Positions 1-64,000 of a DNA stretch of 64,000 nucleotides are shown in pieces. The stretch is from Kaistella flava (ex Peng et al. 2021) (lineage in GTDB: Bacteria > Bacteroidota > Bacteroidia > Flavobacteriales > Weeksellaceae). The stretch covers positions 1,984,001 through 2,048,000 of the forward strand of contig NZ_CP040442.1 in assembly GCF_015191005.1 (NCBI RefSeq), in the 5' to 3' direction. The number at the start of each line of letters is the position of its first letter. The stretch's first letter is position 1. A program made the translations under genes and the position numbers. The notes under the pieces are model-generated. The model saw nothing but the letters and a program-made list of their open reading frames with translations, was not told where the DNA came from and did no database searches.

Positions 1-19
1 TTATTAAAAACAGAATAAA

Positions 20-1150
20 ATGTCAACACTTACATTTGCAGAAAAAATTGCTCAGGCTGAAAATTTCTTACCGATTAACGGAACAGATTATATCGAATTT
101 TATGTCGGAAATGCCAAACAGGCAGCTCATTTCTACAAAACTGCTTTCGGTTTTCAATCGTTAGCTTATGCAGGACCCGAAACCGGAATTCGAGACAGAG
201 CATCTTATGTTTTGCAACAGGGAAAAATTCGTTTGGTATTAACTTCGGGATTAAATTCTGATTCCCCGATTTGTGAACATCAAAAAAAGCATGGCGACGG
301 TGTGAAAGTTCTTGCTCTTTGGGTAGATGATGCTTATTCTGCTTTTGAAGAAACAACTAAAAGAGGTGCAAAACCTTATCTGGAACCAACTACTTTAACC
401 GATAAAAATGGCGAAGTAAGAATGTCTGGTGTCTATACTTATGGTGAAACCATACACATGTTCGTTGAACGTAAAAATTACACTGGTGAATTTATGCCGG
501 GCTACCAAAAATGGGAAAGTGATTATAATCCATCAGATGTAGGTCTTCTTTATGTAGATCACTGCGTTGGTAATGTTGGTTGGGAAAGAATGATTCCTGT
601 CGTAAAATGGTATGAAGAGGTGATGGGATTTGTAAACATCCTAAGTTTTGATGACAAACAAATCAACACTGAATATTCTGCACTGATGTCTAAAGTGATG
701 AGCAACGGAAACGGTTTTGCAAAATTCCCTATCAATGAACCAGCTGAAGGCAAGAAAAAATCTCAGGTTGAAGAATATTTAGATTATTACGAAGAAGAAG
801 GTGTCCAACATATTGCAGTCGCAACAAAAGATATTATAAAAACAGTTATGGAACTGAAATCTCGAGGAGTAGAATTTCTTTCAGCTCCACCTGAAGCCTA
901 TTACGATATGGTTCCCGAAAGAGTTGGCCACATTGATGAAGATTTAAAAAGATTGCAAGATCTGGGAATTTTAATCGATCATGATGAAGAAGGTTATTTG
1001 CTTCAAATATTTACCAAACCAGTTGAAGATCGTCCTACTCTATTCTTCGAAATTATCGAAAGACATGGCGCACAAAGTTTTGGAGCTGGAAATTTCAAAG
1101 CGTTATTTGAAGCATTAGAAAGAGAACAGGAAAAAAGAGGTAATCTTTAA
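20..1150 (+). CDS. hppD: 4-hydroxyphenylpyruvate dioxygenase
   Basis: Converts 4-hydroxyphenylpyruvate to homogentisate, the second step of tyrosine catabolism, in the cytoplasm with non-haem Fe(II). The 376-residue length is normal for the family. The protein shows two vicinal-oxygen-chelate halves, and the three expected iron ligands are visible: His181 (in YVDHCVG), His264 (in VQHIAVA) and Glu344 (in LFFEIIER). The C-terminal helix with GAGNF and ALFEALE closes the active site, as in other HPPDs. The ATG at 20 is preceded by an A-rich stretch; the upstream gene lies outside the window. fahA follows on the same strand after one small gene, so the two probably belong to one tyrosine-degradation unit. 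Homogentisate dioxygenase is not in the window and may lie upstream. Confidence 0.97.
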   Translation: MSTLTFAEKIAQAENFLPINGTDYIEFYVGNAKQAAHFYKTAFGFQSLAYAGPETGIRDRASYVLQQGKIRLVLTSGLNSDSPICEHQKKHGDGVKVLALWVDDAYSAFEETTKRGAKPYLEPTTLTDKNGEVRMSGVYTYGETIHMFVERKNYTGEFMPGYQKWESDYNPSDVGLLYVDHCVGNVGWERMIPVVKWYEEVMGFVNILSFDDKQINTEYSALMSKVMSNGNGFAKFPINEPAEGKKKSQVEEYLDYYEEEGVQHIAVATKDIIKTVMELKSRGVEFLSAPPEAYYDMVPERVGHIDEDLKRLQDLGILIDHDEEGYLLQIFTKPVEDRPTLFFEIIERHGAQSFGAGNFKALFEALEREQEKRGNL

Positions 1151-1193
1151 AATACCTTCAAGTTCGAACTCAATTTGAACTAAAAACACTTCA

Positions 1194-1652
1194 ATGAAAA
1201 AAATACTTGCACTTTTCCTTTTTATTTCAGCACTTGGTTTAAAAGCACAATATGGCAGTGCTAACGCAATACTCGAGATCCTGGAAGCAAAAAAAGGTTT
1301 GAATAAAAATTTAGGCGACGTCAATATCGACGATGTTAAATTTGTTTTAATTAAAGATTTCGATGATCATACCGAAAGAAACTTTATTATTATTAAAGGG
1401 AAACAGGCGACGTATGTAGAAGTTTTTGATGACAAACAAACTGGTGATACCTCTTCGAATGTTTTCTCCGGCGATATCGTTCAGTCGAAGCATCAAATTA
1501 TTTCTCTTCGGGCAGATAAATTAGAAGGAAGGAAAATCCCAATTGCGATTACCAAAACCTTCTTAATGACCAAACAGAAAGACATTCTTTATCTCATTGA
1601 CATCAATTCTAAAGAAAGATGGATCGAGGAAAGTGCCATTAACAAAAAATAA
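1194..1652 (+). CDS. hypothetical secreted or periplasmic protein
   Basis: A 152-residue protein with a clear Sec signal peptide (MKKI, a hydrophobic run, then a likely cleavage after KAQ near residue 19). No cysteine lies at the cleavage site, so it is not a lipoprotein. The mature part is charged and alternates short beta-like stretches; I do not recognise a family. It lies 43 nt after hppD and before fahA on the same strand, and a strong hairpin follows its stop, so it could be the last gene of the hppD transcript. A link to tyrosine catabolism rests on position only. Confidence 0.75.
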   Translation: MKKILALFLFISALGLKAQYGSANAILEILEAKKGLNKNLGDVNIDDVKFVLIKDFDDHTERNFIIIKGKQATYVEVFDDKQTGDTSSNVFSGDIVQSKHQIISLRADKLEGRKIPIAITKTFLMTKQKDILYLIDINSKERWIEESAINKK

Positions 1653-1666
1653 ATAGCAAACAAAAT

Positions 1667-1705
1667 AAGGTTCAAAGTAGAAATTACTTCTTTGAACCTT
1701 TCTTT
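1667..1705 (+). terminator. intrinsic terminator after the 1194 gene
   Basis: An 11-bp stem, AAGGTTCAAAG (1667-1677) with CTTTGAACCTT (1690-1700), has a 12-nt loop and is followed by a T-rich tract. It separates hppD and the small secreted gene from fahA, so fahA would need readthrough or its own promoter. Confidence 0.75.
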
Positions 1706-1719
1706 AATTTAAAAATACT

Positions 1720-2967
1720 ATGAAATCATTTATACAATATCCTGATAATTCAGATTTTTCAATTTATAACATTCCATTTGGTGTCGGAGTTTTTAACAAA
1801 GAATATATCGCATGTTGTTCGCGAATCGGTGACATGGTTATTGACTTAGCCACTTTATACGATTATGGATTTTTTGATGAAATTGAGGGAATAGATGAAA
1901 ATATTTTCGAGGTCTTTACTTTAAATGAATTCATCGAATTAGGAAAACCGGTAACGAAAGCTGTACGATTAAAACTCCAGGAAATACTGGGAGAAAACTC
2001 TAAACTGGCAGGCGATAAAAAAACGATTGAAGAATGTTTCTACGACTTTAATCAAGTTCAAATGATGATGCCGGTTCACGTTCCAAACTACACTGATTTT
2101 TACAGCAGCATTGAACATGCCACCAACGTTGGAAAAATGTTCCGCGATCCAGCAAATGCATTACTTCCAAACTGGAAACATCTTCCGGTTGGTTATCATG
2201 GACGCGCCTCCTCCATCGTAGTTTCTGGTACAGAATTTCACCGTCCGAAAGGTCAGACAAAACCAGTCGCTGATGAAAAGCCGATTTTTGGCCCGTGTAA
2301 GCAGCTTGATTTCGAATTGGAAATGGCGTTCATCGTCAATAAAAACACAGAAATGGGCGACAGCATTTCAACTGCCGAAGCCGAAGATGCTATTTTCGGA
2401 ATGGTTTTATTTAATGACTGGTCGGCCAGAGATATTCAAAGTTGGGAATATGTTCCTTTGGGACCATTTTTAGGTAAAAATTTCTGTTCTACAATTTCAC
2501 CGTGGGTTGTCACTTTAGAAGCCTTAAAACCTTTTAGAACGGAATCTCCAAAACAGGAACCGGAAGTTTTAGATTATCTAAAATTTGAAGGACAACAAAA
2601 TTTTGACATTAATCTTCGGGTTTATATTCAACCGGAAAATGGCAAAGAGAATTTAATTTCACAAAGCAATTACAAATTCATGTATTGGAATATGTTGCAG
2701 CAATTGGCTCATCATACGGTAAATGGTTGTAATGTAGAAGTTGGTGACATGTACGCTTCCGGAACAATTTCTGGAACAGATAAAAGCTCTTTCGGGTCGA
2801 TGCTCGAATTAACTTGGAGAGGAACTGAACCTTTGCAATTATCAGACGGAACTGAACGTAAATTCATTAATGATAATGATACTGTGATTATGAGAGGTTA
2901 TGCTGAGAAAGAGGGAATGCGGGTTGGATTTGGTGAAGTTAGAGGGAAAGTATTGGCGGCGAAGTAA
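1720..2967 (+). CDS. fahA: fumarylacetoacetase
   Basis: Hydrolyses fumarylacetoacetate to fumarate and acetoacetate, the last step of tyrosine breakdown. The 415-residue protein has the small N-terminal SH3-like domain and the C-terminal FAH beta-roll. The metal ligand Asp126 (in YTDFYSS) and catalytic His133 (in SIEHATN) fall at the same numbers as in mammalian FAH. DFELEMAF supplies the acidic metal ligands, and FNDWSARDIQ is the typical active-site segment. The ATG start directly follows the hairpin at 1667-1705. With hppD upstream this defines the homogentisate branch. No truncation or unusual residue was seen. Confidence 0.96.
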   Translation: MKSFIQYPDNSDFSIYNIPFGVGVFNKEYIACCSRIGDMVIDLATLYDYGFFDEIEGIDENIFEVFTLNEFIELGKPVTKAVRLKLQEILGENSKLAGDKKTIEECFYDFNQVQMMMPVHVPNYTDFYSSIEHATNVGKMFRDPANALLPNWKHLPVGYHGRASSIVVSGTEFHRPKGQTKPVADEKPIFGPCKQLDFELEMAFIVNKNTEMGDSISTAEAEDAIFGMVLFNDWSARDIQSWEYVPLGPFLGKNFCSTISPWVVTLEALKPFRTESPKQEPEVLDYLKFEGQQNFDINLRVYIQPENGKENLISQSNYKFMYWNMLQQLAHHTVNGCNVEVGDMYASGTISGTDKSSFGSMLELTWRGTEPLQLSDGTERKFINDNDTVIMRGYAEKEGMRVGFGEVRGKVLAAK

Positions 2968-2978
2968 AGAATATATTA

Positions 2979-3602
2979 ACACATAAGTTTACTTTAAATA
3001 ACTCTTATTTAGTAAACATTAGGGCACATAAGGTGACTGTTTTAATTTTAAATTTTAGAATTATGGAAATCACTCAAAAATATATTAATGAACTGAGCTA
3101 TGAAATTACGGGTGCTTGTATTGAAGTTCACAAAATACTTGGTCCAGGACTTTACGAAAACATTTACCATCAATGTCTCAAAAAAGAACTGGATTTATTA
3201 AATCTAAAATTTAAATCAGAGTTAACAATTCCATTTGATTACAAAGGAGAAATTATTGATTGTATGGTAAAATGCGATTTTTTAATCGAAGACCTTATTG
3301 TTTTAGTAATAAAAGCAGTTAGTGAATTCTTTAACATCCATCGTGTTCAAACCATGAATTATATGAATTTATTGAAAGTTCCCAAAGCAATTCTCGTAAA
3401 TTTTAATGTCAAAAATTTATATCACGAAGGTCATGAAACATTTGTAAGTAGATATTTCAGTCAGTTAAAATAATAAAACATCATTTATTCAACTAATGTG
3501 TTCTCCACTATTTTCAAAGCATTTCACTAAAAACTTATGTGACTAATGTGTAAAAAAATTAATACAAAATAAAACTATAAAAACTTTGTGCTTTTCTGGT
3601 TT
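2979..3602. repeat. repeat words flanking the GxxExxY gene
   Basis: Left of the gene are AACACATAAGT (2979-2989) and ACATTAGGGCACATAAG (3016-3032). Right of it is CTTATGTGACTAATGTGT (3534-3551), whose reverse complement matches the second left word except for GG versus T. A degenerate CTTTGTGCTTTTCTGGTTT word follows (about 3584-3602). The same words in the same order recur near 20.5 kb and 58.3-58.6 kb without a gene inside. Confidence 0.6.
3063..3473 (+). CDS. GxxExxY protein with an altered core motif
   Basis: A 136-residue protein of the GxxExxY family, whose biochemical role is not established; a relation to the PD-(D/E)XK nuclease fold has been suggested. The namesake motif is GLYENIY (residues 29-35). 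I chose the ATG at 3063 because the preceding in-frame codons from 3033 lie in repeat sequence and do not resemble the family. The usual core ELKAV reads VIKAV here: residue 82 is Val (GTA, 3306-3308) where a Glu is expected, a one-base change from GAA. The gene is bracketed by inverted intergenic repeats and sits between fahA and the flavin reductase, suggesting insertion. If the Glu is catalytic, this copy may be inactive. Confidence 0.85.
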   Translation: MEITQKYINELSYEITGACIEVHKILGPGLYENIYHQCLKKELDLLNLKFKSELTIPFDYKGEIIDCMVKCDFLIEDLIVLVIKAVSEFFNIHRVQTMNYMNLLKVPKAILVNFNVKNLYHEGHETFVSRYFSQLK

Positions 3603-3615
3603 AAAAACATAAAAA

Positions 3616-4437
3616 ATGAAAGCAATATCACCTTCAGATTTAAATAACCTCCAACTACAAACGCTTTTGCAGACTGCGATTGCTCCACGACCGATTGCTT
3701 TGGCATCAACAATTGATAAAGACGGAAATATTAATTTAAGTCCGTTCAGTTTCTTTAATATGTTTAGCTCTAATCCGCCGATTATGATTTTTTCGCCGGC
3801 AAGAAGAGTTCGCGATAATACAACGAAGCATACTTTAGAAAATGTTTTAGAAGTTCCGGAAGTCGTGATCGGAATTGTAAATTATAAAATCGTACAGCAA
3901 ATTTCGCTGGCTTCTACCGAATATGAAAAGGAAGTGAATGAGTTTGTTAAATCTGGTTTGACGATGAAAGATGCAGATTTGGTTAGACCAAAATTGATTG
4001 AAGACTGCCCGGTTAATCTAGAATGCAAAGTGATAGAAGTTAAACATTTAGGCAAAGAAGGCGGCGCAGGAAATTTAGTGATTTGTGAAGTCATTAAAAT
4101 TCATGTTCGTGAAGAATATCTGAATGAAGACGGAGTTTTAGACCAAAAGAAATTAGACTTGGTCGCAAGATTAGGCGGGAACTGGTACTCCAGAAACAAT
4201 GCAGAAAACTTGTTTGAAGTTCCGAAACCTTTAGTAACAAAAGGAATTGGATTTGATCGATTACCTAATGAAATTAAGTTGAGCAATATTTTTACTGGAA
4301 ATGATTTAGGAATGCTTGCCAATATTGAAGAATTACCAAGTGGAGATTTTACTTCCGATGAAACAATTCATCTGCAAGCGCAAAAACTTCTTCATCAAAA
4401 TAAAATTGAAGAGGCTTGGAAAACTTTATGCAAGTAA
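3616..4437 (+). CDS. flavin reductase family protein (FMN-binding split barrel)
   Basis: A 273-residue flavoredoxin-like protein. The N-terminal 200 residues form the flavin-binding split barrel, with the family motif IAPRPIALAST near residue 26 and SPFSFFNMFSSNPP near residue 48. Members bind FMN and pass electrons from NAD(P)H to acceptors or oxygenases; the partner here is unknown. The C-terminal 70 residues are an extension seen in many Bacteroidota members. It follows fahA and the GxxExxY gene on the same strand, and a hairpin follows its stop. A helper role in aromatic catabolism is possible but rests only on position. Confidence 0.88.
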   Translation: MKAISPSDLNNLQLQTLLQTAIAPRPIALASTIDKDGNINLSPFSFFNMFSSNPPIMIFSPARRVRDNTTKHTLENVLEVPEVVIGIVNYKIVQQISLASTEYEKEVNEFVKSGLTMKDADLVRPKLIEDCPVNLECKVIEVKHLGKEGGAGNLVICEVIKIHVREEYLNEDGVLDQKKLDLVARLGGNWYSRNNAENLFEVPKPLVTKGIGFDRLPNEIKLSNIFTGNDLGMLANIEELPSGDFTSDETIHLQAQKLLHQNKIEEAWKTLCK

Positions 4438-4463
4438 AGATATAACCATCATCACTATAAATA

Positions 4464-4498
4464 AATATCCCGATTTTTACGTCGGGATATCTTTATTT
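4464..4498. terminator. bidirectional terminator
   Basis: ATATCCCGA and TCGGGATAT form a 9-bp stem flanked by AAATAA on one side and CTTTATTT on the other. It lies between the flavin reductase gene (plus strand) and the broken T9SS gene (minus strand), and the flanks would serve both directions. Confidence 0.75.
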
Positions 4499-4515
4499 AG
4501 GAAGTAATTTGTTGC

Positions 4516-5064
4516 TTATTTTTTAATGAACTTAAATGTTTTAACAACTCCATCCGAGTTTGCCTTAACAATATACATCCCAGGTTTTAGTTGAGAAACA
4601 TTCAATTCTAATTTGCCAGATTTTGCAGATTCTGAAATAACTTGTTTACCAGAAATATCAAAAATTGAAATACTTGAAATTTCTTTAGAATCTGTAATTA
4701 TTAAGATATCCTGGACTGGATTTGGAAAGAATTTTAGAGAAGATTTATTGACATTCATCGTTGCCAAGTTCGTTTCAAAAACTTTCACATTATCAACCTC
4801 TAAATAAAATTCATTCGGATCCGAAAACGCTCTGAATGACAGATAATAAACTCCATCTGCAGGTACTGTAAAATTCACGGTGGCTGTTTCATATGGATAA
4901 TTCCCGATCTCCTCATTAATCCATAACTGACTGGTTTGGCCCGCTACTGAAGTTGCAGTTCCTATTTTTACTTCCATTTTTTCTGGGAACATATGAGCGA
5001 TTCCTTGGTAGTCAAACTGTAGCATTTCATTATTTTTTGGATCATTCCTTTTAGAAATAGTCGT
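4516..5064 (-). pseudogene. N-terminally truncated T9SS-sorted protein
   Basis: The readable part (from the ATG at 5025) encodes 169 residues. It begins in the middle of a beta-sandwich, adhesin-like domain and ends in a complete type A T9SS sorting domain (FFPNPVQDIL, then KPGMYIVKANSDG, then KFIKK). There is no signal peptide, although T9SS cargo needs one. Protein-like sequence continues 13 codons upstream of that ATG (to about 5064) before an in-frame TAA, as expected if the 5' part was deleted. The upstream 200 bp are AT-rich and hold no signal-peptide gene start. I treat it as a remnant; a very short local duplication is an alternative. Confidence 0.7.
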
Positions 5065-5273
5065 TTAATTAATTTTCTTGCTTTAAAAGTAATAAACTTA
5101 CTTATTAATAAAACTCATTAATAATCAAATCTTGGTCATTTACCAGCCAAATCATTAATTACATTAGTTTAAATTTATTTTTAGCAATTAATAAATATTG
5201 AATCACCTTAATATGTGCTAAAATCATATTTTATTACAAATATTTTCATTATTATTAAATAAAATTTTATAAA

Positions 5274-6188
5274 ATGAAGAAACTTTACATGATGGCGATG
5301 GGATTCGCATCTTTATTTTGCATAGCGCAACAGACGATCTCATTTGAGAATTCAGAGAATTTCAACTTAGGAACGATCCATAATCAAAATGGTTGGGAAG
5401 TAACTTTAAATGGAAATAATCAGCCAATTCAAAACCAAGCCATTTCAAATGAATTCGCGTCAGCCGGAAATCAGTCGTTGAAAATTGCAGTAGATCCAGA
5501 TGAAGACTATGGTTGGTTTCCAATTTTTGGAGCAGCGAAAGAATTGAGTCCGAGTTTAAATTACAACAATTTAAATTTGGAGTTCGACGTCTTTATTAGC
5601 GAATTAGAAGGTTCTACTTTCGAGTTCGGAACGTACGGAATTGTCGCAGATGAGTTTGTTCCTGTTTTCGTTTATTCCTTTAATTATACCGGAAATCTAG
5701 AATTAGTTAGCAGTGCAGATTATGATTATCAAAATGCCAACTTCACTTGGGAAGCAAATAAATGGTACAAACTTAAAGTAGAAATCAGGGAAAATTCAAT
5801 TAAATATTATATTGATGGAAATTTAGTTTTTACGGGTGAGAATTTCTCAAAAACCAACATCGAAGGTTTAAACTTTGTGCATGATAACTTTGGTGGCGCT
5901 GCGTATATTGATAATATTAAACTCAATAATGTAGAACTTTCTGTTCAATCAATTAAAAACAAAAAACTGGTGACCTACCCTAATCCAGTGAAAGATATTT
6001 TAAAAATAGAAATTCCACAAGGAGAAAAAATTGCCTCCATTGAAGTCTATAATGTGGTTGGTCAAAAGGTTGCTCAATTTGCAGATCAAAAAGAGATTTC
6101 TCTTTATTCGTTAAAATCGGGTCTTTATATAGTAAAAGTTCTTACTGATAAAGAATCAACTTATACTACTAAAATTATTAAAGAATAA
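5274..6188 (+). CDS. secreted protein with LamG-like domain and T9SS sorting signal
   Basis: A 304-residue protein with an N-terminal signal peptide (cleavage near FCIAQ, residue 19). A jelly-roll domain of about 190 residues follows (for example WYKLKVEIRENSIKYYIDGNLV, here cited by its WYKLKVEI and YYIDGNLV parts), typical of LamG or concanavalin-like lectin/glucanase folds. The type A sorting domain near residues 228-304 carries TYPNPVKDIL and SLKSGLYIVKV. It would cross the outer membrane by T9SS and be surface-bound or released. The ligand is unknown. It is monocistronic with its own terminator and transcribed divergently from the broken T9SS gene. Confidence 0.85.
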   Translation: MKKLYMMAMGFASLFCIAQQTISFENSENFNLGTIHNQNGWEVTLNGNNQPIQNQAISNEFASAGNQSLKIAVDPDEDYGWFPIFGAAKELSPSLNYNNLNLEFDVFISELEGSTFEFGTYGIVADEFVPVFVYSFNYTGNLELVSSADYDYQNANFTWEANKWYKLKVEIRENSIKYYIDGNLVFTGENFSKTNIEGLNFVHDNFGGAAYIDNIKLNNVELSVQSIKNKKLVTYPNPVKDILKIEIPQGEKIASIEVYNVVGQKVAQFADQKEISLYSLKSGLYIVKVLTDKESTYTTKIIKE

Positions 6189-6201
6189 TTTAGAAAATAG
6201 A

Positions 6202-6236
6202 AATCCCGTTTCAATCGCTGAAGCGGGATTTTTTAT
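6202..6236 (+). terminator. intrinsic terminator of the LamG-like gene
   Basis: AATCCCGTTTC pairs with GAAGCGGGATT (11-bp stem, one G-T pair, 7-nt loop), followed by TTTTTAT, 14 nt after the stop codon. Confidence 0.88.
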
Positions 6237-6343
6237 GGTGAATTTTCGTAGGCCTAATTAACAATTAGTCAAAAATCCGGGGAAATACTCAGGAAAGATA
6301 AACATCACCTCTTATTTTTAAGTAATTTTATAAAAACTTTGAG

Positions 6344-7036
6344 ATGGAAACTGTACCACATCATCCACACAAACAAGACTTTCAGGTCGAACGCTTGATA
6401 TTTTTCAGTGATGCCGTTTTTGCAATAGCGATCACGATTTTAGTAATTGATTTGAAAGTTCCAATCGTGCCGGAAAACGCCACTGATCAACAGTTTTTAA
6501 ATGAATTCGAAAAACAGATTCCACAAATATTAGGATTTGTAATGAGTTTTTTCCTCATCGGAATTTACTGGACTGCCCATCACAATATGTTTGGATACGT
6601 CATTAACTATTCTAAAAGATTGCTTTGGATTAATTTAATCTTTTTATTTACCATCGTTATAATGCCTTTTACCACGGCAATCTACAGCGAATATTCGGTG
6701 ACAGAAGGTCACTTAAAATTGATTTCTCCTTATGCAATTTACGTTTTCAATATCTGCATTACCGGAATTATGAACTTTATTTTGCTGGCTTATATTACCA
6801 ATCCAAAAAATAAAATTTCTGAGTATGTACCAGCAAATTATGCCAAATTCGGAAAGATAAGATCGCTTATTACGCCAGCAATTTTTCTAATATCATTGAT
6901 GGTTTGCTTTTTTGATCCTGGACCTGGCAGAATGGTTTTATTTCTAATTCCTTTTGCCATGGCTTATATCAGCCGAAAAATAAGAAAAGAAAGTATAGCG
7001 GTTCCTAATCATTCAACCAAAAAAATGAAGAAATAG
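6344..7036 (+). CDS. TMEM175-family (DUF1211) potassium channel-like protein
   Basis: A 230-residue membrane protein with about six hydrophobic segments. Its first helix carries the family motif FSDAVFAIAITIL (residues 21-33). Bacterial TMEM175 proteins are six-helix subunits that form potassium-permeable tetramers; human TMEM175 is a tandem duplication of this unit. The second motif region includes YWTAHHNMF near residue 82. The basic tail after residue 205 is probably cytoplasmic. It is converging with the TerC gene (14 bp between stops). The potassium selectivity is inferred from the family and cannot be read directly. Confidence 0.85.
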   Translation: METVPHHPHKQDFQVERLIFFSDAVFAIAITILVIDLKVPIVPENATDQQFLNEFEKQIPQILGFVMSFFLIGIYWTAHHNMFGYVINYSKRLLWINLIFLFTIVIMPFTTAIYSEYSVTEGHLKLISPYAIYVFNICITGIMNFILLAYITNPKNKISEYVPANYAKFGKIRSLITPAIFLISLMVCFFDPGPGRMVLFLIPFAMAYISRKIRKESIAVPNHSTKKMKK

Positions 7037-7050
7037 TAGTCAGAACGAGT

Positions 7051-7878
7051 TTATTCGCCGTCTTCTTTAATACTCAAATCGGCATTAAGATCTGGATTTA
7101 ATTTCAACGCTTTTCTGTTTTGATTATTTCTCAATTTAATGTTTAAAACTTCCACCAATAAACTGAACGCAAGACAAGAATAAATAATGTTTTTACTTAC
7201 ATGCTGATGAATTCCTTCTGCGACTAACATTACTCCAATCACTACTAAAAAGGCAAGTGCCAACATTTGTAAACTTGGATATTTATTGATAATCGCTGAA
7301 ATAGGACCAGCAAAAGCCATCATTATTCCGATTGAAATTACGACTGCGATAATCATCAACATCACGTTATCTACCAACCCAATCGCTGTAAGAATCGAAT
7401 CGAGCGAGAAAACCATATCGACTAAAATGATTTGAATAATCACCATGGACATTAATGATGAACCTGCAGATTTCGGTTTATGATTCTCATCGTGTAACTG
7501 CATTTTTCCGTGAATTTCAAAGGTGCTTTTTCCGATTAAGAAAATCCCCCCAAGCAATAAGATTAGATCTTTCCAACTTAGCGCTAATGCTAAATCAGTT
7601 CCTGGTTCTTCTAAAAATGGTAGCGTTAAAATGGGTTCTTTCAAACCGATAATCCAGTTGATCATTAATAATAATCCAACGCGGAAAACCATGGCGAAAG
7701 TCAATCCGATGTTACGGGCAAACTTCTGTCTTTCCTTTGGTAATTTATCGGAGATAATCGAAATAAAGATGATGTTATCTACGCCGAGAATAATCTCTAA
7801 AAAAGTAAGCGTTAACAAACTGATCCAGATTTGCGGCTGTGCAAAATCAGGAAATTCGAGGACCGACAATAACATCAT
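7051..7878 (-). CDS. TerC family integral membrane protein
   Basis: A 275-residue protein with seven or eight predicted transmembrane helices. It shows the TerC signatures LGVDNIIFISI (residues about 31-41) and VDMVFSLDSILTAIGL (about 152-167), whose buried acidic residues are conserved. TerC/Alx/YkoY-type proteins are linked to manganese export or metalation of exported proteins. The start ATG is followed by a second ATG, so the true start is uncertain by one residue. It is transcribed toward the TMEM175-like gene and away from the hydrolase upstream. No tellurite operon partners are nearby, so a housekeeping metal role is more likely than tellurite resistance. Confidence 0.9.
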   Translation of the reverse strand: MMLLSVLEFPDFAQPQIWISLLTLTFLEIILGVDNIIFISIISDKLPKERQKFARNIGLTFAMVFRVGLLLMINWIIGLKEPILTLPFLEEPGTDLALALSWKDLILLLGGIFLIGKSTFEIHGKMQLHDENHKPKSAGSSLMSMVIIQIILVDMVFSLDSILTAIGLVDNVMLMIIAVVISIGIMMAFAGPISAIINKYPSLQMLALAFLVVIGVMLVAEGIHQHVSKNIIYSCLAFSLLVEVLNIKLRNNQNRKALKLNPDLNADLSIKEDGE

Positions 7879-7951
7879 AAATTAAATTTTGGTCGGTAAA
7901 ACTAAAGAAATTTCTATTTAATCTAATATTAAGTTTTATTTACATTGAACT

Positions 7952-8794
7952 TTAAATGTGAGCCTTGATAAAGCTGATCATTGACAATGTTGCTTTCTCT
8001 AAATCCTGCGGAAGTTCATTATCAGTCCAAGGCTCTTTTGCTCCAAAAGTATGATTGGCATTTTCTAACAGAACCAACTCAGAAGTCTTACACCATTCAT
8101 TCAACAGTGTTGCTTCTTTATCTTTCACGGCTTCATCATTGGTTCCCTGAATAATCAGAAAAGGTTTTTCTAAATGTTGCGCCGCATATTGAATATCAAA
8201 TCGGTTTTCGTTCTTTTCAAAGTCTTCAAAAAACTGAAAATAATGCGGCATTTGTTGATGCGTTCTTTTGTTTTCAGAATACATTACGCCTGTGTTTTTC
8301 CAGTCTTCAAACCGATCTTTGGTTGGAAATCGATATTTAAAATTACTCACTCCAGCCAAAGTAATCAGTGCTTTTACTCGTTCATCTTCAAATGCTTTAA
8401 TAACAGTAATTCCGCCGCCACGACTGTGACCGATGATTGCAACCTTATCTTGATCAATTTTCGGGTCATTATAAAAGTGATTCAAAACCTCATCGTAATC
8501 CGACATTTCTTTAGAAAAGTTATTATTTCCAAAGGTTTCTAAATCTGCAAAATCTTTGGGTTGCTCGATCGTTGTTCCGTTATGAGAGAAATTAAATTTA
8601 ACAAAGAAAAAACTGGCTTCTGCTAATTTCTTCGCCATCAAATCCCACGCGCCCCAATCTTTATAACCTTTGTAACCGTGTGCAAAAATAACGAGTGGTA
8701 ATTTTTCTGAACTTTCAGGGTAAAAAGCATCGGCTAGAAAATCATGTGTTTCAGCATTTTTAATGATGATGTTTCTTTCGATATTAAGTTTCAT
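7952..8794 (-). CDS. alpha/beta hydrolase
   Basis: A 280-residue cytoplasmic hydrolase with the oxyanion-hole loop FAHGYKGYKDWG (near residue 39), the nucleophile elbow GHSRGG (Ser near residue 124), a likely Asp in GTNDEAV (about residue 219) and His in NANHTFG (about residue 248). The catalytic triad is therefore complete. It resembles the dienelactone-hydrolase/prolyl-oligopeptidase-like group; the substrate cannot be told. No signal peptide. A TACATTTG element lies at 8830-8837, about 36 nt upstream of the start, but the -33 match is weak. It appears to be monocistronic. Confidence 0.88.
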   Translation of the reverse strand: MKLNIERNIIIKNAETHDFLADAFYPESSEKLPLVIFAHGYKGYKDWGAWDLMAKKLAEASFFFVKFNFSHNGTTIEQPKDFADLETFGNNNFSKEMSDYDEVLNHFYNDPKIDQDKVAIIGHSRGGGITVIKAFEDERVKALITLAGVSNFKYRFPTKDRFEDWKNTGVMYSENKRTHQQMPHYFQFFEDFEKNENRFDIQYAAQHLEKPFLIIQGTNDEAVKDKEATLLNEWCKTSELVLLENANHTFGAKEPWTDNELPQDLEKATLSMISFIKAHI

Positions 8795-8995
8795 GACAAT
8801 AAATGTTTTATGGATAATTCAGATGAAATCAAATGTAAGAATTTCTAGTTTGGAAAATTAAAGTAATTATGAAATAATAAAATTGTACCATTAAGATTTG
8901 ATTAAGTGGTTAAGAGAATTAAGATTTCCTGCTGGATTTGCAGTGCGAAAAACTGATGTGACTTTTCATCTTTAAATTTTGCTATTGAGAAAGAA

Positions 8996-9036
8996 TCAAA
9001 AAAAACCCTTTCAGCCTTTGAAAGGCTGAAAGGGTT
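8996..9036 (-). terminator. terminator of the first M13 peptidase gene
   Basis: A near-perfect palindrome, AACCCTTTCAGCCTT with AAAGGCTGAAAGGGTT (9004-9036), has a T-run on the minus strand, placed 22 nt after the peptidase stop. Confidence 0.85.
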
Positions 9037-9058
9037 GGAACTATTTATAATCCGGTTT

Positions 9059-11146
9059 TTACCAAATTTTTATTCTTTGATCTGGTGCTTTGTATAATTC
9101 ATCACCTGGCTTAATGTCGAATGCCTGGTAGAATGAATCTTGATTTACCAACGGCGCAAACGCTCGGAAATATCCTGGCGAGTGTGGATCGGTTTTCACT
9201 TGATTCACCATGTACTGCTCTGTAGATTTGGTTCTCCAAACGGTTGCCCAACTCATAAAGAATCTTTGATCCTGAGTGAAACCACTTATTAATCCTGGAT
9301 TGCCATGATCTTTGAGATACATTTGAAGCGCAGTATAAGCAACCGCTACTCCACCTAAATCACCAATATTTTCTCCGCTCGTAAATTTACCGTTAACGAA
9401 ACTTCCTTTTACCGGTTCGTATTTATCGTATTGAGCAGCAAGTTGGCCAACTTTTGCATCGAAATTTTTACGATCGGCATCGGTCCACCAATTGTTTAGG
9501 TTTCCATCGCCATCGAATCTTGAACCTGAATCATCGAAACCGTGACCGATTTCGTGACCGATTACTGCACCAATTCCACCGAAATTAACGGCAGGATCTG
9601 CTTTGAAATTAAAGAAAGGTGGTTGAAGAATTGCCGCTGGGAAAACGATTTCGTTATTAGAACCACTGTAATAAGCATTTACTGTTTGTGGAGCCATTCC
9701 CCATTCGGTTTTATCAACTGCTTTTCCTACTTTTTCTAAATTCTTAGCATAAGACCATTCGGTGATATTCTGTAAGTTTTTATAATACGTTCCACCATCT
9801 GCCGCGCCAGTTAATTGCAGTTTAGAATAATCTTTCCAAGTATCTGGATAAGCAATTTTCACAGTGAATTTTGCTAATTTCTCTTGTGCTTTAACTTTGG
9901 TTTCAGGTGACATCCAATCGTTATCTGCGATATGTTGCTGGAATGATTTTTTCAAATATCCGATATAGGTTTCCATTTGTTGTTTCGCTTCTGCCGGGAA
10001 ATATTGGTCTACATACAATTTACCAAATGCTTCTCCTAACACTCCATTTACAACGCCTAAACCTCTTTTATTCATGGCTCTTTGCTCTTGCTGACCCTGA
10101 AGATATTTAGAATAGAAATTGAAATTCAAATCATCCAATTTCTTGTCAAGATTACCTGCGTTGCCAGCAACCAATCTCGCTTTCATGTAATCTTTGATGA
10201 GTGGAAGATTTTTTGCATTCATCCAAGAATCCATATCCTGGTAGTATTTCAATTCGCTTACAATTACTTTGTCGGTTTTTACACCAGCATCAGCCAAGTA
10301 TTTCGGAAGATTAACATTCTTAACCAATTTGGAAAGTTCTGGTAATGTTCTCGGATTGTAACGAAGATTCGCATCACGATTTTGCTCGTTGGTCAAAAGT
10401 TCTTTCGCTAACTTCTTTTCGAAATTCACGACGTTCTGAGCAGTTTGATCTGCATTTTTCTGACCGATAACTTCAAATAATTGAGCAAGGTAATTTTTAT
10501 ATTCAGCCAAAGTTTTGGTATTGGCGTCGTTATCTTTTTGATAATAGTCACGTCCTAAACCTAAAGATGCTCCACCAAGATAAACCGCGTTCATCACAGA
10601 GTTTTTCATATCTGGACTTACACGCCAAGCGTAGAAAGGATTATCGTTTGTTTTGGTTGCTTCCGTTAAATAACTTTGTAATTGTGCAATCGTTTTGATT
10701 TGATCAATCTTTTGCAAATCACCTTTGATAGGATTAATTCCGTCCGAGTTTCTCTTGTTCCAGTCCATGAACGTTCCGTAGAGGTTTTGGATTTTCTGAC
10801 CTTCAGAACCTGGGGTAAATTTGTCTGCCAAGATCTGATCCAAAATTCCTAAAGAGGCATTATCAACATCTTCTCTCAAAGCGTTGAAACTTCCCCAACT
10901 TGTTTTGTCAGAAGGAATCTCGGCAGTTTTCATCCAGTTTCCATTGACATAATTAAAGAAATTATCTTGTGGACGAACCGACGTATCCATATAAGAAAGG
11001 TTAAGGCCTTCTTCTTTAATGGATGCTGGTTTTACATCAGTAGTCACAGTAGTTTCTGTTTGTGTAGTTGCAACTTTAGTAGTTGAACACGAATTAAGAA
11101 AAACAACTCCCGTAAAAGCGAGGGCTGCGATGGTAATTCTTTTCAT
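9059..11146 (-). CDS. M13 family zinc metallopeptidase (lipoprotein), copy 1
   Basis: A 695-residue neprilysin/PepO-like endopeptidase. The N-terminus has a lipobox (FLNSCS, Cys near residue 20), so it is probably a membrane-anchored periplasmic or surface protein. The large N-terminal M13 domain starts with VRPQDNFFNYVNGNW near residue 57. The zinc site is HEIGH (His531, Glu532, His535), with the third ligand Glu592 in GENIGDLGG. VNAYYSGSNNEIVFPAAILQPPFF (quoted by its NAYYS and NEIVFPA parts) is the usual substrate-binding strand. A paralogue of nearly the same length lies directly upstream. Both have separate hairpins, so they look independently transcribed. Confidence 0.95.
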   Translation of the reverse strand: MKRITIAALAFTGVVFLNSCSTTKVATTQTETTVTTDVKPASIKEEGLNLSYMDTSVRPQDNFFNYVNGNWMKTAEIPSDKTSWGSFNALREDVDNASLGILDQILADKFTPGSEGQKIQNLYGTFMDWNKRNSDGINPIKGDLQKIDQIKTIAQLQSYLTEATKTNDNPFYAWRVSPDMKNSVMNAVYLGGASLGLGRDYYQKDNDANTKTLAEYKNYLAQLFEVIGQKNADQTAQNVVNFEKKLAKELLTNEQNRDANLRYNPRTLPELSKLVKNVNLPKYLADAGVKTDKVIVSELKYYQDMDSWMNAKNLPLIKDYMKARLVAGNAGNLDKKLDDLNFNFYSKYLQGQQEQRAMNKRGLGVVNGVLGEAFGKLYVDQYFPAEAKQQMETYIGYLKKSFQQHIADNDWMSPETKVKAQEKLAKFTVKIAYPDTWKDYSKLQLTGAADGGTYYKNLQNITEWSYAKNLEKVGKAVDKTEWGMAPQTVNAYYSGSNNEIVFPAAILQPPFFNFKADPAVNFGGIGAVIGHEIGHGFDDSGSRFDGDGNLNNWWTDADRKNFDAKVGQLAAQYDKYEPVKGSFVNGKFTSGENIGDLGGVAVAYTALQMYLKDHGNPGLISGFTQDQRFFMSWATVWRTKSTEQYMVNQVKTDPHSPGYFRAFAPLVNQDSFYQAFDIKPGDELYKAPDQRIKIW

Positions 11147-11271
11147 AAGTAAATTTTATTGTTTTTAAAGGTCATATGCTATCGCCAATCTTCATCGTTG
11201 TTTGTTTACCAAATTTGTTTATGGCGATTTCATAAGACTTTATTGATTTATATGATTATTTCAAAGATAGT

Positions 11272-11279
11272 AATTATTT
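11272..11279 (-). promoter_or_regulatory. candidate -7 element for the first M13 peptidase
   Basis: TATCTTTG on the minus strand matches the flavobacterial -7 consensus TAnnTTTG. A TTC, rather than TTG, lies 17 nt upstream. The start codon is about 125 nt downstream, giving a long leader. Confidence 0.4.
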
Positions 11280-11321
11280 TAAATTCGAATCTCCGTGTTA
11301 ACAGGGATTCTTCATTTGCGT

Positions 11322-11422
11322 AAGGGATTGAAGCGGCCTCCTTTTTTTTTGAAATGGCCAATGCGCCGGCAAAAAAAAGATACAGCGGAAAGCCCGACCC
11401 AAACGTTGGGAAAAGCGCCGGC
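11322..11422 (+). repeat. hairpin element, copy R1
   Basis: The gap 11147-11490 holds no gene. It contains GGGATTGAAGCGGCCTCC, a T-run, a short GC-rich middle, an A-run and GATACAGCGGAAAGC. This matches the flanks of elements at 38.6 and 58.1 kb: GATTG-A-GCGGCATCC on one side and GATATAGCGGAAAGC on the other, with the T-run and A-run able to pair. A second small palindrome, GCCGGC, lies inside. Confidence 0.6.
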
Positions 11423-11433
11423 TAGGGTTACGC

Positions 11434-11465
11434 TAAAAAAAATCACCCAAAATAAATTGGGTGAC
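11434..11465 (-). terminator. terminator of the second M13 peptidase gene
   Basis: TCACCCAA and TTGGGTGA (11443-11464) form an 8-bp stem followed on the minus strand by eight T residues, 26 nt past the stop codon. Confidence 0.85.
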
Positions 11466-11490
11466 TATTTAGATATCATTCCAAATTTAT

Positions 11491-13575
11491 TTACCAGATA
11501 ATAACTCTGTCTTCTGGTTTTTTATACAATTTGTCTCCTTCTTTCACATCGAACGCTTTGTAGAAAGCATCTGTGTTGATGAGTGGTCCGAACGCGCGGT
11601 ACAAGCCTGGTGAATGTTCGTCGGTTTTAACTTGATTCAATAAAGCGGCTTCTTTTTGAAGGGTTCTCCAAACGGTTGCCCAACTAAGGAAGAATCTCTG
11701 ATCTTGCGTATAACCGCTAATCTCTCCTGGATTGCCGTGGTCTTTCAAATACATTTGAAGTGCATCATAAGCAATATTCACTCCTCCTAAATCGGCGATA
11801 TTTTCTCCGTTAGTAAAGGTTCCATTGACGAAAGTTCCTTTCACAGGTTCGTATTTGTCGTATTGTGCAGCAAGGGCTTTCGTCGCTTTTTCGAAATTGG
11901 CTTTGTCCGCTGGCGTCCACCAATCTACCAAGTTTCCATCGGCATCAAACTGTGCTCCGGCATCATCAAAACCATGGGTCATTTCGTGACCGATTACGGC
12001 ACCGATTCCACCGAAATTAATCGCAGGATCTGCATTTGGATTAAAGAAAGGCGGCTGTAAAATCGCTGCTGGAAAAACGATTTCGTTATTTACCGGATTA
12101 TAATAAGCGTTCACCGTTTGTGGCGTCATTCCCCACTCTGTACGGTCAACTGGTTTCCCAACTTTCTCCAATTCTCGGTCGTATTGCCAAGTCGTTACGT
12201 TTTGAAGGTTTTTGTACAACGTTCCACCGTCCGCTTCTGAGGTAATAGCCAATTTAGAATAGTCTTTCCACTTGTCTGGATAAGCAACTTTTACCGTAAA
12301 CTTGTTCAGTTTATTCAATGCTTTTTCTTTGGTAACAGGCGACATCCAAGTTAAATCATTAATATGCTCAGCGAAACTTTTTTTCAAATAATCGATCAAC
12401 TCAACCATTTGAGTTTTTGCTTCTGCCGGGAAATATTTCTCTACATATAATTTTCCAAAGGCTTCACCTAAAGTTCCATTGATCAACTCAAATCCTCTTT
12501 TGTCCTGCGCTCTCTGAACATCCTGTCCTCTTAAATATTTGCCATAAAAACTAAATTTCATATCATCTAATTCTTTAGACAAATGACTTGCGTTTCCGGA
12601 GATTAGATTATATTTCATATAATCTTTAATCAAAGGAAGATTTTTCGCATTGATGAATTTATCTAAATTCTGGTAATATTTTAATTCACCGATGATTGCA
12701 ATATCGGTATGAACACCAACTGACGTCAAATATTTTGGCAAGTTGACATTTTTAACCATCTTAGAAAGTTCTGGCATTGTTCGCGGATTGTACTGTAAAG
12801 TAGCATCACGAATTTGCTCATTCGTTAAGTAAGTCTGAGCAATGCTCTTCTCGAAATTAACTATATTTTGTGCGGTTGCCGTTGAATTTTTATAGCCCAA
12901 AACATTCAACATCGAAGCGACATATTCTGTATATTTTGCTAATGTTTCGGTGTTTTTCGGATTTGTTTTTTGGTAATAATCTCTACCTAAACCAAGAGTT
13001 GCATCTCCAAGATAGATTGCATTCATTTTTGAATCTTTCAAATCTGAAAATACATTCCAGGAATAGAACGGATTCTCGCCATTTTTGGTGGCTTCATCTA
13101 AGTAATTCTGTAAATCTGTAAGCGATTTAATTCCATCAATTTTAGCTAAATCAGATTTAATTGGTGAGATTCCATCAGCATTTCTTTTCGCCATATCCAT
13201 GTACGTTGCGTACAAATCCTGGATTTTCTTGCCTTCACTTCCGGGAGCAAATTTGTCATTCAATAAAGAATGAAGAATCGTCATCGAATTATTATCGGTG
13301 TCTTCTGCCAGTTTATTAAAAGAACCCCAAGTCGATTTATCAGCCGGGATTTTTGCGGTTTTCATCCAAGATCCATTTACGAAATCGTAGAAGTCATCTT
13401 GCGGACGAACCGATTTATCAAACGTTGAGAAATCTAATCCATTCTCTGGTGTTTCTTTTACTGTTGTTTCCATAGGCGCAACAGTTGGCTGTGGTGAAGT
13501 GACCACTTTCGAGGCACAAGAATTAAGAGCGACAATTCCAGCAAAAGCCAGAATACCAATGTTTATATTTTTCAT
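11491..13575 (-). CDS. M13 family zinc metallopeptidase (lipoprotein), copy 2
   Basis: A 694-residue paralogue of the neighbouring M13 gene, alignable end to end. The lipobox is ALNSCAS (Cys near residue 20). The zinc site reads HEMTH (His530, Glu531, His534), which fits HExxH, and GENIADLGG carries the third ligand. Compared with copy 1 the most variable part is the region just after the lipobox (residues 22-50) and the HEIGH/HEMTH core. Family members cut short peptides outside the cytoplasm. The tandem arrangement suggests an old duplication with possible split of substrate range; that split is inference. Its own terminator lies at 11434-11465. Confidence 0.95.
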   Translation of the reverse strand: MKNINIGILAFAGIVALNSCASKVVTSPQPTVAPMETTVKETPENGLDFSTFDKSVRPQDDFYDFVNGSWMKTAKIPADKSTWGSFNKLAEDTDNNSMTILHSLLNDKFAPGSEGKKIQDLYATYMDMAKRNADGISPIKSDLAKIDGIKSLTDLQNYLDEATKNGENPFYSWNVFSDLKDSKMNAIYLGDATLGLGRDYYQKTNPKNTETLAKYTEYVASMLNVLGYKNSTATAQNIVNFEKSIAQTYLTNEQIRDATLQYNPRTMPELSKMVKNVNLPKYLTSVGVHTDIAIIGELKYYQNLDKFINAKNLPLIKDYMKYNLISGNASHLSKELDDMKFSFYGKYLRGQDVQRAQDKRGFELINGTLGEAFGKLYVEKYFPAEAKTQMVELIDYLKKSFAEHINDLTWMSPVTKEKALNKLNKFTVKVAYPDKWKDYSKLAITSEADGGTLYKNLQNVTTWQYDRELEKVGKPVDRTEWGMTPQTVNAYYNPVNNEIVFPAAILQPPFFNPNADPAINFGGIGAVIGHEMTHGFDDAGAQFDADGNLVDWWTPADKANFEKATKALAAQYDKYEPVKGTFVNGTFTNGENIADLGGVNIAYDALQMYLKDHGNPGEISGYTQDQRFFLSWATVWRTLQKEAALLNQVKTDEHSPGLYRAFGPLINTDAFYKAFDVKEGDKLYKKPEDRVIIW

Positions 13576-13634
13576 TAAGAACTACTTTATTATTTAGTCT
13601 GAATTTTTTTTTATTTGTTACAACATGATGTAAA

Positions 13635-13662
13635 TAAAAAAGCCATTCTAATTGAATGACTT
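13635..13662 (-). terminator. weak terminator after the DUF2807 gene
   Basis: AGCCATTC and GAATGACT form a short stem with one mismatch and a T-run on the minus strand, 9 nt beyond the stop. Confidence 0.55.
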
Positions 13663-13670
13663 AATCTTAT

Positions 13671-14327
13671 CTATTTAAAAGTGATTTTACCACCAATTAC
13701 ATTTTTGAATTTTCGATCGTCTGGATTGCCATAAACATCGATGATTCCACCTGCTCTGGTCGTTGCATTTACCCATTCCGTCGCAAACACTTCTGCTATT
13801 CCACCAGCATTTGCAGTAACGGTAGCACTTTGAGCATCTAATTTTTGCCCATAAAATTTACCACCTGAATTCACGATGATATCCTGATTGTCTGCTTTTC
13901 CAGAAACTTTAATTTCACCACCAGAATTGGTTTTGATATTCAGTTTTCCGGTGTTAATTCCTACATTTATTTTTGAACCTTCATTGGCAGTTAAACTCAA
14001 CATTTTCGCTTTCACATTTCCGCTTGAATTAATTGAAGAACCTTGGCTCGCCTGAAGATTGTTCAAACTTTGATAATACAATTTCACAGAAGGCGGTGTT
14101 GACTGTAACATTCTGGCAGGTGCCATTCTGATTTTCAGTTCCCCATTTTTATTAACCGTCTCTACGTCATCAGTTTCGGCCTCAAATTTATTTTCATTCG
14201 ATAGAATAAGTTCCACGTTAATTTTGTCATACACTTTCAGCGATGAAAACTCTCCTACATTTCTAGTTACTTGAGCAAACGAATATTGCATCACAACCAT
14301 CATTAAACCTACCGCTATTTTTTTCAT
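13671..14327 (-). CDS. head GIN domain (DUF2807) protein
   Basis: A 218-residue exported protein with a signal peptide ending near SFAQ (residue 19). The mature part is a DUF2807 putative auto-transporter adhesin head (GIN) domain. It is built from short repeated beta turns rich in Gly, Ser and Asn (GSSINSSGN, NEGSKINVG, NSGGEIKVSG, NSGGKFYG, NAGGIAEV), which suggests a right-handed beta-solenoid. Its function in Bacteroidota is unknown, and the adhesin label is a family name, not evidence. It is probably monocistronic and transcribed divergently from the ligase-associated repair operon, with a 194-bp AT-rich gap between the starts. Confidence 0.88.
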   Translation of the reverse strand: MKKIAVGLMMVVMQYSFAQVTRNVGEFSSLKVYDKINVELILSNENKFEAETDDVETVNKNGELKIRMAPARMLQSTPPSVKLYYQSLNNLQASQGSSINSSGNVKAKMLSLTANEGSKINVGINTGKLNIKTNSGGEIKVSGKADNQDIIVNSGGKFYGQKLDAQSATVTANAGGIAEVFATEWVNATTRAGGIIDVYGNPDDRKFKNVIGGKITFK

Positions 14328-14521
14328 AATTTAAAATTTAATTAAGTAAAGGTAACGATTCTAAAGCTTTTTTATTTTGAAATCACTCCTTTTTTTTAGA
14401 GAATAAAAGTTTCAACGGTTGCATCCATTTTCAAGAATAGTAATATAAATGAATATAGAAAGGTGTAGTTTTTGAATATGTTTAAATTATTCTTTGATAA
14501 AAATCATTTTCTTAAGTTTTT

Positions 14522-15541
14522 ATGAAATCAAAAACATTCATCAAATTAACCGACAAAGGAATCTATTGCATTCCGGGCAAATTCTACATTGATCCATGGA
14601 AACCAGTTGATTTGGCTGTGATTTCTCATGGTCACGGAGATCATGCTCGTTGGGGAATGAAAAAATATTTGTGTCATCATTTTACCAAACCTATCTTACA
14701 ACATAGAATTGGTCCAGACATCGAGATTCAAACCATTGGTTATGGTGAAGAAATCAATATTAATGGAGTTAAAGTTTCGATGTTTCCTGCCGGACACATT
14801 ATCGGTTCTGCTCAGATTAAAATGGAATACAAAGGATATGTTATCGTATTTTCAGGAGATTATAAAACGGATGATGACGGATTATCAACTCCTTTTGAAC
14901 TGGTAAAATGCAATGAATTTATCACAGAAAGCACTTTCGGACTTCCCATTTATAATTGGTTAAAACCACAGGAATATTCAGAATTAATGAAATCCTGGGT
15001 TCAACAAAATCGTGAGAACGGAAAAACTTCTGTATTCATCGGCTACTCTTTGGGAAAAGCCCAACGTATTATGAAGTCAATCGAAGGCAGCGGAAAGATT
15101 TTTGTCCATCAATCTATCGGAAAATTAAATGAAGGAATGGAATCAGTGGGAATCCATTTACCAGAATATGAAACACTTAATTTTCAAGAAAGTGTAAAAC
15201 AAACTGATGGTGAAATTGTGATTTTACCGCCGGCTTTATTTGATTCCAATATCATCAAAAAAATCCCAAACCGTGCGACGGCGATTTGTTCCGGTTGGAT
15301 GCAGGTTCGTGGTTCTCGTCGTTGGCGTTCTGCAAATGCAGGATTTGCGATTTCCGATCACGCGGACTGGAATGGATTAATTAATACCGTAAAAGCAACC
15401 GAAGCAGAAAAGGTTTATGTGACTCACGGCCAAACTGCCGTCTTTTCAAAATATTTAAATGAAATCGGAATTAACGCCGTGGAATTAAAAACCATTTTCG
15501 GCGACGAAGAAACCAACGAAAAAGAACTGATAGAAAACTAA
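14522..15541 (+). CDS. ligase-associated DNA damage response exonuclease
   Basis: A 339-residue metallo-beta-lactamase/beta-CASP-type nuclease. The metal motif HGHGDH is at residues about 38-43, followed by AGHIIGSAQI (about 95) and FSGDYK (about 116). The C-terminal SDHADW and VTHGQ motifs are as in CPSF/Artemis-like nucleases. It is the first gene of a four-gene repair set found in many bacteria, thought to process DNA ends for the neighbouring ligase. Its stop codon TAA abuts the ligase ATG with no gap, implying translational coupling. The predicted exonuclease activity comes from family naming; nuclease polarity is not known from sequence. Confidence 0.93.
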   Translation: MKSKTFIKLTDKGIYCIPGKFYIDPWKPVDLAVISHGHGDHARWGMKKYLCHHFTKPILQHRIGPDIEIQTIGYGEEININGVKVSMFPAGHIIGSAQIKMEYKGYVIVFSGDYKTDDDGLSTPFELVKCNEFITESTFGLPIYNWLKPQEYSELMKSWVQQNRENGKTSVFIGYSLGKAQRIMKSIEGSGKIFVHQSIGKLNEGMESVGIHLPEYETLNFQESVKQTDGEIVILPPALFDSNIIKKIPNRATAICSGWMQVRGSRRWRSANAGFAISDHADWNGLINTVKATEAEKVYVTHGQTAVFSKYLNEIGINAVELKTIFGDEETNEKELIEN

Positions 15542-17122
15542 ATGAAAGATTTTGTCCAATTGATTAATGCACTCGACAGCACAAATAAAACCAATGCCAA
15601 AGTAGAGGCAATGGTTACTTATTTGGAAACCGCAAATGATAATGACAAGTTGTGGTTTCTAGCTTTGTTTACAGGCAAACGTCCGAAAAGACCAGTCAAT
15701 ACTGCTCTTTTAAAAAAATGGGCTTTAGAAATTACGCAACTTTCGGAATGGCTTTTTATCGAATCCTATTCTTCCGTCGGTGATTTGGGCGAAACTTTAT
15801 CACTCATTCTTCACAATGCTGAAAATGAAATCGACAAATCTTTAACGCAATGGATGACGGAACTCATTGCCTTGAAAGATCAAACTGATGAAGAAAAGAA
15901 GAAATATGTTTTAGAATCCTGGAACGGTTTAAATCATGTGGAACGTTTCATTTTCAATAAATTAATTGGCGGCAGTTTCCGTATTGGAGTTTCAAAAAAA
16001 TTATTAATTAATGCCCTTTCGAAATTTTCCGGCGTTGATGGAAATATTCTGATGCATTCCATTATGGGGAAATGGAAAATAGAGGAAGAGAATTTCGATG
16101 ATTTGATTCAGGGAACCAACATTAATCCTGATGAATCCAAACCTTATCCATTTTGTTTGGCTTATCCTTTAGAAAAAGAAACGCAGGATTTAGGTGTCCG
16201 CGAAAATTGGCAGGCAGAATTTAAATGGGACGGAATCCGTGGACAGTTTATCAAACGAAATCACGAGATTTTTATTTGGTCGCGAGGTGAAGAATTGGTG
16301 ACCGAGCAGTTTCCCGAAATCGTTTCTGCTTTAAAAGAGGTGGAAGGCAATTTCGTCGTTGATGGAGAAATCCTAGTTGTTAAAGATGATAAAGTTCTTA
16401 ATTTTAATGAACTTCAAAAACGATTAAATCGTAAAACTATTCCTAAAAAAATGTTGGAAGAACTTCCTGTTCATATTTTTGTTTACGATATTTTAGAATT
16501 GGAATTTGAAGATTTAAGAGAAAAACCTTTAGCAGAAAGAAGATTACTTTTAGAAAGTTTAATTGAAAATTCTCCGGTTGAAAGAATTAGAATTTCAGAA
16601 ATTGTTCATTCCGAAAATTGGGAAGGTTTGGCAGAAGTTCGGGAAAATTCAAGAGATAATAATTCTGAAGGTTTAATGTTGAAAGAACTGAATTCGAAAT
16701 ATCACGCCGGCAGAAAAAAAGGCGATTGGTGGAAATGGAAAGTGAATCCATTGACCATTGATGCTGTTTTAATTTATGCTCAAAAAGGTTCTGGTCGTAG
16801 AAGTAATTATTACACCGATTATACTTTTGCTGTAAAAAACGAAGATAAATTGGTGACGATAGCAAAAGCCTATTCCGGATTGACTGACAAAGAAATTATG
16901 GAAGTCAGTAAGTTTGTGAATAAAAATGCCATTGAAAAGTTTGGTCCTGTTCGAACGGTAAAACCCGAATTGGTTTTTGAAATCGCTTTTGAAGGAATTG
17001 GTTTTAGCAGCCGACATAAAAGTGGCGTCGCTTTGAGATTCCCCAGAATTGTTCGTTGGCGACGCGATAAAACCGTAGAAGAAATTGATGAACTTGAAGA
17101 AATTAAAAAATTGATCACCTAA
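15542..17122 (+). CDS. ATP-dependent DNA ligase
   Basis: A 526-residue ATP-dependent ligase of the LigB/LigI-like class, distinct from the NAD-dependent replicative LigA. An N-terminal helical DNA-binding domain covers residues 1-200. The adenylation domain has motif I FKWDGIRG with the nucleophile Lys228, motif III near VDGEILV, and motif IV SEGLMLKE. Motif V is WWKWKV, and the C-terminal OB domain ends in FPRIVRWRRDK. The start follows the exonuclease stop directly. Non-replicative ligases of this set are believed to seal breaks during DNA damage repair. Confidence 0.95.
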   Translation: MKDFVQLINALDSTNKTNAKVEAMVTYLETANDNDKLWFLALFTGKRPKRPVNTALLKKWALEITQLSEWLFIESYSSVGDLGETLSLILHNAENEIDKSLTQWMTELIALKDQTDEEKKKYVLESWNGLNHVERFIFNKLIGGSFRIGVSKKLLINALSKFSGVDGNILMHSIMGKWKIEEENFDDLIQGTNINPDESKPYPFCLAYPLEKETQDLGVRENWQAEFKWDGIRGQFIKRNHEIFIWSRGEELVTEQFPEIVSALKEVEGNFVVDGEILVVKDDKVLNFNELQKRLNRKTIPKKMLEELPVHIFVYDILELEFEDLREKPLAERRLLLESLIENSPVERIRISEIVHSENWEGLAEVRENSRDNNSEGLMLKELNSKYHAGRKKGDWWKWKVNPLTIDAVLIYAQKGSGRRSNYYTDYTFAVKNEDKLVTIAKAYSGLTDKEIMEVSKFVNKNAIEKFGPVRTVKPELVFEIAFEGIGFSSRHKSGVALRFPRIVRWRRDKTVEEIDELEEIKKLIT

Positions 17123-17128
17123 TTTTTT

Positions 17129-17148
17129 AAACCACAAAGTCAAAAAAG
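17129..17148. repeat. CACAAAG word after the ligase gene
   Basis: AAACCACAAAGTC with an A-rich tail starts 7 bp after the ligase stop. It is the reverse-complement form of the GACTTTGTGGTTT words at 58.3-58.6 kb and matches AAACCACAAAGTCACAAAG at 20.4 kb. It sits in the 162-bp gap between ligase and helicase. Confidence 0.5.
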
Positions 17149-17284
17149 TTTATTTCATCTAAAGTTTATCAAAAAAGAAATTGCAGGTACCTTTTAAAAG
17201 ATATTTTCAAATTATAATTTTCATTAGTGACATTCGTATAATCATTTGTGTTATTAATGTTTAAACCAATATTTAAAAATCTGA

Positions 17285-19738
17285 ATGACCGAAAAATTTA
17301 AAAACTCGACAGGTTTCCAAATCATTAAAAAATGGATGGATGAAAAAGACCGGGAACCATTTGGTTTTCAGTCTGAAACCTGGTTTAAATTTTCCAACAA
17401 TTATTCTGGAATGGTCATCGCACCAACCGGTTTCGGTAAAACGTTTTCTGTTTTTTTAGCGGTTATCATCGATTATATGAATCACCCGGAAAATTATAAA
17501 TCCGGAATGAAATTGTTGTGGATCACACCCCTTCGGGCTTTGGCAAAAGATATCGCAAAAGCAATCAGCGAGGCTTTGGAAGAAATTGGCTTAGATTGGG
17601 AAGTTGCAGTTAGAAATGGCGATACTTCAACCAAAGACAGAGCAAGGCAAACTAAAAAAATGCCTGATATTTTAATTATCACGCCCGAAAGTTTGCATTT
17701 ACTTCTCGCTCAGAAACAGCATCAAAAATTTTTCAAAAGCCTACAATGTATAGTTGTCGACGAATGGCATGAACTGCTTAGTTCAAAACGAGGTGTGATG
17801 ACCGAACTTGCCGTTTCACGAATATTCAGTTACCAGAAAAAATTACGAATCTGGGGAATTACAGCAACCATCGGGAATTTAGAGGAAGCGATGAACGTTC
17901 TTATTCCTTATGACATCAAAAAAACAAAAGTCGTTGCGAAGGAAAAAAAGAAGATTGAAATCAAGTCCGTCTTTCCGGATGATGTTGAAGTTCTTCCGTG
18001 GGCCGGACATTTAGGAACCAAACTTGCCGATAAGATCATTCCCATTATTTTGGAAAGTCAAACGACTTTGGTTTTTACGAATACGCGAAGTCAGGCTGAA
18101 ATGTGGTATCAGGTTTTGTTAAATACCCATCCGGATTTTGCAGGACAAATCGCTATTCATCACAGTTCCGTCGATAAAGATATTCGAATCTGGATTGAAG
18201 AAAATTTATCTTCAGGATATTTAAAAGCCGTGATTTCAACCTCATCTTTAGATTTAGGCGTCGATTTTAAACCTGTCGATACGGTGATTCAAATTGGTTC
18301 CAGCAAAGGAATTGCAAGATTTCTTCAACGTGCCGGTCGAAGTGGCCATTCACCATTTGAAACTTCAAAAATATATTTTGTTCCAACCCATTCCTTAGAA
18401 TTAATTGAAGTTGCAGCGCTGAAAGAGGCGGTAAAACAAAATAAGATTGAACCGCGCGAGCCTCTGGTTTTATGTTACGATGTTTTGCTTCAGTTTGTTT
18501 TGACTTTGGCTGTTGCTGATGGATTTGACGAAAAGGAAACCTACAAACAAATTACTTCGACCAATGCTTTTAGGGATTTATCTCCTGAAGAATGGACCTG
18601 GATTCTGACTTTTATTACCGTTGGTGGAAAATTAAAAAATTACGAAGAATATCATAAAGTCGTTATCGAAAATGGCTTATACAAAGTAATTTCCCGCCGA
18701 ATCGCGATGTTGCATCGAATGAATATTGGCGCCATTGTCAGCGATTCAATGTTGAAAGTAAAGTTTTTTTCTGGCGGTTATGTCGGTATGATCGAAGAGT
18801 ATTTCATTTCGAAATTAAAGAAAAACGATAAGTTTATTTTGGCTGGAAGAGTGCTTGAAGTTTCCCACGTCAAAGAAATGACGGTTTATGTTCGAAACTC
18901 CACAGGAAAAGGAATTGTGCCGAGTTATTTGGGCGGAAGATTGCCCATGTCATCTTACTTGAGCGTTTTTCTAAGGCAGAAACTTTCCGAATCTTTAGAT
19001 GCAAAATCATCAGAAAAAGAACTGCAATTTCTACATCCGCTTTTGGTGAGTCAGCAGGAAAATTCCCATATTCCCAGGGAAAAAGAGTTTTTGGTCGAAC
19101 GCATCAAAACGCGCGAAGGTCATCATTTATTTATGTATCCATTTGAGGGAAGATTAATTCATGAAGTGATGTCCGCCTTAATCGCATACCGAATTTCGAG
19201 AATTTCCCCAATTTCTTTTTCGATTGCGATGAACGATTATGGATTTGAATTATTTTCGAAACTGGAAATTCCTTTAACGGAGGAAAACATTCACGAGATT
19301 TTATCCAAAGAAAATTTAATTAGAGACGTAATAGCATCGGTAAATTCAACTGAAATGGCAAGACGTAAATTTCGGGATATCGCTGTTATTTCTGGAATGG
19401 TCATTCGGACTTATCCAGGACAACAGAAAAACAATAAAAACTTGCAGTCTTCTTCAGGTTTGATATTTAATGTTTTGGAAGATTATGATCCTGAAAACTT
19501 ATTATTAAAACAGGCGTATTCGGAAGTTTTCTTTCAGCAAATTGATGAAGCAAGACTGGTGGAAGCCTTTAATCGAATTCATGAAAGTGAAATTATTATT
19601 AAAAATTCAAATACCTTTACGCCTTTAAGTTTCCCGATTAAAGTGGACAGTTTACGTCAGAGTTTGAGCAGTGAAGATTTGAAAGCCAGAATTTTAAGAA
19701 TGAAAATGGAAGCCATGAAAAAGAAAATGAAAAAATGA
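17285..19738 (+). CDS. ligase-associated DNA damage response DEXH box helicase (Lhr-like)
   Basis: An 817-residue superfamily 2 helicase related to Lhr. Walker A is APTGFGKT (residues 46-53), motif Ia is TPLRALA, Walker B is VDEWHE (near residue 160) and motif III is ITATIG. The second RecA domain carries VFTNTRSQAE, SSLDLGVDF and the QRAGRSGH arginine-finger motif. The C-terminal 400 residues form the winged-helix and DEAD-associated domains typical of Lhr. It moves along single-stranded DNA in characterised relatives and is presumed to open DNA for the adjacent nuclease and ligase. Its TGA overlaps the ATG of pdeM (ATGA), so the two are coupled. The ATG at 17285 gives a normal length. Confidence 0.94.
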   Translation: MTEKFKNSTGFQIIKKWMDEKDREPFGFQSETWFKFSNNYSGMVIAPTGFGKTFSVFLAVIIDYMNHPENYKSGMKLLWITPLRALAKDIAKAISEALEEIGLDWEVAVRNGDTSTKDRARQTKKMPDILIITPESLHLLLAQKQHQKFFKSLQCIVVDEWHELLSSKRGVMTELAVSRIFSYQKKLRIWGITATIGNLEEAMNVLIPYDIKKTKVVAKEKKKIEIKSVFPDDVEVLPWAGHLGTKLADKIIPIILESQTTLVFTNTRSQAEMWYQVLLNTHPDFAGQIAIHHSSVDKDIRIWIEENLSSGYLKAVISTSSLDLGVDFKPVDTVIQIGSSKGIARFLQRAGRSGHSPFETSKIYFVPTHSLELIEVAALKEAVKQNKIEPREPLVLCYDVLLQFVLTLAVADGFDEKETYKQITSTNAFRDLSPEEWTWILTFITVGGKLKNYEEYHKVVIENGLYKVISRRIAMLHRMNIGAIVSDSMLKVKFFSGGYVGMIEEYFISKLKKNDKFILAGRVLEVSHVKEMTVYVRNSTGKGIVPSYLGGRLPMSSYLSVFLRQKLSESLDAKSSEKELQFLHPLLVSQQENSHIPREKEFLVERIKTREGHHLFMYPFEGRLIHEVMSALIAYRISRISPISFSIAMNDYGFELFSKLEIPLTEENIHEILSKENLIRDVIASVNSTEMARRKFRDIAVISGMVIRTYPGQQKNNKNLQSSSGLIFNVLEDYDPENLLLKQAYSEVFFQQIDEARLVEAFNRIHESEIIIKNSNTFTPLSFPIKVDSLRQSLSSEDLKARILRMKMEAMKKKMKK

Positions 19739-20379
19739 TTTTGCAGACTTTAGAAAAAACCATCCAAAACCAAACTCTTGTTTTCACTAACCAACGCGCC
19801 TTGTTTTGGGCAGAACAAAAAGCATTAATCATCAGTGATTTGCACATTGGCAAAACCGCCTATTTCAGAAAAAATGGAATTCCGATCCCGTCGGATATTT
19901 TGGCGAAAGATTTAGAACGATTATCAATTTTAATTGAAAATTTCTCTGCGGAACAATTATTCATTGTGGGTGATTTTTTACACGCTGGAAAAAATAAAGA
20001 TTTTGAAATTTTCGAGGAGTGGAGATTAAGAAATAAGCATTTAGAAATCATTTTAATTAAAGGAAATCACGATATTAAAAAGTCTGATTTTTTACACGAT
20101 TTAGATATAACAATAATCGAAGATTCTTTATGCATCAAACCTTTTACTTTTATTCATGAACCTCAAGATTCCGAAAATCAATTTTCGATTTCTGGACATC
20201 TTCATCCTGGGGTTACGGTAAAATTAGAAAAAAGAAAATCGGTGAGATTACCGTGCTTTAGAGTTTCAGATAACCAGTTAATTCTACCAGCATTTAGTGA
20301 ATTCACGGGATTGGACACAAAGTCTTGCGAAGATTTTGATTGCATTGCTTTTACGGAGGACTTGATCTTTGAACTTTAA
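19735..20379 (+). CDS. pdeM: ligase-associated DNA damage response endonuclease PdeM
   Basis: A 214-residue calcineurin-like metallophosphoesterase. The motifs run in order: DLHIGKT (near residue 29), GDFLHAGKN (about 82), GNHD (about 111), FIHEP (about 138) and SGHLHPG (about 153), giving the two-metal site. It overlaps the helicase stop by four bases and closes the ligase-associated operon. Relatives have phosphodiesterase or endonuclease activity; the exact substrate is not visible. The plain repeat word AAACCACAAAGTCACAAAG begins 6 bp past the stop. Confidence 0.92.
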   Translation: MILQTLEKTIQNQTLVFTNQRALFWAEQKALIISDLHIGKTAYFRKNGIPIPSDILAKDLERLSILIENFSAEQLFIVGDFLHAGKNKDFEIFEEWRLRNKHLEIILIKGNHDIKKSDFLHDLDITIIEDSLCIKPFTFIHEPQDSENQFSISGHLHPGVTVKLEKRKSVRLPCFRVSDNQLILPAFSEFTGLDTKSCEDFDCIAFTEDLIFEL

Positions 20380-20382
20380 ATT

Positions 20383-20729
20383 TGAAACCACAAAGTCACA
20401 AAGAAAAGGGTATCTATTATTTATCAAAGTTCACAAATGATTTTTGAAAATTTCGAGGAGAATTAAAAGTCCACTTAAATTTTAATAAACACATAAGTCA
20501 TATTAGAATCAGTTCTCACTTTGAAAATATTTAGAACACAAAGTTTAAAATCTTTGATTTTTAAAACTGATGTAAACTTTTTGAAGTCATTCCTTTTCTA
20601 AAACTTATGTGACTTATGTGTTTAAAATATTTTTTTTAAAAATCCAACACGTCTCTTATTTTAAAACCTTTGTGACTTTACTTCACCTTTCTATTATTTT
20701 TAAAGGAATCAGTGAATCTTCGATTTGTG
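20383..20729. repeat. nested inverted repeats filling the pdeM-cinA gap
   Basis: This 352-bp gap between converging genes has no ORF of note. It opens with AAACCACAAAGTCACAAAG (20385-20403) and AACACATAAGTCATATTAG (20488-20506). It closes with the inverted words CTTATGTGACTTATGTG (20604-20620), CTTTGTGACTTT (20668-20679) and GATTTGTGGTTTAA next to the cinA stop. The order of words mirrors the right flank of the GxxExxY gene at 3.5 kb. Confidence 0.65.
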
Positions 20730-20731
20730 GT

Positions 20732-21985
20732 TTAATAGTCTTCGCGGATTAAAATCTCAACCAAATCTTGTAAAACTCTTTGTGAAACGTAATTCGCAAA
20801 ATCATTTCTCTCAAAATGTGGAAGATGTAAACGATTAGTTTTCTCGAAATTATTAACACGAATTGAATAAAAAGCCGTTCCGATTTCGTTATTAAATTCA
20901 TCAGAATTTGGACCGGAAACTCCGGTTGTTGAAAGCGCGATATTGGTTTTAAATAATCTTTGAGAACCCAAACTCATTTCCTGTGCAACTTCTTCTGACA
21001 CGACTGTTTTCTCCTCAATCGTTTGTTCTGAAACGCCTAAAATTTCTATTTTCTTGTGATAATCATATGCCACAATTCCGCCTAAAAAATAAGTTGAACT
21101 TCCAGATATTGAAGTGAGCAATCTAGATAATTCTCCGCCAGTGCAACTTTCGGCCGTGGAAACGGTGAGTTTTTTTTCGTCTAAAATTTGTTTTAAAATC
21201 TCTTCGATATGATCACCGTTCCAGGAAATCACGTTGTCACCGATTAGAGGTTTTAATTTTTGAACTTCCACTTCTATTCTTTGCTCCAATTCTTCTTTAC
21301 TTTTTCCTTGAGCGGTTAAACGTAATTTAATACGATTTCCGACCGGAAGATAAGACAGTGAAATATCTTTTGGTAAAGCCAGTTCCCAAGATTCAATTTG
21401 TTCGGATAATAAACTTTCAGGAATTCCGACGACCGAAACGGTATGGGTTACGATGTGATTTAAACTGAACTTCTGGGCGAGAAAAGGAATGATCTTATCT
21501 TTAATTAAAGGTTTTACTTCATAAGGAACGCCGGGAAGTGAGATCACAATCTTTCCATTTTCCTGAATCATCTGGCAAGGTGCGCTTCCGTTTTCGTTTT
21601 GGAAAATAAATGCTTTGCTTAAAACTTCTGCTTGTGGTTTATTCAATTCTAAAAGATGTCCGCGATTTCTTTTTTCGAATAACTTTCTAAGATGTTCAAA
21701 AGTTTCGGAATCTAAAACAACCTCATCATTAAAGAATTCTTTAAAAGCCGTTTTCGTTTTATCATCTTTCGTCGGTCCGAGTCCGCCAGTTGCGATGACT
21801 AAATCGCCTAAGTCCAAAGCAGTTTTTAATCCTTTTTTTATGGAATCAATTTCGTCTGAAATGGTAAGGATTTGTACGACAGGAATTCCGATTTTTTTGA
21901 GTTCGCCGGCGATGAAATTAGAATTGGTGTCGACGGTGTTTCCAGAAAGGATTTCGTCGCCGATGGTAATAAGGACTGCTTTCAT
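20732..21985 (-). CDS. cinA: CinA family nicotinamide-nucleotide amidohydrolase
   Basis: A 417-residue two-domain protein. The N-terminal COG1058/MoCF-like domain (residues 1-170) has ITIGDEILSGNTVDTN and ATGGLGPTKDD. The C-terminal amidase domain (about residues 255-417) has STAESCTGGELSRLLT and GVSGPN. CinA/PncC enzymes deamidate nicotinamide mononucleotide in pyridine nucleotide salvage, and the N-terminal domain is an ADP-ribose pyrophosphatase in some relatives. The length matches full-length CinA. It stands alone, converging with the pdeM operon. The competence-damage name is historical, and no competence gene is near. Confidence 0.95.
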   Translation of the reverse strand: MKAVLITIGDEILSGNTVDTNSNFIAGELKKIGIPVVQILTISDEIDSIKKGLKTALDLGDLVIATGGLGPTKDDKTKTAFKEFFNDEVVLDSETFEHLRKLFEKRNRGHLLELNKPQAEVLSKAFIFQNENGSAPCQMIQENGKIVISLPGVPYEVKPLIKDKIIPFLAQKFSLNHIVTHTVSVVGIPESLLSEQIESWELALPKDISLSYLPVGNRIKLRLTAQGKSKEELEQRIEVEVQKLKPLIGDNVISWNGDHIEEILKQILDEKKLTVSTAESCTGGELSRLLTSISGSSTYFLGGIVAYDYHKKIEILGVSEQTIEEKTVVSEEVAQEMSLGSQRLFKTNIALSTTGVSGPNSDEFNNEIGTAFYSIRVNNFEKTNRLHLPHFERNDFANYVSQRVLQDLVEILIREDY

Positions 21986-22057
21986 AAAAGAGTTTAAGAA
22001 TATAAATTTACTGAATTTTGAGATAAATCTTTAAGTTATATTCTGAAACAATTCTTT

Positions 22058-22144
22058 AAACCTCAAAAGAGGCAAAAGACTAATGTTAAAAAAAGATTTT
22101 CAAAAGAAGGCAAAATAATAGAACCTTTACCTCTTTTGAAAATC
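22058..22144. repeat. inverted repeat with CAAAAGAGGCAAAAG words
   Basis: AAACCTCAAAAGAGGCAAAAG (22058-22078) is partly mirrored by TTTACCTCTTTTGAAAAT (about 22126-22144). AAACCGCAAAAGAGGCAAAAG occurs again at 47998-48018. It lies upstream of cinA and downstream of the lipocalin gene. Confidence 0.5.
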
Positions 22145-22185
22145 TTATTAGACTTACTCGTTTGAATTGTTTGCATTTGAAAAAT

Positions 22186-22222
22186 CAGGATAAACTCAGG
22201 CGAAAATGTCCGCCCAAATAAA
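22186..22222 (+). repeat. partial hairpin element, copy R5
   Basis: CAGGATAAACTCAGGCG followed by GTCCGCCCAAATAAA matches the 3' module of the element at 56.6 kb (CAGGATAAATTCAGGCG, then GTCGCCCAAAAAATAAA). The remainder of the element is absent here. Confidence 0.55.
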
Positions 22223-22234
22223 AAATATATCAAA

Positions 22235-22777
22235 TTATTTATCGTGTTCTACCCAAACCAAATTCTCGGTTTTGTATCCTAACTTTTTAGCTTTGTCGAT
22301 AAATCTTTGTCTGTAAGAATCCGGAATTGTTTTCTCACGGGAAAGAATCCACAAATAATCCAGATTGCTGCCCACGACCAAGGCATACTTGTAATCTTCA
22401 TCGATATCGATTACATTATAACCAGCCCAAATCGGTTTAAAAAAAGAAACTTTCAATTGTGCTATGTTCTCATTTTTAACGAATTTGGCTTCTCCGACGC
22501 TTTCTTTCCATTTGTTTTTTACGTAATCATAACCTCTGTTATCGACTTTGATATTGCCGTTATCTTTCATGGAATAAGTCGCAGTGACGTTATTCATATT
22601 TTTCTCAAAACGGTAATCGAAACGGGCGATTTCATACCATTTTCCTAAATATTTTTTAGCATTAAAATTTTGAACTGCGTTTGCACCTTTCGGAACGCCC
22701 ACAGAACATGAGTTTAAAAAGGCGATACCTAAAATCCCAAGCGCAACGGGAATTGCTATTTTCTTTAAATTTTTCAT
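22235..22777 (-). CDS. bacterial lipocalin (Blc-like)
   Basis: A 180-residue lipocalin with a lipoprotein signal (FLNSCS, Cys near residue 24), so it is probably outer-membrane anchored. The lipocalin signature is YLGKWYEIARFDYRFEKN near residues 44-61. The second conserved region is YALVVGSNLDYLWILSREK near 132, and the family's usual length is kept. Blc proteins bind fatty acids or lysophospholipids. It starts 15 bp after the FAD oxidoreductase stop, so the two form one transcript. A role in handling membrane-derived lipid under stress is possible. Confidence 0.93.
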   Translation of the reverse strand: MKNLKKIAIPVALGILGIAFLNSCSVGVPKGANAVQNFNAKKYLGKWYEIARFDYRFEKNMNNVTATYSMKDNGNIKVDNRGYDYVKNKWKESVGEAKFVKNENIAQLKVSFFKPIWAGYNVIDIDEDYKYALVVGSNLDYLWILSREKTIPDSYRQRFIDKAKKLGYKTENLVWVEHDK

Positions 22778-22792
22778 ATTTGTATATTTTAA

Positions 22793-23998
22793 TTAACGAC
22801 CGAATTTGAAATATTCGGTCAGAGGATGTTTTTTATTTTTTAGGAAAGCAGCAGCCATTTCCATTCCGGTTACAGAAAAAGTGATGCCGTTTCCACCAAA
22901 ACCGAGCACGAAATAGGAATTTTTAAATTTTGGATGTTCACCGATATACGGCAATCCGTCTTTGGTTTCGCCGAAAGCTCCGGCCCAAACGAAATCGGTA
23001 TAGAAAGGCTGAGAGGGTAAAAATTTGTTGTAGACTTTAATAATTTCTTTTTCCTTTTTATTTAAAAGTTCATCCCGCTTTTGTGGATTCTGAAAATCTT
23101 CGTCGCCACCGCCCATTAAAATCCGGCCATCATCCGTTGATCTCATATAAAGGTAAGGATCATCCGTATTCCAGAATAGCGTTTTTGAAAAGTTTTTATT
23201 TTTGATTAGATCCATTTCAGAAACCATGGCGAACGTGCTTTTCAGCTGTACGAAATCTTCTTTAATGAGATTTTTGCTTTCGTAACCGATACAGTAAATA
23301 ATTTTCTTTGCTTTAATTTTGAAACCACTAGTAATCTCTACTTCATTAAAAGTTGGATTATATTTGACTGATTTCATTTCCGTTTTATCGAAAATTTTCA
23401 GTCCTTTCTTTTCATTAAATTGTAAAAGTTCATGCGCTAAATTAAAGGCATCAACACTTCCTCCTTGTGGCGTTAAAATTCCACCGTATGTTTTTTGCAA
23501 ATCATATTTCTTTGCGATTTCCTCAGGTTCTAACCATTTTACTTTAAATCCTGCTTCTTTTCTAGCTTCAAATTCCTTCTTTAACCACGAAACATCTTTT
23601 TTCTTGGAGGCGAAATACAAGGAATCTTTTCGTTGAAAGCCGGCTTGTGATTTGATCTTTTTCGAAATTTTCTCTAATTGATCAATTGCATTGGAACATG
23701 CTTTATAACTAGCAACTGCTCCTTCTGGGCCAATTTGATCTTTTAATTCATACAACGGAACATCAATCTCATATTGTAACATCGAAGTAGTGGCGGAAGT
23801 GCTTCCATTACAAATTTCACGTTTGTCAATTAAAATAGTTTTGTAACCTTCTTCCATCATTTGATGAGCAATTAAACTTCCGGTGATTCCGGCTCCAATG
23901 ATAAGAACGTCACATTTTTCATCATTTTTTAGAGAAGGATAAGAGGAAAGTAATCCGTTCTTGACCAACCAAAAAGGTTCATTTGATTTTAAATCCAT
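22793..23998 (-). CDS. FAD-dependent oxidoreductase (DAO family)
   Basis: A 401-residue glycine/D-amino-acid oxidase-type flavoprotein. The Rossmann motif is VLIIGAGITGSLIAHQM (residues about 30-46), and the second FAD segment is DKREICNGSTSATTSMLQ (about 57). The C-terminal GFGGNGITFSVTGMEMA closes the cofactor site. The family oxidises secondary or primary amines, but the substrate is not clear. There is no signal peptide. It is cotranscribed with the lipocalin downstream. DAO-type proteins in this context often lack the C-terminal Rieske domain of their relatives, and this one does too. Confidence 0.9.
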   Translation of the reverse strand: MDLKSNEPFWLVKNGLLSSYPSLKNDEKCDVLIIGAGITGSLIAHQMMEEGYKTILIDKREICNGSTSATTSMLQYEIDVPLYELKDQIGPEGAVASYKACSNAIDQLEKISKKIKSQAGFQRKDSLYFASKKKDVSWLKKEFEARKEAGFKVKWLEPEEIAKKYDLQKTYGGILTPQGGSVDAFNLAHELLQFNEKKGLKIFDKTEMKSVKYNPTFNEVEITSGFKIKAKKIIYCIGYESKNLIKEDFVQLKSTFAMVSEMDLIKNKNFSKTLFWNTDDPYLYMRSTDDGRILMGGGDEDFQNPQKRDELLNKKEKEIIKVYNKFLPSQPFYTDFVWAGAFGETKDGLPYIGEHPKFKNSYFVLGFGGNGITFSVTGMEMAAAFLKNKKHPLTEYFKFGR

Positions 23999-24225
23999 GT
24001 TTATTTTTTAATGGTTCAAAAAATCAAAAACCAAGCCGTACTATTAAATCAATAATTAAAGCCACTTTCTATTATGAAATTACTGTATTTAAGAGATTTT
24101 TAACATCTGTAAAATCATTTTAAATAAAGATGGTTTAGTTTTTGAATCAGATTAGCCGACCTGAAAAAATTGATTCAATTATAGTAGAAATCAATTTTTA
24201 TTTAATCATTAAAAAAAACAACGAT

Positions 24226-24732
24226 ATGTCGACTGAAAATTTAAATCAAAAAGAAGCTATTGAAACGCTAAAGAAATTATCGGAAAGTGCAAGAATCTGT
24301 ATGTTTTGTACAGAGTTAGACAAGTTACCGAATTCATCCCGCCCTATGAGTTTGAAGGAGACTGATGAACATGGAAATCTATGGTTTATCAGCAGCGATC
24401 AAAGTCATAAGAACTTCGAAATCCAGAAAGATAATCGCGTTCAACTTTATTTTATGAATAATGGGAACTCCGAATATCTTTCGATTTTAGGAAAAGCATT
24501 TATTTACAAAGACAAACAAACTATTGAAGATAAATGGAGCGCTATGGCAAATGCCTGGTTCGACGGAAAAGATGATCCGAATGTTTCGATTATCAGAGTT
24601 ACTCCAGATGAAACCTATTATTGGGAACCGAAAGCTGGAAAATTCGTTTCTATGCTTCATTTTGCAACCGCAGCTCTTACCGGAACAAAATCAGATAATG
24701 ATGATGGAAGAGAAGGTACTTTAAACGTATAA
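24226..24732 (+). CDS. pyridoxamine 5'-phosphate oxidase-like general stress protein
   Basis: A 168-residue FMN-binding split-barrel protein of the general stress protein 26 type. SARICMFCTEL, GNLWFISSDQSHKNFEIQKDNRV (cited by its LWFISS and NFEIQKDN parts) and YYWEPKAGKF are typical. I chose the ATG at 24226 (MSTENLNQK) over an in-frame one at 24142, because the intervening 28 codons are AT-rich and do not look like protein of this family. It lies 23 bp upstream of dps on the same strand, and the pair shares the downstream terminator. The reaction is unknown; relatives bind FMN or F420. Confidence 0.88.
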   Translation: MSTENLNQKEAIETLKKLSESARICMFCTELDKLPNSSRPMSLKETDEHGNLWFISSDQSHKNFEIQKDNRVQLYFMNNGNSEYLSILGKAFIYKDKQTIEDKWSAMANAWFDGKDDPNVSIIRVTPDETYYWEPKAGKFVSMLHFATAALTGTKSDNDDGREGTLNV

Positions 24733-24755
24733 CATTAACTTACTAAATATAAATT

Positions 24756-25232
24756 ATGAAACCAGACTTAGGAATTACGCAAAAAAACTTAACCGCAGTA
24801 AATCAAATTTTAAATGCCGTTTTAGCTGATGGAAATATGCTTTACATCAAACTAAGAAAATTCCATTGGAATTTATCCGGCGATAATTTTATGGAACTGC
24901 ACTTGCTCTTTGAAGACCAATATAATGCAGTAGCAGAAGCTGCCGATGAAGTTGCAGAAAGAATTGCAACTTTGGGAGGAACTGCTATTGGCACAACAAC
25001 TGAATTTGCGAAAGAATCTCAATTAAAAGAAACTCCAGGAAAAGTACCAGATACACAAGGAATCTTGAAAGAATTAGTCGGAGATCACGAATCAATTGTA
25101 AAATCATTGCGCGAAAATTTAGATAAGTGCGAAGACGATTACAAAGATGCGGGTACGGCAGACTTCTTAAATGGTCTAATGCAGGAACACGAAAAAATGG
25201 CTTGGAAGCTGAGAAAATATTTTAAAGACTAG
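24756..25232 (+). CDS. dps: Dps family DNA-binding/ferritin-like protein
   Basis: A 158-residue four-helix ferritin-like protein. KFHWNLSGDNFMELHLLFEDQY (cited by FHWNLSG and ELHLLFEDQY, residues about 31-52) carries the His, Asp and Glu residues of the intersubunit ferroxidase centre. DEVAERIATLGG follows. Dps shells of 12 subunits oxidise and store iron with peroxide and shield DNA in stationary phase. The N-terminal tail is short and not strongly basic, so DNA binding is not assured. It is downstream of the PPOX-like stress gene, likely one operon. Confidence 0.95.
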   Translation: MKPDLGITQKNLTAVNQILNAVLADGNMLYIKLRKFHWNLSGDNFMELHLLFEDQYNAVAEAADEVAERIATLGGTAIGTTTEFAKESQLKETPGKVPDTQGILKELVGDHESIVKSLRENLDKCEDDYKDAGTADFLNGLMQEHEKMAWKLRKYFKD

Positions 25233-25246
25233 TTTCTATAATACCA

Positions 25247-25278
25247 AATCCCCTATCGAATTCGACAGGGGATTTTTT
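25247..25278 (+). terminator. terminator of the dps operon
   Basis: AATCCCCT (25247-25254) pairs with AGGGGATT (25267-25274), enclosing TCGAATTCGA, followed by TTTT. The same hairpin and the ACATATAAAAA beyond it reappear after the intact gene at 26.2 kb, so it seems part of the local duplication. Confidence 0.85.
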
Positions 25279-25313
25279 ACATATAAAAATTAATAAGCGG
25301 AAAAAAAATATTT

Positions 25314-26036
25314 TTAGTTCTTCATCAATTTTATGCTCTGAAGTCCTTTATTTGTTTGTACTTTAAGAATATAAACTCCTTTGGTTAGTACAGAAAGATT
25401 AATCTTATTATCAATAATATTTTTTGATGAGAAAACCAATTGTCCAGCAGTACTGTAAACTTCGGCAGATTCTATCTTATCTAAAGATTTAATCGTAACA
25501 ATATCTTTCACAGGATTTGGATAAACATTCAGTTTTTCTGATTTAATTACCTCTTGAGAAGCTAAGGCTCCTGGAAGTTTTATCAGAAATCCTTTGGCAT
25601 CATTTTCTGTAAAATTAGCACCGATACCACCGATGAACTTTCCGTCCGGCGAAATCCCAGTGGGAACTGCAAATACAATGTCCAAATCATCATAACCCAA
25701 GCTGGTCACGTAATCGTTAAGATTGACTGTACCACCTTCTTTGGTCCAGATAAAACCTTCCCCTAAAAGAAGACCTAGTGTAGGGTCGAAAGAAAACCAA
25801 GTGCCGTTTTACCATCATCAGATATGGCAGTCATTTGGGTGATATAATATGGATTGTCGCTGGTTACATACGTAGTTCCTTATGTTTCATTCCAAATATA
25901 TCCTAAACTTGTGTAATTGGAAACTCCATCGCTTCACCTAAAATATTTCCGTCGTTATCTTTAAGAAATTCCTGCACTCCGTTTCTCCACATGTCACCTT
26001 GACGAAAATCCATATCAGCGTCTTGCCAACTTAATT
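25314..26036 (-). pseudogene. decayed duplicate of the adjacent T9SS repeat protein
   Basis: The last 131 codons (25314-25709) are open and encode the end of a beta-propeller-like domain plus a type A T9SS sorting domain (VYPNPVKDIV, KGVYILKVQTN, KLMKN). Upstream, up to about 26036, the DNA still aligns with 26630-26980 of the intact gene, but it carries frameshifts, an internal deletion of about 60 bp and in-frame stops. There is no signal peptide or 5' half. It is therefore a truncated copy of the gene at 26221-27513, not a working gene. Confidence 0.85.
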
Positions 26037-26161
26037 AAATATTTAATATGCAATGCATTACACTTTTATTTAAATATACTTCTTGACTTAGATCTTCGAA
26101 AACATGCTTACTTATTATAGTAAATACCACCCTATTTTCATCAAAAACAAAGTTCTGAATT

Positions 26162-26190
26162 ACAAAAAAGCCCCTATCGAAATCGATAGA
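26162..26190 (-). terminator. terminator of the T9SS repeat protein gene
   Basis: CTATCGA and TCGATAG form a 7-bp stem (about 26174-26189). The minus strand then reads GGGGCTTTTTT. It is a variant of the hairpin at 25247-25278. Confidence 0.75.
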
Positions 26191-26220
26191 GACTTTCTTA
26201 CATATAAAAAAAATAATTTC

Positions 26221-27513
26221 CTAATTCTTCATCAGTTTTACGGACTGAAGTCCTTTATCGGTCTGCACTTGAAGGAAGTAAACTCCTTTTGCCAATGAAG
26301 AAAGATTGATTTGCTTGTTTACGATATTTTTCGCTGTAAATACTACTTGTCCGGTAGCACTGTAGACTGTTGCAGATTCTACTTTATCCAAAGTCGTAAT
26401 GGTAAGGATATCTTTTACCGGATTTGGATAAACGCTCATTTTAGCTGATTTAACAATCTCACCAGAAGCCAAAGCAGTTTCCGGAAGTTTAATTAAAAAT
26501 CCTTTGGCGTCACCCTCGATAAAATTGGCTCCAATTCCACCGACATATTTTCCGTCCGGAGAGATGCCTGTAGGAACTGAAAAAACAATATCTAAATCAT
26601 CGAAATCGGCAGCGGTCACATAATCGTTAAGATTCACTTTGCCTCCTTCTTTGGTCCAGATAAAACCTTCTCCTAAAAGGATACTTGTGGTAGGGTCGAA
26701 TGATAATCCGATAGCGACTTTACCATCATCAGATATTCCCGACATGCTCGTAATAAAATAAGGATCGTCACTGCTTAAGAAAATAGTACCATCCGTTTCA
26801 TTCCAGATATAGCCTTCGCCAGTTTCATTTTTAATACCAACAACTGTTTTACCATCTGCACTTACTGCTGAGGCGGCTCCCAAAACATTACCATCGTTAT
26901 CTTTTAAAAGTTCTTGAACGCCGTTTTTCCAAATTGCTCCCTGACGGACGCCGTTGCTTGCATCTTGCCAACCAACGATCACAGAACCATCTGCACTCAC
27001 GGCATCAGCTCTGGAACTTCGCGTTGGAACGGTACTTCCTAAGCCTGTAGTTGCCGCACCGTCTTTCCAAAAAACGCCTTCTCCTTTTGATGAGGTGTTC
27101 CAGGCGAACCCTACAATATTTTTACCGTCAGAAGACATTCCCCAAGCCGAAGAAGTATCAGCACCAGAAGAGAATCCTAAATGACCAAGAAATTGTAAGG
27201 ACTGATCTGCTACCGTATATAATACAGCTTCCTCTTTATCTTGATTTGCAGGATTAGGAATCGCCATTGAAATTACAGAACCATCCGCTGAAATATTACA
27301 ATTCCCAGATACGCCATTTGCCCCAGCCTCACCAATGATGGTTCCGCTGTTAGCTTCTGACCACATAAAAAATGCACTTCCATAAACGTTGCCAACAGCA
27401 ACGCCCGTATTAGAAATATCACTAACCTGAACGTAACTTCCCAGATCACTTACCTGAGCGTTTGCTAATGCAATACTACAAACTCCTAATGCGATAGCGT
27501 AAAATTTTTTCAT
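26221..27513 (-). CDS. secreted HAF-repeat/propeller protein with T9SS sorting domain
   Basis: A 430-residue protein with signal peptide (cleavage near ANAQ, residue 20). The body (residues 20-340) consists of about 45-residue repeats, each with a phrase such as SADGSVIVGW, SSDGKNIVGFAW, SADGKTVVGI and SDDGKVAIGLSF. Those phrases are characteristic of HAF-type repeats and suggest a beta-propeller. The type A sorting domain (residues about 355-430) has VYPNPVKDIL and LAKGVYFLQVQTDK, ending KLMKN. It should be exported through T9SS and bound to the cell surface. Its ligand is unknown. A decayed partial copy lies immediately downstream. Confidence 0.88.
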   Translation of the reverse strand: MKKFYAIALGVCSIALANAQVSDLGSYVQVSDISNTGVAVGNVYGSAFFMWSEANSGTIIGEAGANGVSGNCNISADGSVISMAIPNPANQDKEEAVLYTVADQSLQFLGHLGFSSGADTSSAWGMSSDGKNIVGFAWNTSSKGEGVFWKDGAATTGLGSTVPTRSSRADAVSADGSVIVGWQDASNGVRQGAIWKNGVQELLKDNDGNVLGAASAVSADGKTVVGIKNETGEGYIWNETDGTIFLSSDDPYFITSMSGISDDGKVAIGLSFDPTTSILLGEGFIWTKEGGKVNLNDYVTAADFDDLDIVFSVPTGISPDGKYVGGIGANFIEGDAKGFLIKLPETALASGEIVKSAKMSVYPNPVKDILTITTLDKVESATVYSATGQVVFTAKNIVNKQINLSSLAKGVYFLQVQTDKGLQSVKLMKN

Positions 27514-27840
27514 ATAAATTTATTTGATTAATTATAAACAAATATAGTTTCTCTAGTTCCAAAGGAAAATATTTTGACTTGTAAAATTCACGAAAAACGA
27601 TAATATAAAAATATAATATCAAGATAATCAAAACATTGAAAATTATTTTTGTTGCATCAATATTTTGGATTAGGACAGAATGATTCAAGTATAAATATTT
27701 ATTATAGAATTACTTTAAAAATAAACCATATGAAAATTAGAGAAAACGAATTTATTTATAAAGAATTAATGATCATTTGAATATGAAACAAAAAATCCCT
27801 CTCGTATGAAAGGGAAATATTTTAGATTAGTAAAAATTCT
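27514..27840. other. gene-free AT-rich interval
   Basis: No coding region is convincing here. The interval holds the upstream region of the T9SS gene and a minus-strand hairpin terminator at its far end (27790-27816). I see no recognisable repeat word. Confidence 0.6.
27790..27816 (-). terminator. terminator of the dienelactone hydrolase gene
   Basis: TCCCT and AGGGA form the core of a stem with further partial pairing; the minus strand then has TTTTTTG. It lies 25 nt after the stop. Confidence 0.7.
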
Positions 27841-28677
27841 TTATTTGAAAATTTCGATGAGAAAAGCTTTCATGTCATTCCAGGATTTTACATCGGCTTC
27901 TTTATTGTAAGCAACCTTCATTTTGAATTTTTCACCAATTGCGGTCGAGGCAGGATTGGTAAATGAATGAAGTGCATTTGGATAATCGACGAATTTATAA
28001 TCAATTTTCGCAGAATCCATTTGCTTTTTGAAAGCAGCTATTTCTTCAGCCGGAACATAAGTATCAGCAGCGCCATTGCAAACTAAAATTTTAACGTCAT
28101 TATTTTTCGGCTTTATTCCTGTCATTAAATTTCCATGGAACGAAACGACTCCTTTTAATTCATCTTCCAGCCTCGCCATATTTAGCGCTTGTGCTCCACC
28201 AAAGCAATATCCGATTACGGCAATTTTATCATAATTAGCGTTAGGGAATTTCAGCAGTTGTGCTTTTGCTTTGTCAAATTTCAATTTCGCATCGATTGGG
28301 ATTTTATAAAACTCTCCTGATAATTTCGCGGCTTCTTCAGGATTATCAACGGTTTTTCCATCACCATAATAATCAACCACCATTGCAAAGTAACCTAATT
28401 CAGCCAAGTCTTTCGCTCTGTTTTTTGTATAATCCGTAACGCCCCACCATTCTGGCAGAACCATAACTACAGGTTTCACTTCGCTAGCGTCGCCTTTATA
28501 AGCGACAAATGATTTGTAATTTTTGCCATCAATATCATAAGATACTTCTTCCGTGGTCAATTTCCCTGAAGTGGTTTTTACAGAATTCAAACCATCTCTT
28601 ACCTCGTTTTTTTTCTCCTGACAAGAAAAAGTACAAAGTAAGGAAACGATTACAGCAGATATCTTGAGTGTTTTCAT
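27841..28677 (-). CDS. dienelactone hydrolase family lipoprotein
   Basis: A 278-residue exported alpha/beta hydrolase. The N-terminus has a lipobox (LLCTFSC, Cys near residue 19), so it is likely a periplasmic or outer-membrane lipoprotein. The nucleophile motif is GYCFGG (Cys near residue 158), typical of dienelactone hydrolases, which use Cys instead of Ser. Asp lies in GAADTYVP (near 205) and His in NALHSFTNP (about 240). These complete the Cys-Asp-His triad. The substrate is unknown; there is no chlorocatechol pathway nearby. It is monocistronic by its flanking hairpins. Confidence 0.9.
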   Translation of the reverse strand: MKTLKISAVIVSLLCTFSCQEKKNEVRDGLNSVKTTSGKLTTEEVSYDIDGKNYKSFVAYKGDASEVKPVVMVLPEWWGVTDYTKNRAKDLAELGYFAMVVDYYGDGKTVDNPEEAAKLSGEFYKIPIDAKLKFDKAKAQLLKFPNANYDKIAVIGYCFGGAQALNMARLEDELKGVVSFHGNLMTGIKPKNNDVKILVCNGAADTYVPAEEIAAFKKQMDSAKIDYKFVDYPNALHSFTNPASTAIGEKFKMKVAYNKEADVKSWNDMKAFLIEIFK

Positions 28678-28726
28678 AAGTTTAATTTTTATTTTTTTAA
28701 AGATAAGGATTCTAAAGTTCAGAAAT

Positions 28727-28757
28727 AAAAAAACGCAACGTTATCGCTGCGTTTTTT
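28727..28757. terminator. bidirectional terminator after lipA
   Basis: AAAAAACGCA and TGCGTTTTTT pair around a 10-nt loop. It lies between the lipA stop and the start of the dienelactone hydrolase gene and would mainly end lipA transcription on the minus strand. Confidence 0.82.
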
Positions 28758-28779
28758 GAATATTATTAAAGTTGATTTT

Positions 28780-29646
28780 TTAATGAATATGTTTTTCGGC
28801 ATGATAAGAACTTCTCACCAAAGGCGAACTTTCTACATGACGAAATCCTAAGCTTCTCGCAAAATCTCCGAATTCATTAAACTCTTCTGGAGTAACAAAT
28901 TTTTTCACGGGTAAATGTTTCTTGGTCGGTTGTAGGTATTGTCCAATGGTAATTACATCAACATTCGCATTTCTGATATCTTCAATCGTTTGAAAAACCT
29001 CAGCGTTTTCTTCACCCAAACCAAGCATTAAACCAGTTTTCGTCCTATTCTGTCCGGCTTCTTTCAGGTATCGTAAAACTTCCAAGCTTTTTTCATATTT
29101 CGCTTGAATTCTAACTTCTCTGGTTAATCTTTTAACGGTTTCCATATTGTGAGAAATCACTTCCGGAGACACTTCAATTAAACGATCGATATGTTTTGTA
29201 ATTCCCTGAAAATCTGGAATCAAAGTTTCCATAGTAGTTCCGGGAGAAATACGACGAACCGCATTTACAGTTTCTGCCCAAAGAATAGAGCCCATATCTT
29301 TTAAATCATCACGATCTACAGAAGTTAAAACCGCATGTTTGATTTTCATTAATTTGATCGAACGCGCTACTTTTTCCGGTTCATCCCAATTGACATCTAA
29401 AGGCTTCCCAGTTTTCACACCGCAAAATCCACAACTTCGGGTACAGATATTTCCCAGAATCATAAAGGTTGCAGTTCCTTCGCCCCAGCATTCGCCCATA
29501 TTTGGACAACTTCCACTTTGGCAAATGGTGTTCAGTTTATATTTATCAACCAAAGTTCGAAGTTCACGATAATTTTTTCCGGTTGGAAGTTTTACGCGAA
29601 TCCATTTTGGTTTTTGAGTAATTGTATCGGTCAGTATTTCGTTCAT
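28780..29646 (-). CDS. lipA: lipoyl synthase
   Basis: Radical-SAM enzyme that inserts two sulfurs into protein-bound octanoyl groups to make lipoyl cofactor for 2-oxoacid dehydrogenases and glycine cleavage. The 288-residue protein has the auxiliary cluster motif CQSGSCPNMGEC (residues about 38-49) and the radical-SAM motif CTRSCGFC (about 68-75). The C-terminal SPLVRSSYHAE segment carries the RSSYHA serine that ligates the auxiliary cluster. The start ATG has a TAAATTTG element 16 nt upstream. No lipB is adjacent. Confidence 0.97.
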   Translation of the reverse strand: MNEILTDTITQKPKWIRVKLPTGKNYRELRTLVDKYKLNTICQSGSCPNMGECWGEGTATFMILGNICTRSCGFCGVKTGKPLDVNWDEPEKVARSIKLMKIKHAVLTSVDRDDLKDMGSILWAETVNAVRRISPGTTMETLIPDFQGITKHIDRLIEVSPEVISHNMETVKRLTREVRIQAKYEKSLEVLRYLKEAGQNRTKTGLMLGLGEENAEVFQTIEDIRNANVDVITIGQYLQPTKKHLPVKKFVTPEEFNEFGDFARSLGFRHVESSPLVRSSYHAEKHIH

Positions 29647-29662
29647 TTTAAAAAATAAAAAG

Positions 29663-29670
29663 CAAATTTA
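29663..29670 (-). promoter_or_regulatory. candidate -7 element for lipA
   Basis: TAAATTTG fits TAnnTTTG 16 nt before the ATG. No convincing TTG lies at the -33 distance, so the call rests on the -7 element alone. Confidence 0.4.
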
Positions 29671-29786
29671 CGAATAAGGTTTGGAATAAATTTTATGAAA
29701 ACTCTGGAATAAATTCGAAAGGCCGTTCCTTCGCATTAGAATAATTCCAAAGTTGCGATATAGGTCATTCTAATGAAACTTGGAAA

Positions 29787-30344
29787 TTAGTCTTCAAACT
29801 CATTATGTTTTAGTAATTCAGCTAATAATTTTTTAGCGCGCATAATCCTGACTTTGGTATTGGCTACTGTTATATTCTGTTCTTCGGCAATTTCTTTAAT
29901 ACTTTTCTCTTCAAAAAACCGAAGCTGAATAATGTCTTTATAATTGGAATCTAAACTTTCGATGATTGCTAAAATTTGTTTTTGGTCTTCTTCTGAAATC
30001 AGAAGTTCCTCTGGAGAAAGTGCTAAATGATTTTTAAAACCATCAAAGTTATCAGTAGAATCCTCATTTTCCCGAGATTTCTTTCGCCAATAATCGATAA
30101 TGGAGTTTTGAGCAATCGTGAGAATCCAAGTTTTAAACTGAAAATTGGGATCAAACAAATCTAACTTTGCCAATACTTTAGAAAACACAGAAACCGTGAG
30201 TTCATCAGCAACATATTCGTCCTGTACTTTTTTCATTACAAAACTGAACACATCAACCCAAAACAGATTAATGAGCTGGGTTTGTGCCTTTTGATTTTTA
30301 TTTTTGGCAAAAGCAATAAGTGATAAAAGGTCTGTATTTTTCAT
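29787..30344 (-). CDS. RNA polymerase sigma factor, ECF-like sigma-70 family
   Basis: A 185-residue sigma factor. Region 2 (residues about 20-100) has DELTVSVFSKVLAKLDLF and FKTWILTIAQNSIIDYWRKK, the -10-binding helix. Region 4 (about 125-180) has LDSNYKDIIQLRFFEEKSIKEIAEE and the recognition helix TVANTKVRIMRAKKLL; motifs are cited by their short parts DIIQLRFFEE and NTKVRIMRAKK. There is no adjacent gene with anti-sigma features on this strand. The start codon lies only 8 nt after a consensus TATCTTTG element. Confidence 0.9.
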   Translation of the reverse strand: MKNTDLLSLIAFAKNKNQKAQTQLINLFWVDVFSFVMKKVQDEYVADELTVSVFSKVLAKLDLFDPNFQFKTWILTIAQNSIIDYWRKKSRENEDSTDNFDGFKNHLALSPEELLISEEDQKQILAIIESLDSNYKDIIQLRFFEEKSIKEIAEEQNITVANTKVRIMRAKKLLAELLKHNEFED

Positions 30345-30352
30345 GGATCAAA

Positions 30353-30360
30353 CAAAGATA
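30353..30360 (-). promoter_or_regulatory. -7 element directly before the sigma factor start
   Basis: TATCTTTG is followed by 8 nt and then ATG, so transcription would start at or within a few bases of the start codon. The -33 region lacks a clear TTG in the 17-23 nt window. Confidence 0.45.
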
Positions 30361-30404
30361 AGGAATTGCAGAATTAACTTTAGCCGAAACGATGATAAAT
30401 TAGT

Positions 30405-30435
30405 TTGATAAATTTATATTAAAATCTTATCTTGC
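30405..30435 (+). promoter_or_regulatory. promoter of the 30506 gene
   Basis: TTG (30405-30407), a 20-nt spacer and TATCTTGC (30428-30435) fit the flavobacterial consensus apart from the last two bases of the -7 element. The leader would be about 65 nt. Confidence 0.5.
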
Positions 30436-30505
30436 ATCATTAAAATTAATTGTTAGAAATCAATATCAATTGTAAAGCAATCACGAATATTTAAATTATA
30501 ATAAA

Positions 30506-30805
30506 ATGGATAAAGCGAATAAGAAATATAAAAAGCAGGTTCTTAAGTCATTGGAAGAATTGGCGAAAACTGAACATGTTTTATTAGAAACAATGACTAA
30601 TTTAATGTTATTAAAGGAATTAAAAGACAATCAAATCGAATTTAAAAAAGGTGATACTTTTTCTTTTGAGGATAATATCTTTGATTATAGTGATGATAAA
30701 AATGTGAGAAGAATCGCAAAACTTCGTAAGAAGATTATGAAAGCCATGCAAAAACTAGTTGAAAATAGCGATTTCAAGGATAAAGAAATTGAGTTTTTAG
30801 CATAA
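30506..30805 (+). CDS. small hypothetical protein, highly charged
   Basis: A 99-residue protein with many Lys and Glu and probable helical structure throughout (MDKANKKYKKQVLKSL at the start, RIAKLRKKIMKAMQKL near residue 73). No signal peptide or membrane segment. A promoter-like sequence precedes it and a strong terminator follows, so it is a genuine short gene. I do not recognise a family; the charge pattern suggests a coiled coil or nucleic-acid contact, but that is weak. Confidence 0.7.
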   Translation: MDKANKKYKKQVLKSLEELAKTEHVLLETMTNLMLLKELKDNQIEFKKGDTFSFEDNIFDYSDDKNVRRIAKLRKKIMKAMQKLVENSDFKDKEIEFLA

Positions 30806-30824
30806 AACTTACTTTAAAATAGAT

Positions 30825-30858
30825 AACGGTTTCAATAATATTGAAACCGTTTTTTTTG
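30825..30858 (+). terminator. intrinsic terminator of the 30506 gene
   Basis: AACGGTTTCAAT and ATTGAAACCGTT form a 12-bp stem, followed by T7, 20 nt beyond the stop. Confidence 0.93.
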
Positions 30859-30941
30859 CTCAATAAATGCTCAATCAATTTACGTAATATACCGAAGATA
30901 AATAAGATTCTTAAAGAAGTGGAGTATATATCTAAAATAAA

Positions 30942-30978
30942 AAAAAGAAGGTTTCAGAAATTCTGAAAACCTTCTTTT
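30942..30978. terminator. terminator of the cbb3-like operon
   Basis: GAAGGTTT-CAGAA and TTCTG-AAAACCTTC form a long stem with A- and T-runs on both sides. It lies about 95 bp past the last gene of the oxidase operon (minus strand). Confidence 0.8.
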
Positions 30979-31072
30979 AATTTTATATCAATTTTTGTAA
31001 AGTTGTAATTTCGAAACATAATTACTGTTGCAACTAGATTTACAATTATGCGAAAAATAAAAACTTTTCCTA

Positions 31073-31486
31073 CTAATACGGAAAACCACTGAAATAAGTT
31101 ATTCCATAATAAGCACCCCAGCCCGCAATTAAAATGATAATAATCCACATCCAAACGGGAACAGTCTGAGGAGTTTCACTTCCTTCGATGACGAAACTTT
31201 TTTGATTGCCTTTGTCGTAAGCATTGATCATTAAAGGAAGGATGCCATCTACGATATCATCATCCTGAAGACCTTCCACACTTATTGAGGGTCCATTTTT
31301 AACAGTGAAATTTATTTTCCGAATTCCTTCTCTTCCAGTTGGCGACTTGCTCACTATTTTCAAAACATGATCTCCATCGGTTAATTTTGACGTATCAAAA
31401 TCAAATACAATCGGAGTCTGTAATTCTGCCAGTGGTTTAACATCTTCATCAATAAAGAGGAAAACGGAACTTCTATCTTTAGTCAT
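31073..31486 (-). CDS. membrane-anchored Ig-like protein of the oxidase operon
   Basis: A 137-residue protein. Residues 1-100 look like an Ig-like/cadherin beta-sandwich (FDFDTSKLTDGDHVLKIVSK, cited by DGDHVLKIVS, then ISVEGLQDDDIVDG). One C-terminal membrane helix follows (WMWIIIILIAGWGAYYGI, residues about 112-129). No signal peptide, so the topology is uncertain; the N-terminal domain may face out if the C-terminal helix is the anchor. It is the last gene of a four-gene operon with the cbb3-like oxidase, 19 bp after its neighbour. A structural or assembly subunit is the likeliest role, inferred from position. Confidence 0.72.
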   Translation of the reverse strand: MTKDRSSVFLFIDEDVKPLAELQTPIVFDFDTSKLTDGDHVLKIVSKSPTGREGIRKINFTVKNGPSISVEGLQDDDIVDGILPLMINAYDKGNQKSFVIEGSETPQTVPVWMWIIIILIAGWGAYYGITYFSGFPY

Positions 31487-31505
31487 CTTCTGCTTTTTTA
31501 GTGGA

Positions 31506-31766
31506 TTAATTTAAAATAGAATTCTTAATATGATCTTGTCCTTTTTCTCCAGGTTTCACCAAATATTTTAATGAATAAACAAAAGTAAAAATGGTAAGCG
31601 CTGCGATCACAGCGACGATAATCCAGTCGAAATCACCACGAGGTCCTACTCCATGGGTAAAGTCTCTAGTTACTTTTGGTTGCTGAAGTTTACATGCTTC
31701 ACATGCTAAAGCAAAATTAACCAATAGTAAAAAAAAGAGGATTGCGGTATTTTTAATATTTTTCAT
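31506..31766 (-). CDS. small two-helix membrane protein of the oxidase operon
   Basis: An 86-residue protein. The N-terminal hydrophobic segment (residues 8-22) may be a signal anchor and is followed by CEACKLQQP, with two Cys spaced as CxxC but without the His of a haem motif. A second helix lies at about residues 48-65. It sits between the c-type subunit and the Ig-like protein. It could be a small oxidase subunit comparable in place to CcoQ, although I see no sequence similarity to CcoQ that I would trust. Confidence 0.7.
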   Translation of the reverse strand: MKNIKNTAILFFLLLVNFALACEACKLQQPKVTRDFTHGVGPRGDFDWIIVAVIAALTIFTFVYSLKYLVKPGEKGQDHIKNSILN

Positions 31767-31815
31767 TGGTTTGATTTAATGTTTTTTATAATTAGTCAAA
31801 AGCAATTAAATTCAT

Positions 31816-32811
31816 TTACTTAATCTTTGCCATCGCTGCTTTTACCTGTTCTAAAGTCACCGGCTTGGCATTATTCCCCCAAGAAGATCTTTCATGATTC
31901 ATAATTGCGGTAACCATTTCTGGCGTAAAGTTCGCGTTTTTACCAACGGACGGCATTGGTCCATATCCTGGTCTTCCAGTATAACCAGTCATAATTATAG
32001 TCGCATATACATCAATATCATCACCACCTACAATCGGGCTTCCTTTCAATGGTGGGAAAGCTCCTGGCAATCCTTCTCCTGTTTCCTGATGACAGCTTGC
32101 GCAATTTGCGGTAAATAATTCTCCTCCATCTGGTAACTCAGCTGCTCCTGCCCCACCTGCTGCTGTTTTCTTTACTTCAGTTTTATAAAGGAAATCTACC
32201 GGTTTAACTCCTTGTGGTAATTTCGTTTGTTTCAAACTTAGTAAGTAAGCAACGAGTTGAAGCGCTTTCTTCGTCGCAACTACTTTTTTAAATTTATCTT
32301 TAAGAAATTCTGCCGGAACTTTAACCTCAGTATCTCCTTTTTCTAAATAATCTTTTTCTTCAAAAAGGAAAGCATAAGAAGGCATAATTGATTCTTTAAC
32401 AACTGCTCTCGGCTGATATAAATGTAATAATTGCCAATCAACACTCGGTTGTCTTTCACCAATTGCGGTTAAATCTGGACCAGTTCTTTCTGATCCTAAT
32501 AAATTGGCGGTATTTCTCCAAACATCCATTCGGTGGTTTCGGGCATAATCTGCTGGAATGCTTGGTCTGCTTCCGAACACTTTATCCATTTCAACTTCAC
32601 GAACTTGTTGCGTGTGACAGGCGATACAACCATTTTCTACATAGATTGCTTTTCCTGCAAGCTCATCTTTGGTGAAAGGTTTTGCATCAGGAAGTGGCTT
32701 ATAAATTTGTTGCATGGTAATTGCAGGCAAAATCGCAATCTGTAACGTAAGGAACAGAAATAAGATCAAGGCTGACCAAAACAAAGTTTTATGATTATTT
32801 AAAAATTCCAT
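31816..32811 (-). CDS. di-haem cytochrome c subunit, CcoO-CcoP-like fusion
   Basis: A 331-residue subunit. The N-terminal membrane anchor (residues about 8-32) is followed by a CcoO-like monohaem domain: CIACH (Cys62, Cys65, His66), GSERTGPDL and MPSYAF with the likely axial Met143. A second cytochrome c domain has CASCH (Cys237, Cys240, His241) and MPSVGKN with a candidate axial Met. In ordinary cbb3 oxidases CcoO and CcoP are separate, and CcoP has two haems. Here one protein carries one haem of each kind, so the operon may have two c-haems rather than three. It starts 9 bp after the subunit I stop. Confidence 0.88.
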   Translation of the reverse strand: MEFLNNHKTLFWSALILFLFLTLQIAILPAITMQQIYKPLPDAKPFTKDELAGKAIYVENGCIACHTQQVREVEMDKVFGSRPSIPADYARNHRMDVWRNTANLLGSERTGPDLTAIGERQPSVDWQLLHLYQPRAVVKESIMPSYAFLFEEKDYLEKGDTEVKVPAEFLKDKFKKVVATKKALQLVAYLLSLKQTKLPQGVKPVDFLYKTEVKKTAAGGAGAAELPDGGELFTANCASCHQETGEGLPGAFPPLKGSPIVGGDDIDVYATIIMTGYTGRPGYGPMPSVGKNANFTPEMVTAIMNHERSSWGNNAKPVTLEQVKAAMAKIK

Positions 32812-32820
32812 TATTCCAAT

Positions 32821-34572
32821 TTATTTTGTTGGGATGTGTTCTGTATTTTTGAGCTGTCTTTTCGCTTCCAAAATTTCTGCGGGCGTTGATGGAATGATCA
32901 CATCTTGTTTTTTATTGACCATTTTATAGAAATTATAAGCAAAAACAAAGTGTGAAATCCACATCATTGTTCCACCAATCGCACGCCATAACCAATACGG
33001 AGCCATTAGAATTACGCCTTGAATAAATGGCTTATTTTCCATCCAAAGCAATCCTTTTTCTGTAGATCCAATCATTAATGACACGGTATAAAACATCAAT
33101 CCAATTAAGGCCAACCAAAAATGAATTCCTACCCAAATTTTTGGTGGTTCTTTTCCGGTAATCCTTGGAACTAAAGTGTAGATAAAGCCCCAAAGCATAA
33201 AAGTGATAATTCCATACATCGTTAAATGCGAGTGAGCGACCGTGAAATCGGTAAAGTGCCAAATCAAATTCGTATATCGAAATGCTTCTACCGTTCCCTG
33301 CATCGAGCCAGTAAAGTAGAAAATTATACCAATGATATAAAATGGAAGGGTATAAGAATTTTTAATCTGATACCAAGCCCCATTAAAAGTGAGTAAAAAG
33401 TTAGCCGTCCCAGCTACAACTGGAATCACCATACCAACACTAGCTACAATAGCAACCGTTTGCATCCACCAAGGAATGGCACTAAATATAAAGTGATGAC
33501 TTCCGATTAAAGTGTAAAATATAATTTGTGTCCAAAATGCTAAGATTCCTAAGCTGTAAGAATAGATCGGTTTATTAAGTTGTTGAGGAAGAAAATAATA
33601 CATCAAACCTAAAGTCAAAAACATGAACCACATTCCTACACCTTGATGCATATAATATCCTTGCACAATTGTTTCTGCCAAACCATCTTGCCACAAAGGA
33701 ACATAAGCAACAACCAAGATCACCACTACATACATCATCGCAGCAATAATATACCAGTTTGAAACGTAGATTTCTCTGGTGGTCCGCTTTGCAACCGTCA
33801 TTAAAAAATTATAAAGTGAAAGAATAATTCCTGCTGCAAAAAGCCCCATCACCGGCCAAATATATTCACGGTATTCTCCACCTGCATTATTCATTCCGGC
33901 CATTAAACAAACCGTTCCTGACAATACCGCAACATTCATTAAAATTAAAGTATACCAACCGATTTTAAGGTTATGAATCTCTACATTACTTACCCGTGGA
34001 ATTACATAATAAGAAAGCCCAACCATTGCAAAGGACGCCCATCCCCAGAAAACCATATTAGTATGAACCGGACGAAGTCGCCCAAAACTCAACCAACTAA
34101 TGTGATCTGCATCAGGTGCAACAAACTTAATTCCCAAATATTCGCCCACTGAAGTACCAAAGAGTAACCAGAAAATGGCACAGCCAATAAAATAAAGAAT
34201 CAATTTTGCTAATCCTGGCGAAATATATTTTTGTGGAACAAAACTTTTTTTATGAGGAATAACCCGCAATTCTTCAATAGCGTTGATATTATGAATAATC
34301 CCTTTTTCGTCTGAAGGTGGGATTTTACCAGAGAGTTCATTGTGTGGAATTTGATACGCTTCCTCCGTTTTTCTTTTTTTGTAAAACTCGACTTCTTCCG
34401 GAGAAAGACTTTCTACTTTTTTGTTGAATTCATAGAGTTTATGCCGGTTACGCAGGTCTTTGTACGTACCATAAGTCTTGACGACGGCGATCAGTAAACC
34501 AACGAGTACCGGTATTAAAATAAGCAATACCGTAATCTGAATTCCCGATTCCCCAAAAATTGAATTATTCAT
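32821..34572 (-). CDS. cbb3-type cytochrome oxidase subunit I-like protein
   Basis: A 583-residue haem-copper oxidase subunit. Ligands visible in order: His170 (RPVHTN) for low-spin haem, His309 (YYMHQG) and His359/His360 (GSHHF) for CuB, and His447/His449 (AHSHL) for the haems. The YSYSL segment (337-341) retains the tyrosine that cross-links to His in cbb3 enzymes, which favours oxygen reduction. At the position of the conserved active-site Glu of CcoN (FEGPMMS) this protein has Gln425 (MQGTVEA). There is an extra N-terminal membrane helix and a soluble charged loop (residues 1-115). It is cotranscribed with the di-haem subunit; a divergent ancestor is possible. Confidence 0.88.
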   Translation of the reverse strand: MNNSIFGESGIQITVLLILIPVLVGLLIAVVKTYGTYKDLRNRHKLYEFNKKVESLSPEEVEFYKKRKTEEAYQIPHNELSGKIPPSDEKGIIHNINAIEELRVIPHKKSFVPQKYISPGLAKLILYFIGCAIFWLLFGTSVGEYLGIKFVAPDADHISWLSFGRLRPVHTNMVFWGWASFAMVGLSYYVIPRVSNVEIHNLKIGWYTLILMNVAVLSGTVCLMAGMNNAGGEYREYIWPVMGLFAAGIILSLYNFLMTVAKRTTREIYVSNWYIIAAMMYVVVILVVAYVPLWQDGLAETIVQGYYMHQGVGMWFMFLTLGLMYYFLPQQLNKPIYSYSLGILAFWTQIIFYTLIGSHHFIFSAIPWWMQTVAIVASVGMVIPVVAGTANFLLTFNGAWYQIKNSYTLPFYIIGIIFYFTGSMQGTVEAFRYTNLIWHFTDFTVAHSHLTMYGIITFMLWGFIYTLVPRITGKEPPKIWVGIHFWLALIGLMFYTVSLMIGSTEKGLLWMENKPFIQGVILMAPYWLWRAIGGTMMWISHFVFAYNFYKMVNKKQDVIIPSTPAEILEAKRQLKNTEHIPTK

Positions 34573-34619
34573 ATGGAAAATATTAAAAGATAAATTTGTC
34601 CTTTATTATAGAAAAAAAA

Positions 34620-35054
34620 CTATCGTTTCAAAAACGTCACCCCATCAGAGACTTCTTCAGCCAAGGACTTTAAAGAAGTACTACCTAAGGTGTATCTCAT
34701 TTCTTCTCGAATTTTTATAAAATTGACATGCATTGGACAGGGCTTTTGCCCATCACATCTTCTAAGACCCAGAGTACAATTTTCAAAAATTCCATCACCA
34801 TCGATTGCTAAAACAATTGTCAAGAGTGATACTTTTTCTAAATCAGCAACTGCTATAAAAAAACCTCCAGTGGGACCTTTAAGGGAAGACAAAACTTCGG
34901 TTTTAGTTAATTTCTGTAAAATCTTCGCCATAAACGCAGGCGGAGAATCGGTATGTTTTGCTACTTCTTTTAAGCTTACTTTATGATTTTTTATGGAATG
35001 TTTGGCAATATAAATGGCTGCCCGGATCCCATATTCACATGATTTAGAAAACAT
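34620..35054 (-). CDS. Rrf2 family Fe-S transcriptional regulator
   Basis: A 144-residue winged-helix regulator. The N-terminal recognition helix region is SLKEVAKHTDSPPAFMAKILQ (cited by VSLKEVAKH). GPTGGFF is the wing. Three cysteines, Cys93, Cys100 and Cys106, in CTLGLRRC and PCPMH, match the cluster-binding pattern of IscR/NsrR. It may sense NO, oxygen or cluster status, with the residue pattern closer to NsrR in the PCPMH part. It lies 47 bp upstream of the cbb3-like operon on the same strand and could autoregulate and control it. The promoter at 35072-35102 precedes it. Confidence 0.9.
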   Translation of the reverse strand: MFSKSCEYGIRAAIYIAKHSIKNHKVSLKEVAKHTDSPPAFMAKILQKLTKTEVLSSLKGPTGGFFIAVADLEKVSLLTIVLAIDGDGIFENCTLGLRRCDGQKPCPMHVNFIKIREEMRYTLGSTSLKSLAEEVSDGVTFLKR

Positions 35055-35071
35055 ATCTTTTTACCTATGAA

Positions 35072-35102
35072 CAAATGTAGAGAAAAAAATAATAAAAGAC
35101 AA
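35072..35102 (-). promoter_or_regulatory. promoter of the Rrf2 gene
   Basis: TTG at 35100-35102, a 20-nt spacer and TACATTTG at 35072-35079 match the flavobacterial consensus on the minus strand. The ATG is 17 nt downstream of the -7 element. Confidence 0.65.
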
Positions 35103-35160
35103 TAGGGTCTTCTATTATTTTTCATTGAATTTTAAAAAAATATGAAATTAAAATTTTCAC

Positions 35161-36027
35161 TTAGGCCATCACCGGAATATGAATATCCTTTTTGAATTCT
35201 TTATTAATTTCCTCTATAAAATGAGCAGATAAAAGCGGAGATGCTTTTTCAATATTCTGATGCACAAAGAAATACAGATTTTTCAAACCTTCTTTTTTCC
35301 AGACTTTGAGGCGTTCTACCCACTCATCAAGTCTGGTATAATCACTGTCCGCATTCGCTCCAACGTAGCGTATAAATGCAGTTGGCGTGGTAAGTCGCAT
35401 GTGCAACATATCTCTCCTGCCGGCAGTATCTACGATAATATTGGTAATATGATGCTTTTCAAAAAGATCCATTGTTTTGTTGAAAATTTCTTCATCTGCA
35501 AACCATTCGCTATTTCTTAATTCTATAGCAAGCGGAACTTCTTTTGGCCAATCCTGAATAAATTTTTCTAAACGCTCGTAATCTTTCGGTTTAAAATTAT
35601 CGTGAAGTTGCAGAAATACCATTCCTAATTTATCATCAAAGTTTAAAACCGAAGTTGCAAATTGCGTTACGACGTCGGTAATATTTAGCAATCTTCTATA
35701 ATGCGAAACCGTATTTGGAATCTTCGGGAAGAATTTAAAATCAGCTGGAGTTTTATCTTTCCAAGTCAGGATCTGATCTGGAGATGGCATACTGTAAAAT
35801 GTAGCATTCAACTCAATTGAATTAAACTGAGTAGAATAATATGTCAATTCATCTTTCGCCCCTTTTGGATAAAATCCTTTCAAATCGGTTTTGTTCCATT
35901 TTGCACACCCAATTGAAATATTGAAATCTTTGGATTGAGTTTCCTTTAAAATTTCTTTGGTTCTTGGATGATCTTTAGGAAGCGTAAAATCGATTTGCGA
36001 CGGGTCTTCTACTTGTCCGAATTTCAT
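35161..36027 (-). CDS. DUF72 domain protein
   Basis: A 288-residue soluble protein of the DUF72 (YecE-like) family, a TIM-barrel-like fold of unknown activity. Typical motifs are IGCAKWNKTDLKGFYP (residues about 38-53), FNSIELNATFY (about 68) and PLAIELRNSEWF (about 165). The length and order of motifs are standard. It is flanked by the Rrf2 gene and the lipoprotein gene on the same strand but with separate intergenic gaps, so functional linkage is not evident. Confidence 0.88.
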   Translation of the reverse strand: MKFGQVEDPSQIDFTLPKDHPRTKEILKETQSKDFNISIGCAKWNKTDLKGFYPKGAKDELTYYSTQFNSIELNATFYSMPSPDQILTWKDKTPADFKFFPKIPNTVSHYRRLLNITDVVTQFATSVLNFDDKLGMVFLQLHDNFKPKDYERLEKFIQDWPKEVPLAIELRNSEWFADEEIFNKTMDLFEKHHITNIIVDTAGRRDMLHMRLTTPTAFIRYVGANADSDYTRLDEWVERLKVWKKEGLKNLYFFVHQNIEKASPLLSAHFIEEINKEFKKDIHIPVMA

Positions 36028-36060
36028 AATATTAAAGATTTGAGGATTTTTTTTAGGAAT

Positions 36061-36747
36061 CTAAAATTTGCTGCAATCTACTTCAAAATAAAAATTTTGA
36101 ATGTCATCATTATTTGTTGTTATTTCCCTTTCTATCGAATGAATCACGCCGCCGCCACCGATAAAATAATAAAACCTGATGTACATCTGCGCAGATGGTT
36201 TGTATAGCAAATCTACGGACATCTCGCCGTTATTCTCCACCGCAGTATTGTTGAAGGTTCCACCTCCCGACTTTAGCAGCGTCGCAATATATAGTGGTGG
36301 ATTATTATTGTTGTTGACTTTTAAATTAAATTTAACCTTGATGGGTTTCCAGGCATTTACATCGCGCACATTACTTTTTCCTGCTTCTAAAGATAAATTG
36401 GTAACTGATTCGGCGATATGTCCGTTGGCATTCTCCACAATAACATGATAGACATATTCTTCCTTAGAACCATCGATGATGTAGTCAAAATTGATCTTGT
36501 AAAAACCATTTTGGTCACTTCGTGTGGTTGCAACTTCTTCAGTTTTTGTACAGCTGAGATAGCCGCAGTAGGTTCTGTAAGACCGCTGCACTTTCACTAA
36601 ATAATCTGCAACCGGGAGATTTCTTTGAAAATCGTACACCTTGCCACTGACTATCGTCGGCTTCGAAGGTAATAGAGGAATATCCTCATTTCTACTGTTG
36701 CAACTGATCAGTAATAACATTGCAATTAAGAGGATACTATTTTTCAT
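36061..36747 (-). CDS. hypothetical lipoprotein with carboxypeptidase-regulatory-like domain
   Basis: I chose the ATG at 36747 (MKNSILLIAMLL), three codons inside the longest reading frame, because it begins the signal peptide. The lipobox is LLLISC (Cys near residue 16), making it a lipoprotein of about 228 residues. The mature part starts with TIVSGKVYDFQRNLPVADYLVKV (cited by SGKVYDFQ and LPVADYLV) and includes TRSDQNGFYKINF. That pattern is a CarboxypepD-regulatory-like beta-sandwich. The C-terminal half is not recognised. Function unknown. Confidence 0.75.
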   Translation of the reverse strand: MKNSILLIAMLLLISCNSRNEDIPLLPSKPTIVSGKVYDFQRNLPVADYLVKVQRSYRTYCGYLSCTKTEEVATTRSDQNGFYKINFDYIIDGSKEEYVYHVIVENANGHIAESVTNLSLEAGKSNVRDVNAWKPIKVKFNLKVNNNNNPPLYIATLLKSGGGTFNNTAVENNGEMSVDLLYKPSAQMYIRFYYFIGGGGVIHSIEREITTNNDDIQNFYFEVDCSKF

Positions 36748-36782
36748 CGGTGTCAACTATTGTCTAAGTAAATGTACAAAAG

Positions 36783-36810
36783 AAAACCACAGAAATACAA
36801 CTGTGGTTTT
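36783..36810 (-). terminator. terminator of nrdA
   Basis: AAAACCACAG and CTGTGGTTTT form a 10-bp perfect stem with an 8-nt loop. The minus-strand product ends in a short U-run, 22 nt after the nrdA stop. Confidence 0.88.
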
Positions 36811-36831
36811 AAAATTTATACCTGATCGCTT

Positions 36832-38487
36832 TTACGCTTCACAACTCGAACACGTCACAAAGTTCACCATCAATTCCTTAGAAACTGAAGAACTTCTTTG
36901 ATAATACAAAGATTTTACTCCTTTTTTCCAAGCTTCGATATAAAGATAATTTACATCTTTTACCGGCATGGTCGCTGGAATCTGCAAGTTCAATGATTGC
37001 GCCTGATCAATATATTGTTGTCTTTGTGCAGCCTGAGAAATAATCTCCATTGGAGAAATCTCTCTAAACGTTTTAAATACCGCTTTTTCTTCATCACTCA
37101 ATTCCGGAATATTTTGAACAGAACCGTGATTCAACATAATTGTTCTCCACGTATCTTCGTTGTCGATTCCTTTTTCCTGAAGTAATTTTGCGAGGTATTT
37201 ATTTTTACGCATAAAGTTTCCTTTCGCCAAACCTGCTTTATAATAATTCGAAGCAAACGGCTCAATTCCCGGAGAAGTTTGTCCAAGAATCGCAGAACTT
37301 GAAGTTGTAGGTGCAATCGCCATTGTGGTGGTATTTCGCATTCCGTACCCTTTCAATAATTCTGGTTCACCGTAAATATTCGCCAATTCCTGAGAAGCAA
37401 TAACTGATTGCTCTTTAATTTGTCTGAACGCTTTTGCATTAAACTGAGTCGCCTCAAAACTTTCAAACGGAATCATATTTTTCTGAAGATAAGAATGATA
37501 CCCAAGAACTCCCAAACCAAGCGCTCTGTGACGCAAAGCAAAAGTTCGCGCACCATTTAAATAATAATTACCTTCTGTTTTCTCAATAAATTCTGTTAAA
37601 ACTGCATCCAGGAAATAAATCGCTAATTTCACGGCATCCGTATCTTTCCACTCATCATATAATTCTAAGTTCATAGAAGAAAGACAGCAGATAAATGATT
37701 CCGCTTCGCTCGACGGCAACATGATTTCCGAACACAAATTACTTGCATTCACCGTCATCCCTAAATCTTTATAAACTTGCGGTTTATTTCTGTTCACGTT
37801 ATCCGTAAAGAAAATATAAGGCAAACCTTTCTGCGCACGACTTTCTAAAACTCTCGCCCAGATTTTACGTTTGTCCATATCACCATCGATCATGTCCTGC
37901 ATCCAATAATCCGGCACGCAGATTCCTGTAAACAAATTCTGAATCGGACTTCCAATATCTTTAATTGATAAAAACTCTTCAATATCTCCGTGGTCAACAT
38001 CCAAATAAGCCGCAAAAGCACCTCTACGAACGCCACCTTGCGAAACCACATCCATTGCAGTATCATACAATTTCATGAAAGAAACTGCACCCGAAGATTT
38101 TCCGTTATCCGTAACCGCTGTTCCACGATTTCTTAACTCACCAAAATAGCCAGAAGTTCCGCCACCAATTTTGGTTTGCATAATCACTTCCCCTAATTTG
38201 TGCGTAATTCCTTCAATATTATCCGGCACATGAACATTGAAACAAGAAATCGGCAACCCTCTTTCCGTTCCCATATTCGCCCAAACTGGCGATGAAAAAC
38301 TGATCCAACCTTTTCTAATCATCTCTTCAAAGGCAGGTTGCAGTTCTGGTTTATATAATCTTTTCGCCGCTGCTGTTGTGATTCTGGTAATTGCACCATC
38401 TACGGTTTCCCCTTTCAATAAATAACCGCGGTTTAACATTTGCTCCGACTCTTCGTTCAGCCACCATATTTTTGCTTGTTCTTCCAT
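36832..38487 (-). CDS. nrdA: ribonucleoside-diphosphate reductase subunit alpha
   Basis: Reduces ribonucleoside diphosphates to deoxynucleotides in a complex with NrdB. The 551-residue protein lacks the N-terminal ATP cone found in enteric NrdA, which is usual for this group. The active-site Cys in ISCFN (near residue 80), NLCSEIMLPSSE (near 245), and the C-terminal redox pair CSSCEA complete the active cysteine set. The missing cone suggests that activity is not controlled by dATP through that domain. Unlike most genomes, nrdB is not adjacent: a YfbU-like gene and a repeat-rich gap lie between. Confidence 0.95.
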   Translation of the reverse strand: MEEQAKIWWLNEESEQMLNRGYLLKGETVDGAITRITTAAAKRLYKPELQPAFEEMIRKGWISFSSPVWANMGTERGLPISCFNVHVPDNIEGITHKLGEVIMQTKIGGGTSGYFGELRNRGTAVTDNGKSSGAVSFMKLYDTAMDVVSQGGVRRGAFAAYLDVDHGDIEEFLSIKDIGSPIQNLFTGICVPDYWMQDMIDGDMDKRKIWARVLESRAQKGLPYIFFTDNVNRNKPQVYKDLGMTVNASNLCSEIMLPSSEAESFICCLSSMNLELYDEWKDTDAVKLAIYFLDAVLTEFIEKTEGNYYLNGARTFALRHRALGLGVLGYHSYLQKNMIPFESFEATQFNAKAFRQIKEQSVIASQELANIYGEPELLKGYGMRNTTTMAIAPTTSSSAILGQTSPGIEPFASNYYKAGLAKGNFMRKNKYLAKLLQEKGIDNEDTWRTIMLNHGSVQNIPELSDEEKAVFKTFREISPMEIISQAAQRQQYIDQAQSLNLQIPATMPVKDVNYLYIEAWKKGVKSLYYQRSSSVSKELMVNFVTCSSCEA

Positions 38488-38926
38488 ATTTTCTTTCTCT
38501 AAAATGTACCGCGTACAATGTGTGTTTTTATTAATTTTTTAGAAGCATCAAATATTCGCTTCTTCTTTATCTCGGTCCCGCTTTCCACTATATCCCGCCA
38601 AGGCGGGGATGCCGTTTCAATCAGGGCTATTAACTTCTGTCTTTTTTCTTTCGAAGGATTCTTTAATAATACTATTTCACCACTTCGTGGCTTTCTTAAA
38701 TCCTGTTTATTTTCTCTCAAAGGGTTTCACCCTTTGCTAATGATTACGCCACTTCGTGGCTGGAAATACTATGTTACTTTAGATCTAGTAAAAAGAGTTC
38801 GCTGTTGTGCGACAAAGTTTATATTTAATTTTCGGCTAAAGCCAAATTGTGTTCTCTATTTTATAAACGGACTAAAGTCCGTTCCTATTGAATAAAATCA
38901 CTACTGAGTAACAATTTTTAATATTT
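38488..38926. repeat. repeat-rich gap: hairpin element R2 and short hairpin words
   Basis: R2 (38570-38630, minus strand) reads AGCCCTGATTGAAACGGCATCC, then CGCC-TTG-GCGGG, then ATATAGTGGAAAGCGGGACC; the two flanks match copies at 11.3 and 58.1 kb, while the central helix differs but still pairs. Between 38660 and 38890 are several tiny palindromes: CCACTTCGTGG (twice), AAAGGGTTTCACCCTTT, GGCTAAAGCC and AACGGACTAAAGTCCGTT. Open frames here are not credible genes. Confidence 0.65.
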
Positions 38927-39475
38927 TTAAGAATCTAAATATTCAATTATTGAAGAAGTATTTATTTTTCTATTTTCAAAAAAATTTATAATCTCAATAT
39001 ACCTTTCCATCACATTTCCTTTCCCTTCCCTGAATATTCCTTTATATTGTTGAAACTTTTTTTGCTTCATTATTAAATATTCTGCAACTATCACTTGTCC
39101 GTTATCTAATTCTTCATCATCGTGGTCATTAAATCCTTGAAATTTTAACTTAAAAACTTTTGGATGATTTCTAATTTGTTCTTCAGTTTTAATAAAACCA
39201 TCTAATTCAAAAAAAAGTCTTAAAATTCGTTGCACCTGAATAAAAGTAACTTCAGAAATTTCATCTGAATTCAAAATATGATCTTCAATATCAATATTAA
39301 CTTTATTATATTCAGTCTTTATACCTTTTTCTAAAATAAAAATATTTTCTTCAATTCTCTTTATCTCCTCATTCTCTTCCTCATCGTACTGATCTAAATT
39401 TTCTTGCTTTTCATGTAATAAACCAATCAAAGCATTTCGAAAGTCTTTTGGGTATGATTTATTTTCTAACTTCAT
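38927..39475 (-). CDS. YfbU-like hypothetical protein
   Basis: A 182-residue protein if started at the ATG at 39475 (MKLENKSYPK), which I prefer because the longer frame runs into nrdB. The first half is acidic and helical (DQYDEEENEEIKRIEENIF). The second half resembles YfbU: a helical stretch, then FKLKFQGFNDHDDEE, then a central segment and GKGNVMERYIEIINFFENR. The match to E. coli YfbU is a pattern I recognise (VTFLGFD..., then GFNAQTPMWEKYQRM) but has not been aligned. It lies 5 bp from the nrdB stop, inserted between nrdB and nrdA. Function unknown. Confidence 0.55.
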   Translation of the reverse strand: MKLENKSYPKDFRNALIGLLHEKQENLDQYDEEENEEIKRIEENIFILEKGIKTEYNKVNIDIEDHILNSDEISEVTFIQVQRILRLFFELDGFIKTEEQIRNHPKVFKLKFQGFNDHDDEELDNGQVIVAEYLIMKQKKFQQYKGIFREGKGNVMERYIEIINFFENRKINTSSIIEYLDS

Positions 39476-39479
39476 TTTC

Positions 39480-40454
39480 TTAAAACAAATCGTTCTCCGT
39501 AATACTCTTATCGTGTTTGGTATAATCAACCGGTCTTTTGGCGAAGAAATCATCCATTGAATTGGCGAAAACTTCTTCTTCAAACCAAACCATTGGACGG
39601 TAATCTTCCGGCGAAATATTGTAACGGGTTTTCATATTGATTTTCTTCAAACTGTCATCCACGCGGAATTTCATGAAGTTCAATAAATTCTCTTTGCTGA
39701 CGTTATCGATTTCACCCATTTCGAAAATCCAGTCCAGAATTTCTTCTTCTACATTGATTGAATGATCAACCAAAGTGTAAATATCTTCGATGTCTGAATC
39801 GGTTAACAAATCTGCTTGTTCCTGACGGATTTTGTTGATCAAATAAATTCCAGCGTTGGCATGAATCTGCTCATCAACGGAAGTCCAGGCGATGATATTG
39901 GATACGTTTTTCATGTAACCTTTGAATCTTGTGAACGATAAAATAATCGCAAACTGAGAGAACAAAGAAACGTTTTCAATTAAAATACTGAATAACAAAA
40001 GAGAAGAAACATATTCTTTTGGCGTGGTAGAATTCGCGTGTTTTAAAACATTAGAAAGAAAATCAATTCTCTTTTTAATGGCAGGAATCTCAATGACTTG
40101 GTTAAAAGCATCGTTGTAACCTAAAACCTCCAACAAACGTGAATACGCTTCGGAATGACGGAATTCGCATTCTGCAAAAGTAGCGCCCAATCCGTTGAGT
40201 TCAGGTTTTGGCATGTGATTATAAAGATTCCCCCAGAATGTTTTTACAGAAACTTCGATTTGTGCAATCGCCAAAAGAGCGTTCTTAATCGCGTTCTTTT
40301 CATGAGGTTCTAACTGAGAGTGAAAATCCTGAACATCCGCCGTAAAATCAACTTCAGAATGTACCCAAAATGATTTGTTAATCGCTTCCACAAACTGTAA
40401 GATTTCGGGATACTCAAATGGCTTGTATCCAATTCTTTTGTCAAAAATTCCCAT
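39480..40454 (-). CDS. nrdB: ribonucleoside-diphosphate reductase subunit beta
   Basis: Di-iron tyrosyl-radical subunit of class I reductase, 324 residues. The first iron ligand Asp is in EVDFTADV (about residue 38). The ECEFRHSEAY segment (near 90-99) gives the Glu-x-x-His-x-x-x-Tyr pattern, so the radical Tyr is present. The second half has the ligands SILIENVSLF (Glu) and SVDEQIHANAG (Glu, His) near residue 190. The C-terminal FAKRPVDYTKHDKS tail binds NrdA. It is the first gene of the nrdB-yfbU-nrdA strand. Confidence 0.95.
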   Translation of the reverse strand: MGIFDKRIGYKPFEYPEILQFVEAINKSFWVHSEVDFTADVQDFHSQLEPHEKNAIKNALLAIAQIEVSVKTFWGNLYNHMPKPELNGLGATFAECEFRHSEAYSRLLEVLGYNDAFNQVIEIPAIKKRIDFLSNVLKHANSTTPKEYVSSLLLFSILIENVSLFSQFAIILSFTRFKGYMKNVSNIIAWTSVDEQIHANAGIYLINKIRQEQADLLTDSDIEDIYTLVDHSINVEEEILDWIFEMGEIDNVSKENLLNFMKFRVDDSLKKINMKTRYNISPEDYRPMVWFEEEVFANSMDDFFAKRPVDYTKHDKSITENDLF

Positions 40455-41098
40455 AGTAAAACTTAATTTTTAAATCACTTCTGTTAGAAAAGCGAAATTA
40501 CACAACGATATGATTATTAGGTATTTGCAAAAAGAATTAACTCGAAAATATAGAATTTCTCCTTTAATGCGTTCCGTACAAAAATAGGAAATGAAACCTT
40601 AGTAAGAAAGTCGTTATCATTAATTCACTGACTATAAGCGGTAAAAGTTTTCCACAATCACACAGACCTTGTGTTCCCATTACCTTTACACAGCAACCAT
40701 CGTCCTCAAGGACGATGAACCGCGCTAAATTATTAAACACTTTAATGCAAAATCTATCTTGTATGTACTTACAGGCTAAACAATACTTTAATCACCTTTG
40801 AATTTAGCCAGGAAATCTCTTGCGAAAATCATCTAAAACCTTCAAAATATGGGCTGTATTTTCAAAAAATAGCTCAAAAAAAATCACTCCAAGATGGTGG
40901 AATGATTGATCATTCAGAAAACATAAAGCAGACTCTTTCATCAAAATCATTTTTAGTTTTTTTTATTTGAATTCTTTAAATAATTGTCAATCTTTAGAAA
41001 ACCAATGTAATTAGTTTAATTATAATCATTAGTTTAATGTAATGATTGTAACAAATAAATTAAATGACCTACCTATTATAAAATAAACCCTCCATTTG
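40455..41098. other. 644-bp gene-free interval
   Basis: No coding region or RNA gene is convincing. A short perfect hairpin, CATCGTCCT with AGGACGATG around CA (40698-40717), is the only clear structure, and it has no T-run. A TAATTTCG sequence 35-45 nt upstream of nrdB may be a weak -7 element. The rest is AT-rich. Confidence 0.55.
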
Positions 41099-41791
41099 AT
41101 GTTAGTAATTAAGGATCTCAATAAATCGTATGACACCGGAAAGAGCAAACTCCACGTTCTGAAAGGAATTAATCTTTCGATTGATGAAGGCGAATTTGTT
41201 TCCATTATGGGAAGTTCTGGTTCTGGGAAATCGACTTTATTGAATATCATTGGGATCTTAGATGAGAAAGATTCTGGGATTTATGAACTCGATGGAATTC
41301 CTATTGAACATCTTTCAGAAATAAGAGCCGCTGAATACCGAAGTAAATTTTTAGGATTTATCTTTCAGTCATTTAACTTGATTGGCTATAAAACTGCTTT
41401 AGAAAATGTGGCACTGCCACTCTACTATCAAAATATTCCCAGAAAAGAAAGAAACCATAGAGCCATGGAATATCTGGAGAAAGTTGGACTTGCAGATTGG
41501 GCAACGCATCTACCCAATGAAATGTCGGGTGGACAAAAACAAAGAGTTGCCATCGCCAGGGCTTTAATTACTGATCCGAAAGTAATTCTAGCCGATGAAC
41601 CGACTGGAGCACTTGATTCTAAAACAACTTATGATATCATGAAACTGCTTCAAGAAATTAATCGCGAGGGAAAAACCATTATTGTTGTAACCCACGAACC
41701 TGATGTTGCGGCAGAAACAAAAAGAAACGTCATTCTAAAAGATGGTGTTATCGAAAGTGATGAGTTTATTACTCAAAGAGTTTTGCAATAG
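41099..41791 (+). CDS. MacB-like ABC transporter ATPase
   Basis: A 230-residue ABC ATPase of the MacB/LolD class. Walker A is GSSGSGKS (near residue 40), the signature is MSGGQKQR (near 142) and Walker B is LADEPTGALDS (near 163), with the LolD-type GALDS D-loop. I use the ATG at 41099 rather than the TTG just before it. It powers the two permeases that follow (67 and 107 bp apart), with a MacA-like adaptor at the end. The order ATPase, permease, permease, adaptor is typical of Bacteroidota export operons of unknown cargo. Confidence 0.93.
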   Translation: MLVIKDLNKSYDTGKSKLHVLKGINLSIDEGEFVSIMGSSGSGKSTLLNIIGILDEKDSGIYELDGIPIEHLSEIRAAEYRSKFLGFIFQSFNLIGYKTALENVALPLYYQNIPRKERNHRAMEYLEKVGLADWATHLPNEMSGGQKQRVAIARALITDPKVILADEPTGALDSKTTYDIMKLLQEINREGKTIIVVTHEPDVAAETKRNVILKDGVIESDEFITQRVLQ

Positions 41792-41857
41792 CAAATTTGC
41801 TTCGCAGTGAATTAGTGAATGGTGAATTCATTATAAAAATAAATAGAATTAAAAATT

Positions 41858-43087
41858 ATGTTTGACCTTGACCGCTGGAGAGAAATATTCGAATCGATTC
41901 GCAGTAACGTATTGCGGACGGTGCTTTCTGGTTTTACAGTGGCATTAGGTTTATATATTTTCATCGTACTTTTTGGTATCGGAACTGGTTTACAAAATGC
42001 GTTTACCCAAGGTTTCGCCAGAGACGCAACGAACCTGATTACAATTTTCACCAGAAAAACGACCATCGCTTACGGCGGTTTACAATCTGATCGGCAAATC
42101 GTTCTTAAAAATGATGATTACGAGAAAATCACCAATGAAGAACCTGAAAAAATAGAAAGTGCCACACCGAGATATTCTTCAAACATGACCGTGAAATATG
42201 GTAAAGAAAGCGGGAATTATCAAATCAGCGGTGCAAATCCTGACGAGATCGTTATCGAAAACCGAAAATTAACAGAAGGCCGATACATCAATCCTATGGA
42301 CCTAGATCGCAAACAAAATGTTGCAGTGATTGGTAGAATGGTTCAGCGTGATTTAATTAAAAACGGAAGTCCAATTGGTAAAGACTTGGATATTAATGGA
42401 AGCATGTTTAAAGTTGTTGGAGTGTTTTCTGATGATGGAGGCGACTTTGACGAGCGAATGATTACCGTTCCTATCACTACTCTGCAACAACTAAAAAAAG
42501 GTTCAGATACAGTAAGTACTATTTTTCTGACTTACAATACCAATCTGACTCCAGACCAAGCTATTAAATATGGTGAACAATTAGAAAAAGAATTAAAAGC
42601 AAAACATAAAGTTTCTCCCGATGATCAAAATGGTGTTGTAGTAAGGAATAACGCCAAAAATATGGGTCAGACTTTTCAGTTTTTATTCATTATCACCTTG
42701 ATTGTAGGTTTCATCGGTATGGGAACTTTGCTCGCCGGGATTATCGGAATCAGTAATATAATGGTTTACATTGTTAAAGAAAGAACGCAGGAAATTGGTG
42801 TCCGAAAAGCGATTGGAGCCAAACCAAGCAGCATTGTCGGTTTGATTATGCAAGAAAGCATTGTCATTACGGTAGTTTCTGGTTTAATGGGTGTTGGCTT
42901 AGGAATTCTGACCTTGCATTTAATCGGCGACAGTTTAGAAAAATATTTTATTGTAGACCCATCCGTTGGTTGGGGATTAGTCATCGTTGCTTTTGTGAGT
43001 TTGGTTATATCCGGCTTGATTGCAGGATTTGTACCGGCGTACCGTGCCAGTAGAATTAAGCCAATTGAAGCGTTGAGAAGCGAATAG
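41858..43087 (+). CDS. MacB-like ABC transporter permease 1
   Basis: A 409-residue FtsX-like permease. The N-terminal helix (SNVLRTVLSGFTVALG, residues about 13-28) precedes a large periplasmic MacB core domain (about 45-265). Three helices in FtsX topology follow, with the coupling segment KERTQEIGVRKAIGAKPSSI (cited by TQEIGVRKAIGAKP). It ends in IKPIEALRSE, which is also the end of the second permease. The protein pairs with permease 2 to make a heterodimeric transporter, inferred from position and family. Confidence 0.9.
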   Translation: MFDLDRWREIFESIRSNVLRTVLSGFTVALGLYIFIVLFGIGTGLQNAFTQGFARDATNLITIFTRKTTIAYGGLQSDRQIVLKNDDYEKITNEEPEKIESATPRYSSNMTVKYGKESGNYQISGANPDEIVIENRKLTEGRYINPMDLDRKQNVAVIGRMVQRDLIKNGSPIGKDLDINGSMFKVVGVFSDDGGDFDERMITVPITTLQQLKKGSDTVSTIFLTYNTNLTPDQAIKYGEQLEKELKAKHKVSPDDQNGVVVRNNAKNMGQTFQFLFIITLIVGFIGMGTLLAGIIGISNIMVYIVKERTQEIGVRKAIGAKPSSIVGLIMQESIVITVVSGLMGVGLGILTLHLIGDSLEKYFIVDPSVGWGLVIVAFVSLVISGLIAGFVPAYRASRIKPIEALRSE

Positions 43088-43194
43088 GTTCTGCTGATGA
43101 AAGAACATAGAGAAAAGATAAAAGACTTTACAAACACAATTTAAATTAATTTCGAATTAATTAGTGAATTTACTCACTTAAAGAAATTGACATT

Positions 43195-44463
43195 ATGAAC
43201 ATCATTTTCAAAATAGATACCTGGCAAGAAATTTATTATTCCCTGAAGAATAATAAGTTGCGGACCTTTCTAACCATGATTGGCGTGGGTTGGGGAATGT
43301 TTCTTTTTGTTGCCCTTTTAGGTGCTGCGAAAGGAATGGAAAATGGTTTCGATAAAGCATTTTCTGGATTTGCAACCAACTCTATTTTTCTTTGGGCTCA
43401 AAATACCTCAATTCCTTATGATGGATTTCCGAAGGGTAGAAAAATGGATTTACATTTAGGAGATTTAGAAATGCTTCCTAAAAAAATTCCAGCCATCGAT
43501 TATATTTCGCCACAAAGTTCGCGTGGGAATTTCGGTACTCCAGGCGAATCATTTTCCAGAAATGGTAAAAACGCAACCTATACTTTAAATGGAGATTTCC
43601 CAGTTGGAAATAAGATTTCTGAAAAAAAACTCATCTTCGGAAGATACTTAAATGATGCCGACATTGCCGGAAATAAAAACGTTACCGTAATTGGTGAAGA
43701 AGTTTATAAAAACTTTTTCGATGCTAAAAAGAATGAAAATCCGATTGGACAATCTATTAATATAAAAGGTATTTTCTTCAATGTAATCGGCGTATTTCGG
43801 GTAAAAAAAGGCGGCGGAATGGAAAATGACCAATCAGCATATATTCCTTTTACCACTTTTTCTAAAATGTATAATAACGGGGACAAAGTAGGTTTCTTTG
43901 CGATTGTAAGCAAGCCTGATGCAGATTTAAATGTTGTTGAAGATCAAGTAAAAACCGAACTCAAAAAGAAATACAATGTTTCGCCGGAAGACACCAATGC
44001 TTTTGGGAGTTTTAACCTCGGAAAAGAATTTGCTAAACTGACCGGATTCCTTACTGGAATGCAGTTACTAACAATTACAGTGGGAACATTAACCATTTTG
44101 GCCGGCGTAATTGCGATATCAAATATCTTACTAATTACGGTAAAAGAAAGAACCAAAGAAATCGGTATTCGTCGTGCTTTGGGTGCAAAACCGGCAGAAG
44201 TACGAAATCAGATATTATTAGAAAGTGTGGTGATTACTTTATCGTCAGGACTTTTGGGTTTTATGTTGGGAATATTCCTGCTGATGATTCTCAATGCGGT
44301 AACCCAAGGCCAGGATACTTTTCCGTTTTATAATCCAACGGTAAATTATGGACAGGTTTTCGGTGCGATGGCGATTATGGTCATTTTAGGTTTAATTGTC
44401 GGAATGATCCCGGCGCAACGAGCTGTTAAAATTCGTCCGATTGAAGCGTTGAGATCTGAGTAA
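43195..44463 (+). CDS. MacB-like ABC transporter permease 2
   Basis: A 422-residue paralogue of permease 1 with the same plan: N-terminal helix (KLRTFLTMIGVGWGMFLF near residue 21), periplasmic MacB core, and FtsX helices with RTKEIGIRRALGAKPAEV and the identical ending IRPIEALRSE. The two differ strongly in the periplasmic part, where substrate contact would occur. The downstream 165-bp gap to the adaptor gene contains a hairpin element (R3). Confidence 0.9.
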   Translation: MNIIFKIDTWQEIYYSLKNNKLRTFLTMIGVGWGMFLFVALLGAAKGMENGFDKAFSGFATNSIFLWAQNTSIPYDGFPKGRKMDLHLGDLEMLPKKIPAIDYISPQSSRGNFGTPGESFSRNGKNATYTLNGDFPVGNKISEKKLIFGRYLNDADIAGNKNVTVIGEEVYKNFFDAKKNENPIGQSINIKGIFFNVIGVFRVKKGGGMENDQSAYIPFTTFSKMYNNGDKVGFFAIVSKPDADLNVVEDQVKTELKKKYNVSPEDTNAFGSFNLGKEFAKLTGFLTGMQLLTITVGTLTILAGVIAISNILLITVKERTKEIGIRRALGAKPAEVRNQILLESVVITLSSGLLGFMLGIFLLMILNAVTQGQDTFPFYNPTVNYGQVFGAMAIMVILGLIVGMIPAQRAVKIRPIEALRSE

Positions 44464-44511
44464 TAAATAATGAGTAATCGTTAATGAGTAATGAAAGTTA
44501 ATACTCAGGAC

Positions 44512-44608
44512 GATATTGCGACCCGACCTGAATGGAGCTCTTTTTGCGAGGAGGCACGACGAACAAAAAAGCGGGAATGGAGGGCGGAAATAGTCGCCCC
44601 AAAAAAAA
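44512..44608 (+). repeat. hairpin element, copy R3, inside the ABC operon
   Basis: Between permease 2 and the adaptor: GCGACCCGACCTGAATGGAG, CTCTTTTT, a variable middle, AAAAAAGCGGGAATGG, then GGGCGGAAATAGTCGCCCC. It matches the copy at 56.6 kb (GCGACCCGACTTGAGTGGAG, CTCTTTTT, AAAAAAGCGGGAATCC). The T-run and A-run can pair. Just before it are three AATGAGTAAT-like words. Confidence 0.65.
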
Positions 44609-44628
44609 TTAAAAAATAAACGAAATAT

Positions 44629-45825
44629 ATGAAAAAGAAGTTCACTTTTAAAAAAGCCATTTATATCCTCTTGGGATTGATCTTCGCCGTGGCACTGTTT
44701 TCGGGAATTAAATATCTGATTTCATCCAATTCTAAAGAAAGCGAGCAGTTCCTTACCAAAAAACCATTTGTTCAAAATATGGACGATAAAGTAATGGCAA
44801 CGGGAAAGATTGTACCGAGAGAAGAAATTGAAATCAAACCCAATATTTCTGGGATTATCGATAAAATTCTGGTGACCGAAGGTGATAAAGTTACCGCTGG
44901 ACAATTGGTTGCAACGATTAGAATTGTACCGAGCATTCAGAATGTGAACGCTGCACAACAGGAAATTAACAACGCGAATTTGCAGATCAGCAATGCTCAA
45001 ATTAATGTGTCGCAACAGCAAAAACAATTTGCAATGCAAGAGAGATTATATTCGCAAGGCGTGATTTCTAAGCAAGAATATATTTCGTCACAACAGCAAT
45101 TACAATCAACGCAGCAAGCATTACGAAATGCGCAGCAACAAAGAGAAACGGCTCAGAAAAACCTTCAGATTGCGAAAACTGGTGCAACTCCAGAATTGGC
45201 TGGTTTGGCGACCACTCAAATTCGCTCCAAAGCGAATGGAACTGTTTTAGAAGTTCCGGTAAAAGTCGGAAGTCAGGTAATTGAGGCGAATTCATTTAAT
45301 GCAGGAAGTACGATTTGTTCGATTGCAGATTTGAATTCTCTTATTTTTGAAGGAACGATTGATGAAGCTCAAGCCGGAAAATTAAAAGAAGGTTTGGACA
45401 TGAATGTGGTCATCGGTGCCTTGCAAAATAAGTCATTTCCAGGTCGTGTAACGATGATTGCACCGAAAGGAAAAGAGGAAAATGGAACGATTAAATTCCC
45501 TATCGAGGCTGACGTTTTTAATAAAACCAATGAATATATCCGCGCAGGATTTTCTGCAAACGGGGAAGTTATTTTGAGTTCTCAGAAAAACGCTTTGCTT
45601 TTGGATGAATCTTTAATTCAATATGAAAAGGTGAATGGAAAAGATAATTCTTTCGTCGAAGTAAAACAGCCGGACGGAAAATTCAAAAAAGTGAATGTGA
45701 AACTCGGCGCGAGTGATGGAATTAATGTTCAGATTTTATCGGGAATCAACAAAGATGCTGAAGTGAAAGTTTGGAATCCATCTGATAAGGATAAAGAAGC
45801 TTTGAAAGAGAAAAAAGGTAAATAA
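44629..45825 (+). CDS. MacA-like periplasmic adaptor (membrane fusion protein)
   Basis: A 398-residue membrane fusion protein with an N-terminal transmembrane anchor (AIYILLGLIFAVALFSGI, residues about 10-27). The lipoyl-like half-motif GKIVPREEIEIKPNISGII (cited by GKIVPREEIEI) is near residue 58. A Gln-rich coiled coil (residues about 105-185: QEINNANLQISNAQINVSQQ, cited by NNANLQISNAQ) follows, then the barrel and the C-terminal domain. It links the inner-membrane transporter to an outer-membrane channel. No TolC is present in the window. Terminator at 45855-45883. Confidence 0.9.
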   Translation: MKKKFTFKKAIYILLGLIFAVALFSGIKYLISSNSKESEQFLTKKPFVQNMDDKVMATGKIVPREEIEIKPNISGIIDKILVTEGDKVTAGQLVATIRIVPSIQNVNAAQQEINNANLQISNAQINVSQQQKQFAMQERLYSQGVISKQEYISSQQQLQSTQQALRNAQQQRETAQKNLQIAKTGATPELAGLATTQIRSKANGTVLEVPVKVGSQVIEANSFNAGSTICSIADLNSLIFEGTIDEAQAGKLKEGLDMNVVIGALQNKSFPGRVTMIAPKGKEENGTIKFPIEADVFNKTNEYIRAGFSANGEVILSSQKNALLLDESLIQYEKVNGKDNSFVEVKQPDGKFKKVNVKLGASDGINVQILSGINKDAEVKVWNPSDKDKEALKEKKGK

Positions 45826-45854
45826 GCAATTATCCTTTTATTTAAAAATAGATC

Positions 45855-45883
45855 ATCCCGGAAAATTTTCCGGGATTTTTTTT
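45855..45883 (+). terminator. terminator of the MacAB-like operon
   Basis: ATCCCGGAAAA and TTTTCCGGGAT form an 11-bp perfect stem with no loop beyond pairing, followed by T8, 30 nt past the adaptor stop. Confidence 0.93.
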
Positions 45884-46156
45884 ATCAATTTATCTGGAAT
45901 TTTTCAAAATGAAATATTTAAAGTCTTTTAAATCACAAATAACAACGATATTTTCTAGGTGAAATTTGAGCTTATTAGTAATTTTTAATGATACTTTCTA
46001 ATTGGTATCATAAAATCTCGATAAAAAAAAGGGTATTGTTTATCAGCAAATTAAGGTGGTTATCACGTACGTTTCGCTTCTTATTTTATGCAACTTTGCA
46101 TCTGAAAAACAGAACATTTTATTGTAGGGAAAATAAGATGTAAATATATTACAATT
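45884..46156. other. gene-free interval between the ABC operon and the 46157 gene
   Basis: The whole gene-free interval is 45826-46156; its first part is the terminator. The remainder is AT-rich upstream sequence of the short gene. A GCAACTTTGC palindrome (about 46089-46098) is near a possible -7 element, but the match is not convincing. Confidence 0.45.
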
Positions 46157-46366
46157 ATGAAAACCTTTGACTTCGACGTAGACGATTGCTTTGATTCAGC
46201 GTGTAATTCTTTAAGTAAAGAAATGGGAACTGGCTCAAAAGCAAATTTAGACTCAGATCTAAGAAAGAAAATTCAAATGAATAATAACCGCAAAAAAAAG
46301 AAAATGTCTTTATATGAAAAAATAGAAATTGCTTGCTTACTGCTTCTGGTAAAATTTCTAATTTAA
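46157..46366 (+). CDS. small hypothetical protein
   Basis: A 69-residue protein with an acidic N-terminal third (TFDFDVDDCFDSACNSL), a basic middle (NNNRKKKKMSLYEKI) and a short hydrophobic end (IACLLLLVKFLI). No family recognised. The ATG fits the upstream gap, and a strong terminator follows 30 nt after the stop, which supports a real gene. The hydrophobic tail could be a membrane anchor. Confidence 0.6.
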   Translation: MKTFDFDVDDCFDSACNSLSKEMGTGSKANLDSDLRKKIQMNNNRKKKKMSLYEKIEIACLLLLVKFLI

Positions 46367-46396
46367 ATATAACCATCAAGTAAACGTAAAATTTAG

Positions 46397-46435
46397 AATC
46401 AGATATTTATTAAAAATAATTATCTGATTTTTTTT
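46397..46435 (+). terminator. terminator of the 46157 gene
   Basis: AATCAGATA and TATCTGATT form a 9-bp stem followed by T7, 30 nt past the stop. Confidence 0.88.
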
Positions 46436-46442
46436 GCTTTTT

Positions 46443-47039
46443 TTATTTCGCTTTTCTGAGCAATAATGCCAGGTTTAGGAACACAAGAAGTAAGCCCAAA
46501 GTCATCCAGATCGCAGTTTTGATATTCTCAAATTTAAGTTCTTCGATATGAGTTTTTGCAATGTCTGCCAATTTAGAACTCTGAACAATATAATTTTGAA
46601 CCTCGATAATTTGATCTTCATTTTTATTGGGTACCGAATGTTGGGAGAAGTATACCAGGTTTTTCTTACCCATATAAGCGGCAATCCAATATTGATCGGA
46701 GGAATCCATTTTCAGATAATCGATTCTGTAATAATTATTTCTGATGATCCCGAGATGGCGTGTTTCATATTTTAAATCTGGATCAGAATCATCATTTACT
46801 TTAATGATGTAAAAATCTACCGGAAATGGCAATTTGTTTACAACCTGCACTGTCAATGAGTTTTCCAAAAAATGATCCACACTTTTCTGAATGAAATAAT
46901 AAGTGAAAACAACGATGGAAATTCCGACGATTATCATCCGAAACGCTTTCGCCCAAATACTGAATCTACCAGTTTTAATGACAGAAAGAAGCAATCCGAA
47001 AGAAAGTAAAACTGCAAGCAGGAAAAACAAATAAAACAT
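46443..47039 (-). CDS. hypothetical membrane protein
   Basis: A 198-residue protein with two N-terminal hydrophobic segments (residues about 2-18 and 28-48) and one C-terminal (about 172-193). A soluble part of about 120 residues sits between. I recognise no family. The start is 4 nt after TATCTTTA, with a TTT 19 nt farther up. It converges with the small gene at 46157, sharing the terminator region. A small three-helix membrane protein of unknown function. Confidence 0.65.
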   Translation of the reverse strand: MFYLFFLLAVLLSFGLLLSVIKTGRFSIWAKAFRMIIVGISIVVFTYYFIQKSVDHFLENSLTVQVVNKLPFPVDFYIIKVNDDSDPDLKYETRHLGIIRNNYYRIDYLKMDSSDQYWIAAYMGKKNLVYFSQHSVPNKNEDQIIEVQNYIVQSSKLADIAKTHIEELKFENIKTAIWMTLGLLLVFLNLALLLRKAK

Positions 47040-47043
47040 GCCG

Positions 47044-47051
47044 TAAAGATA
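47044..47051 (-). promoter_or_regulatory. possible -7 element directly before the membrane protein start
   Basis: TATCTTTA, four bases, then ATG. One base differs from TAnnTTTG. A -33 TTT lies 19 nt away. The mRNA would be leaderless. Confidence 0.35.
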
Positions 47052-47306
47052 AATAAAATTAACAAGTACGAAATGGTAATTTATCGGCTTATGAACTTAT
47101 TGCACGCTGTTTTTTGTAGATAAAGATGAACTGCTGTAAATTATTTTAACGCAAAGGCGCAAAGGGTTTTTCCATTAATGCTATTTAAATTACGGTCGCA
47201 GAGCCGTTTCACTTAGAAAATAAAAATCTTGGTACATTAACTATCGAACTCCTTTGATGCATTCCACTTCTTACTTGGCTCTTTTTACTTTTTACTTGGC
47301 TCTTCT

Positions 47307-47954
47307 TTACTCCACATTCCATTCCCGAGAAAATTGATCGAGGAAATTAAGCATAAAATCGTGACGCTCCTGTGCTAAATCTTTTCCAGTTTTCGTATTC
47401 ATTAAATCCTTTAGAAGCAATAATTTTTCGTGAAAATGGTTGATTGTTGTTCCTTGCGATTTTTTGTATTCCTCTTTTGCCATATTCAATTTAGGCTGAA
47501 TATCAGGATGATACATTAAATTATTTTTGAAACCACCAAAGTTGAAAGTCCGGGCAATGCCAATCGCACCAATAGCATCGATTCTGTCGGCATCCTGAAC
47601 AATCTGCAATTCGATGGGTAAAACATCAGGAACTTCTCCCCTATTTTTAAAAGAAATATTTTTAATAATGAATAAAACCTGTTCGATGAGTTCATCGGAA
47701 ACATTTTGACTTTTTAAAAATTCATTTGATATTTTCAAGGCTAAAGTTTCATCGCCATCGTGAAATTTGGGATCGGCAATATCATGAAGCAAGGCGGAAA
47801 GTTCAACTACTTCCAAATTACAATTTTCTGCACCTGCGATTTTTTTTGATAATTTCCAGACTCTTTCGATGTGAAACCAATCGTGACCAGCTTCGGCGCC
47901 TTCTAATTTCTCTTTGACAAAAACGATCGTATTCTGAATTAAATTCTGGGACAT
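47307..47954 (-). CDS. HD domain phosphohydrolase
   Basis: A 215-residue HD-superfamily metal-dependent hydrolase. The metal motif is AGHDWFHIERVWKL (His near residue 19-25) and then LLHDIADPKFHDGDE (HD, about residues 53-54), with a downstream Asp in QDADRIDAIGAIG (about 118). The length and motifs are like the YedJ/YpgQ group. The substrate is not readable. The gap from 47040 contains a direct repeat TTACTTGGCTCTT (47271 and 47292) and GCAAAGGCGCAAAG words. Confidence 0.9.
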   Translation of the reverse strand: MSQNLIQNTIVFVKEKLEGAEAGHDWFHIERVWKLSKKIAGAENCNLEVVELSALLHDIADPKFHDGDETLALKISNEFLKSQNVSDELIEQVLFIIKNISFKNRGEVPDVLPIELQIVQDADRIDAIGAIGIARTFNFGGFKNNLMYHPDIQPKLNMAKEEYKKSQGTTINHFHEKLLLLKDLMNTKTGKDLAQERHDFMLNFLDQFSREWNVE

Positions 47955-47997
47955 ATTTTTATTATAAATAAATTGAATAACTGTCTACACTTTTTTT

Positions 47998-48018
47998 AAA
48001 CCGCAAAAGAGGCAAAAG
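47998..48018. repeat. CAAAAGAGGCAAAAG word
   Basis: AAACCGCAAAAGAGGCAAAAG is almost identical to the word at 22058-22078. It lies in the gap upstream of the HD gene. The gap also ends with TATTGTGGTTTAAA (about 48128-48141), close to the lipoprotein stop. Confidence 0.45.
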
Positions 48019-48152
48019 TTTTACGTGAAAATAAGCAAATTAAAAGTTTGCAAAAGTAGAATGAAATAATGACTTTACCATTTTGCATTTTTTTGAAAAT
48101 CTTTTCCTTCAATATGTCTTTCGTGCCTATTGTGGTTTAAAAAAGTTTAATT

Positions 48153-48737
48153 TTATTTTGAAACTTCTACAAATTGAAAAACCTGTTCGGTTTTCGGATT
48201 ATAAATAATCGTACTACTATTCGGGAATCTTTTCAATTTATAATATTCGATGCTTTTATCGTTTTTAAGATCTTCTAAAAAACTCATATCGATCGTATTA
48301 TCGGGTAGAAATTTCTCTACAAAACTTAATTTATCAATGAAACTTTTACCATCGATTTTCTTGGCGACTTTATCAGATTTCTCTTCATTTGAAGTTTCCT
48401 GACGTTCCAAATAAGGAATCAACAATTCCTTATGCGCTTTATATTTAAAAACATAAGCTGGCGAACCATTTGGAAAAGTAAATTTCTTACCTTTAAAATC
48501 AGAGATCATGGTTGGATCTCCCTGAGGAAATACTTCTTTAAACTGAGCATTTTCAGCATTGGTTAATGAGTTAATTGAATTACTAACGGTTTCATTCAAC
48601 GTTTCTTTAACTGCATTCTGCGCTTTTTCTTTGACACTTGTAGTTGTTTTTTCAATCTGTTCATTGATGGTTTCTTCTATTTTTGAACAAGAATTTATCG
48701 CCAATAAAGGCAAAATAACTAAAATATATTTTTTCAT
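48153..48737 (-). CDS. hypothetical lipoprotein
   Basis: A 194-residue protein with a lipobox (LAINSC, Cys near residue 17). Residues 20-65 are a Thr/Glu/Lys-rich helical stretch (IEETINEQIEKTTTSVKEK, cited by ETINEQIEKT) that suggests a coiled coil. The rest is a compact domain with no recognised family (FTFPNGSPAYVFKYKAHKE, cited by GSPAYVFKYK). It lies 15 bp upstream of nothing but the end of the ABC exporter gene: its start is just past the exporter stop, so the two probably share a transcript. Function unknown. Confidence 0.7.
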   Translation of the reverse strand: MKKYILVILPLLAINSCSKIEETINEQIEKTTTSVKEKAQNAVKETLNETVSNSINSLTNAENAQFKEVFPQGDPTMISDFKGKKFTFPNGSPAYVFKYKAHKELLIPYLERQETSNEEKSDKVAKKIDGKSFIDKLSFVEKFLPDNTIDMSFLEDLKNDKSIEYYKLKRFPNSSTIIYNPKTEQVFQFVEVSK

Positions 48738-48752
48738 TTTTAAAATTTAAAT

Positions 48753-50561
48753 TTAATTTTCTTTGAAAGAACTCAATAATTTATCGAGATTAAGACTTCG
48801 CGCTGACGCATCAAAAATTTCGCGATACGACCCGTTAAGATGGATGAGATCATCATGCGTTCCGCTTTCGACAACCTTTCCTTTTTTCATCACATAAATA
48901 CAATCTGAATCTAAAATCTGCGATAAAGAATGCGAAATAATAACGATGGTTCTTCCTTCTTTAATCGCATCTAAAGAGTTTTTAATCTGTTCGGTTGCAA
49001 TCGCATCTAAACTTGCAGTTGGTTCATCCAGGAATATGATCGGTGGATCTTTCAGGAATAAACGCGCAATTGCTATTCTTTGTTGTTGACCACCGGAAAG
49101 TTGCGTCGCATCGTGATTATATTGTTCCGGAAGATCGATAATTTGATCGTGCAAATATGCTTTTTTAGCGGCAGTTTCTATTTCCTCAAAAGTCGCATTC
49201 ATATTTCCGTACCGAATATTATCTTCAATACTTCCCTGGAAAATATGATTTTTCTGTAGAACTAAACCGATATCATTTCGTAAAGCTGTATTATCAAAAT
49301 CATTCAACTCAACATCATCCAAGAAAACATTTCCAGAATCGGGTAAGTAAAATTTACATAATAAATTAATAATCGTCGATTTTCCCGCGCCACTTAAACC
49401 AACCAATGCTGTCGTCTTTCCGTTCTCAATGGTCATATTAACATGGTGTAATGCTTTGGTTCCATTAGGATAAGTGAAATCTACATTCTGTAATTCGAAT
49501 TTACCTTTAATATTTTTTTCAATATAAGTTCCGTTCGGTTCGGTTTCCTGGTCTGCATTTAAAATATCAAAATAGCCTTCCGCATAAATCATCGCATCAT
49601 TCATATCATCATAAATCCTGTGAAGTTGGCGAATCGGCGCAGAAACATTATTAAATAAAAGAATATGCAACATAATTGCACCAATCGTCATTTGTTGATC
49701 GAGCACTAAATAAACGGTTAAAAGAATAATTAAAACGACTCCAAATTGTTCAATAAAAGTTTTTAAACCATCATAAATAAAATTGGTTCTTCGGGTAAAC
49801 ATCTGGCTTTCCATCAACTGCATTTGCAAATCGTACTGTTTCTTGCCTTCAAATTTTTCCCGAACAAAACTTTTAATCACCATAATGGAATTGATTAAAT
49901 TTAAAAGTCCTGAAGTTTTTTTCTCCCGTTGATTTCTTAGTTGTCGACGAACTCCAGAAAGTTTTTTAGCCTGTAAAGAACTGATTACAAAATAAATAGG
50001 GACTACAATTGTAGAAACCAAACCGACGTATACATTTTGCATATACATAATTACCAAAGCAATCATCGCGTTAGAAAACATCGGTAAAATATCGATAAAG
50101 AAGTTTTGAACCAGTTTGGTTAAACTCTCAATTCCGCGATCAATTCTTTGTTGAAGTTTTCCAGATTCGTGATTTTCATCATTGTAAAAAGCGACGCTGT
50201 AAGTCAGTATTTTATCAATCGCAGTTTGTGCTAAAACTGAACTGGTGTTAATTCTGATTTTTTCACCGTAAAATTTTTGACCAAATTGAATGAAAATATT
50301 AAGGATTTCTTTCCCCAGTAAAATGGCAGAAATAATAACCAAAACATGAACTCCTTCATCCATCGGATTTGGAAGTTGCGTTAGTTTGGTAACTTCATCA
50401 ACGGTATATTTTAAAACCAACGGATTTACCTGCGCCATCAAAGCACCGATAAATGTCAGAAACAAAGTTCCGTACATCATCAAACGATAAGGTTTAATAA
50501 ATGGAACCAGTTGCTGATAAATATTGTAAAGAGTAATCGTTCTGTTGAAAGGTTTGGGCAT
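48753..50561 (-). CDS. ABC transporter, fused permease-ATPase (MsbA/exporter type)
   Basis: A 602-residue half-transporter. Six transmembrane helices occupy residues 1-320. The ATPase has Walker A GLSGAGKS (near residue 390), signature LSGGQQQR (near 495), and Walker B IIFLDEPTASLD. Such proteins flip lipids, drugs or peptides from the cytoplasm as homodimers. The substrate is unknown. The next gene in transcription direction is the lipoprotein at 48153-48737, 15 bp away. Confidence 0.92.
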   Translation of the reverse strand: MPKPFNRTITLYNIYQQLVPFIKPYRLMMYGTLFLTFIGALMAQVNPLVLKYTVDEVTKLTQLPNPMDEGVHVLVIISAILLGKEILNIFIQFGQKFYGEKIRINTSSVLAQTAIDKILTYSVAFYNDENHESGKLQQRIDRGIESLTKLVQNFFIDILPMFSNAMIALVIMYMQNVYVGLVSTIVVPIYFVISSLQAKKLSGVRRQLRNQREKKTSGLLNLINSIMVIKSFVREKFEGKKQYDLQMQLMESQMFTRRTNFIYDGLKTFIEQFGVVLIILLTVYLVLDQQMTIGAIMLHILLFNNVSAPIRQLHRIYDDMNDAMIYAEGYFDILNADQETEPNGTYIEKNIKGKFELQNVDFTYPNGTKALHHVNMTIENGKTTALVGLSGAGKSTIINLLCKFYLPDSGNVFLDDVELNDFDNTALRNDIGLVLQKNHIFQGSIEDNIRYGNMNATFEEIETAAKKAYLHDQIIDLPEQYNHDATQLSGGQQQRIAIARLFLKDPPIIFLDEPTASLDAIATEQIKNSLDAIKEGRTIVIISHSLSQILDSDCIYVMKKGKVVESGTHDDLIHLNGSYREIFDASARSLNLDKLLSSFKEN

Positions 50562-50660
50562 ATTTTAAAATAGAAAAAATTTTTGGAATATTCTAAGTTA
50601 ACAAAAAACCGACCAAATCAATTATTTAAAATTGAGCTGAGAAAAGACAAATACAACTCT

Positions 50661-51722
50661 TTATGCTTCAAATGAGAACGTAGTCAAATAATGTAATTCT
50701 GGTTTACTTGCAGCCTTTGCACTTGATTCCGTTTCTTCCAAAGAATAATTTGTATTGATTTCTTTCTTTTGAAATAGAAAAGAGTTATTGGAGTTTTTGT
50801 CAACCACTTCATTGAAGATGTGTTCGATTTCAGAATTCGACAAAGAGGCAAAACTGATATCTTCGAAACCATACATCAAGCGTAGATTGTCGGTATTCTG
50901 AAAATTCTCGTCAACAAAATCCTGGAACTGGTTTTTAGAATCAAAATTCCCGGCCCAAATATTATAGACAAAAGATCTTCTTTTCGGTTTATTTAAAATA
51001 TCCTGATACACGAAGTTTTCACCCAAATAGGCATCCCGAACTTGTGGATCATTTGCCAAATCATGCGGAAGTCCTTCTTTTAAAATTCTACCTTCAAACA
51101 TAATATACGTTTTATGGGTAATCGCTAAAGTCTGTTGAACGTTGTGATCGGTAATTAAAATTCCGATATTTTTATCAACCAAACTTCTAACAATTTTCTG
51201 AATATCTTCCACGGCAATTGGATCAACTCCGGCAAAAGGTTCATCTAACAAAATGAAATTCGGACTGGTTGCAAGACAACGGGCGATTTCAGTTCTTCTT
51301 CTTTCACCACCAGATAATAAATCACCACGGTTTTTTCGAACATGTTGCAAAGAAAACTCTTCGATGAGTTCGTCGCATTTCATCTGCTGTTCTCTCTTTG
51401 AAAGTTTGGTCAATTGTAAAACTCCCAAAATATTATCTTCTACGGACAGCTTTCTAAAAACAGATGCTTCTTGCGCCAAATAGCCGATTCCTTTTTGAGC
51501 ACGACGGTACATCGCATCGCTGGTAATGTCTTTATCGTTTAAGAAAATCTTTCCCGAAGTTGGCTTTACCAAACCTACAGTCATATAGAAAGTAGTGGTT
51601 TTCCCAGCACCGTTTGGACCGAGAAGTCCAACGATTTCACCTTGTCGAACTTCGACTGAAACCCCTTTTACCACTTTTTTCGGGCCGTATTCTTTAATTA
51701 AATTTTCTCCGCGTAGAATCAT
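50661..51722 (-). CDS. lptB: LPS export ABC ATPase LptB with a C-terminal extension
   Basis: Powers transport of lipopolysaccharide from the inner membrane in the Lpt complex. Start chosen at the ATG at 51722 ([13 protein letters not shown]); the longer frame adds 18 residues with no similarity. Walker [11 protein letters not shown] (residues 35-44), signature LSGGERRR (136-143) and Walker [14 protein letters not shown] (156-168) are clear, and the canonical end AYLGENF is at 231-237. A further 113 residues follow (241-353), beginning [22 protein letters not shown] (cited by [12 protein letters not shown]). This tail resembles the Imm22-type immunity fold in its opening, but this has not been aligned. 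A TATATTTG element lies 4 nt before the ATG. Confidence 0.85.
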
Positions 51723-51726
51723 GTAG

Positions 51727-51734
51727 CAAATATA
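51727..51734 (-). promoter_or_regulatory. -7 element directly before the lptB start
   Basis: TATATTTG, four bases, then ATG. It is a perfect TAnnTTTG; the -33 region lacks a clear TTG. Confidence 0.4.
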
Positions 51735-51903
51735 ATAAATTAGATGTAAGGTTGCGTTAAAACCTACCAAACACAACCGCGAAATTGAATGTTAAAAACC
51801 AGGCCAAACACACTAAAATTAAAAGCTATAAATTCATGGAATTATTTTTAAAATCACTCAATTAACATTTCAATATTAATAAAAACAGAAAAATATATTT
51901 GAA

Positions 51904-51920
51904 ATTCGTGCATTCGTGGC
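51904..51920. repeat. ATTCGTGCATTCGTGGC word
   Basis: The word ATTCGTGCATTCGTGGC occurs here, upstream of the sigma factor gene, and again at 63261-63277, with an inverted copy at 63137-63154. It lies in the 290-bp gap between lptB and the second sigma factor gene. Confidence 0.5.
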
Positions 51921-51958
51921 AAAAAATGCTGCGTTTCCTTTGGAATAAAATAGATTTC

Positions 51959-51990
51959 TTTGAGTTTTCGGTTTAAAAAAATTATCTTCG
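51959..51990 (+). promoter_or_regulatory. promoter of the second sigma factor gene
   Basis: TTTG (51959-51962), a 20-nt spacer and TATCTTCG (51983-51990) fit the flavobacterial consensus apart from one base. The start codon TTG is 22 nt downstream. Confidence 0.55.
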
Positions 51991-52012
51991 CTCTTTAGAA
52001 AAATCATCAGAT

Positions 52013-52507
52013 TTGAGTGCCAAAGAAAAAGAATTCGCGAAACTAATAAAAGATAATCAAGGTTTGATTATCAAGGTTTCACGACTTTATACCAATACTT
52101 TGGAAGACGAGCAAGATCTTTTTCAAGAGATTGTGTTACAACTTTGGCGTTCCTACGACTCATTCAAAGGACAATCGAAAATCTCTACTTGGATGTATCG
52201 AGTCGCTTTGAATACTGCAATTACCCTATTCAGAAAAAAAACAAAATCACCTCAAACTGATGAACTGATGGATTACCATCACAGTGATTTTGTAGAAATT
52301 GATGATGAAAAACAACAGCATATTTCGACGCTTTATAAAGTCATCAAAATGCTTCCGAATGTAGAACGTGCGATTGTCACGATGTATCTGGATGATTTAC
52401 CGTACCGCGACATTGCAGAAAACTTAGGAATCACAGAAGTAAATGCGAGAGTGAAAATGAACCGCTTGAAAAAAACTTTAAAACAATTAATGGAAAAGCA
52501 TGCCTGA
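52013..52507 (+). CDS. RNA polymerase sigma factor, ECF-like, TTG start
   Basis: A 164-residue sigma-70 family factor. Region 2 includes DEQDLFQEIVLQLWRSYDSF and STWMYRVALNTAI, and region 4 has LPNVERAIVTMYLDDLPYRDIAENLGITEVNARVKMNRLKK; both are cited by DLFQEIVLQLW and NARVKMNRLKK. No ATG lies in frame before the first Met of region 2, so the TTG at 52013 is the likely start. It overlaps the next gene by 8 bp, which implies translational coupling and suggests that the membrane protein downstream controls the factor. Confidence 0.88.
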   Translation: MSAKEKEFAKLIKDNQGLIIKVSRLYTNTLEDEQDLFQEIVLQLWRSYDSFKGQSKISTWMYRVALNTAITLFRKKTKSPQTDELMDYHHSDFVEIDDEKQQHISTLYKVIKMLPNVERAIVTMYLDDLPYRDIAENLGITEVNARVKMNRLKKTLKQLMEKHA

Positions 52508-53171
52508 ATTTGATTTAGATAATTTCAAAAAAACCTGGCAACAAGAACCTGTTCAGCCAAAATATAATACCAGCGAAATAGAATCGATGCTGAATAAATC
52601 GTCACGTAATTATGTGAAATATATTCTCTGGATTAGTTTAGTAGAATTTATTTTGATTCTCGGAGCCAATTTATATTATACCTTTTTAGGAGAAGACACT
52701 ACTGATTTAATGAGCGTTTTGGGAAAACTCGGCATTGATAATTCAGCTTATTTTGAAAATACGTTAGCACAACTTTATTTCATTTTAAAAATGGTGAGTT
52801 TGGCTATGACTGGAGCTTTTGTTTATTTATTCTACCAAAATTATCGAAAAATCAATATTGAATCCAATCTAAAAAAACTGATTTTACAAATCATTAAATT
52901 CAAAAAAACGGTTCAACTATTTATATTAGCCAATATCGCCTTGGTTGTTTTATTTACCTTGATTTTAGGGATATTCACTTTCTCAGTTTTAGCACAACAA
53001 AACATTGAATTAACGAATCCAACATTGATAGGCTTTATCGCCGGACTAATCCTCACGATGGGAATTAGCGTACTCATGATCTGGATTTATTACCGCATCG
53101 TTTACGGATTCATCCTTAGAAGATTGGGCAAAAATCTGGAACAACTCCAAAATATAGAAGAGGGAAATTAA
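52500..53171 (+). CDS. hypothetical membrane protein cotranscribed with the sigma factor
   Basis: A 223-residue protein with a soluble N-terminal 40 residues (DLDNFKKTWQQEPVQPKY at the start) and four likely transmembrane segments (about residues 44-62, 88-108, 138-160, 170-195). The sigma-factor-adjacent position, with overlapping start, is typical of an anti-sigma or signal-receiver, but I see no zinc-finger or RsgI-like anti-sigma domain. Function is therefore only suggested by position. A terminator overlaps the stop. Confidence 0.72.
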   Translation: MPEFDLDNFKKTWQQEPVQPKYNTSEIESMLNKSSRNYVKYILWISLVEFILILGANLYYTFLGEDTTDLMSVLGKLGIDNSAYFENTLAQLYFILKMVSLAMTGAFVYLFYQNYRKINIESNLKKLILQIIKFKKTVQLFILANIALVVLFTLILGIFTFSVLAQQNIELTNPTLIGFIAGLILTMGISVLMIWIYYRIVYGFILRRLGKNLEQLQNIEEGN

Positions 53172-53193
53172 TTAAAATTCCCCTCTTCTTTTT
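53155..53193 (+). terminator. terminator of the sigma factor operon
   Basis: AAGAGGG-AATT and AATT-CCCCTCTT form a stem that starts in the last codons of the membrane gene, followed by CTTTTTAT. Confidence 0.8.
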
Positions 53194-53214
53194 ATATTCT
53201 TTTAAAGCTAATTG

Positions 53215-54693
53215 CTACAATTCTTTTCTTAAACGCGCCACTGGAATATTGAGTTGCTCACGGTATTTCGCAATCGTACGTCTGGCAATATTGTATCCTT
53301 TTTCTTTCAAAAGTCCAACTAAAGCATCGTCGGTATGTGGCTTTCTCTTGTTCTCACTATCAATAATATCCATCAAATGGGTTTTGATTTCTTTGGTAGA
53401 AACTTCTTCACCGTCATCATTGGTTAATGAATCCGAGAATAGGCTTTTCAAATAAACAATTCCGTTTGGCGTATCAGCATATTTGCTTTTTACCACACGG
53501 GAAATTGTAGAAATATCAAATCCCGTAATATCTGCAACGTCTTTCAAAATCATCGGTTTCAATGATTTGTCATCAGCTGTAATGAAGTATTCTTTTTGCA
53601 ATTGAACAATGGCAGAAATCGTTTGTAGCAAAGTATTCTGACGCTGATTAATCGCATCAATATACCATTTTGCCGCATCTAATTTTTGCTTTATAAAAAG
53701 TGCTGCCTGTTTATGTTCTGCAGATTTTTTATCGTGAGAATAGGTCGTTAAAATATCTTTATATTCATCTGAAACTCTCAAAGATGGAGCGTTTTTACTA
53801 TTTAACGAAGGAATTACATCTACTCCTTTTGCACCATTATCTTTAATGGTAATTAAGAAATCCGGAATAATTTCATTATTAATGGTAATCGTTTGCGTAT
53901 CGAAATTCCCACCAACTTTCGGCGATAATTTCGAAATCACTTCCAAAGCATCTTTTAAATCTTCTTCTTCGATATCATATTTCTGAATAATCTTGTTGTA
54001 ATGCTTATTCGTCAAAGCATCAAACTGATTTCTCAAAATATTTCCGGCTAAACTTACTGCTTTATCGGCACTTACTTTTTTCTCGATTTGTAGTAAAAGA
54101 CATTCTTGTAAACCTCTGGCACCAACTCCCGGCGGATCTAATTTCTGAACGTAGTTTTCTAAGATTTCAGTTACCTTTTCAGTAGTCGTAATCATTCCTT
54201 GCGAGAATGCCAAATCATCAACCAACTGTTTCACTTCTCTGCGAAGATAACCGTCATTATCAAGATTTCCGATAATATATTCTGCAATTTTCAAATCATC
54301 ATCATCAACTTTAGCCAAATATATTTGTTCCAAAAGGTAATCGTACAAGGATTGCCCTTCTGTTAAAAGCGACTGATTATCAAACTCTTCATCGTCCGCA
54401 GAATAATTATTCGCTGAAGATTTGTAAGCTGGTTCGTCATCAAAAATATATTCGTTAACATCAAAATCAGTGTCGATACTTTCGTTGCCTTCTTCTTCAA
54501 ATTTTTCGTCGAGTGAGGAATATTCTTCTTCTTTATTATCTTCCTGCACTTTTTCTAAAGCAGGATTTTCTTCCAGTTCGCGCTCTAATTCCTCCTCAAA
54601 TTCGAGGGTATGAAGTTGAATCAATTTCATCAACTGAATTTGTTGCGGGGCCAATTTCTGGCCGAGTCTCATTTGAAGATTTTGTTTTAACAT
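53215..54693 (-). CDS. rpoN: RNA polymerase sigma-54 factor
   Basis: A 492-residue RpoN. Region I is MLKQNLQMRLGQKLAPQQIQLMKLIQL (cited by QMRLGQKLAPQQIQ and LMKLIQL). An acidic region II (residues about 55-115, many Glu and Asp) follows, then the core-binding domain and the C-terminal RpoN box ARRTIAKYREQL. Members direct activator-dependent transcription at -24/-12 promoters, but no sigma-54 activator is in the window. It starts 75 bp after asnS stop on the same strand and may be cotranscribed with it. Confidence 0.95.
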   Translation of the reverse strand: MLKQNLQMRLGQKLAPQQIQLMKLIQLHTLEFEEELERELEENPALEKVQEDNKEEEYSSLDEKFEEEGNESIDTDFDVNEYIFDDEPAYKSSANNYSADDEEFDNQSLLTEGQSLYDYLLEQIYLAKVDDDDLKIAEYIIGNLDNDGYLRREVKQLVDDLAFSQGMITTTEKVTEILENYVQKLDPPGVGARGLQECLLLQIEKKVSADKAVSLAGNILRNQFDALTNKHYNKIIQKYDIEEEDLKDALEVISKLSPKVGGNFDTQTITINNEIIPDFLITIKDNGAKGVDVIPSLNSKNAPSLRVSDEYKDILTTYSHDKKSAEHKQAALFIKQKLDAAKWYIDAINQRQNTLLQTISAIVQLQKEYFITADDKSLKPMILKDVADITGFDISTISRVVKSKYADTPNGIVYLKSLFSDSLTNDDGEEVSTKEIKTHLMDIIDSENKRKPHTDDALVGLLKEKGYNIARRTIAKYREQLNIPVARLRKEL

Positions 54694-54768
54694 ATTATTT
54701 GCTAATTCTCTTGTGTTTTTATAATTGAATAAGAATACCTCCTAAGTCATAAACTTAGTGAATTTATT

Positions 54769-56214
54769 TTAAAACTCCGCAGTATTAGGCGTTCTTGGGA
54801 AAGGAATTACATCTCTGATGTTGGTCATTCCTGTTACAAAAAGCACCAGTCTTTCTAAACCAAGTCCGAAACCAGCATGTGGCACAGAACCGAATTTTCG
54901 AGTATCCATATACCACCAAAGCTCTTCTTCATCAACATTCATGTCTTTCATCTTGGCTTTCAAAACGTCGAATTTATCTTCTCTCTGAGAACCTCCTATG
55001 ATTTCACCAATTCCTGGGAATAATACATCCATTGCAGCAACCGTTTTTCCATCTTCATTCAATTTCATGTAGAATGCTTTGATCTCTTTTGGATAATCAA
55101 AAAGAACAACCGGACATTCAAAATGTTTTTCTACTAAGAAACGCTCGTGCTCACTTTGTAAATCTGCGCCCCACTCATCAATAGGAAACTGGAATTTACC
55201 TTTTTTATTTTCTTTAGAATTTCTAAGAATCTCAATCGCTTCTGTATAAGAAACACGTTTAAATCTTTTCTGAAGTACATTTTGTAATTTCTCTAACAAA
55301 CCTTCCGAAGCTCTGTCTTTCTCAGGTTTTTGTTTTTGTTCATCTGCAAATCTTTTGTCTAAAAATTCCAGATCATCTTTGCAATTTTCTAAAACATAAT
55401 TGATGACGTATTTTAAGAAATCTTCAGCAAGATCGATATTGTCTTCTAAATTATTAAAAGCTACCTCAGGTTCTACCATCCAGAATTCTGCAAGGTGACG
55501 CGTTGTATTAGAATTCTCCGCACGGAAAGTCGGACCAAAAGTGTAAACTCTTCCCAATCCCATCATTGCAGTTTCCACGTTCAACTGTCCAGAAACTGTT
55601 AAATTCGTTTTCTTACCAAAGAAGTCTTGTGTATAATCAATCGCTCCATTTTCATCACGTGGAATTTCATTCAGATCAAAGTTGGTTACTCCAAACATTT
55701 CCCCAGCTCCTTCTGCATCAGCACCGGTAATAATCGGTGTGTTCATATAGAAAAACTGATTCTGATTAAAGAACTGATGAATCGCAAAACTCACCGAACT
55801 TCTCACTCTAAAAACAGCGCTAAATAAGTTCGTACGGAAACGCAAATGCGCTTGCTCACGAAGAATTTCTAAGGAATGTTTCTTCGGCTGAAGGATTGTT
55901 TTATCTCTTTCTTCTGTAAAGTTATCTCCTAAAATGATAATCTTCTTAGCGATGATTTCGATGTTTTGTCCAGCTCCCTGGCTTTCTACAACTTCACCTA
56001 CAATCTTCAATGACGCAGCGTTGCTGATATTTTTAAGAATATTCTCATCAAATTGTTCAAAGTCAACAACAACCTGTAAATTGTTGATGGTCGAACCGTC
56101 GTTCAAAGCGATAAATCGGTTAGAGCGAAATGCTCTTACCCAACCTTGTACGGTGATGTCATGATGAATTAGTTTTTTATAATCTCCTAATAATTCTTTA
56201 ATGGTCGTTCTCAT
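54769..56214 (-). CDS. asnS: asparagine--tRNA ligase
   Basis: Charges tRNA-Asn in the cytoplasm. The 481-residue class II synthetase has an N-terminal OB-fold anticodon domain ([20 protein letters not shown], cited by [10 protein letters not shown], residues about 19-28). Motif 2 is [10 protein letters not shown] (near residue 228) and motif 3 is [12 protein letters not shown] (near 455). The length is typical of bacterial AsnRS. It is upstream of rpoN with a 75-bp gap. No aspartyl-tRNA amidation gene is in the window. Confidence 0.96.
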
Positions 56215-56335
56215 TGGTAAGTATTCAATTTTTTGTTGGTTCTACGAAAAAGCTAAAGTTCGTAAAAACAGATAATCTATTAATGCAAACTTACTAAAAA
56301 ATTGGCGTAAAATTTGCTCTTAGGTAGAAATTATC

Positions 56336-56363
56336 ACAAAAAAAACGCTTGTTAAAAAGCGTT
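56336..56363 (-). terminator. terminator downstream of the rimM operon
   Basis: AAACGCTT and AAGCGTTT form an 8-bp stem with a 6-nt loop; the minus strand continues with a T8 run. It stands between the rimM gene and asnS. Confidence 0.75.
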
Positions 56364-56714
56364 TAAAATTCATTTACTTGGATACTGGATTTCTTTATCA
56401 ATCTCGATTGGGTTGTTATATTTCTTATTAAATTTTGTCTTTTAGCACTTACTTCCAGTGATTGAAATCTTCACATTTCCATTTCCGTCTTTCGATAGGA
56501 AATTCAGAATAAATTAGGTGAAAATAGTTTAAATTCATTGTTCGAGGATATCTTATCTGCAATATACAAACAAGGTTTATTTTGGGATCCCAGTTGCGAC
56601 CCGACTTGAGTGGAGCTCTTTTTATGGAACGCAGTGGAATAAAAAAGCGGGAATCCTTCGACAAGCTCAGGATAAATTCAGGCGGATGAAGTCGCCCAAA
56701 AAATAAAGAAAAAC
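56364..56714. repeat. rimM-asnS gap with hairpin element R4
   Basis: The 500-bp gap (56215-56714) has no gene. R4 (56586-56706) reads GCGACCCGACTTGAGTGGAG, CTCTTTTTAT, a short middle, ATAAAAAAGCGGGAATCC, TTCGACAAGCTCAGGATAA and then GGCGGATGAAGTCGCCCAAA. It matches R3 at 44.5 kb and, in its last part, R5 at 22.2 kb. The TTTTTAT and ATAAAAA arms are complementary. Confidence 0.65.
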
Positions 56715-57257
56715 TTACTCGTCTTTCTTAGAAGGAATCAAGAAAACGTCCATCAAACCTTCAGGTAAAGCCATTTTAATAAACTTCTCCTCACGGTTTA
56801 ATTCCAGAATCCAATCTCTGATAATCGGAATAACGATATGTTTTTCAGCCAAGGTAAGCACGAAATAATGCTGGCCGGTTTGGTCGTTAATCGTTTCAAT
56901 AATTCCACAAGATTTACCATCTTCTTCGCGGATTTCGAAACCTACAACTTCGTGGTAATAGAATTTATTTCCAGTCAGTTTTGGCAAGCCGGTAAGCGGC
57001 AGGTAAACATCTTTACCAACAACCTGATCCACCAAGGCTTCAGTAGAATTTTTGAAAGAAACAATCAGCGTTTCGCCTTTGCTCCAAGATTGTTTGGCAA
57101 TGAAAAAAGGCACCAATAATCCATTGATATCAACAAATACGGTATCCAATTTAGAGTACATTTCAGGTTGATCAGTATCCAGTTTCAAGAATACATTTCC
57201 GTGTAATCCGTGTCTACGAGTAATTTTCCCTAAAAAATAGCAATCTTCTTTTTTCAT
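56715..57257 (-). CDS. rimM: ribosome maturation factor RimM
   Basis: Assists 30S maturation around ribosomal protein S19. The 180-residue protein has an N-terminal RimM domain (YFLGKITRRHGLHGNVFL, cited by LGKITRRHGLHGNV, residues about 8-21) and a C-terminal PRC-barrel (YYHEVVGFEIREEDGK near 100). In bacteria it is commonly next to rpsP, as here. A perfect TATATTTG element lies four bases before the ATG. Confidence 0.95.
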   Translation of the reverse strand: MKKEDCYFLGKITRRHGLHGNVFLKLDTDQPEMYSKLDTVFVDINGLLVPFFIAKQSWSKGETLIVSFKNSTEALVDQVVGKDVYLPLTGLPKLTGNKFYYHEVVGFEIREEDGKSCGIIETINDQTGQHYFVLTLAEKHIVIPIIRDWILELNREEKFIKMALPEGLMDVFLIPSKKDE

Positions 57258-57261
57258 GATG

Positions 57262-57269
57262 CAAATATA
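57262..57269 (-). promoter_or_regulatory. -7 element directly before the rimM start
   Basis: TATATTTG, four bases (CATC), then ATG. The -33 candidate TTG is 25 nt upstream, slightly too far. Confidence 0.45.
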
Positions 57270-57287
57270 AATGGTTTTAAAATAATA

Positions 57288-57309
57288 GAGACGTCAAAAA
57301 TGACGCCTC
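57288..57309 (-). terminator. hairpin between rpsP and rimM
   Basis: GAGACGTCA and TGACGCCTC form a 9-bp stem with one mismatch and a weak T-run on the minus strand. It may end most rpsP transcripts before rimM or act as an attenuator. Confidence 0.5.
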
Positions 57310-57335
57310 CATAATTCTTCAAGTAAGAAATTTTA

Positions 57336-57938
57336 TTAAGCCTGAGTTTCTTCAGTTCCTTCTGCTTCTGCAGTTGGTTCTTCAGTAACTTCTGGAGCTG
57401 CTTCTTCTACAACTGGTGCATTAGCTGCTTCTTCAGCTGCTTTTGCTTCAGCGATTTTAGCTGCTTCTTCAGCTTTCGCGTCATCAACTAATTTCTGTGC
57501 AGCGTCTAATCTATCTTGGTTTACTTTTACTTCAGCTTCTAAAGCTGCTTTTTTAGCATCTTGTTTAGATTTAACCAAACCTTCTTTTTTACCAACAACT
57601 TGTTGCTCTTTCGCTTCTAACCAAGCAGCAAATTTGCTATCAGCAGTCGCTTGATCGAAAGCACCTTTAGCTACACCACCTTGTAAGTGTCTTTTGTAAA
57701 GAACTCCTTTGTAAGAAAGAATCGCACGAGCTGTATCAGTTGGTTGCGCTCCGTTACCTAACCATTTTACTGCAGCATCAACGTTAAGTTCGATAACCGC
57801 TGGGTTAGTGATAGGATTGTAAGTACCAATTTTTTCGATGAATTTACCATCTCTACTTGCTCTTGCATCGGCAACTACGATGTGGTAGAAAGGTTTTCCT
57901 TTTTTACCGTGTCTTTGTAATCTAATTTTTACTGACAT
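57336..57938 (-). CDS. rpsP: 30S ribosomal protein S16, with C-terminal extension
   Basis: A 200-residue S16. The start ATG at 57938 ([21 protein letters not shown], cited by [13 protein letters not shown]) is where the family begins; the longer frame is upstream sequence. The S16 fold covers the first 80 residues ([21 protein letters not shown], cited by [13 protein letters not shown], then [17 protein letters not shown]). The extension after residue 115 is Ala-, Glu- and Lys-rich, with repeated EEAA and PVVEE motifs, and is probably helical. Such extensions are common in Bacteroidota S16. It is transcribed toward rimM. Confidence 0.96.
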
Positions 57939-57984
57939 AAATGTTTGATTTTGTGGGAACTCGTCCCGATTAATTATAAGGGTG

Positions 57985-58013
57985 CAAAGATAATCAAATT
58001 TTCCGATCAACAA
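57985..58013 (-). promoter_or_regulatory. promoter of rpsP
   Basis: TTG (58011-58013), an 18-nt spacer and TATCTTTG (57985-57992) match the flavobacterial consensus exactly. The leader is about 40 nt. Confidence 0.75.
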
Positions 58014-58056
58014 TTCTAAGAACTGATTATTTGTACTCGAATTCCTATTTTTTTTA

Positions 58057-58132
58057 AGCCGGGAACCTGCTTTTCGCTATATCTTTTATTCCACTAAAGC
58101 TCCATAAAAGGATGCCGCTGCAATCAGGGCTA
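58057..58132 (-). repeat. hairpin element, copy R6
   Basis: On the minus strand: AGCCCTGATTGCAGCGGCATCC, TTTTAT, GGAGCTTTAGTGGA, ATAAAA, then GATATAGCGAAAAGCAGG. TTTTAT and ATAAAA pair. The flanks match R2 at 38.6 kb, where CCGCC and GGCGG take the same place. Confidence 0.65.
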
Positions 58133-58619
58133 GAAATTCAGCTTCTAATTAACATTAGGTTTTAAACACTAATGGCACCAATGATTTCACCAATTTCTCT
58201 AATAAGAAATTCACCATTAAGATTTAATGAAGGAATTAAGATCATTAAGATTTCCTTCGCAAATTTTTGTGCGCAACACTTGATGAACTTTTTTGCTCAA
58301 AGTCTTTCACTTCAACTAATGTGATTTATTTGACAAAAAACTTTGTGACTTTGTGGTTTAAAAAAACCAAGAATTTTCACCATTAAGAAATTAAGAATAA
58401 TTATGATTTCTATAAAAAAATACGAAACTTGATGTTTGCTTTACAATTTATACATTAAGAAAAATCAATAGATTTTTACATTAAGAAATTTAAGATTTTT
58501 ATTCGGAAATTAATATCCGCAAACCTTGATGAACTTTGTACTTAACTAAATATTTACATAACTCATATTAGAAAAGACTTTGTGACTTTGTGGTTTAAAA
58601 AACTCTGCCATTCGGTGTT
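58133..58619. repeat. tandem degenerate units of intergenic words
   Basis: The 681-bp gap (57939-58619) ends with two similar units about 240 bp apart. Each has a TTAAGATTT word, CTTGATGAACTTT (58279 and 58525), a TAATGTGATTT or TAACTCATATTAG word, and CTTTGTGACTTTGTGGTTTAAA (58341 and 58578). The second ends 23 bp before the PepSY gene stop. No ORF here is credible. Confidence 0.6.
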
Positions 58620-59138
58620 TTATTGAAAGAATACCATGATCAAAGCCAACACAAATCCGATTCCAGCGTAGATCATTCCACGACGAAACGCTTTCGATTT
58701 AAAGTTGAACATCCAGAAAGAAGAAATCACAAAGAAGAAAAGTGTCAATCCGAAAACCGTATTCAAAGAAGCATAACGATGAGTAGAAGTTGATTTATGC
58801 AACTGATTGAATTTCTCTAAGACAAAAGGCAATTGCATTTTGGCATATTTCGCTTCACCTGTTTTCGCATTATAAGTTCCTTGCTCAAAAGTTTTCAAAT
58901 CACCGTCTCCTGGCTTAAACTCAACATTTTTCATTTTGATTTCTTTCGCCAGTTCCTTTTCCGTCATATTGGGTTTCAATACGATTTCGGTTTTATTTTC
59001 TTTCTTGAGGAAATTGGTATCGCGGTAAATCAATAATACTCCACTGATGGAATAAACTGCCATAATTCCCGCGGCGAAATAACCTAAATAACGGTGCGTG
59101 ATTCGCATGAATGACTTGGTGTCTTTAATTGCTGCCAT
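58620..59138 (-). CDS. PepSY-type membrane protein
   Basis: A 172-residue membrane protein with one helix near the N-terminus (YLGYFAAGIMAVYSISGVLL, cited by LGYFAAGIMAVYSISG, residues about 18-33), a 100-residue periplasmic part and two helices at the C-terminus. The middle contains a PepSY-like stretch (TYNAKTGEAKYAKMQLP) and HKSTSTHRYASLN. Small PepSY proteins often accompany TonB-dependent siderophore receptors and may help reduce or release iron from siderophores. It lies 107 bp after the receptor on the same strand, consistent with one unit. Confidence 0.82.
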   Translation of the reverse strand: MAAIKDTKSFMRITHRYLGYFAAGIMAVYSISGVLLIYRDTNFLKKENKTEIVLKPNMTEKELAKEIKMKNVEFKPGDGDLKTFEQGTYNAKTGEAKYAKMQLPFVLEKFNQLHKSTSTHRYASLNTVFGLTLFFFVISSFWMFNFKSKAFRRGMIYAGIGFVLALIMVFFQ

Positions 59139-59245
59139 AGTTTTCTGTTTTTGTATTTTGTTTTTTTATTTATAATAACAGAAGTGGAAACCGAAATCTC
59201 CACTACTATTACTTTAAAATTAAGATGATATGAAAAGTGTTTTTA

Positions 59246-61516
59246 TTACAATTTATAAGTTAAGGTCATGTAGAAGTTTCTCGGTGTAATTGGATTTACA
59301 GAGTAATTCTCGTGAACATTATAATTTACGGTGTCAAATAAATTTCCGACTTTTCCTTGAACAGAGAATTTACTCCATTCATAACCAACTGACGCATTTA
59401 CGGTAACATAATCTTTCACTCCAAAAGTTCTGGAAACACCGTTTCTTGAAATTTCGGTAGATTTTGAATCGTTCCATCCTGCTAATCTGTCGCCGATGTA
59501 ATAAACTCCAGCACCTACTTTCAAACCATTTACATGGTTAGTGAATTTATAGAAAACAGAAGCATTTGCAGTTGTTGCAGGAGTTCTAACCAATCTTTGT
59601 TTTTCAACATATCCATCTTCAGGAGTTTCCAAATAAACTGAATTGTTATAAGAAACACCACCAATAATTGAAAGATTTTTCGTTGGGTTCCCTGTAATAT
59701 CCAGTTCAACACCACGGCTTCTCATTTTCCCCGCGAATTCTTTTAAATTTGAATCTGGAGTAATAACAGCACCGGCTGCATTTTGGTACCAATAACTTTG
59801 ATAAGTATTATTATTATCAATTTGATATACCGATAAGTTTAGCGCTATAGCATTGTTCCAAATATTTTTCTTTACACCAACTTCATACTGATCAACATTT
59901 GTTGGTTTAATACCTTGTCTTGAAAGATTCTGTACGCGAGCTAATACTTCGGCAGGTGTTCCAGTTGTATTCAAAGATCCTAATTCAGAAGAAGTTTCTC
60001 CGGCATTCGATACAAATGAATTGGTATAAGTTGCGAAGACTGATAAATTATCGTTTGGCATATAGACAAAACCTACTTTCGGTGAAAGTGCTTGATCAGA
60101 ATTAGCCGTATTATCTGTTAATTTTTTAACACCTGTTCCAAAATTGGTATTGATGGTCGGCATGTTTTCAATATAAGACCAACGTAAACCTGCAATTACT
60201 TTAAACTCTTTCGTTAGACTAATAAAATCCTGAGCAAAAGCACCAATTCTTCTGGTATTAATTCTGTTTCTGTTATTTAATGTTGATGATGGCATTGCAA
60301 TACTTCCCCATGTTGAAGAATCGTCTAAAAACAAAACATTGTTGGTAGCTCCAAGAGTATAAGTATAAGAATCTGCCTGGCTGTAATCAGCATCAGCACC
60401 AAATAATAATTTGTGGTTTATTTTTCCAGTATTGATTTCGCCATTAATATTTACCTGAGCTGAACCATAATTTTGCTCATTATAAGTTTTGTTAAATGGT
60501 CTTGTCCAAGATAAACGAGTCGCTGCTGGTGTTGCATAACCCCATTGTACTCTTTCAGAAGAGAAATAATCTTTCGTATAATTCTGGTAAGAAGCAACTG
60601 CATTTAAAGTCCAGTCCGTGCTTAATTGATGATTGAATGTTACTGTAGTAGAAGCTTGTTCTACATTTTGATATTGCCAGTCTGTTCCAAAAAACACATT
60701 TCTTCCAACTGTATCATTAAGCGTGTAACTTAGATCTTTGTTGGTAATCGATCCAATACCAAAATCTGGCGTGAAATCATTTTTCAAATAATCTGCTTCA
60801 ACAATCAACTGTGATTTTTCGCCTAAATTAAATATGAATGACGGATTGAAATAATATTTTGAAGAAGAAACTACATCTCTAAAACTGTCAGCAGTTTCGT
60901 AAGCTCCATTTACTCGAAAAGCTACATTTTTAGATAATGGACCGTAAAAATCAACGGTTGGTTTGTAAGAATTCCAGCTTCCTGCGCTAAATCCAACACT
61001 TCCACCATAATCAAATCTTGGCTTTTTGGTTATCATATTGATAATTCCACCAGCAGCAGTATTTCCATAAAGCATTGCATTGGCTCCTTTTAGAACCTCA
61101 ACTCTTTCTAAACCAGAAACCTCAGGAAAAACACCACTGTTAACTCTGGCTCCGTTTTTAAAGATATTATCATTTCCAAGAGCAAAACCTCTACCTCCAA
61201 AACTGTCTTGAGAATTTCCTCTGGAAGAAGTTATATAAAGACCATTTACATTTTGAAGAACATCGCTTAACTGTTTCGCTTGTTGCTGCTCAATAATTTC
61301 GTGAGTCACAATCGCAATCGGCTGCGGATTTTCCATTATCGTCAGATCAGACTTCGCCGACAATAATCTGGCCTTGTTGGGATTTCCAGTTTTATGAAGA
61401 TTGATATCTTCTATTTGCTGAATTTTAAGGGTATCACTTATCGGCTCATACTTCATCTGCGCATTTACTGACGCAGCAATTACTAAGACTCCAAGTGAAA
61501 TAATCTGTTTTTTCAT
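59246..61516 (-). CDS. TonB-dependent siderophore receptor
   Basis: A 756-residue outer-membrane receptor. The signal peptide ends near NAQM (residue 20). A plug domain follows (residues about 55-165: NPQPIAIVTHEIIEQQQAKQL, cited by IAIVTHEIIEQQ, and RGNSQDSFGGRGFALGNDN by its GGRGFALGND). The beta-barrel has many alternating strands, and the C-terminal strand ends NFYMTLTYKL with a terminal hydrophobic-x pattern. There is no N-terminal signalling extension, so no sigma-regulator coupling. The ligand may be a siderophore or haem. Its promoter and a possible iron operator are at 61554-61608. Confidence 0.94.
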   Translation of the reverse strand: MKKQIISLGVLVIAASVNAQMKYEPISDTLKIQQIEDINLHKTGNPNKARLLSAKSDLTIMENPQPIAIVTHEIIEQQQAKQLSDVLQNVNGLYITSSRGNSQDSFGGRGFALGNDNIFKNGARVNSGVFPEVSGLERVEVLKGANAMLYGNTAAGGIINMITKKPRFDYGGSVGFSAGSWNSYKPTVDFYGPLSKNVAFRVNGAYETADSFRDVVSSSKYYFNPSFIFNLGEKSQLIVEADYLKNDFTPDFGIGSITNKDLSYTLNDTVGRNVFFGTDWQYQNVEQASTTVTFNHQLSTDWTLNAVASYQNYTKDYFSSERVQWGYATPAATRLSWTRPFNKTYNEQNYGSAQVNINGEINTGKINHKLLFGADADYSQADSYTYTLGATNNVLFLDDSSTWGSIAMPSSTLNNRNRINTRRIGAFAQDFISLTKEFKVIAGLRWSYIENMPTINTNFGTGVKKLTDNTANSDQALSPKVGFVYMPNDNLSVFATYTNSFVSNAGETSSELGSLNTTGTPAEVLARVQNLSRQGIKPTNVDQYEVGVKKNIWNNAIALNLSVYQIDNNNTYQSYWYQNAAGAVITPDSNLKEFAGKMRSRGVELDITGNPTKNLSIIGGVSYNNSVYLETPEDGYVEKQRLVRTPATTANASVFYKFTNHVNGLKVGAGVYYIGDRLAGWNDSKSTEISRNGVSRTFGVKDYVTVNASVGYEWSKFSVQGKVGNLFDTVNYNVHENYSVNPITPRNFYMTLTYKL

Positions 61517-61553
61517 AAGACGTTTTTATTTAGACTGAATTAAAATAACGCTG

Positions 61554-61584
61554 CAAAAGTAAAAAACGGTTTACTATTAGACAA
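61554..61584 (-). promoter_or_regulatory. promoter of the siderophore receptor gene
   Basis: TTG (61582-61584), a 20-nt spacer and TACTTTTG (61554-61561) fit the consensus. The start codon is about 38 nt downstream. Confidence 0.68.
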
Positions 61585-61587
61585 GAC

Positions 61588-61608
61588 TATTTGTAATTAT
61601 TCTAAATA
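61588..61608. promoter_or_regulatory. candidate iron-responsive operator (inverted repeat)
   Basis: TATTTGTAATTATTCTAAATA is a 21-bp imperfect palindrome with matching outer TATTT and AAATA arms and 16 of 20 symmetric positions. It is immediately upstream of the receptor promoter's -33 element. A Fur-like regulator is plausible because the gene is iron-related, but the site has not been compared with a defined Fur box. Confidence 0.4.
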
Positions 61609-61669
61609 AAGACTCAAACAAATGTTTAAATCACTGAAAATGAGTAAAATTAAAGGGAAATGATTTTTG

Positions 61670-63046
61670 TCATGTTCTTCTCATCAGCAGAAAACCTGCA
61701 AGAATAAAGATAATATTGATCACGAAATACATCAATCCATTTGGTGCAGTTGCCGTTCCGAAAAGCACTACTAGATTTCCTAAGACTGCAATAACGGTGA
61801 TGATTTTCTTAAAAAATGAATTTCGGGCGAAAACTTTCTTTTTAAATAATTGAAATAAACCCACAAACAAAGCACCATTAACCAGATAAATAAAAATAAT
61901 AGGAATAGCAGAAAGATCAAAGTTCGTCTCAGTAAAATAAGGATGCGTATTGTTTATATAGTAAACGAATAAATAAAAGACAATAATCAAGGTTCCGAAA
62001 ACTGCACTGTTTACCGGCATTTTCAATTTCTCATTCACCTTACTTAAGTTCAGAAATTTCTTTGACTTTTCTAAATTAGAAAACTGATACGGAACCCGAA
62101 TCGTTGCTAACAATAATCCATTCGAAGTTCCTAAAACAGAAATGATAATAAAAAGCTGCATCAATATCGCTCCAGAATTTGAAGCTGCTTTCCTCGCAAA
62201 TTCTGTGATGTAAGAATCTTTCAATTGAATGATTTCATCACCACTCATTCGGAAAACGATTCCTAAATAATAAGCGATATAAATAACCATCACCGAAATC
62301 GTTCCTATAATTAAAGCTTTCGGCAGGTTTTTACTCGAGTTTTTAATCTCACCCGAAATCTGGGTCGCAATATACCAACCATCAAAAGCAAATGAAATCG
62401 GAATAAAACTCGCCGCTACCAAAAGGATAAAGGATTGATTTTGAAAACCACTCCCAATCTGCGTAAATGTATTCACTTCACTTACTTCTCCTTTAAATAA
62501 ACTTAGAATTCCTAAAGAGGCAATAAATATTAAAGGCAAAACTTTCAGCACCGTTGTCATCTGCTGAAAAATCCCACTACTTTTCGGACGGAAAATATTA
62601 ATGAAAAAGAAGATTACTAAATTAACAAAACCGATCAGCGCATAGTGTAAAGGCGTCGGCACAAAGCTCATAAACTCAGCCAATAAATGTGCAATATAGA
62701 TTCCTGAGACCGTGAATAGAACGGCGGTGAGCGAAGGATAAAACAAACTCATATACATCCAGCCCACAAAATAACTTGCGGTTTCGCCAAATCTATAATT
62801 AACGTAATTAAGAATTCCACCATCTTTCGGCAACAGTTCTGCATAGTTCGCCATCGAAATTCCGGCGAATACAACACTGATTCCCACGATCAAAAACCCT
62901 AAAAGTCCGGCTAAAACATTTCCTTGAGTGGACAATAAAACATCGTCAACTTTGAAGAAAATTCCGGACCCAATTACTTGTCCAATAACCATTGAAATGG
63001 CGGTAAACAGTCCGTATTTAGCTTCTAATTTTTGGTCGTTGCTCAT
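61670..63046 (-). CDS. amino acid permease (APC superfamily)
   Basis: A 458-residue transporter with about 12 membrane helices. Helix 1 has the APC motif MVIGQVIGSGIFFKV (residues about 18-32), which supplies backbone contacts for substrate. PKDGGILNYVNYRFGE (near 74) is the usual loop after helix 2, and SFIPISFAFDGWYIATQISGEIKNSSKNLPKAL (cited by AFDGWYIATQISGEIKN) is the helix 6-7 region. It resembles LAT/YfnA-type permeases; the substrate is unknown. It is monocistronic by its spacing. Confidence 0.92.
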   Translation of the reverse strand: MSNDQKLEAKYGLFTAISMVIGQVIGSGIFFKVDDVLLSTQGNVLAGLLGFLIVGISVVFAGISMANYAELLPKDGGILNYVNYRFGETASYFVGWMYMSLFYPSLTAVLFTVSGIYIAHLLAEFMSFVPTPLHYALIGFVNLVIFFFINIFRPKSSGIFQQMTTVLKVLPLIFIASLGILSLFKGEVSEVNTFTQIGSGFQNQSFILLVAASFIPISFAFDGWYIATQISGEIKNSSKNLPKALIIGTISVMVIYIAYYLGIVFRMSGDEIIQLKDSYITEFARKAASNSGAILMQLFIIISVLGTSNGLLLATIRVPYQFSNLEKSKKFLNLSKVNEKLKMPVNSAVFGTLIIVFYLFVYYINNTHPYFTETNFDLSAIPIIFIYLVNGALFVGLFQLFKKKVFARNSFFKKIITVIAVLGNLVVLFGTATAPNGLMYFVINIIFILAGFLLMRRT

Positions 63047-63136
63047 CTTTAAAAATATTTGAACACAAAGAAAGTAAAAGCTTTTTAGATATTAAATTAA
63101 AAAGGAAAATACATCAGTTAAAGAAGAGAAAATTTT

Positions 63137-63277
63137 GCCACGAATGCACGAATTTCTTTGAGAATCTAATGTTCTGTTTTAAGTAGTTTTAGAAATTTCA
63201 TTCAAGTCTTTTGATTCTTTTTTAATTTAAAGAAATAAACCAAAGTCATTTAAACGATTAATTCGTGCATTCGTGGC
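63137..63277. repeat. inverted words GCCACGAATGCACGAAT / ATTCGTGCATTCGTGGC
   Basis: GCCACGAATGCACGAATT (63137-63154) and ATTCGTGCATTCGTGGC (63261-63277) are near-perfect inverted copies with a 106-bp AT-rich interior, lying in the 296-bp gap between the permease and the ABC-F gene. A third copy is at 51904-51920. Confidence 0.65.
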
Positions 63278-63283
63278 ATTGAA

Positions 63284-63313
63284 AATAAAAAAGAACGGAC
63301 AAAAGTCCGTTCT
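63284..63313 (-). terminator. terminator of the ABC-F gene
   Basis: AGAACGGAC and GTCCGTTCT form a 9-bp perfect stem with an AAAA loop; the minus strand continues with TTTTTTATTTTC. Confidence 0.82.
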
Positions 63314-63342
63314 CGTAAATATTGTAAATCTAATTTATATTC

Positions 63343-64000
63343 TTAATCCTGCAGTTCCAACCAACGCATTTCTAAGTTCTGAAGTTTCTCTCCAATGGTT
63401 TCTAAACTGGCGGAAAAGTCAGCAATTTTACCGTAATCAGTTTCGTTATTCAATTTCGCTAAAATCTCAGCTCTCTGTTTTTCCAACTTCGGCATTTCTT
63501 TATCGATGTCTTTCAATTCCTGCTGTTCTTTGAAAGATAATTTTTTAACAGCAACTGCGGGCGTTGATGATTGTTTAACAGTTTCCACTTTTTTAGAAGT
63601 TTCAACAACTGGTGCGGAAACTTTTTTATTTTGCTCCTGCGATTTCTTTTCGCGGTATTCTGAAAAGTTACCCACGAAATCTTTAATCACTCCATCACCT
63701 TCAAAAGCTAAAACGTGATCAACAATACGATCCATAAAATATCTATCGTGAGAAACGATAATCAAACTTCCCTGGAATTGTAAAAGGAAATTTTCTAAAA
63801 CCGTCAAAGTTGGTAAATCCAAATCATTGGTCGGCTCATCGAAAATTAAGAAGTTCGGATTCTGATACAAAACATGCATCAAATGCAAACGACGTTTTTC
63901 ACCACCCGACAGTTTCGAAATCGGCGAATATTGCGTCTGATCATCAAATAAGAACAAACGTAAAAACTGTGACGCAGAAATCGTTCTGCCATTTGCCAAT
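63343..64000 (-). CDS. ABC-F family ATPase, C-terminal part (cut by window edge)
   Basis: The 218 readable codons are the second half of an ABC-F protein. They have the signature LSGGEKRR, Walker B FLIFDEPTNDLDLPT and the H-loop IVSHDRYFMDR. Then come FVGNFSEYREKKS and a long charged C-terminal coiled coil (EQQELKDIDKEMPKLEKQRA, cited by LKDIDKEMPKLEKQ) typical of Uup. The N-terminal ATPase and the arm motif lie beyond 64000. Uup-type ABC-F proteins act on ribosomes or in DNA-excision contexts. It lacks its start in this window. Confidence 0.9.
   Translation of the reverse strand, partial: LANGRTISASQFLRLFLFDDQTQYSPISKLSGGEKRRLHLMHVLYQNPNFLIFDEPTNDLDLPTLTVLENFLLQFQGSLIIVSHDRYFMDRIVDHVLAFEGDGVIKDFVGNFSEYREKKSQEQNKKVSAPVVETSKKVETVKQSSTPAVAVKKLSFKEQQELKDIDKEMPKLEKQRAEILAKLNNETDYGKIADFSASLETIGEKLQNLEMRWLELQD

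Follow-up and report, generated by a model that had tools for sequence, protein, structure and literature searches.

Flavo-1 (RF01705; Weinberg 2010, PMC2864571) is a motif that abounds in Bacteroidota and has no explanation so far; it carries a small-RNA annotation and has been filed as RNA since 2010. The accessible part of its description makes no mention of module swaps or scarce wobble. A second point of comparison is REP/BIME elements with RAYT (PMC2817692, PMC6006769, both available in part), which resemble the elements described below in being dispersed, intergenic and modular mosaics with a folded strand; the elements of the present work are longer, contain several purine loops, lack the GT[AG]G foot and, in the loci tested, flank no cognate RAYT gene. 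The same genomes also carry 6S-Flavo RNA (RF01685), likewise a structured element, which shows more G-U wobble; 35 of 36 genomes gave a single match each, and none of these matches reached the cut-off of that family.

The window analysed here is a stretch of 64,000 nucleotides of Kaistella flava DNA. Its first-pass annotation had proposed one interspersed hairpin family with a variable central helix, comprising five copies and a partial copy. Inspection of the sequence revealed all six at the places given and the apical helices TTTTAT/ATAAAA, CCGCC/GGCGG and TTTTTG/CAAAAA. The copies fall into two families, related but separate, rather than one with a variable middle. The second family is designated T2; its bounds in the window are T2-model bounds converted from genome coordinates (G000 is the genome of the window), and open reading frame (ORF) calls are mechanical.

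11313..11403, + strand: Flavo-1 copy (core), cmscan RF01705, 47.5 bits against a cut-off of 42; M13-peptidase genes, one on either side; wider outer stem GCGTAA/TTACGC (11318-11323 with 11428-11433), then an A run, by eye
22186..22222, + strand: T2 remnant (3' part), assigned by eye against T2 3' ends, without a model match of its own; adjoins the 3' end of ORF 22235-22777 (- strand)
38570..38632, - strand: Flavo-1 copy, cmscan RF01705, 49.5 bits; short CCGCC/GGCGG apical helix
44514..44606, + strand: T2 copy, T2 model R1 match (G000:2028514-2028606), also a pattern match; outer stem GCGAC (44518-44522) with GTCGC (44593-44597); flanked by a MacB/FtsX-type permease gene and an HlyD-type gene
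56592..56704, + strand: T2 copy, T2 model R1 match (G000:2040592-2040704); right arm with the palindrome CTTCGACAAGCTCAG (56656-56670); just past the rimM stop codon and antisense to rimM; orthologous copies exist
58059..58135, - strand: Flavo-1 copy, cmscan RF01705, 59.7 bits; upstream of rpsP, with its A-rich 3' side facing rpsP; orthologous site compared in 30 loci

The suggested relationship to Flavo-1 held for the copies at 11.3, 38.6 and 58.1 kb, which score 47.5 to 59.7 bits and share with Flavo-1, as far as described in the part of PMC2864571 available, its structure and its many copies per genome. It held only in part for the copies at 44.5 and 56.6 kb, which Rfam does not call at its cut-off and which represent a sister family. 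These two copies and the 22.2-kb remnant belong to T2, which is claimed by no Rfam model; cmscan gave no Rfam match at the gathering cut-off for the two T2 copies of the window. When the Flavo-1 model was searched against seven T2 loci (E≤1), the T2 elements in L031, L045, L056 and L058 scored 26.1 to 31.6 bits, and the T2 elements of the other three were without a match; the match in L032 belongs to an adjacent Flavo-1. T2 differs from Flavo-1 in that the tested elements lie under the cut-off and have a sequence of their own, and it was found mainly in one family of bacteria. The genome of the window contains at least 75 Flavo-1 matches, 57 of them over the cut-off, and at least 38 T2 model matches; five places are common to both lists, as judged by comparing coordinates by eye. 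Among the genomes sampled from the family, 46 of 60 had Flavo-1 and 7 of 10 had T2; elsewhere in the order, T2 occurred in 2 of 79 sampled genomes, with one weak match each. Within the terms searched, no description of a T2-like family was found in the open-licence literature. The Flavo-1 motif is known and unexplained; T2 is an undescribed sister family that is built like it and accounts, in Weeksellaceae, for tens of additional copies per genome that lie close to gene ends and are unannotated.

Compensatory change between the arms, proposed from the few copies in the window, proved real when covariation was scored against shuffles in larger alignments. T2 loci were collected by an exact left-arm pattern (at least 118 loci, 100 of which were searched with the model), and the right arm is therefore the free arm. 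In the T2 alignment (111 matches, 100 loci), 98.8% of the cells pair and the covariation score is 0.308, compared with a mean of 0.121 for the shuffles; sliding the arms by 1 to 3 columns reduced pairing to 37 to 54%. The Flavo-1-model alignment (81 matches, 79 distinct) showed 98.3% pairing and a score of 0.627, against a shuffled mean of 0.204. A third alignment covered a single orthologous T2 site (30 loci, 16 T2 matches). In each of the three, the score was reached by 0 of 500 shuffles. Because of this pairing, the covariation relative to shuffles and the drop on sliding, the complementarity of the arms is not due to chance. In alignment A1, locus L041 is misaligned at the outer stem. Single-sequence folding was unexceptional (RNA z-scores of -2.7 to +1.3 for 10 sequences), and RNAfold returned the covariation structure for the 44.5-kb T2 copy but not for the Flavo-1 copies at 58.1 and 38.6 kb. 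The case for the fold rests on covariation.

Comparison of the two consensus structures revealed a common layered plan. From the outside inward, the outer stem is succeeded by a short helix and an A.G mismatch; two more short helices follow, with purine-rich loops between them, then a bulged C and finally an apical helix that varies freely. The Flavo-1 consensus is a layered hairpin confirmed by covariation, and in T2 the helices, loops and bulged C succeed one another in the same way. As part of the overall explanation given below, we tentatively regard Flavo-1 and T2 as two branches of one superfamily of intergenic elements of about 60 to 150 bp. The free variation of the apical helices and arms that match without G-U would also be accounted for by neutral repeats, that is, quasi-palindromes of no use to the cell whose arms are repaired to match by template switching. 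Such repair would erase mismatched loops, yet the mismatched purine loops are near invariant. In addition, one A.G pair alternates with G.A (81 and 29 of 111 T2 rows; 11 and 12 of 23 in another alignment), and many copies have persisted at orthologous sites. Neutral repair is therefore an improbable explanation.

Covariation is a standard sign of RNA function, and the compensatory changes had at first been taken as such a sign. The changes stand; RNA selection is not established by them, because G-U pairs are rare and inner modules are swapped between copies. The T2 pairs comprised 2273 Watson-Crick, 9 G-U and 8 A-C, with 237 double-change cells, and the Flavo-1 pairs 785 Watson-Crick, 9 G-U and 0 A-C, with 172 double-change cells. 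At the single orthologous T2 site, 307 Watson-Crick, 0 G-U and 4 A-C pairs were counted. The 6S-Flavo control from the same genus (24 distinct rows, taken from 30 of the 35 genomes that had a match) gave 532 Watson-Crick, 19 G-U and 0 A-C pairs with 34 double-change cells; it is an imperfect control, as its best match reaches 53.8 against a cut-off of 85 and the alignment used for counting also served to predict its structure, a procedure biased against A-C. The ratios of double changes to G-U were 34:19 for 6S-Flavo, 172:9 for Flavo-1 and 237:9 for T2 (Fisher p 4.6e-8 and 5.4e-10, from cells that are not independent events).

The wobble of Flavo-1 is asymmetric between strands (9 G-U vs 0 A-C, binomial p 0.004) in the set drawn mainly from the genome of the window. 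This asymmetry is as expected if the + strand folds, RNA included, and counts against the explanation that we prefer. No G-U and no A-C occurred in 33 distinct Flavo-1 rows, mostly from other genomes (counts within A7), which are the best-scoring copies per genome and hence biased to good pairs.

Both families might act as structured RNA, either as a small RNA or, at the 3' end or in the leader, as a structure that protects the mRNA or regulates it. G.A-closed purine loops are typical of RNA, and those of Flavo-1 are near invariant. Besides these loops and the G-U asymmetry, this reading is favoured by the assignment of Flavo-1 to sRNA in Rfam, by the RNAfold result for the 44.5-kb copy and by the position of T2 beside stop codons, where its reverse strand may be part of 3'UTRs. 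The published transcriptome (PMC9723704, available in part) bears on both sides: several structured 5' transcribed regions coincide with Flavo-1 matches, but the matches are indistinctly sense or antisense to transcribed regions, occur in both orientations, lie in many cases outside such regions and are not consistently transcribed. Wobble is rare, that of T2 is without strand preference, and single-sequence folding does not stand out. A role as RNA is thus possible but rather doubtful.

Analysis of individual copies revealed hybrids of the two families. In the genome of the window, three copies combine T2 outer arms with a Flavo-1-type core and score 45.1 (over the cut-off), 40.1 and 32.9 bits (both under) with the Flavo-1 model; a fourth combines Flavo-1 outer arms with a T2-like GAGCTC core. 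Cores also differ at one and the same orthologous site. At the rpsP site, inspection of 30 loci by eye revealed the standard core in 5, a TTTGAGCTC/AGCGAG core in 10 and a third core in 1, with no element in the stretch viewed in the remaining 14. Further core swaps were found at the rimM site (L141) and at another orthologous site (L050 vs L390). The 93 T2 copies of three genomes (41 of 48 in G003, 20 of 26 in G007 and 32 pattern copies of G000, 28 of which are also among its 38 model matches) formed 56 site groups, 25 of which are common to two or more genomes. No clean empty site was found that showed a target duplication, as a MITE or other DNA transposon with terminal inverted repeats would leave; in the clearest filled/empty pair, L395 vs L168, the junctions were not alignable.

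Where whole inner modules are swapped between copies, the arms would come out compensated with no need for RNA selection. Arms that change together and cores that are swapped at the same site suggest folded DNA at least as much as RNA. Our preferred explanation, to which we give slightly less than even weight, is that Flavo-1/T2 is an old, vertically kept, modular folded-strand element that is homogenised by exchange between copies. In each family, a single strand would form the layered hairpin, whose fold is shown by covariation. The copies may once have spread via a single-stranded DNA stage; judging from the mosaics, recombination among them (gene conversion) would now maintain and homogenise them. 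Gene conversion would move a contiguous inner hairpin as a whole, so that both arms stay matched without G-U intermediates. At gene ends, the folded strand may behave much as a REP does, marking a boundary or a 3' end, and could be served by a putative protein. If the pairs of Flavo-1 are kept by exchange between DNA copies, covariation can mislead in dispersed repeat families, and counts of G-U vs A-C and of double changes would provide a simple screen for such cases.

The location and orientation of T2 were examined relative to genes and to replication. T2 is placed near gene 3' ends, beside stop codons, mostly antisense and often between codirectional or convergent genes. This position could also be that of intrinsic transcription terminators, being hairpins near stop codons in such contexts. 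By eye, A-rich rather than T-rich sequence follows the 3' side, and on the reverse strand the hairpin is not succeeded by a T run; some neighbours have a separate terminator-like hairpin, which makes terminators a most unlikely explanation. With one codirectional context counted per site group, T2 was antisense in 24 cases vs 1 at leading-strand genes and in 9 vs 10 at lagging-strand genes; gene orientation alone (p 0.0003) and replication strand alone (p 0.001) each misfit. In this comparison, the G007 breakpoints were set by hand from sparse skew and those of G003 were a compromise of two fits. Among the 32 pattern-selected copies, 28 lay on the lagging strand when counted by hand, and 27 and 25 with other breakpoints. 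Fuller lists gave 29 of 42 in G000 (38 model matches and 4 pattern-only copies), 35 to 36 of 48 in G003 and 32 of 48 in G114, mostly within gene-strand bias (p 0.19 for G000; 0.10 and 0.026 for G003; 0.21 and 0.16 for G114). In another test, both breakpoints had been fitted on the very data analysed, so that only the comparison with shuffles counts; 0, 0, 12 and 3 of 200 shuffles were as good for G003, G007, G013 and G000. The lagging-strand bias of T2 is therefore a modest lean, weaker on the fuller lists, and not proof. Flavo-1 showed no clear replication effect (38 lagging and 31 leading of 69 classified).

Rare G-U, swapped cores, the antisense gene-end placement and lagging lean of T2 and the published transcription pattern all speak against a plain RNA family, none of them decisively. 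A stronger form of the DNA reading, which we consider rather unlikely, counts Flavo-1 as folded DNA within a larger superfamily. Members of this superfamily would evolve by swapping concentric hairpin layers whole between copies, with compensation in blocks without G-U, and the lagging lean of T2 would reflect a single-stranded DNA stage on which a so far unrecognised enzyme acts.

As a rival explanation, Flavo-1/T2 might be the REP elements of a REP-associated tyrosine transposase (RAYT), in particular of the Bacteroidetes subclass 2.6. According to the part of PMC6006769 available, atypical structures surround subclass 2.6 genes and recur at other places in the genome. The genome of the window has one broken Y1 gene, with a Flavo-1 about 0.6 kb from its domain match, but this copy sits in a repeated block. 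The genus has 24 low-scoring Y1 matches, 20 of which were examined as a set (two more are L103 and L183). In these 20 loci, the best Flavo-1 match reached 11.1 bits, and T2 is present in two, in each case over 1.5 kb away from the gene. A script detected an ORF with both motifs in 12 of the 20 loci and in none of the other 8; 6 of the 12 have palindromes of their own in the 250-bp flanks. Among the first 32 Y1 loci, 29, from relatives, gave no Flavo-1 match, and the one T2 is about 1.3 kb away. The GT[AG]G foot is absent, the consensus sequences starting with TTnTAGCCCCG and ATCTGCG (by eye). RAYT as partner was rejected within the Y1 loci tested, where no rayt gene is flanked by inverted Flavo-1/T2 copies, and we consider this reading very unlikely. 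Neither the Y1 loci of the genus nor the ORFs between copies revealed a mobilising enzyme. Inspection by eye of the ORFs between neighbouring T2/Flavo-1 copies showed no transposase of an autonomous parent; in L221, L283, L242, L195 and the own and related loci, the recognisable ORFs are ordinary cellular genes.

A T2 pattern match in one viral contig was set aside, as it lies in a region of apparently unrelated phage. The conserved T2 sites, such as that beside rpsP-rimM, are places for testing function. Flavo-1-model matches were also present in five viral contigs, and six pattern matches were recorded.

The first-pass annotation had described a single interspersed hairpin family, and all five of its copies and the partial copy were found at the positions that it gave. 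Its two flank types were also recovered; they represent two related families rather than one, because elements of the second type gave at most sub-threshold Flavo-1 matches in the seven loci searched with Rfam. Flavo-1 (RF01705), which it named as a possible relative, is the identity of the copies at 11.3, 38.6, and 58.1 kb and not of those at 44.5 and 56.6 kb, which belong to the second family, T2.

Hairpin elements in the window
11313-11403, + strand: Flavo-1 copy (Rfam, over the cut-off)
38570-38632, - strand: Flavo-1 copy (Rfam, over the cut-off)
58059-58135, - strand: Flavo-1 copy (Rfam, over the cut-off)
44.5 kb and 56.6 kb: T2 copies (second family)

When seven T2 loci were compared with every Rfam family (E up to 1), the T2 elements of four (L031, L045, L056, and L058) gave Flavo-1 matches of 26.1 to 31.6 bits, versus a cut-off of 42, and L042 weakly matched an unrelated sRNA. 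Tandem genes for M13-family peptidases (695 and 694 amino acids) lie around the 11.3-kb Flavo-1 copy (9059-13575).

T2 consists of GCAGCCCGRCYTGARYGGAGCTC, a variable apical helix, AGCGGGARYGGARGRCGGAAATGTCTGCCC, and an A-rich tail. The outer stem (GCAGC/GCTGC, GCGAC/GTCGC, GCGCC/GGCGC, or GCGTC/GACGC) encloses CCG/CGG, an A.G mismatch that is replaced by G.A in 29 of 111 rows, C-G and Y-R pairs, and a purine loop. After this loop come two pairs (AC/GT, GT/AC, AT/AT, or GC/GC) and, innermost, a GGA/GGGA loop, GCT/AGC, a bulged C, and the apical helix. Flavo-1 has the same order of layers, CCG/CGG, A.G, two pairs, a GNA/GGA loop, and two pairs, and its inner part is formed by a GGC/ATA or GGA/GTA loop, three pairs, a bulged C, and the apical helix. 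The shared plan, the weak model matches, and hybrid elements suggest that Flavo-1 and T2 are homologous. Several T2 copies, among them the one at 56.6 kb (window positions 56656-56670), contain a CTTCGACAAGCTCAG palindrome within their right arm or apical region, as if one repeat family had been inserted into another.

In the own genome, a single contig of 3.72 Mb, scoring of 150 of 1110 candidates gave at least 75 Flavo-1 matches at E≤0.001, 57 of them over the cut-off. T2 was found there in 32 copies by pattern (0 with the reversed pattern) and in at least 38 by covariance model (E≤1e-6; 150 of 2036 candidates scored); five places were common to the Flavo-1 and T2 model lists. Three relatives of the genus carried 26, 48, and 23 T2 copies. 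Of 89 genomes sampled over the order, 22 contained Flavo-1 and 9 contained T2, namely, 7 of 10 from the own family and two others with one weak match each; Flavo-1 was present in 46 of 60 genomes sampled from the family. The 80 T2 matches listed for named genomes came from Chryseobacterium, Epilithonimonas, Halpernia, Kaistella, Amniculibacterium, and Cloacibacterium, except for loosely named Flavobacteriaceae, Flavobacteriales, and Bacteroidetes assemblies and one Flavobacterium macrobrachii contig. In a viral collection, the Flavo-1 model matched five contigs (L303, L304, L305, L307, and L308), in L303 antisense and 36 bases beyond the stop codon of a gene that by eye resembles a terminase gene. 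The sole viral T2 pattern match (L302), in a coding region of an apparently unrelated phage, is probably due to chance.

Compensatory change in the arms, as claimed from the sequence, was borne out by covariation in alignments fitted to the models, which biases them in favor of structure. In T2 (111 matches, 100 named loci), 98.8% of cells were paired, and double changes occurred in 16 of 21 pairs (score of 0.308 versus 0.121 in shuffles). The Flavo-1-model set (81 matches, mostly from the own genome and including hybrids) was 98.3% paired, with double changes in 9 of 10 pairs (0.627 versus 0.204), and T2 at the rimM site (16 matches in 30 loci) was 95.9% paired, with double changes in 9 pairs (0.195 versus 0.094). 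None of 500 shuffles scored as high in any set; these outcomes are not probabilities, since shuffles ignore relatedness. A sliding control that keeps relatedness gave 18 to 56% pairing across the three sets. Further pair types showed no excess over shuffles in the Flavo-1-model (489 of 500 as high) and rimM-site (492 of 500) sets.

Pairs that change in functional RNA often do so via G-U, which reads as A-C on the complementary strand. T2 had 9 G-U and 8 A-C wobbles in 111 rows (0 and 4 at the rimM site), and Flavo-1 had 9 and 0, favoring the + strand (p = 0.004). The single control family, 6S-Flavo RNA (RF01685) of the same genus, had 19 and 0 in 24 distinct rows; its matches fall below the Rfam cut-off, and its structure was predicted from its own rows, so that A-C is disfavored. 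The ratio of double changes to G-U was 34:19 in 6S-Flavo, 172:9 in Flavo-1, and 237:9 in T2. Thus, both families are poor in wobble, and T2 has no preferred strand. The scarcity of wobble fits block exchange or folded DNA but is also compatible with an RNA tolerating little wobble; an RNA function is the main rival explanation. In a Flavobacterium transcriptome study (PMC9723704), several structured 5' regions coincide with Flavo-1, but Flavo-1 matches lie in either orientation to transcripts, many of them outside transcripts.

Inner cores were found in the arms of the other family. In three hybrids of the own genome (L080, L087, and L095), an inner core of Flavo-1 type lies between outer arms of T2, and a fourth (L084) has Flavo-1 outer arms and a T2-like GAGCTC core. 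Inspection by eye of the site upstream of rpsP in 30 loci of the genus revealed the standard Flavo-1 core in 5, a TTTGAGCTC/AGCGAG core within the same outer arms in 10, a third core in 1, and no element in the stretch inspected in 14. At another orthologous site (pair F), L050 has a T2 core versus a Flavo-1-type core in L390, and L141 carries a Flavo-1-type core at the rimM site, in place of the T2 core of the others; the core type is unchanged in two further pairs (A, L371 versus L095; C). Because the inner core forms a single uninterrupted stretch, both its arms move together in one exchange. L098, in the own genome, has a further core type, GGTTACCCCGC.../GAGGAGTATGAG, and the core at a relative's rpsP site (L153) is similar.

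The best-supported reading, held with slightly less than even confidence, is that the element would fold as a DNA strand, that copies would exchange inner cores with one another, and that the element would play a putative boundary role at gene ends. Flavo-1 itself is already known. Judging from our searches, what is new is the T2 family, the mosaics of layers at orthologous sites, and how little wobble there is.

Grouping of 93 T2 copies from three genomes gave 56 site groups, at least 25 of which are common to two or more genomes, a lower bound as only part of the T2 copies was fetched. Thus, T2 has not spread chiefly by recent jumping. In the window, Flavo-1 lies upstream of rpsP and T2 just past rimM, so that the pair brackets the rpsP-rimM genes. 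T2 ended ≤10 bases from a stop codon in 23 of 61 cases in two relatives (G003, 15 of 41; G007, 8 of 20). Of the 32 pattern-selected T2 copies of the own genome, 20 were antisense to codirectional neighbors, 7 were sense, 4 convergent, and 1 divergent.

The GC skew of the own genome switches near 0.85 and 2.74 Mb. The + strand (as given above) of pattern-selected T2 was on the lagging strand in 27 of 32 copies (breakpoints of 0.85 and 2.80 Mb; 25 of 32 with alternative breakpoints) and, with one T2 per site group from three genomes, in 42 of 56 (p = 0.0002 versus one half). T2 was antisense in 24 of 25 cases where both flanking genes were leading versus 9 of 19 where both were lagging (p = 0.0003), so that gene orientation alone is insufficient to account for T2 orientation; replication strand alone is likewise insufficient (p = 0.001). 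On fuller lists, the lagging lean (29 of 42, 35 to 36 of 48, and 32 of 48) was mostly within gene-strand bias, and differences in gene expression may confound it. Flavo-1 showed a gene effect only (28 antisense versus 15 sense; 38 lagging versus 31 leading).

Among the loci tested for a partner enzyme, no Y1 transposase gene was flanked by Flavo-1 or T2, and no other candidate enzyme was found. Among 12 loci carrying a RAYT-like ORF, 6 have flanking palindromes of their own, as expected if the REP families there differ from Flavo-1 and T2. In relatives, RAYT-like genes (L477, L482, L483, L485, L486, and L487) are flanked by their own palindromes (AACCTTGTCAAGGTT..., AAACCTCATAGGTTT..., and GGACAAGTCGCGACTTGTCC), which are probably the cognate REPs of these genes. 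A Y1/RAYT-like transposase gene broken by one in-frame stop (L103, own genome at 2157.3-2160.6 kb, and L065) adjoins GCTGCGCAAAGTCTCCGACTTTGAGC-type repeated palindromes and a repeated block with three Flavo-1 copies. L101 and L102 each have an open Y1 transposase gene, encoding 148 and 169 amino acids, respectively, the former surrounded by a CCGTATGTGAAACATACGG palindrome and the latter by GCCACGAAGTGGC palindromes, which are also present near window position 38680.
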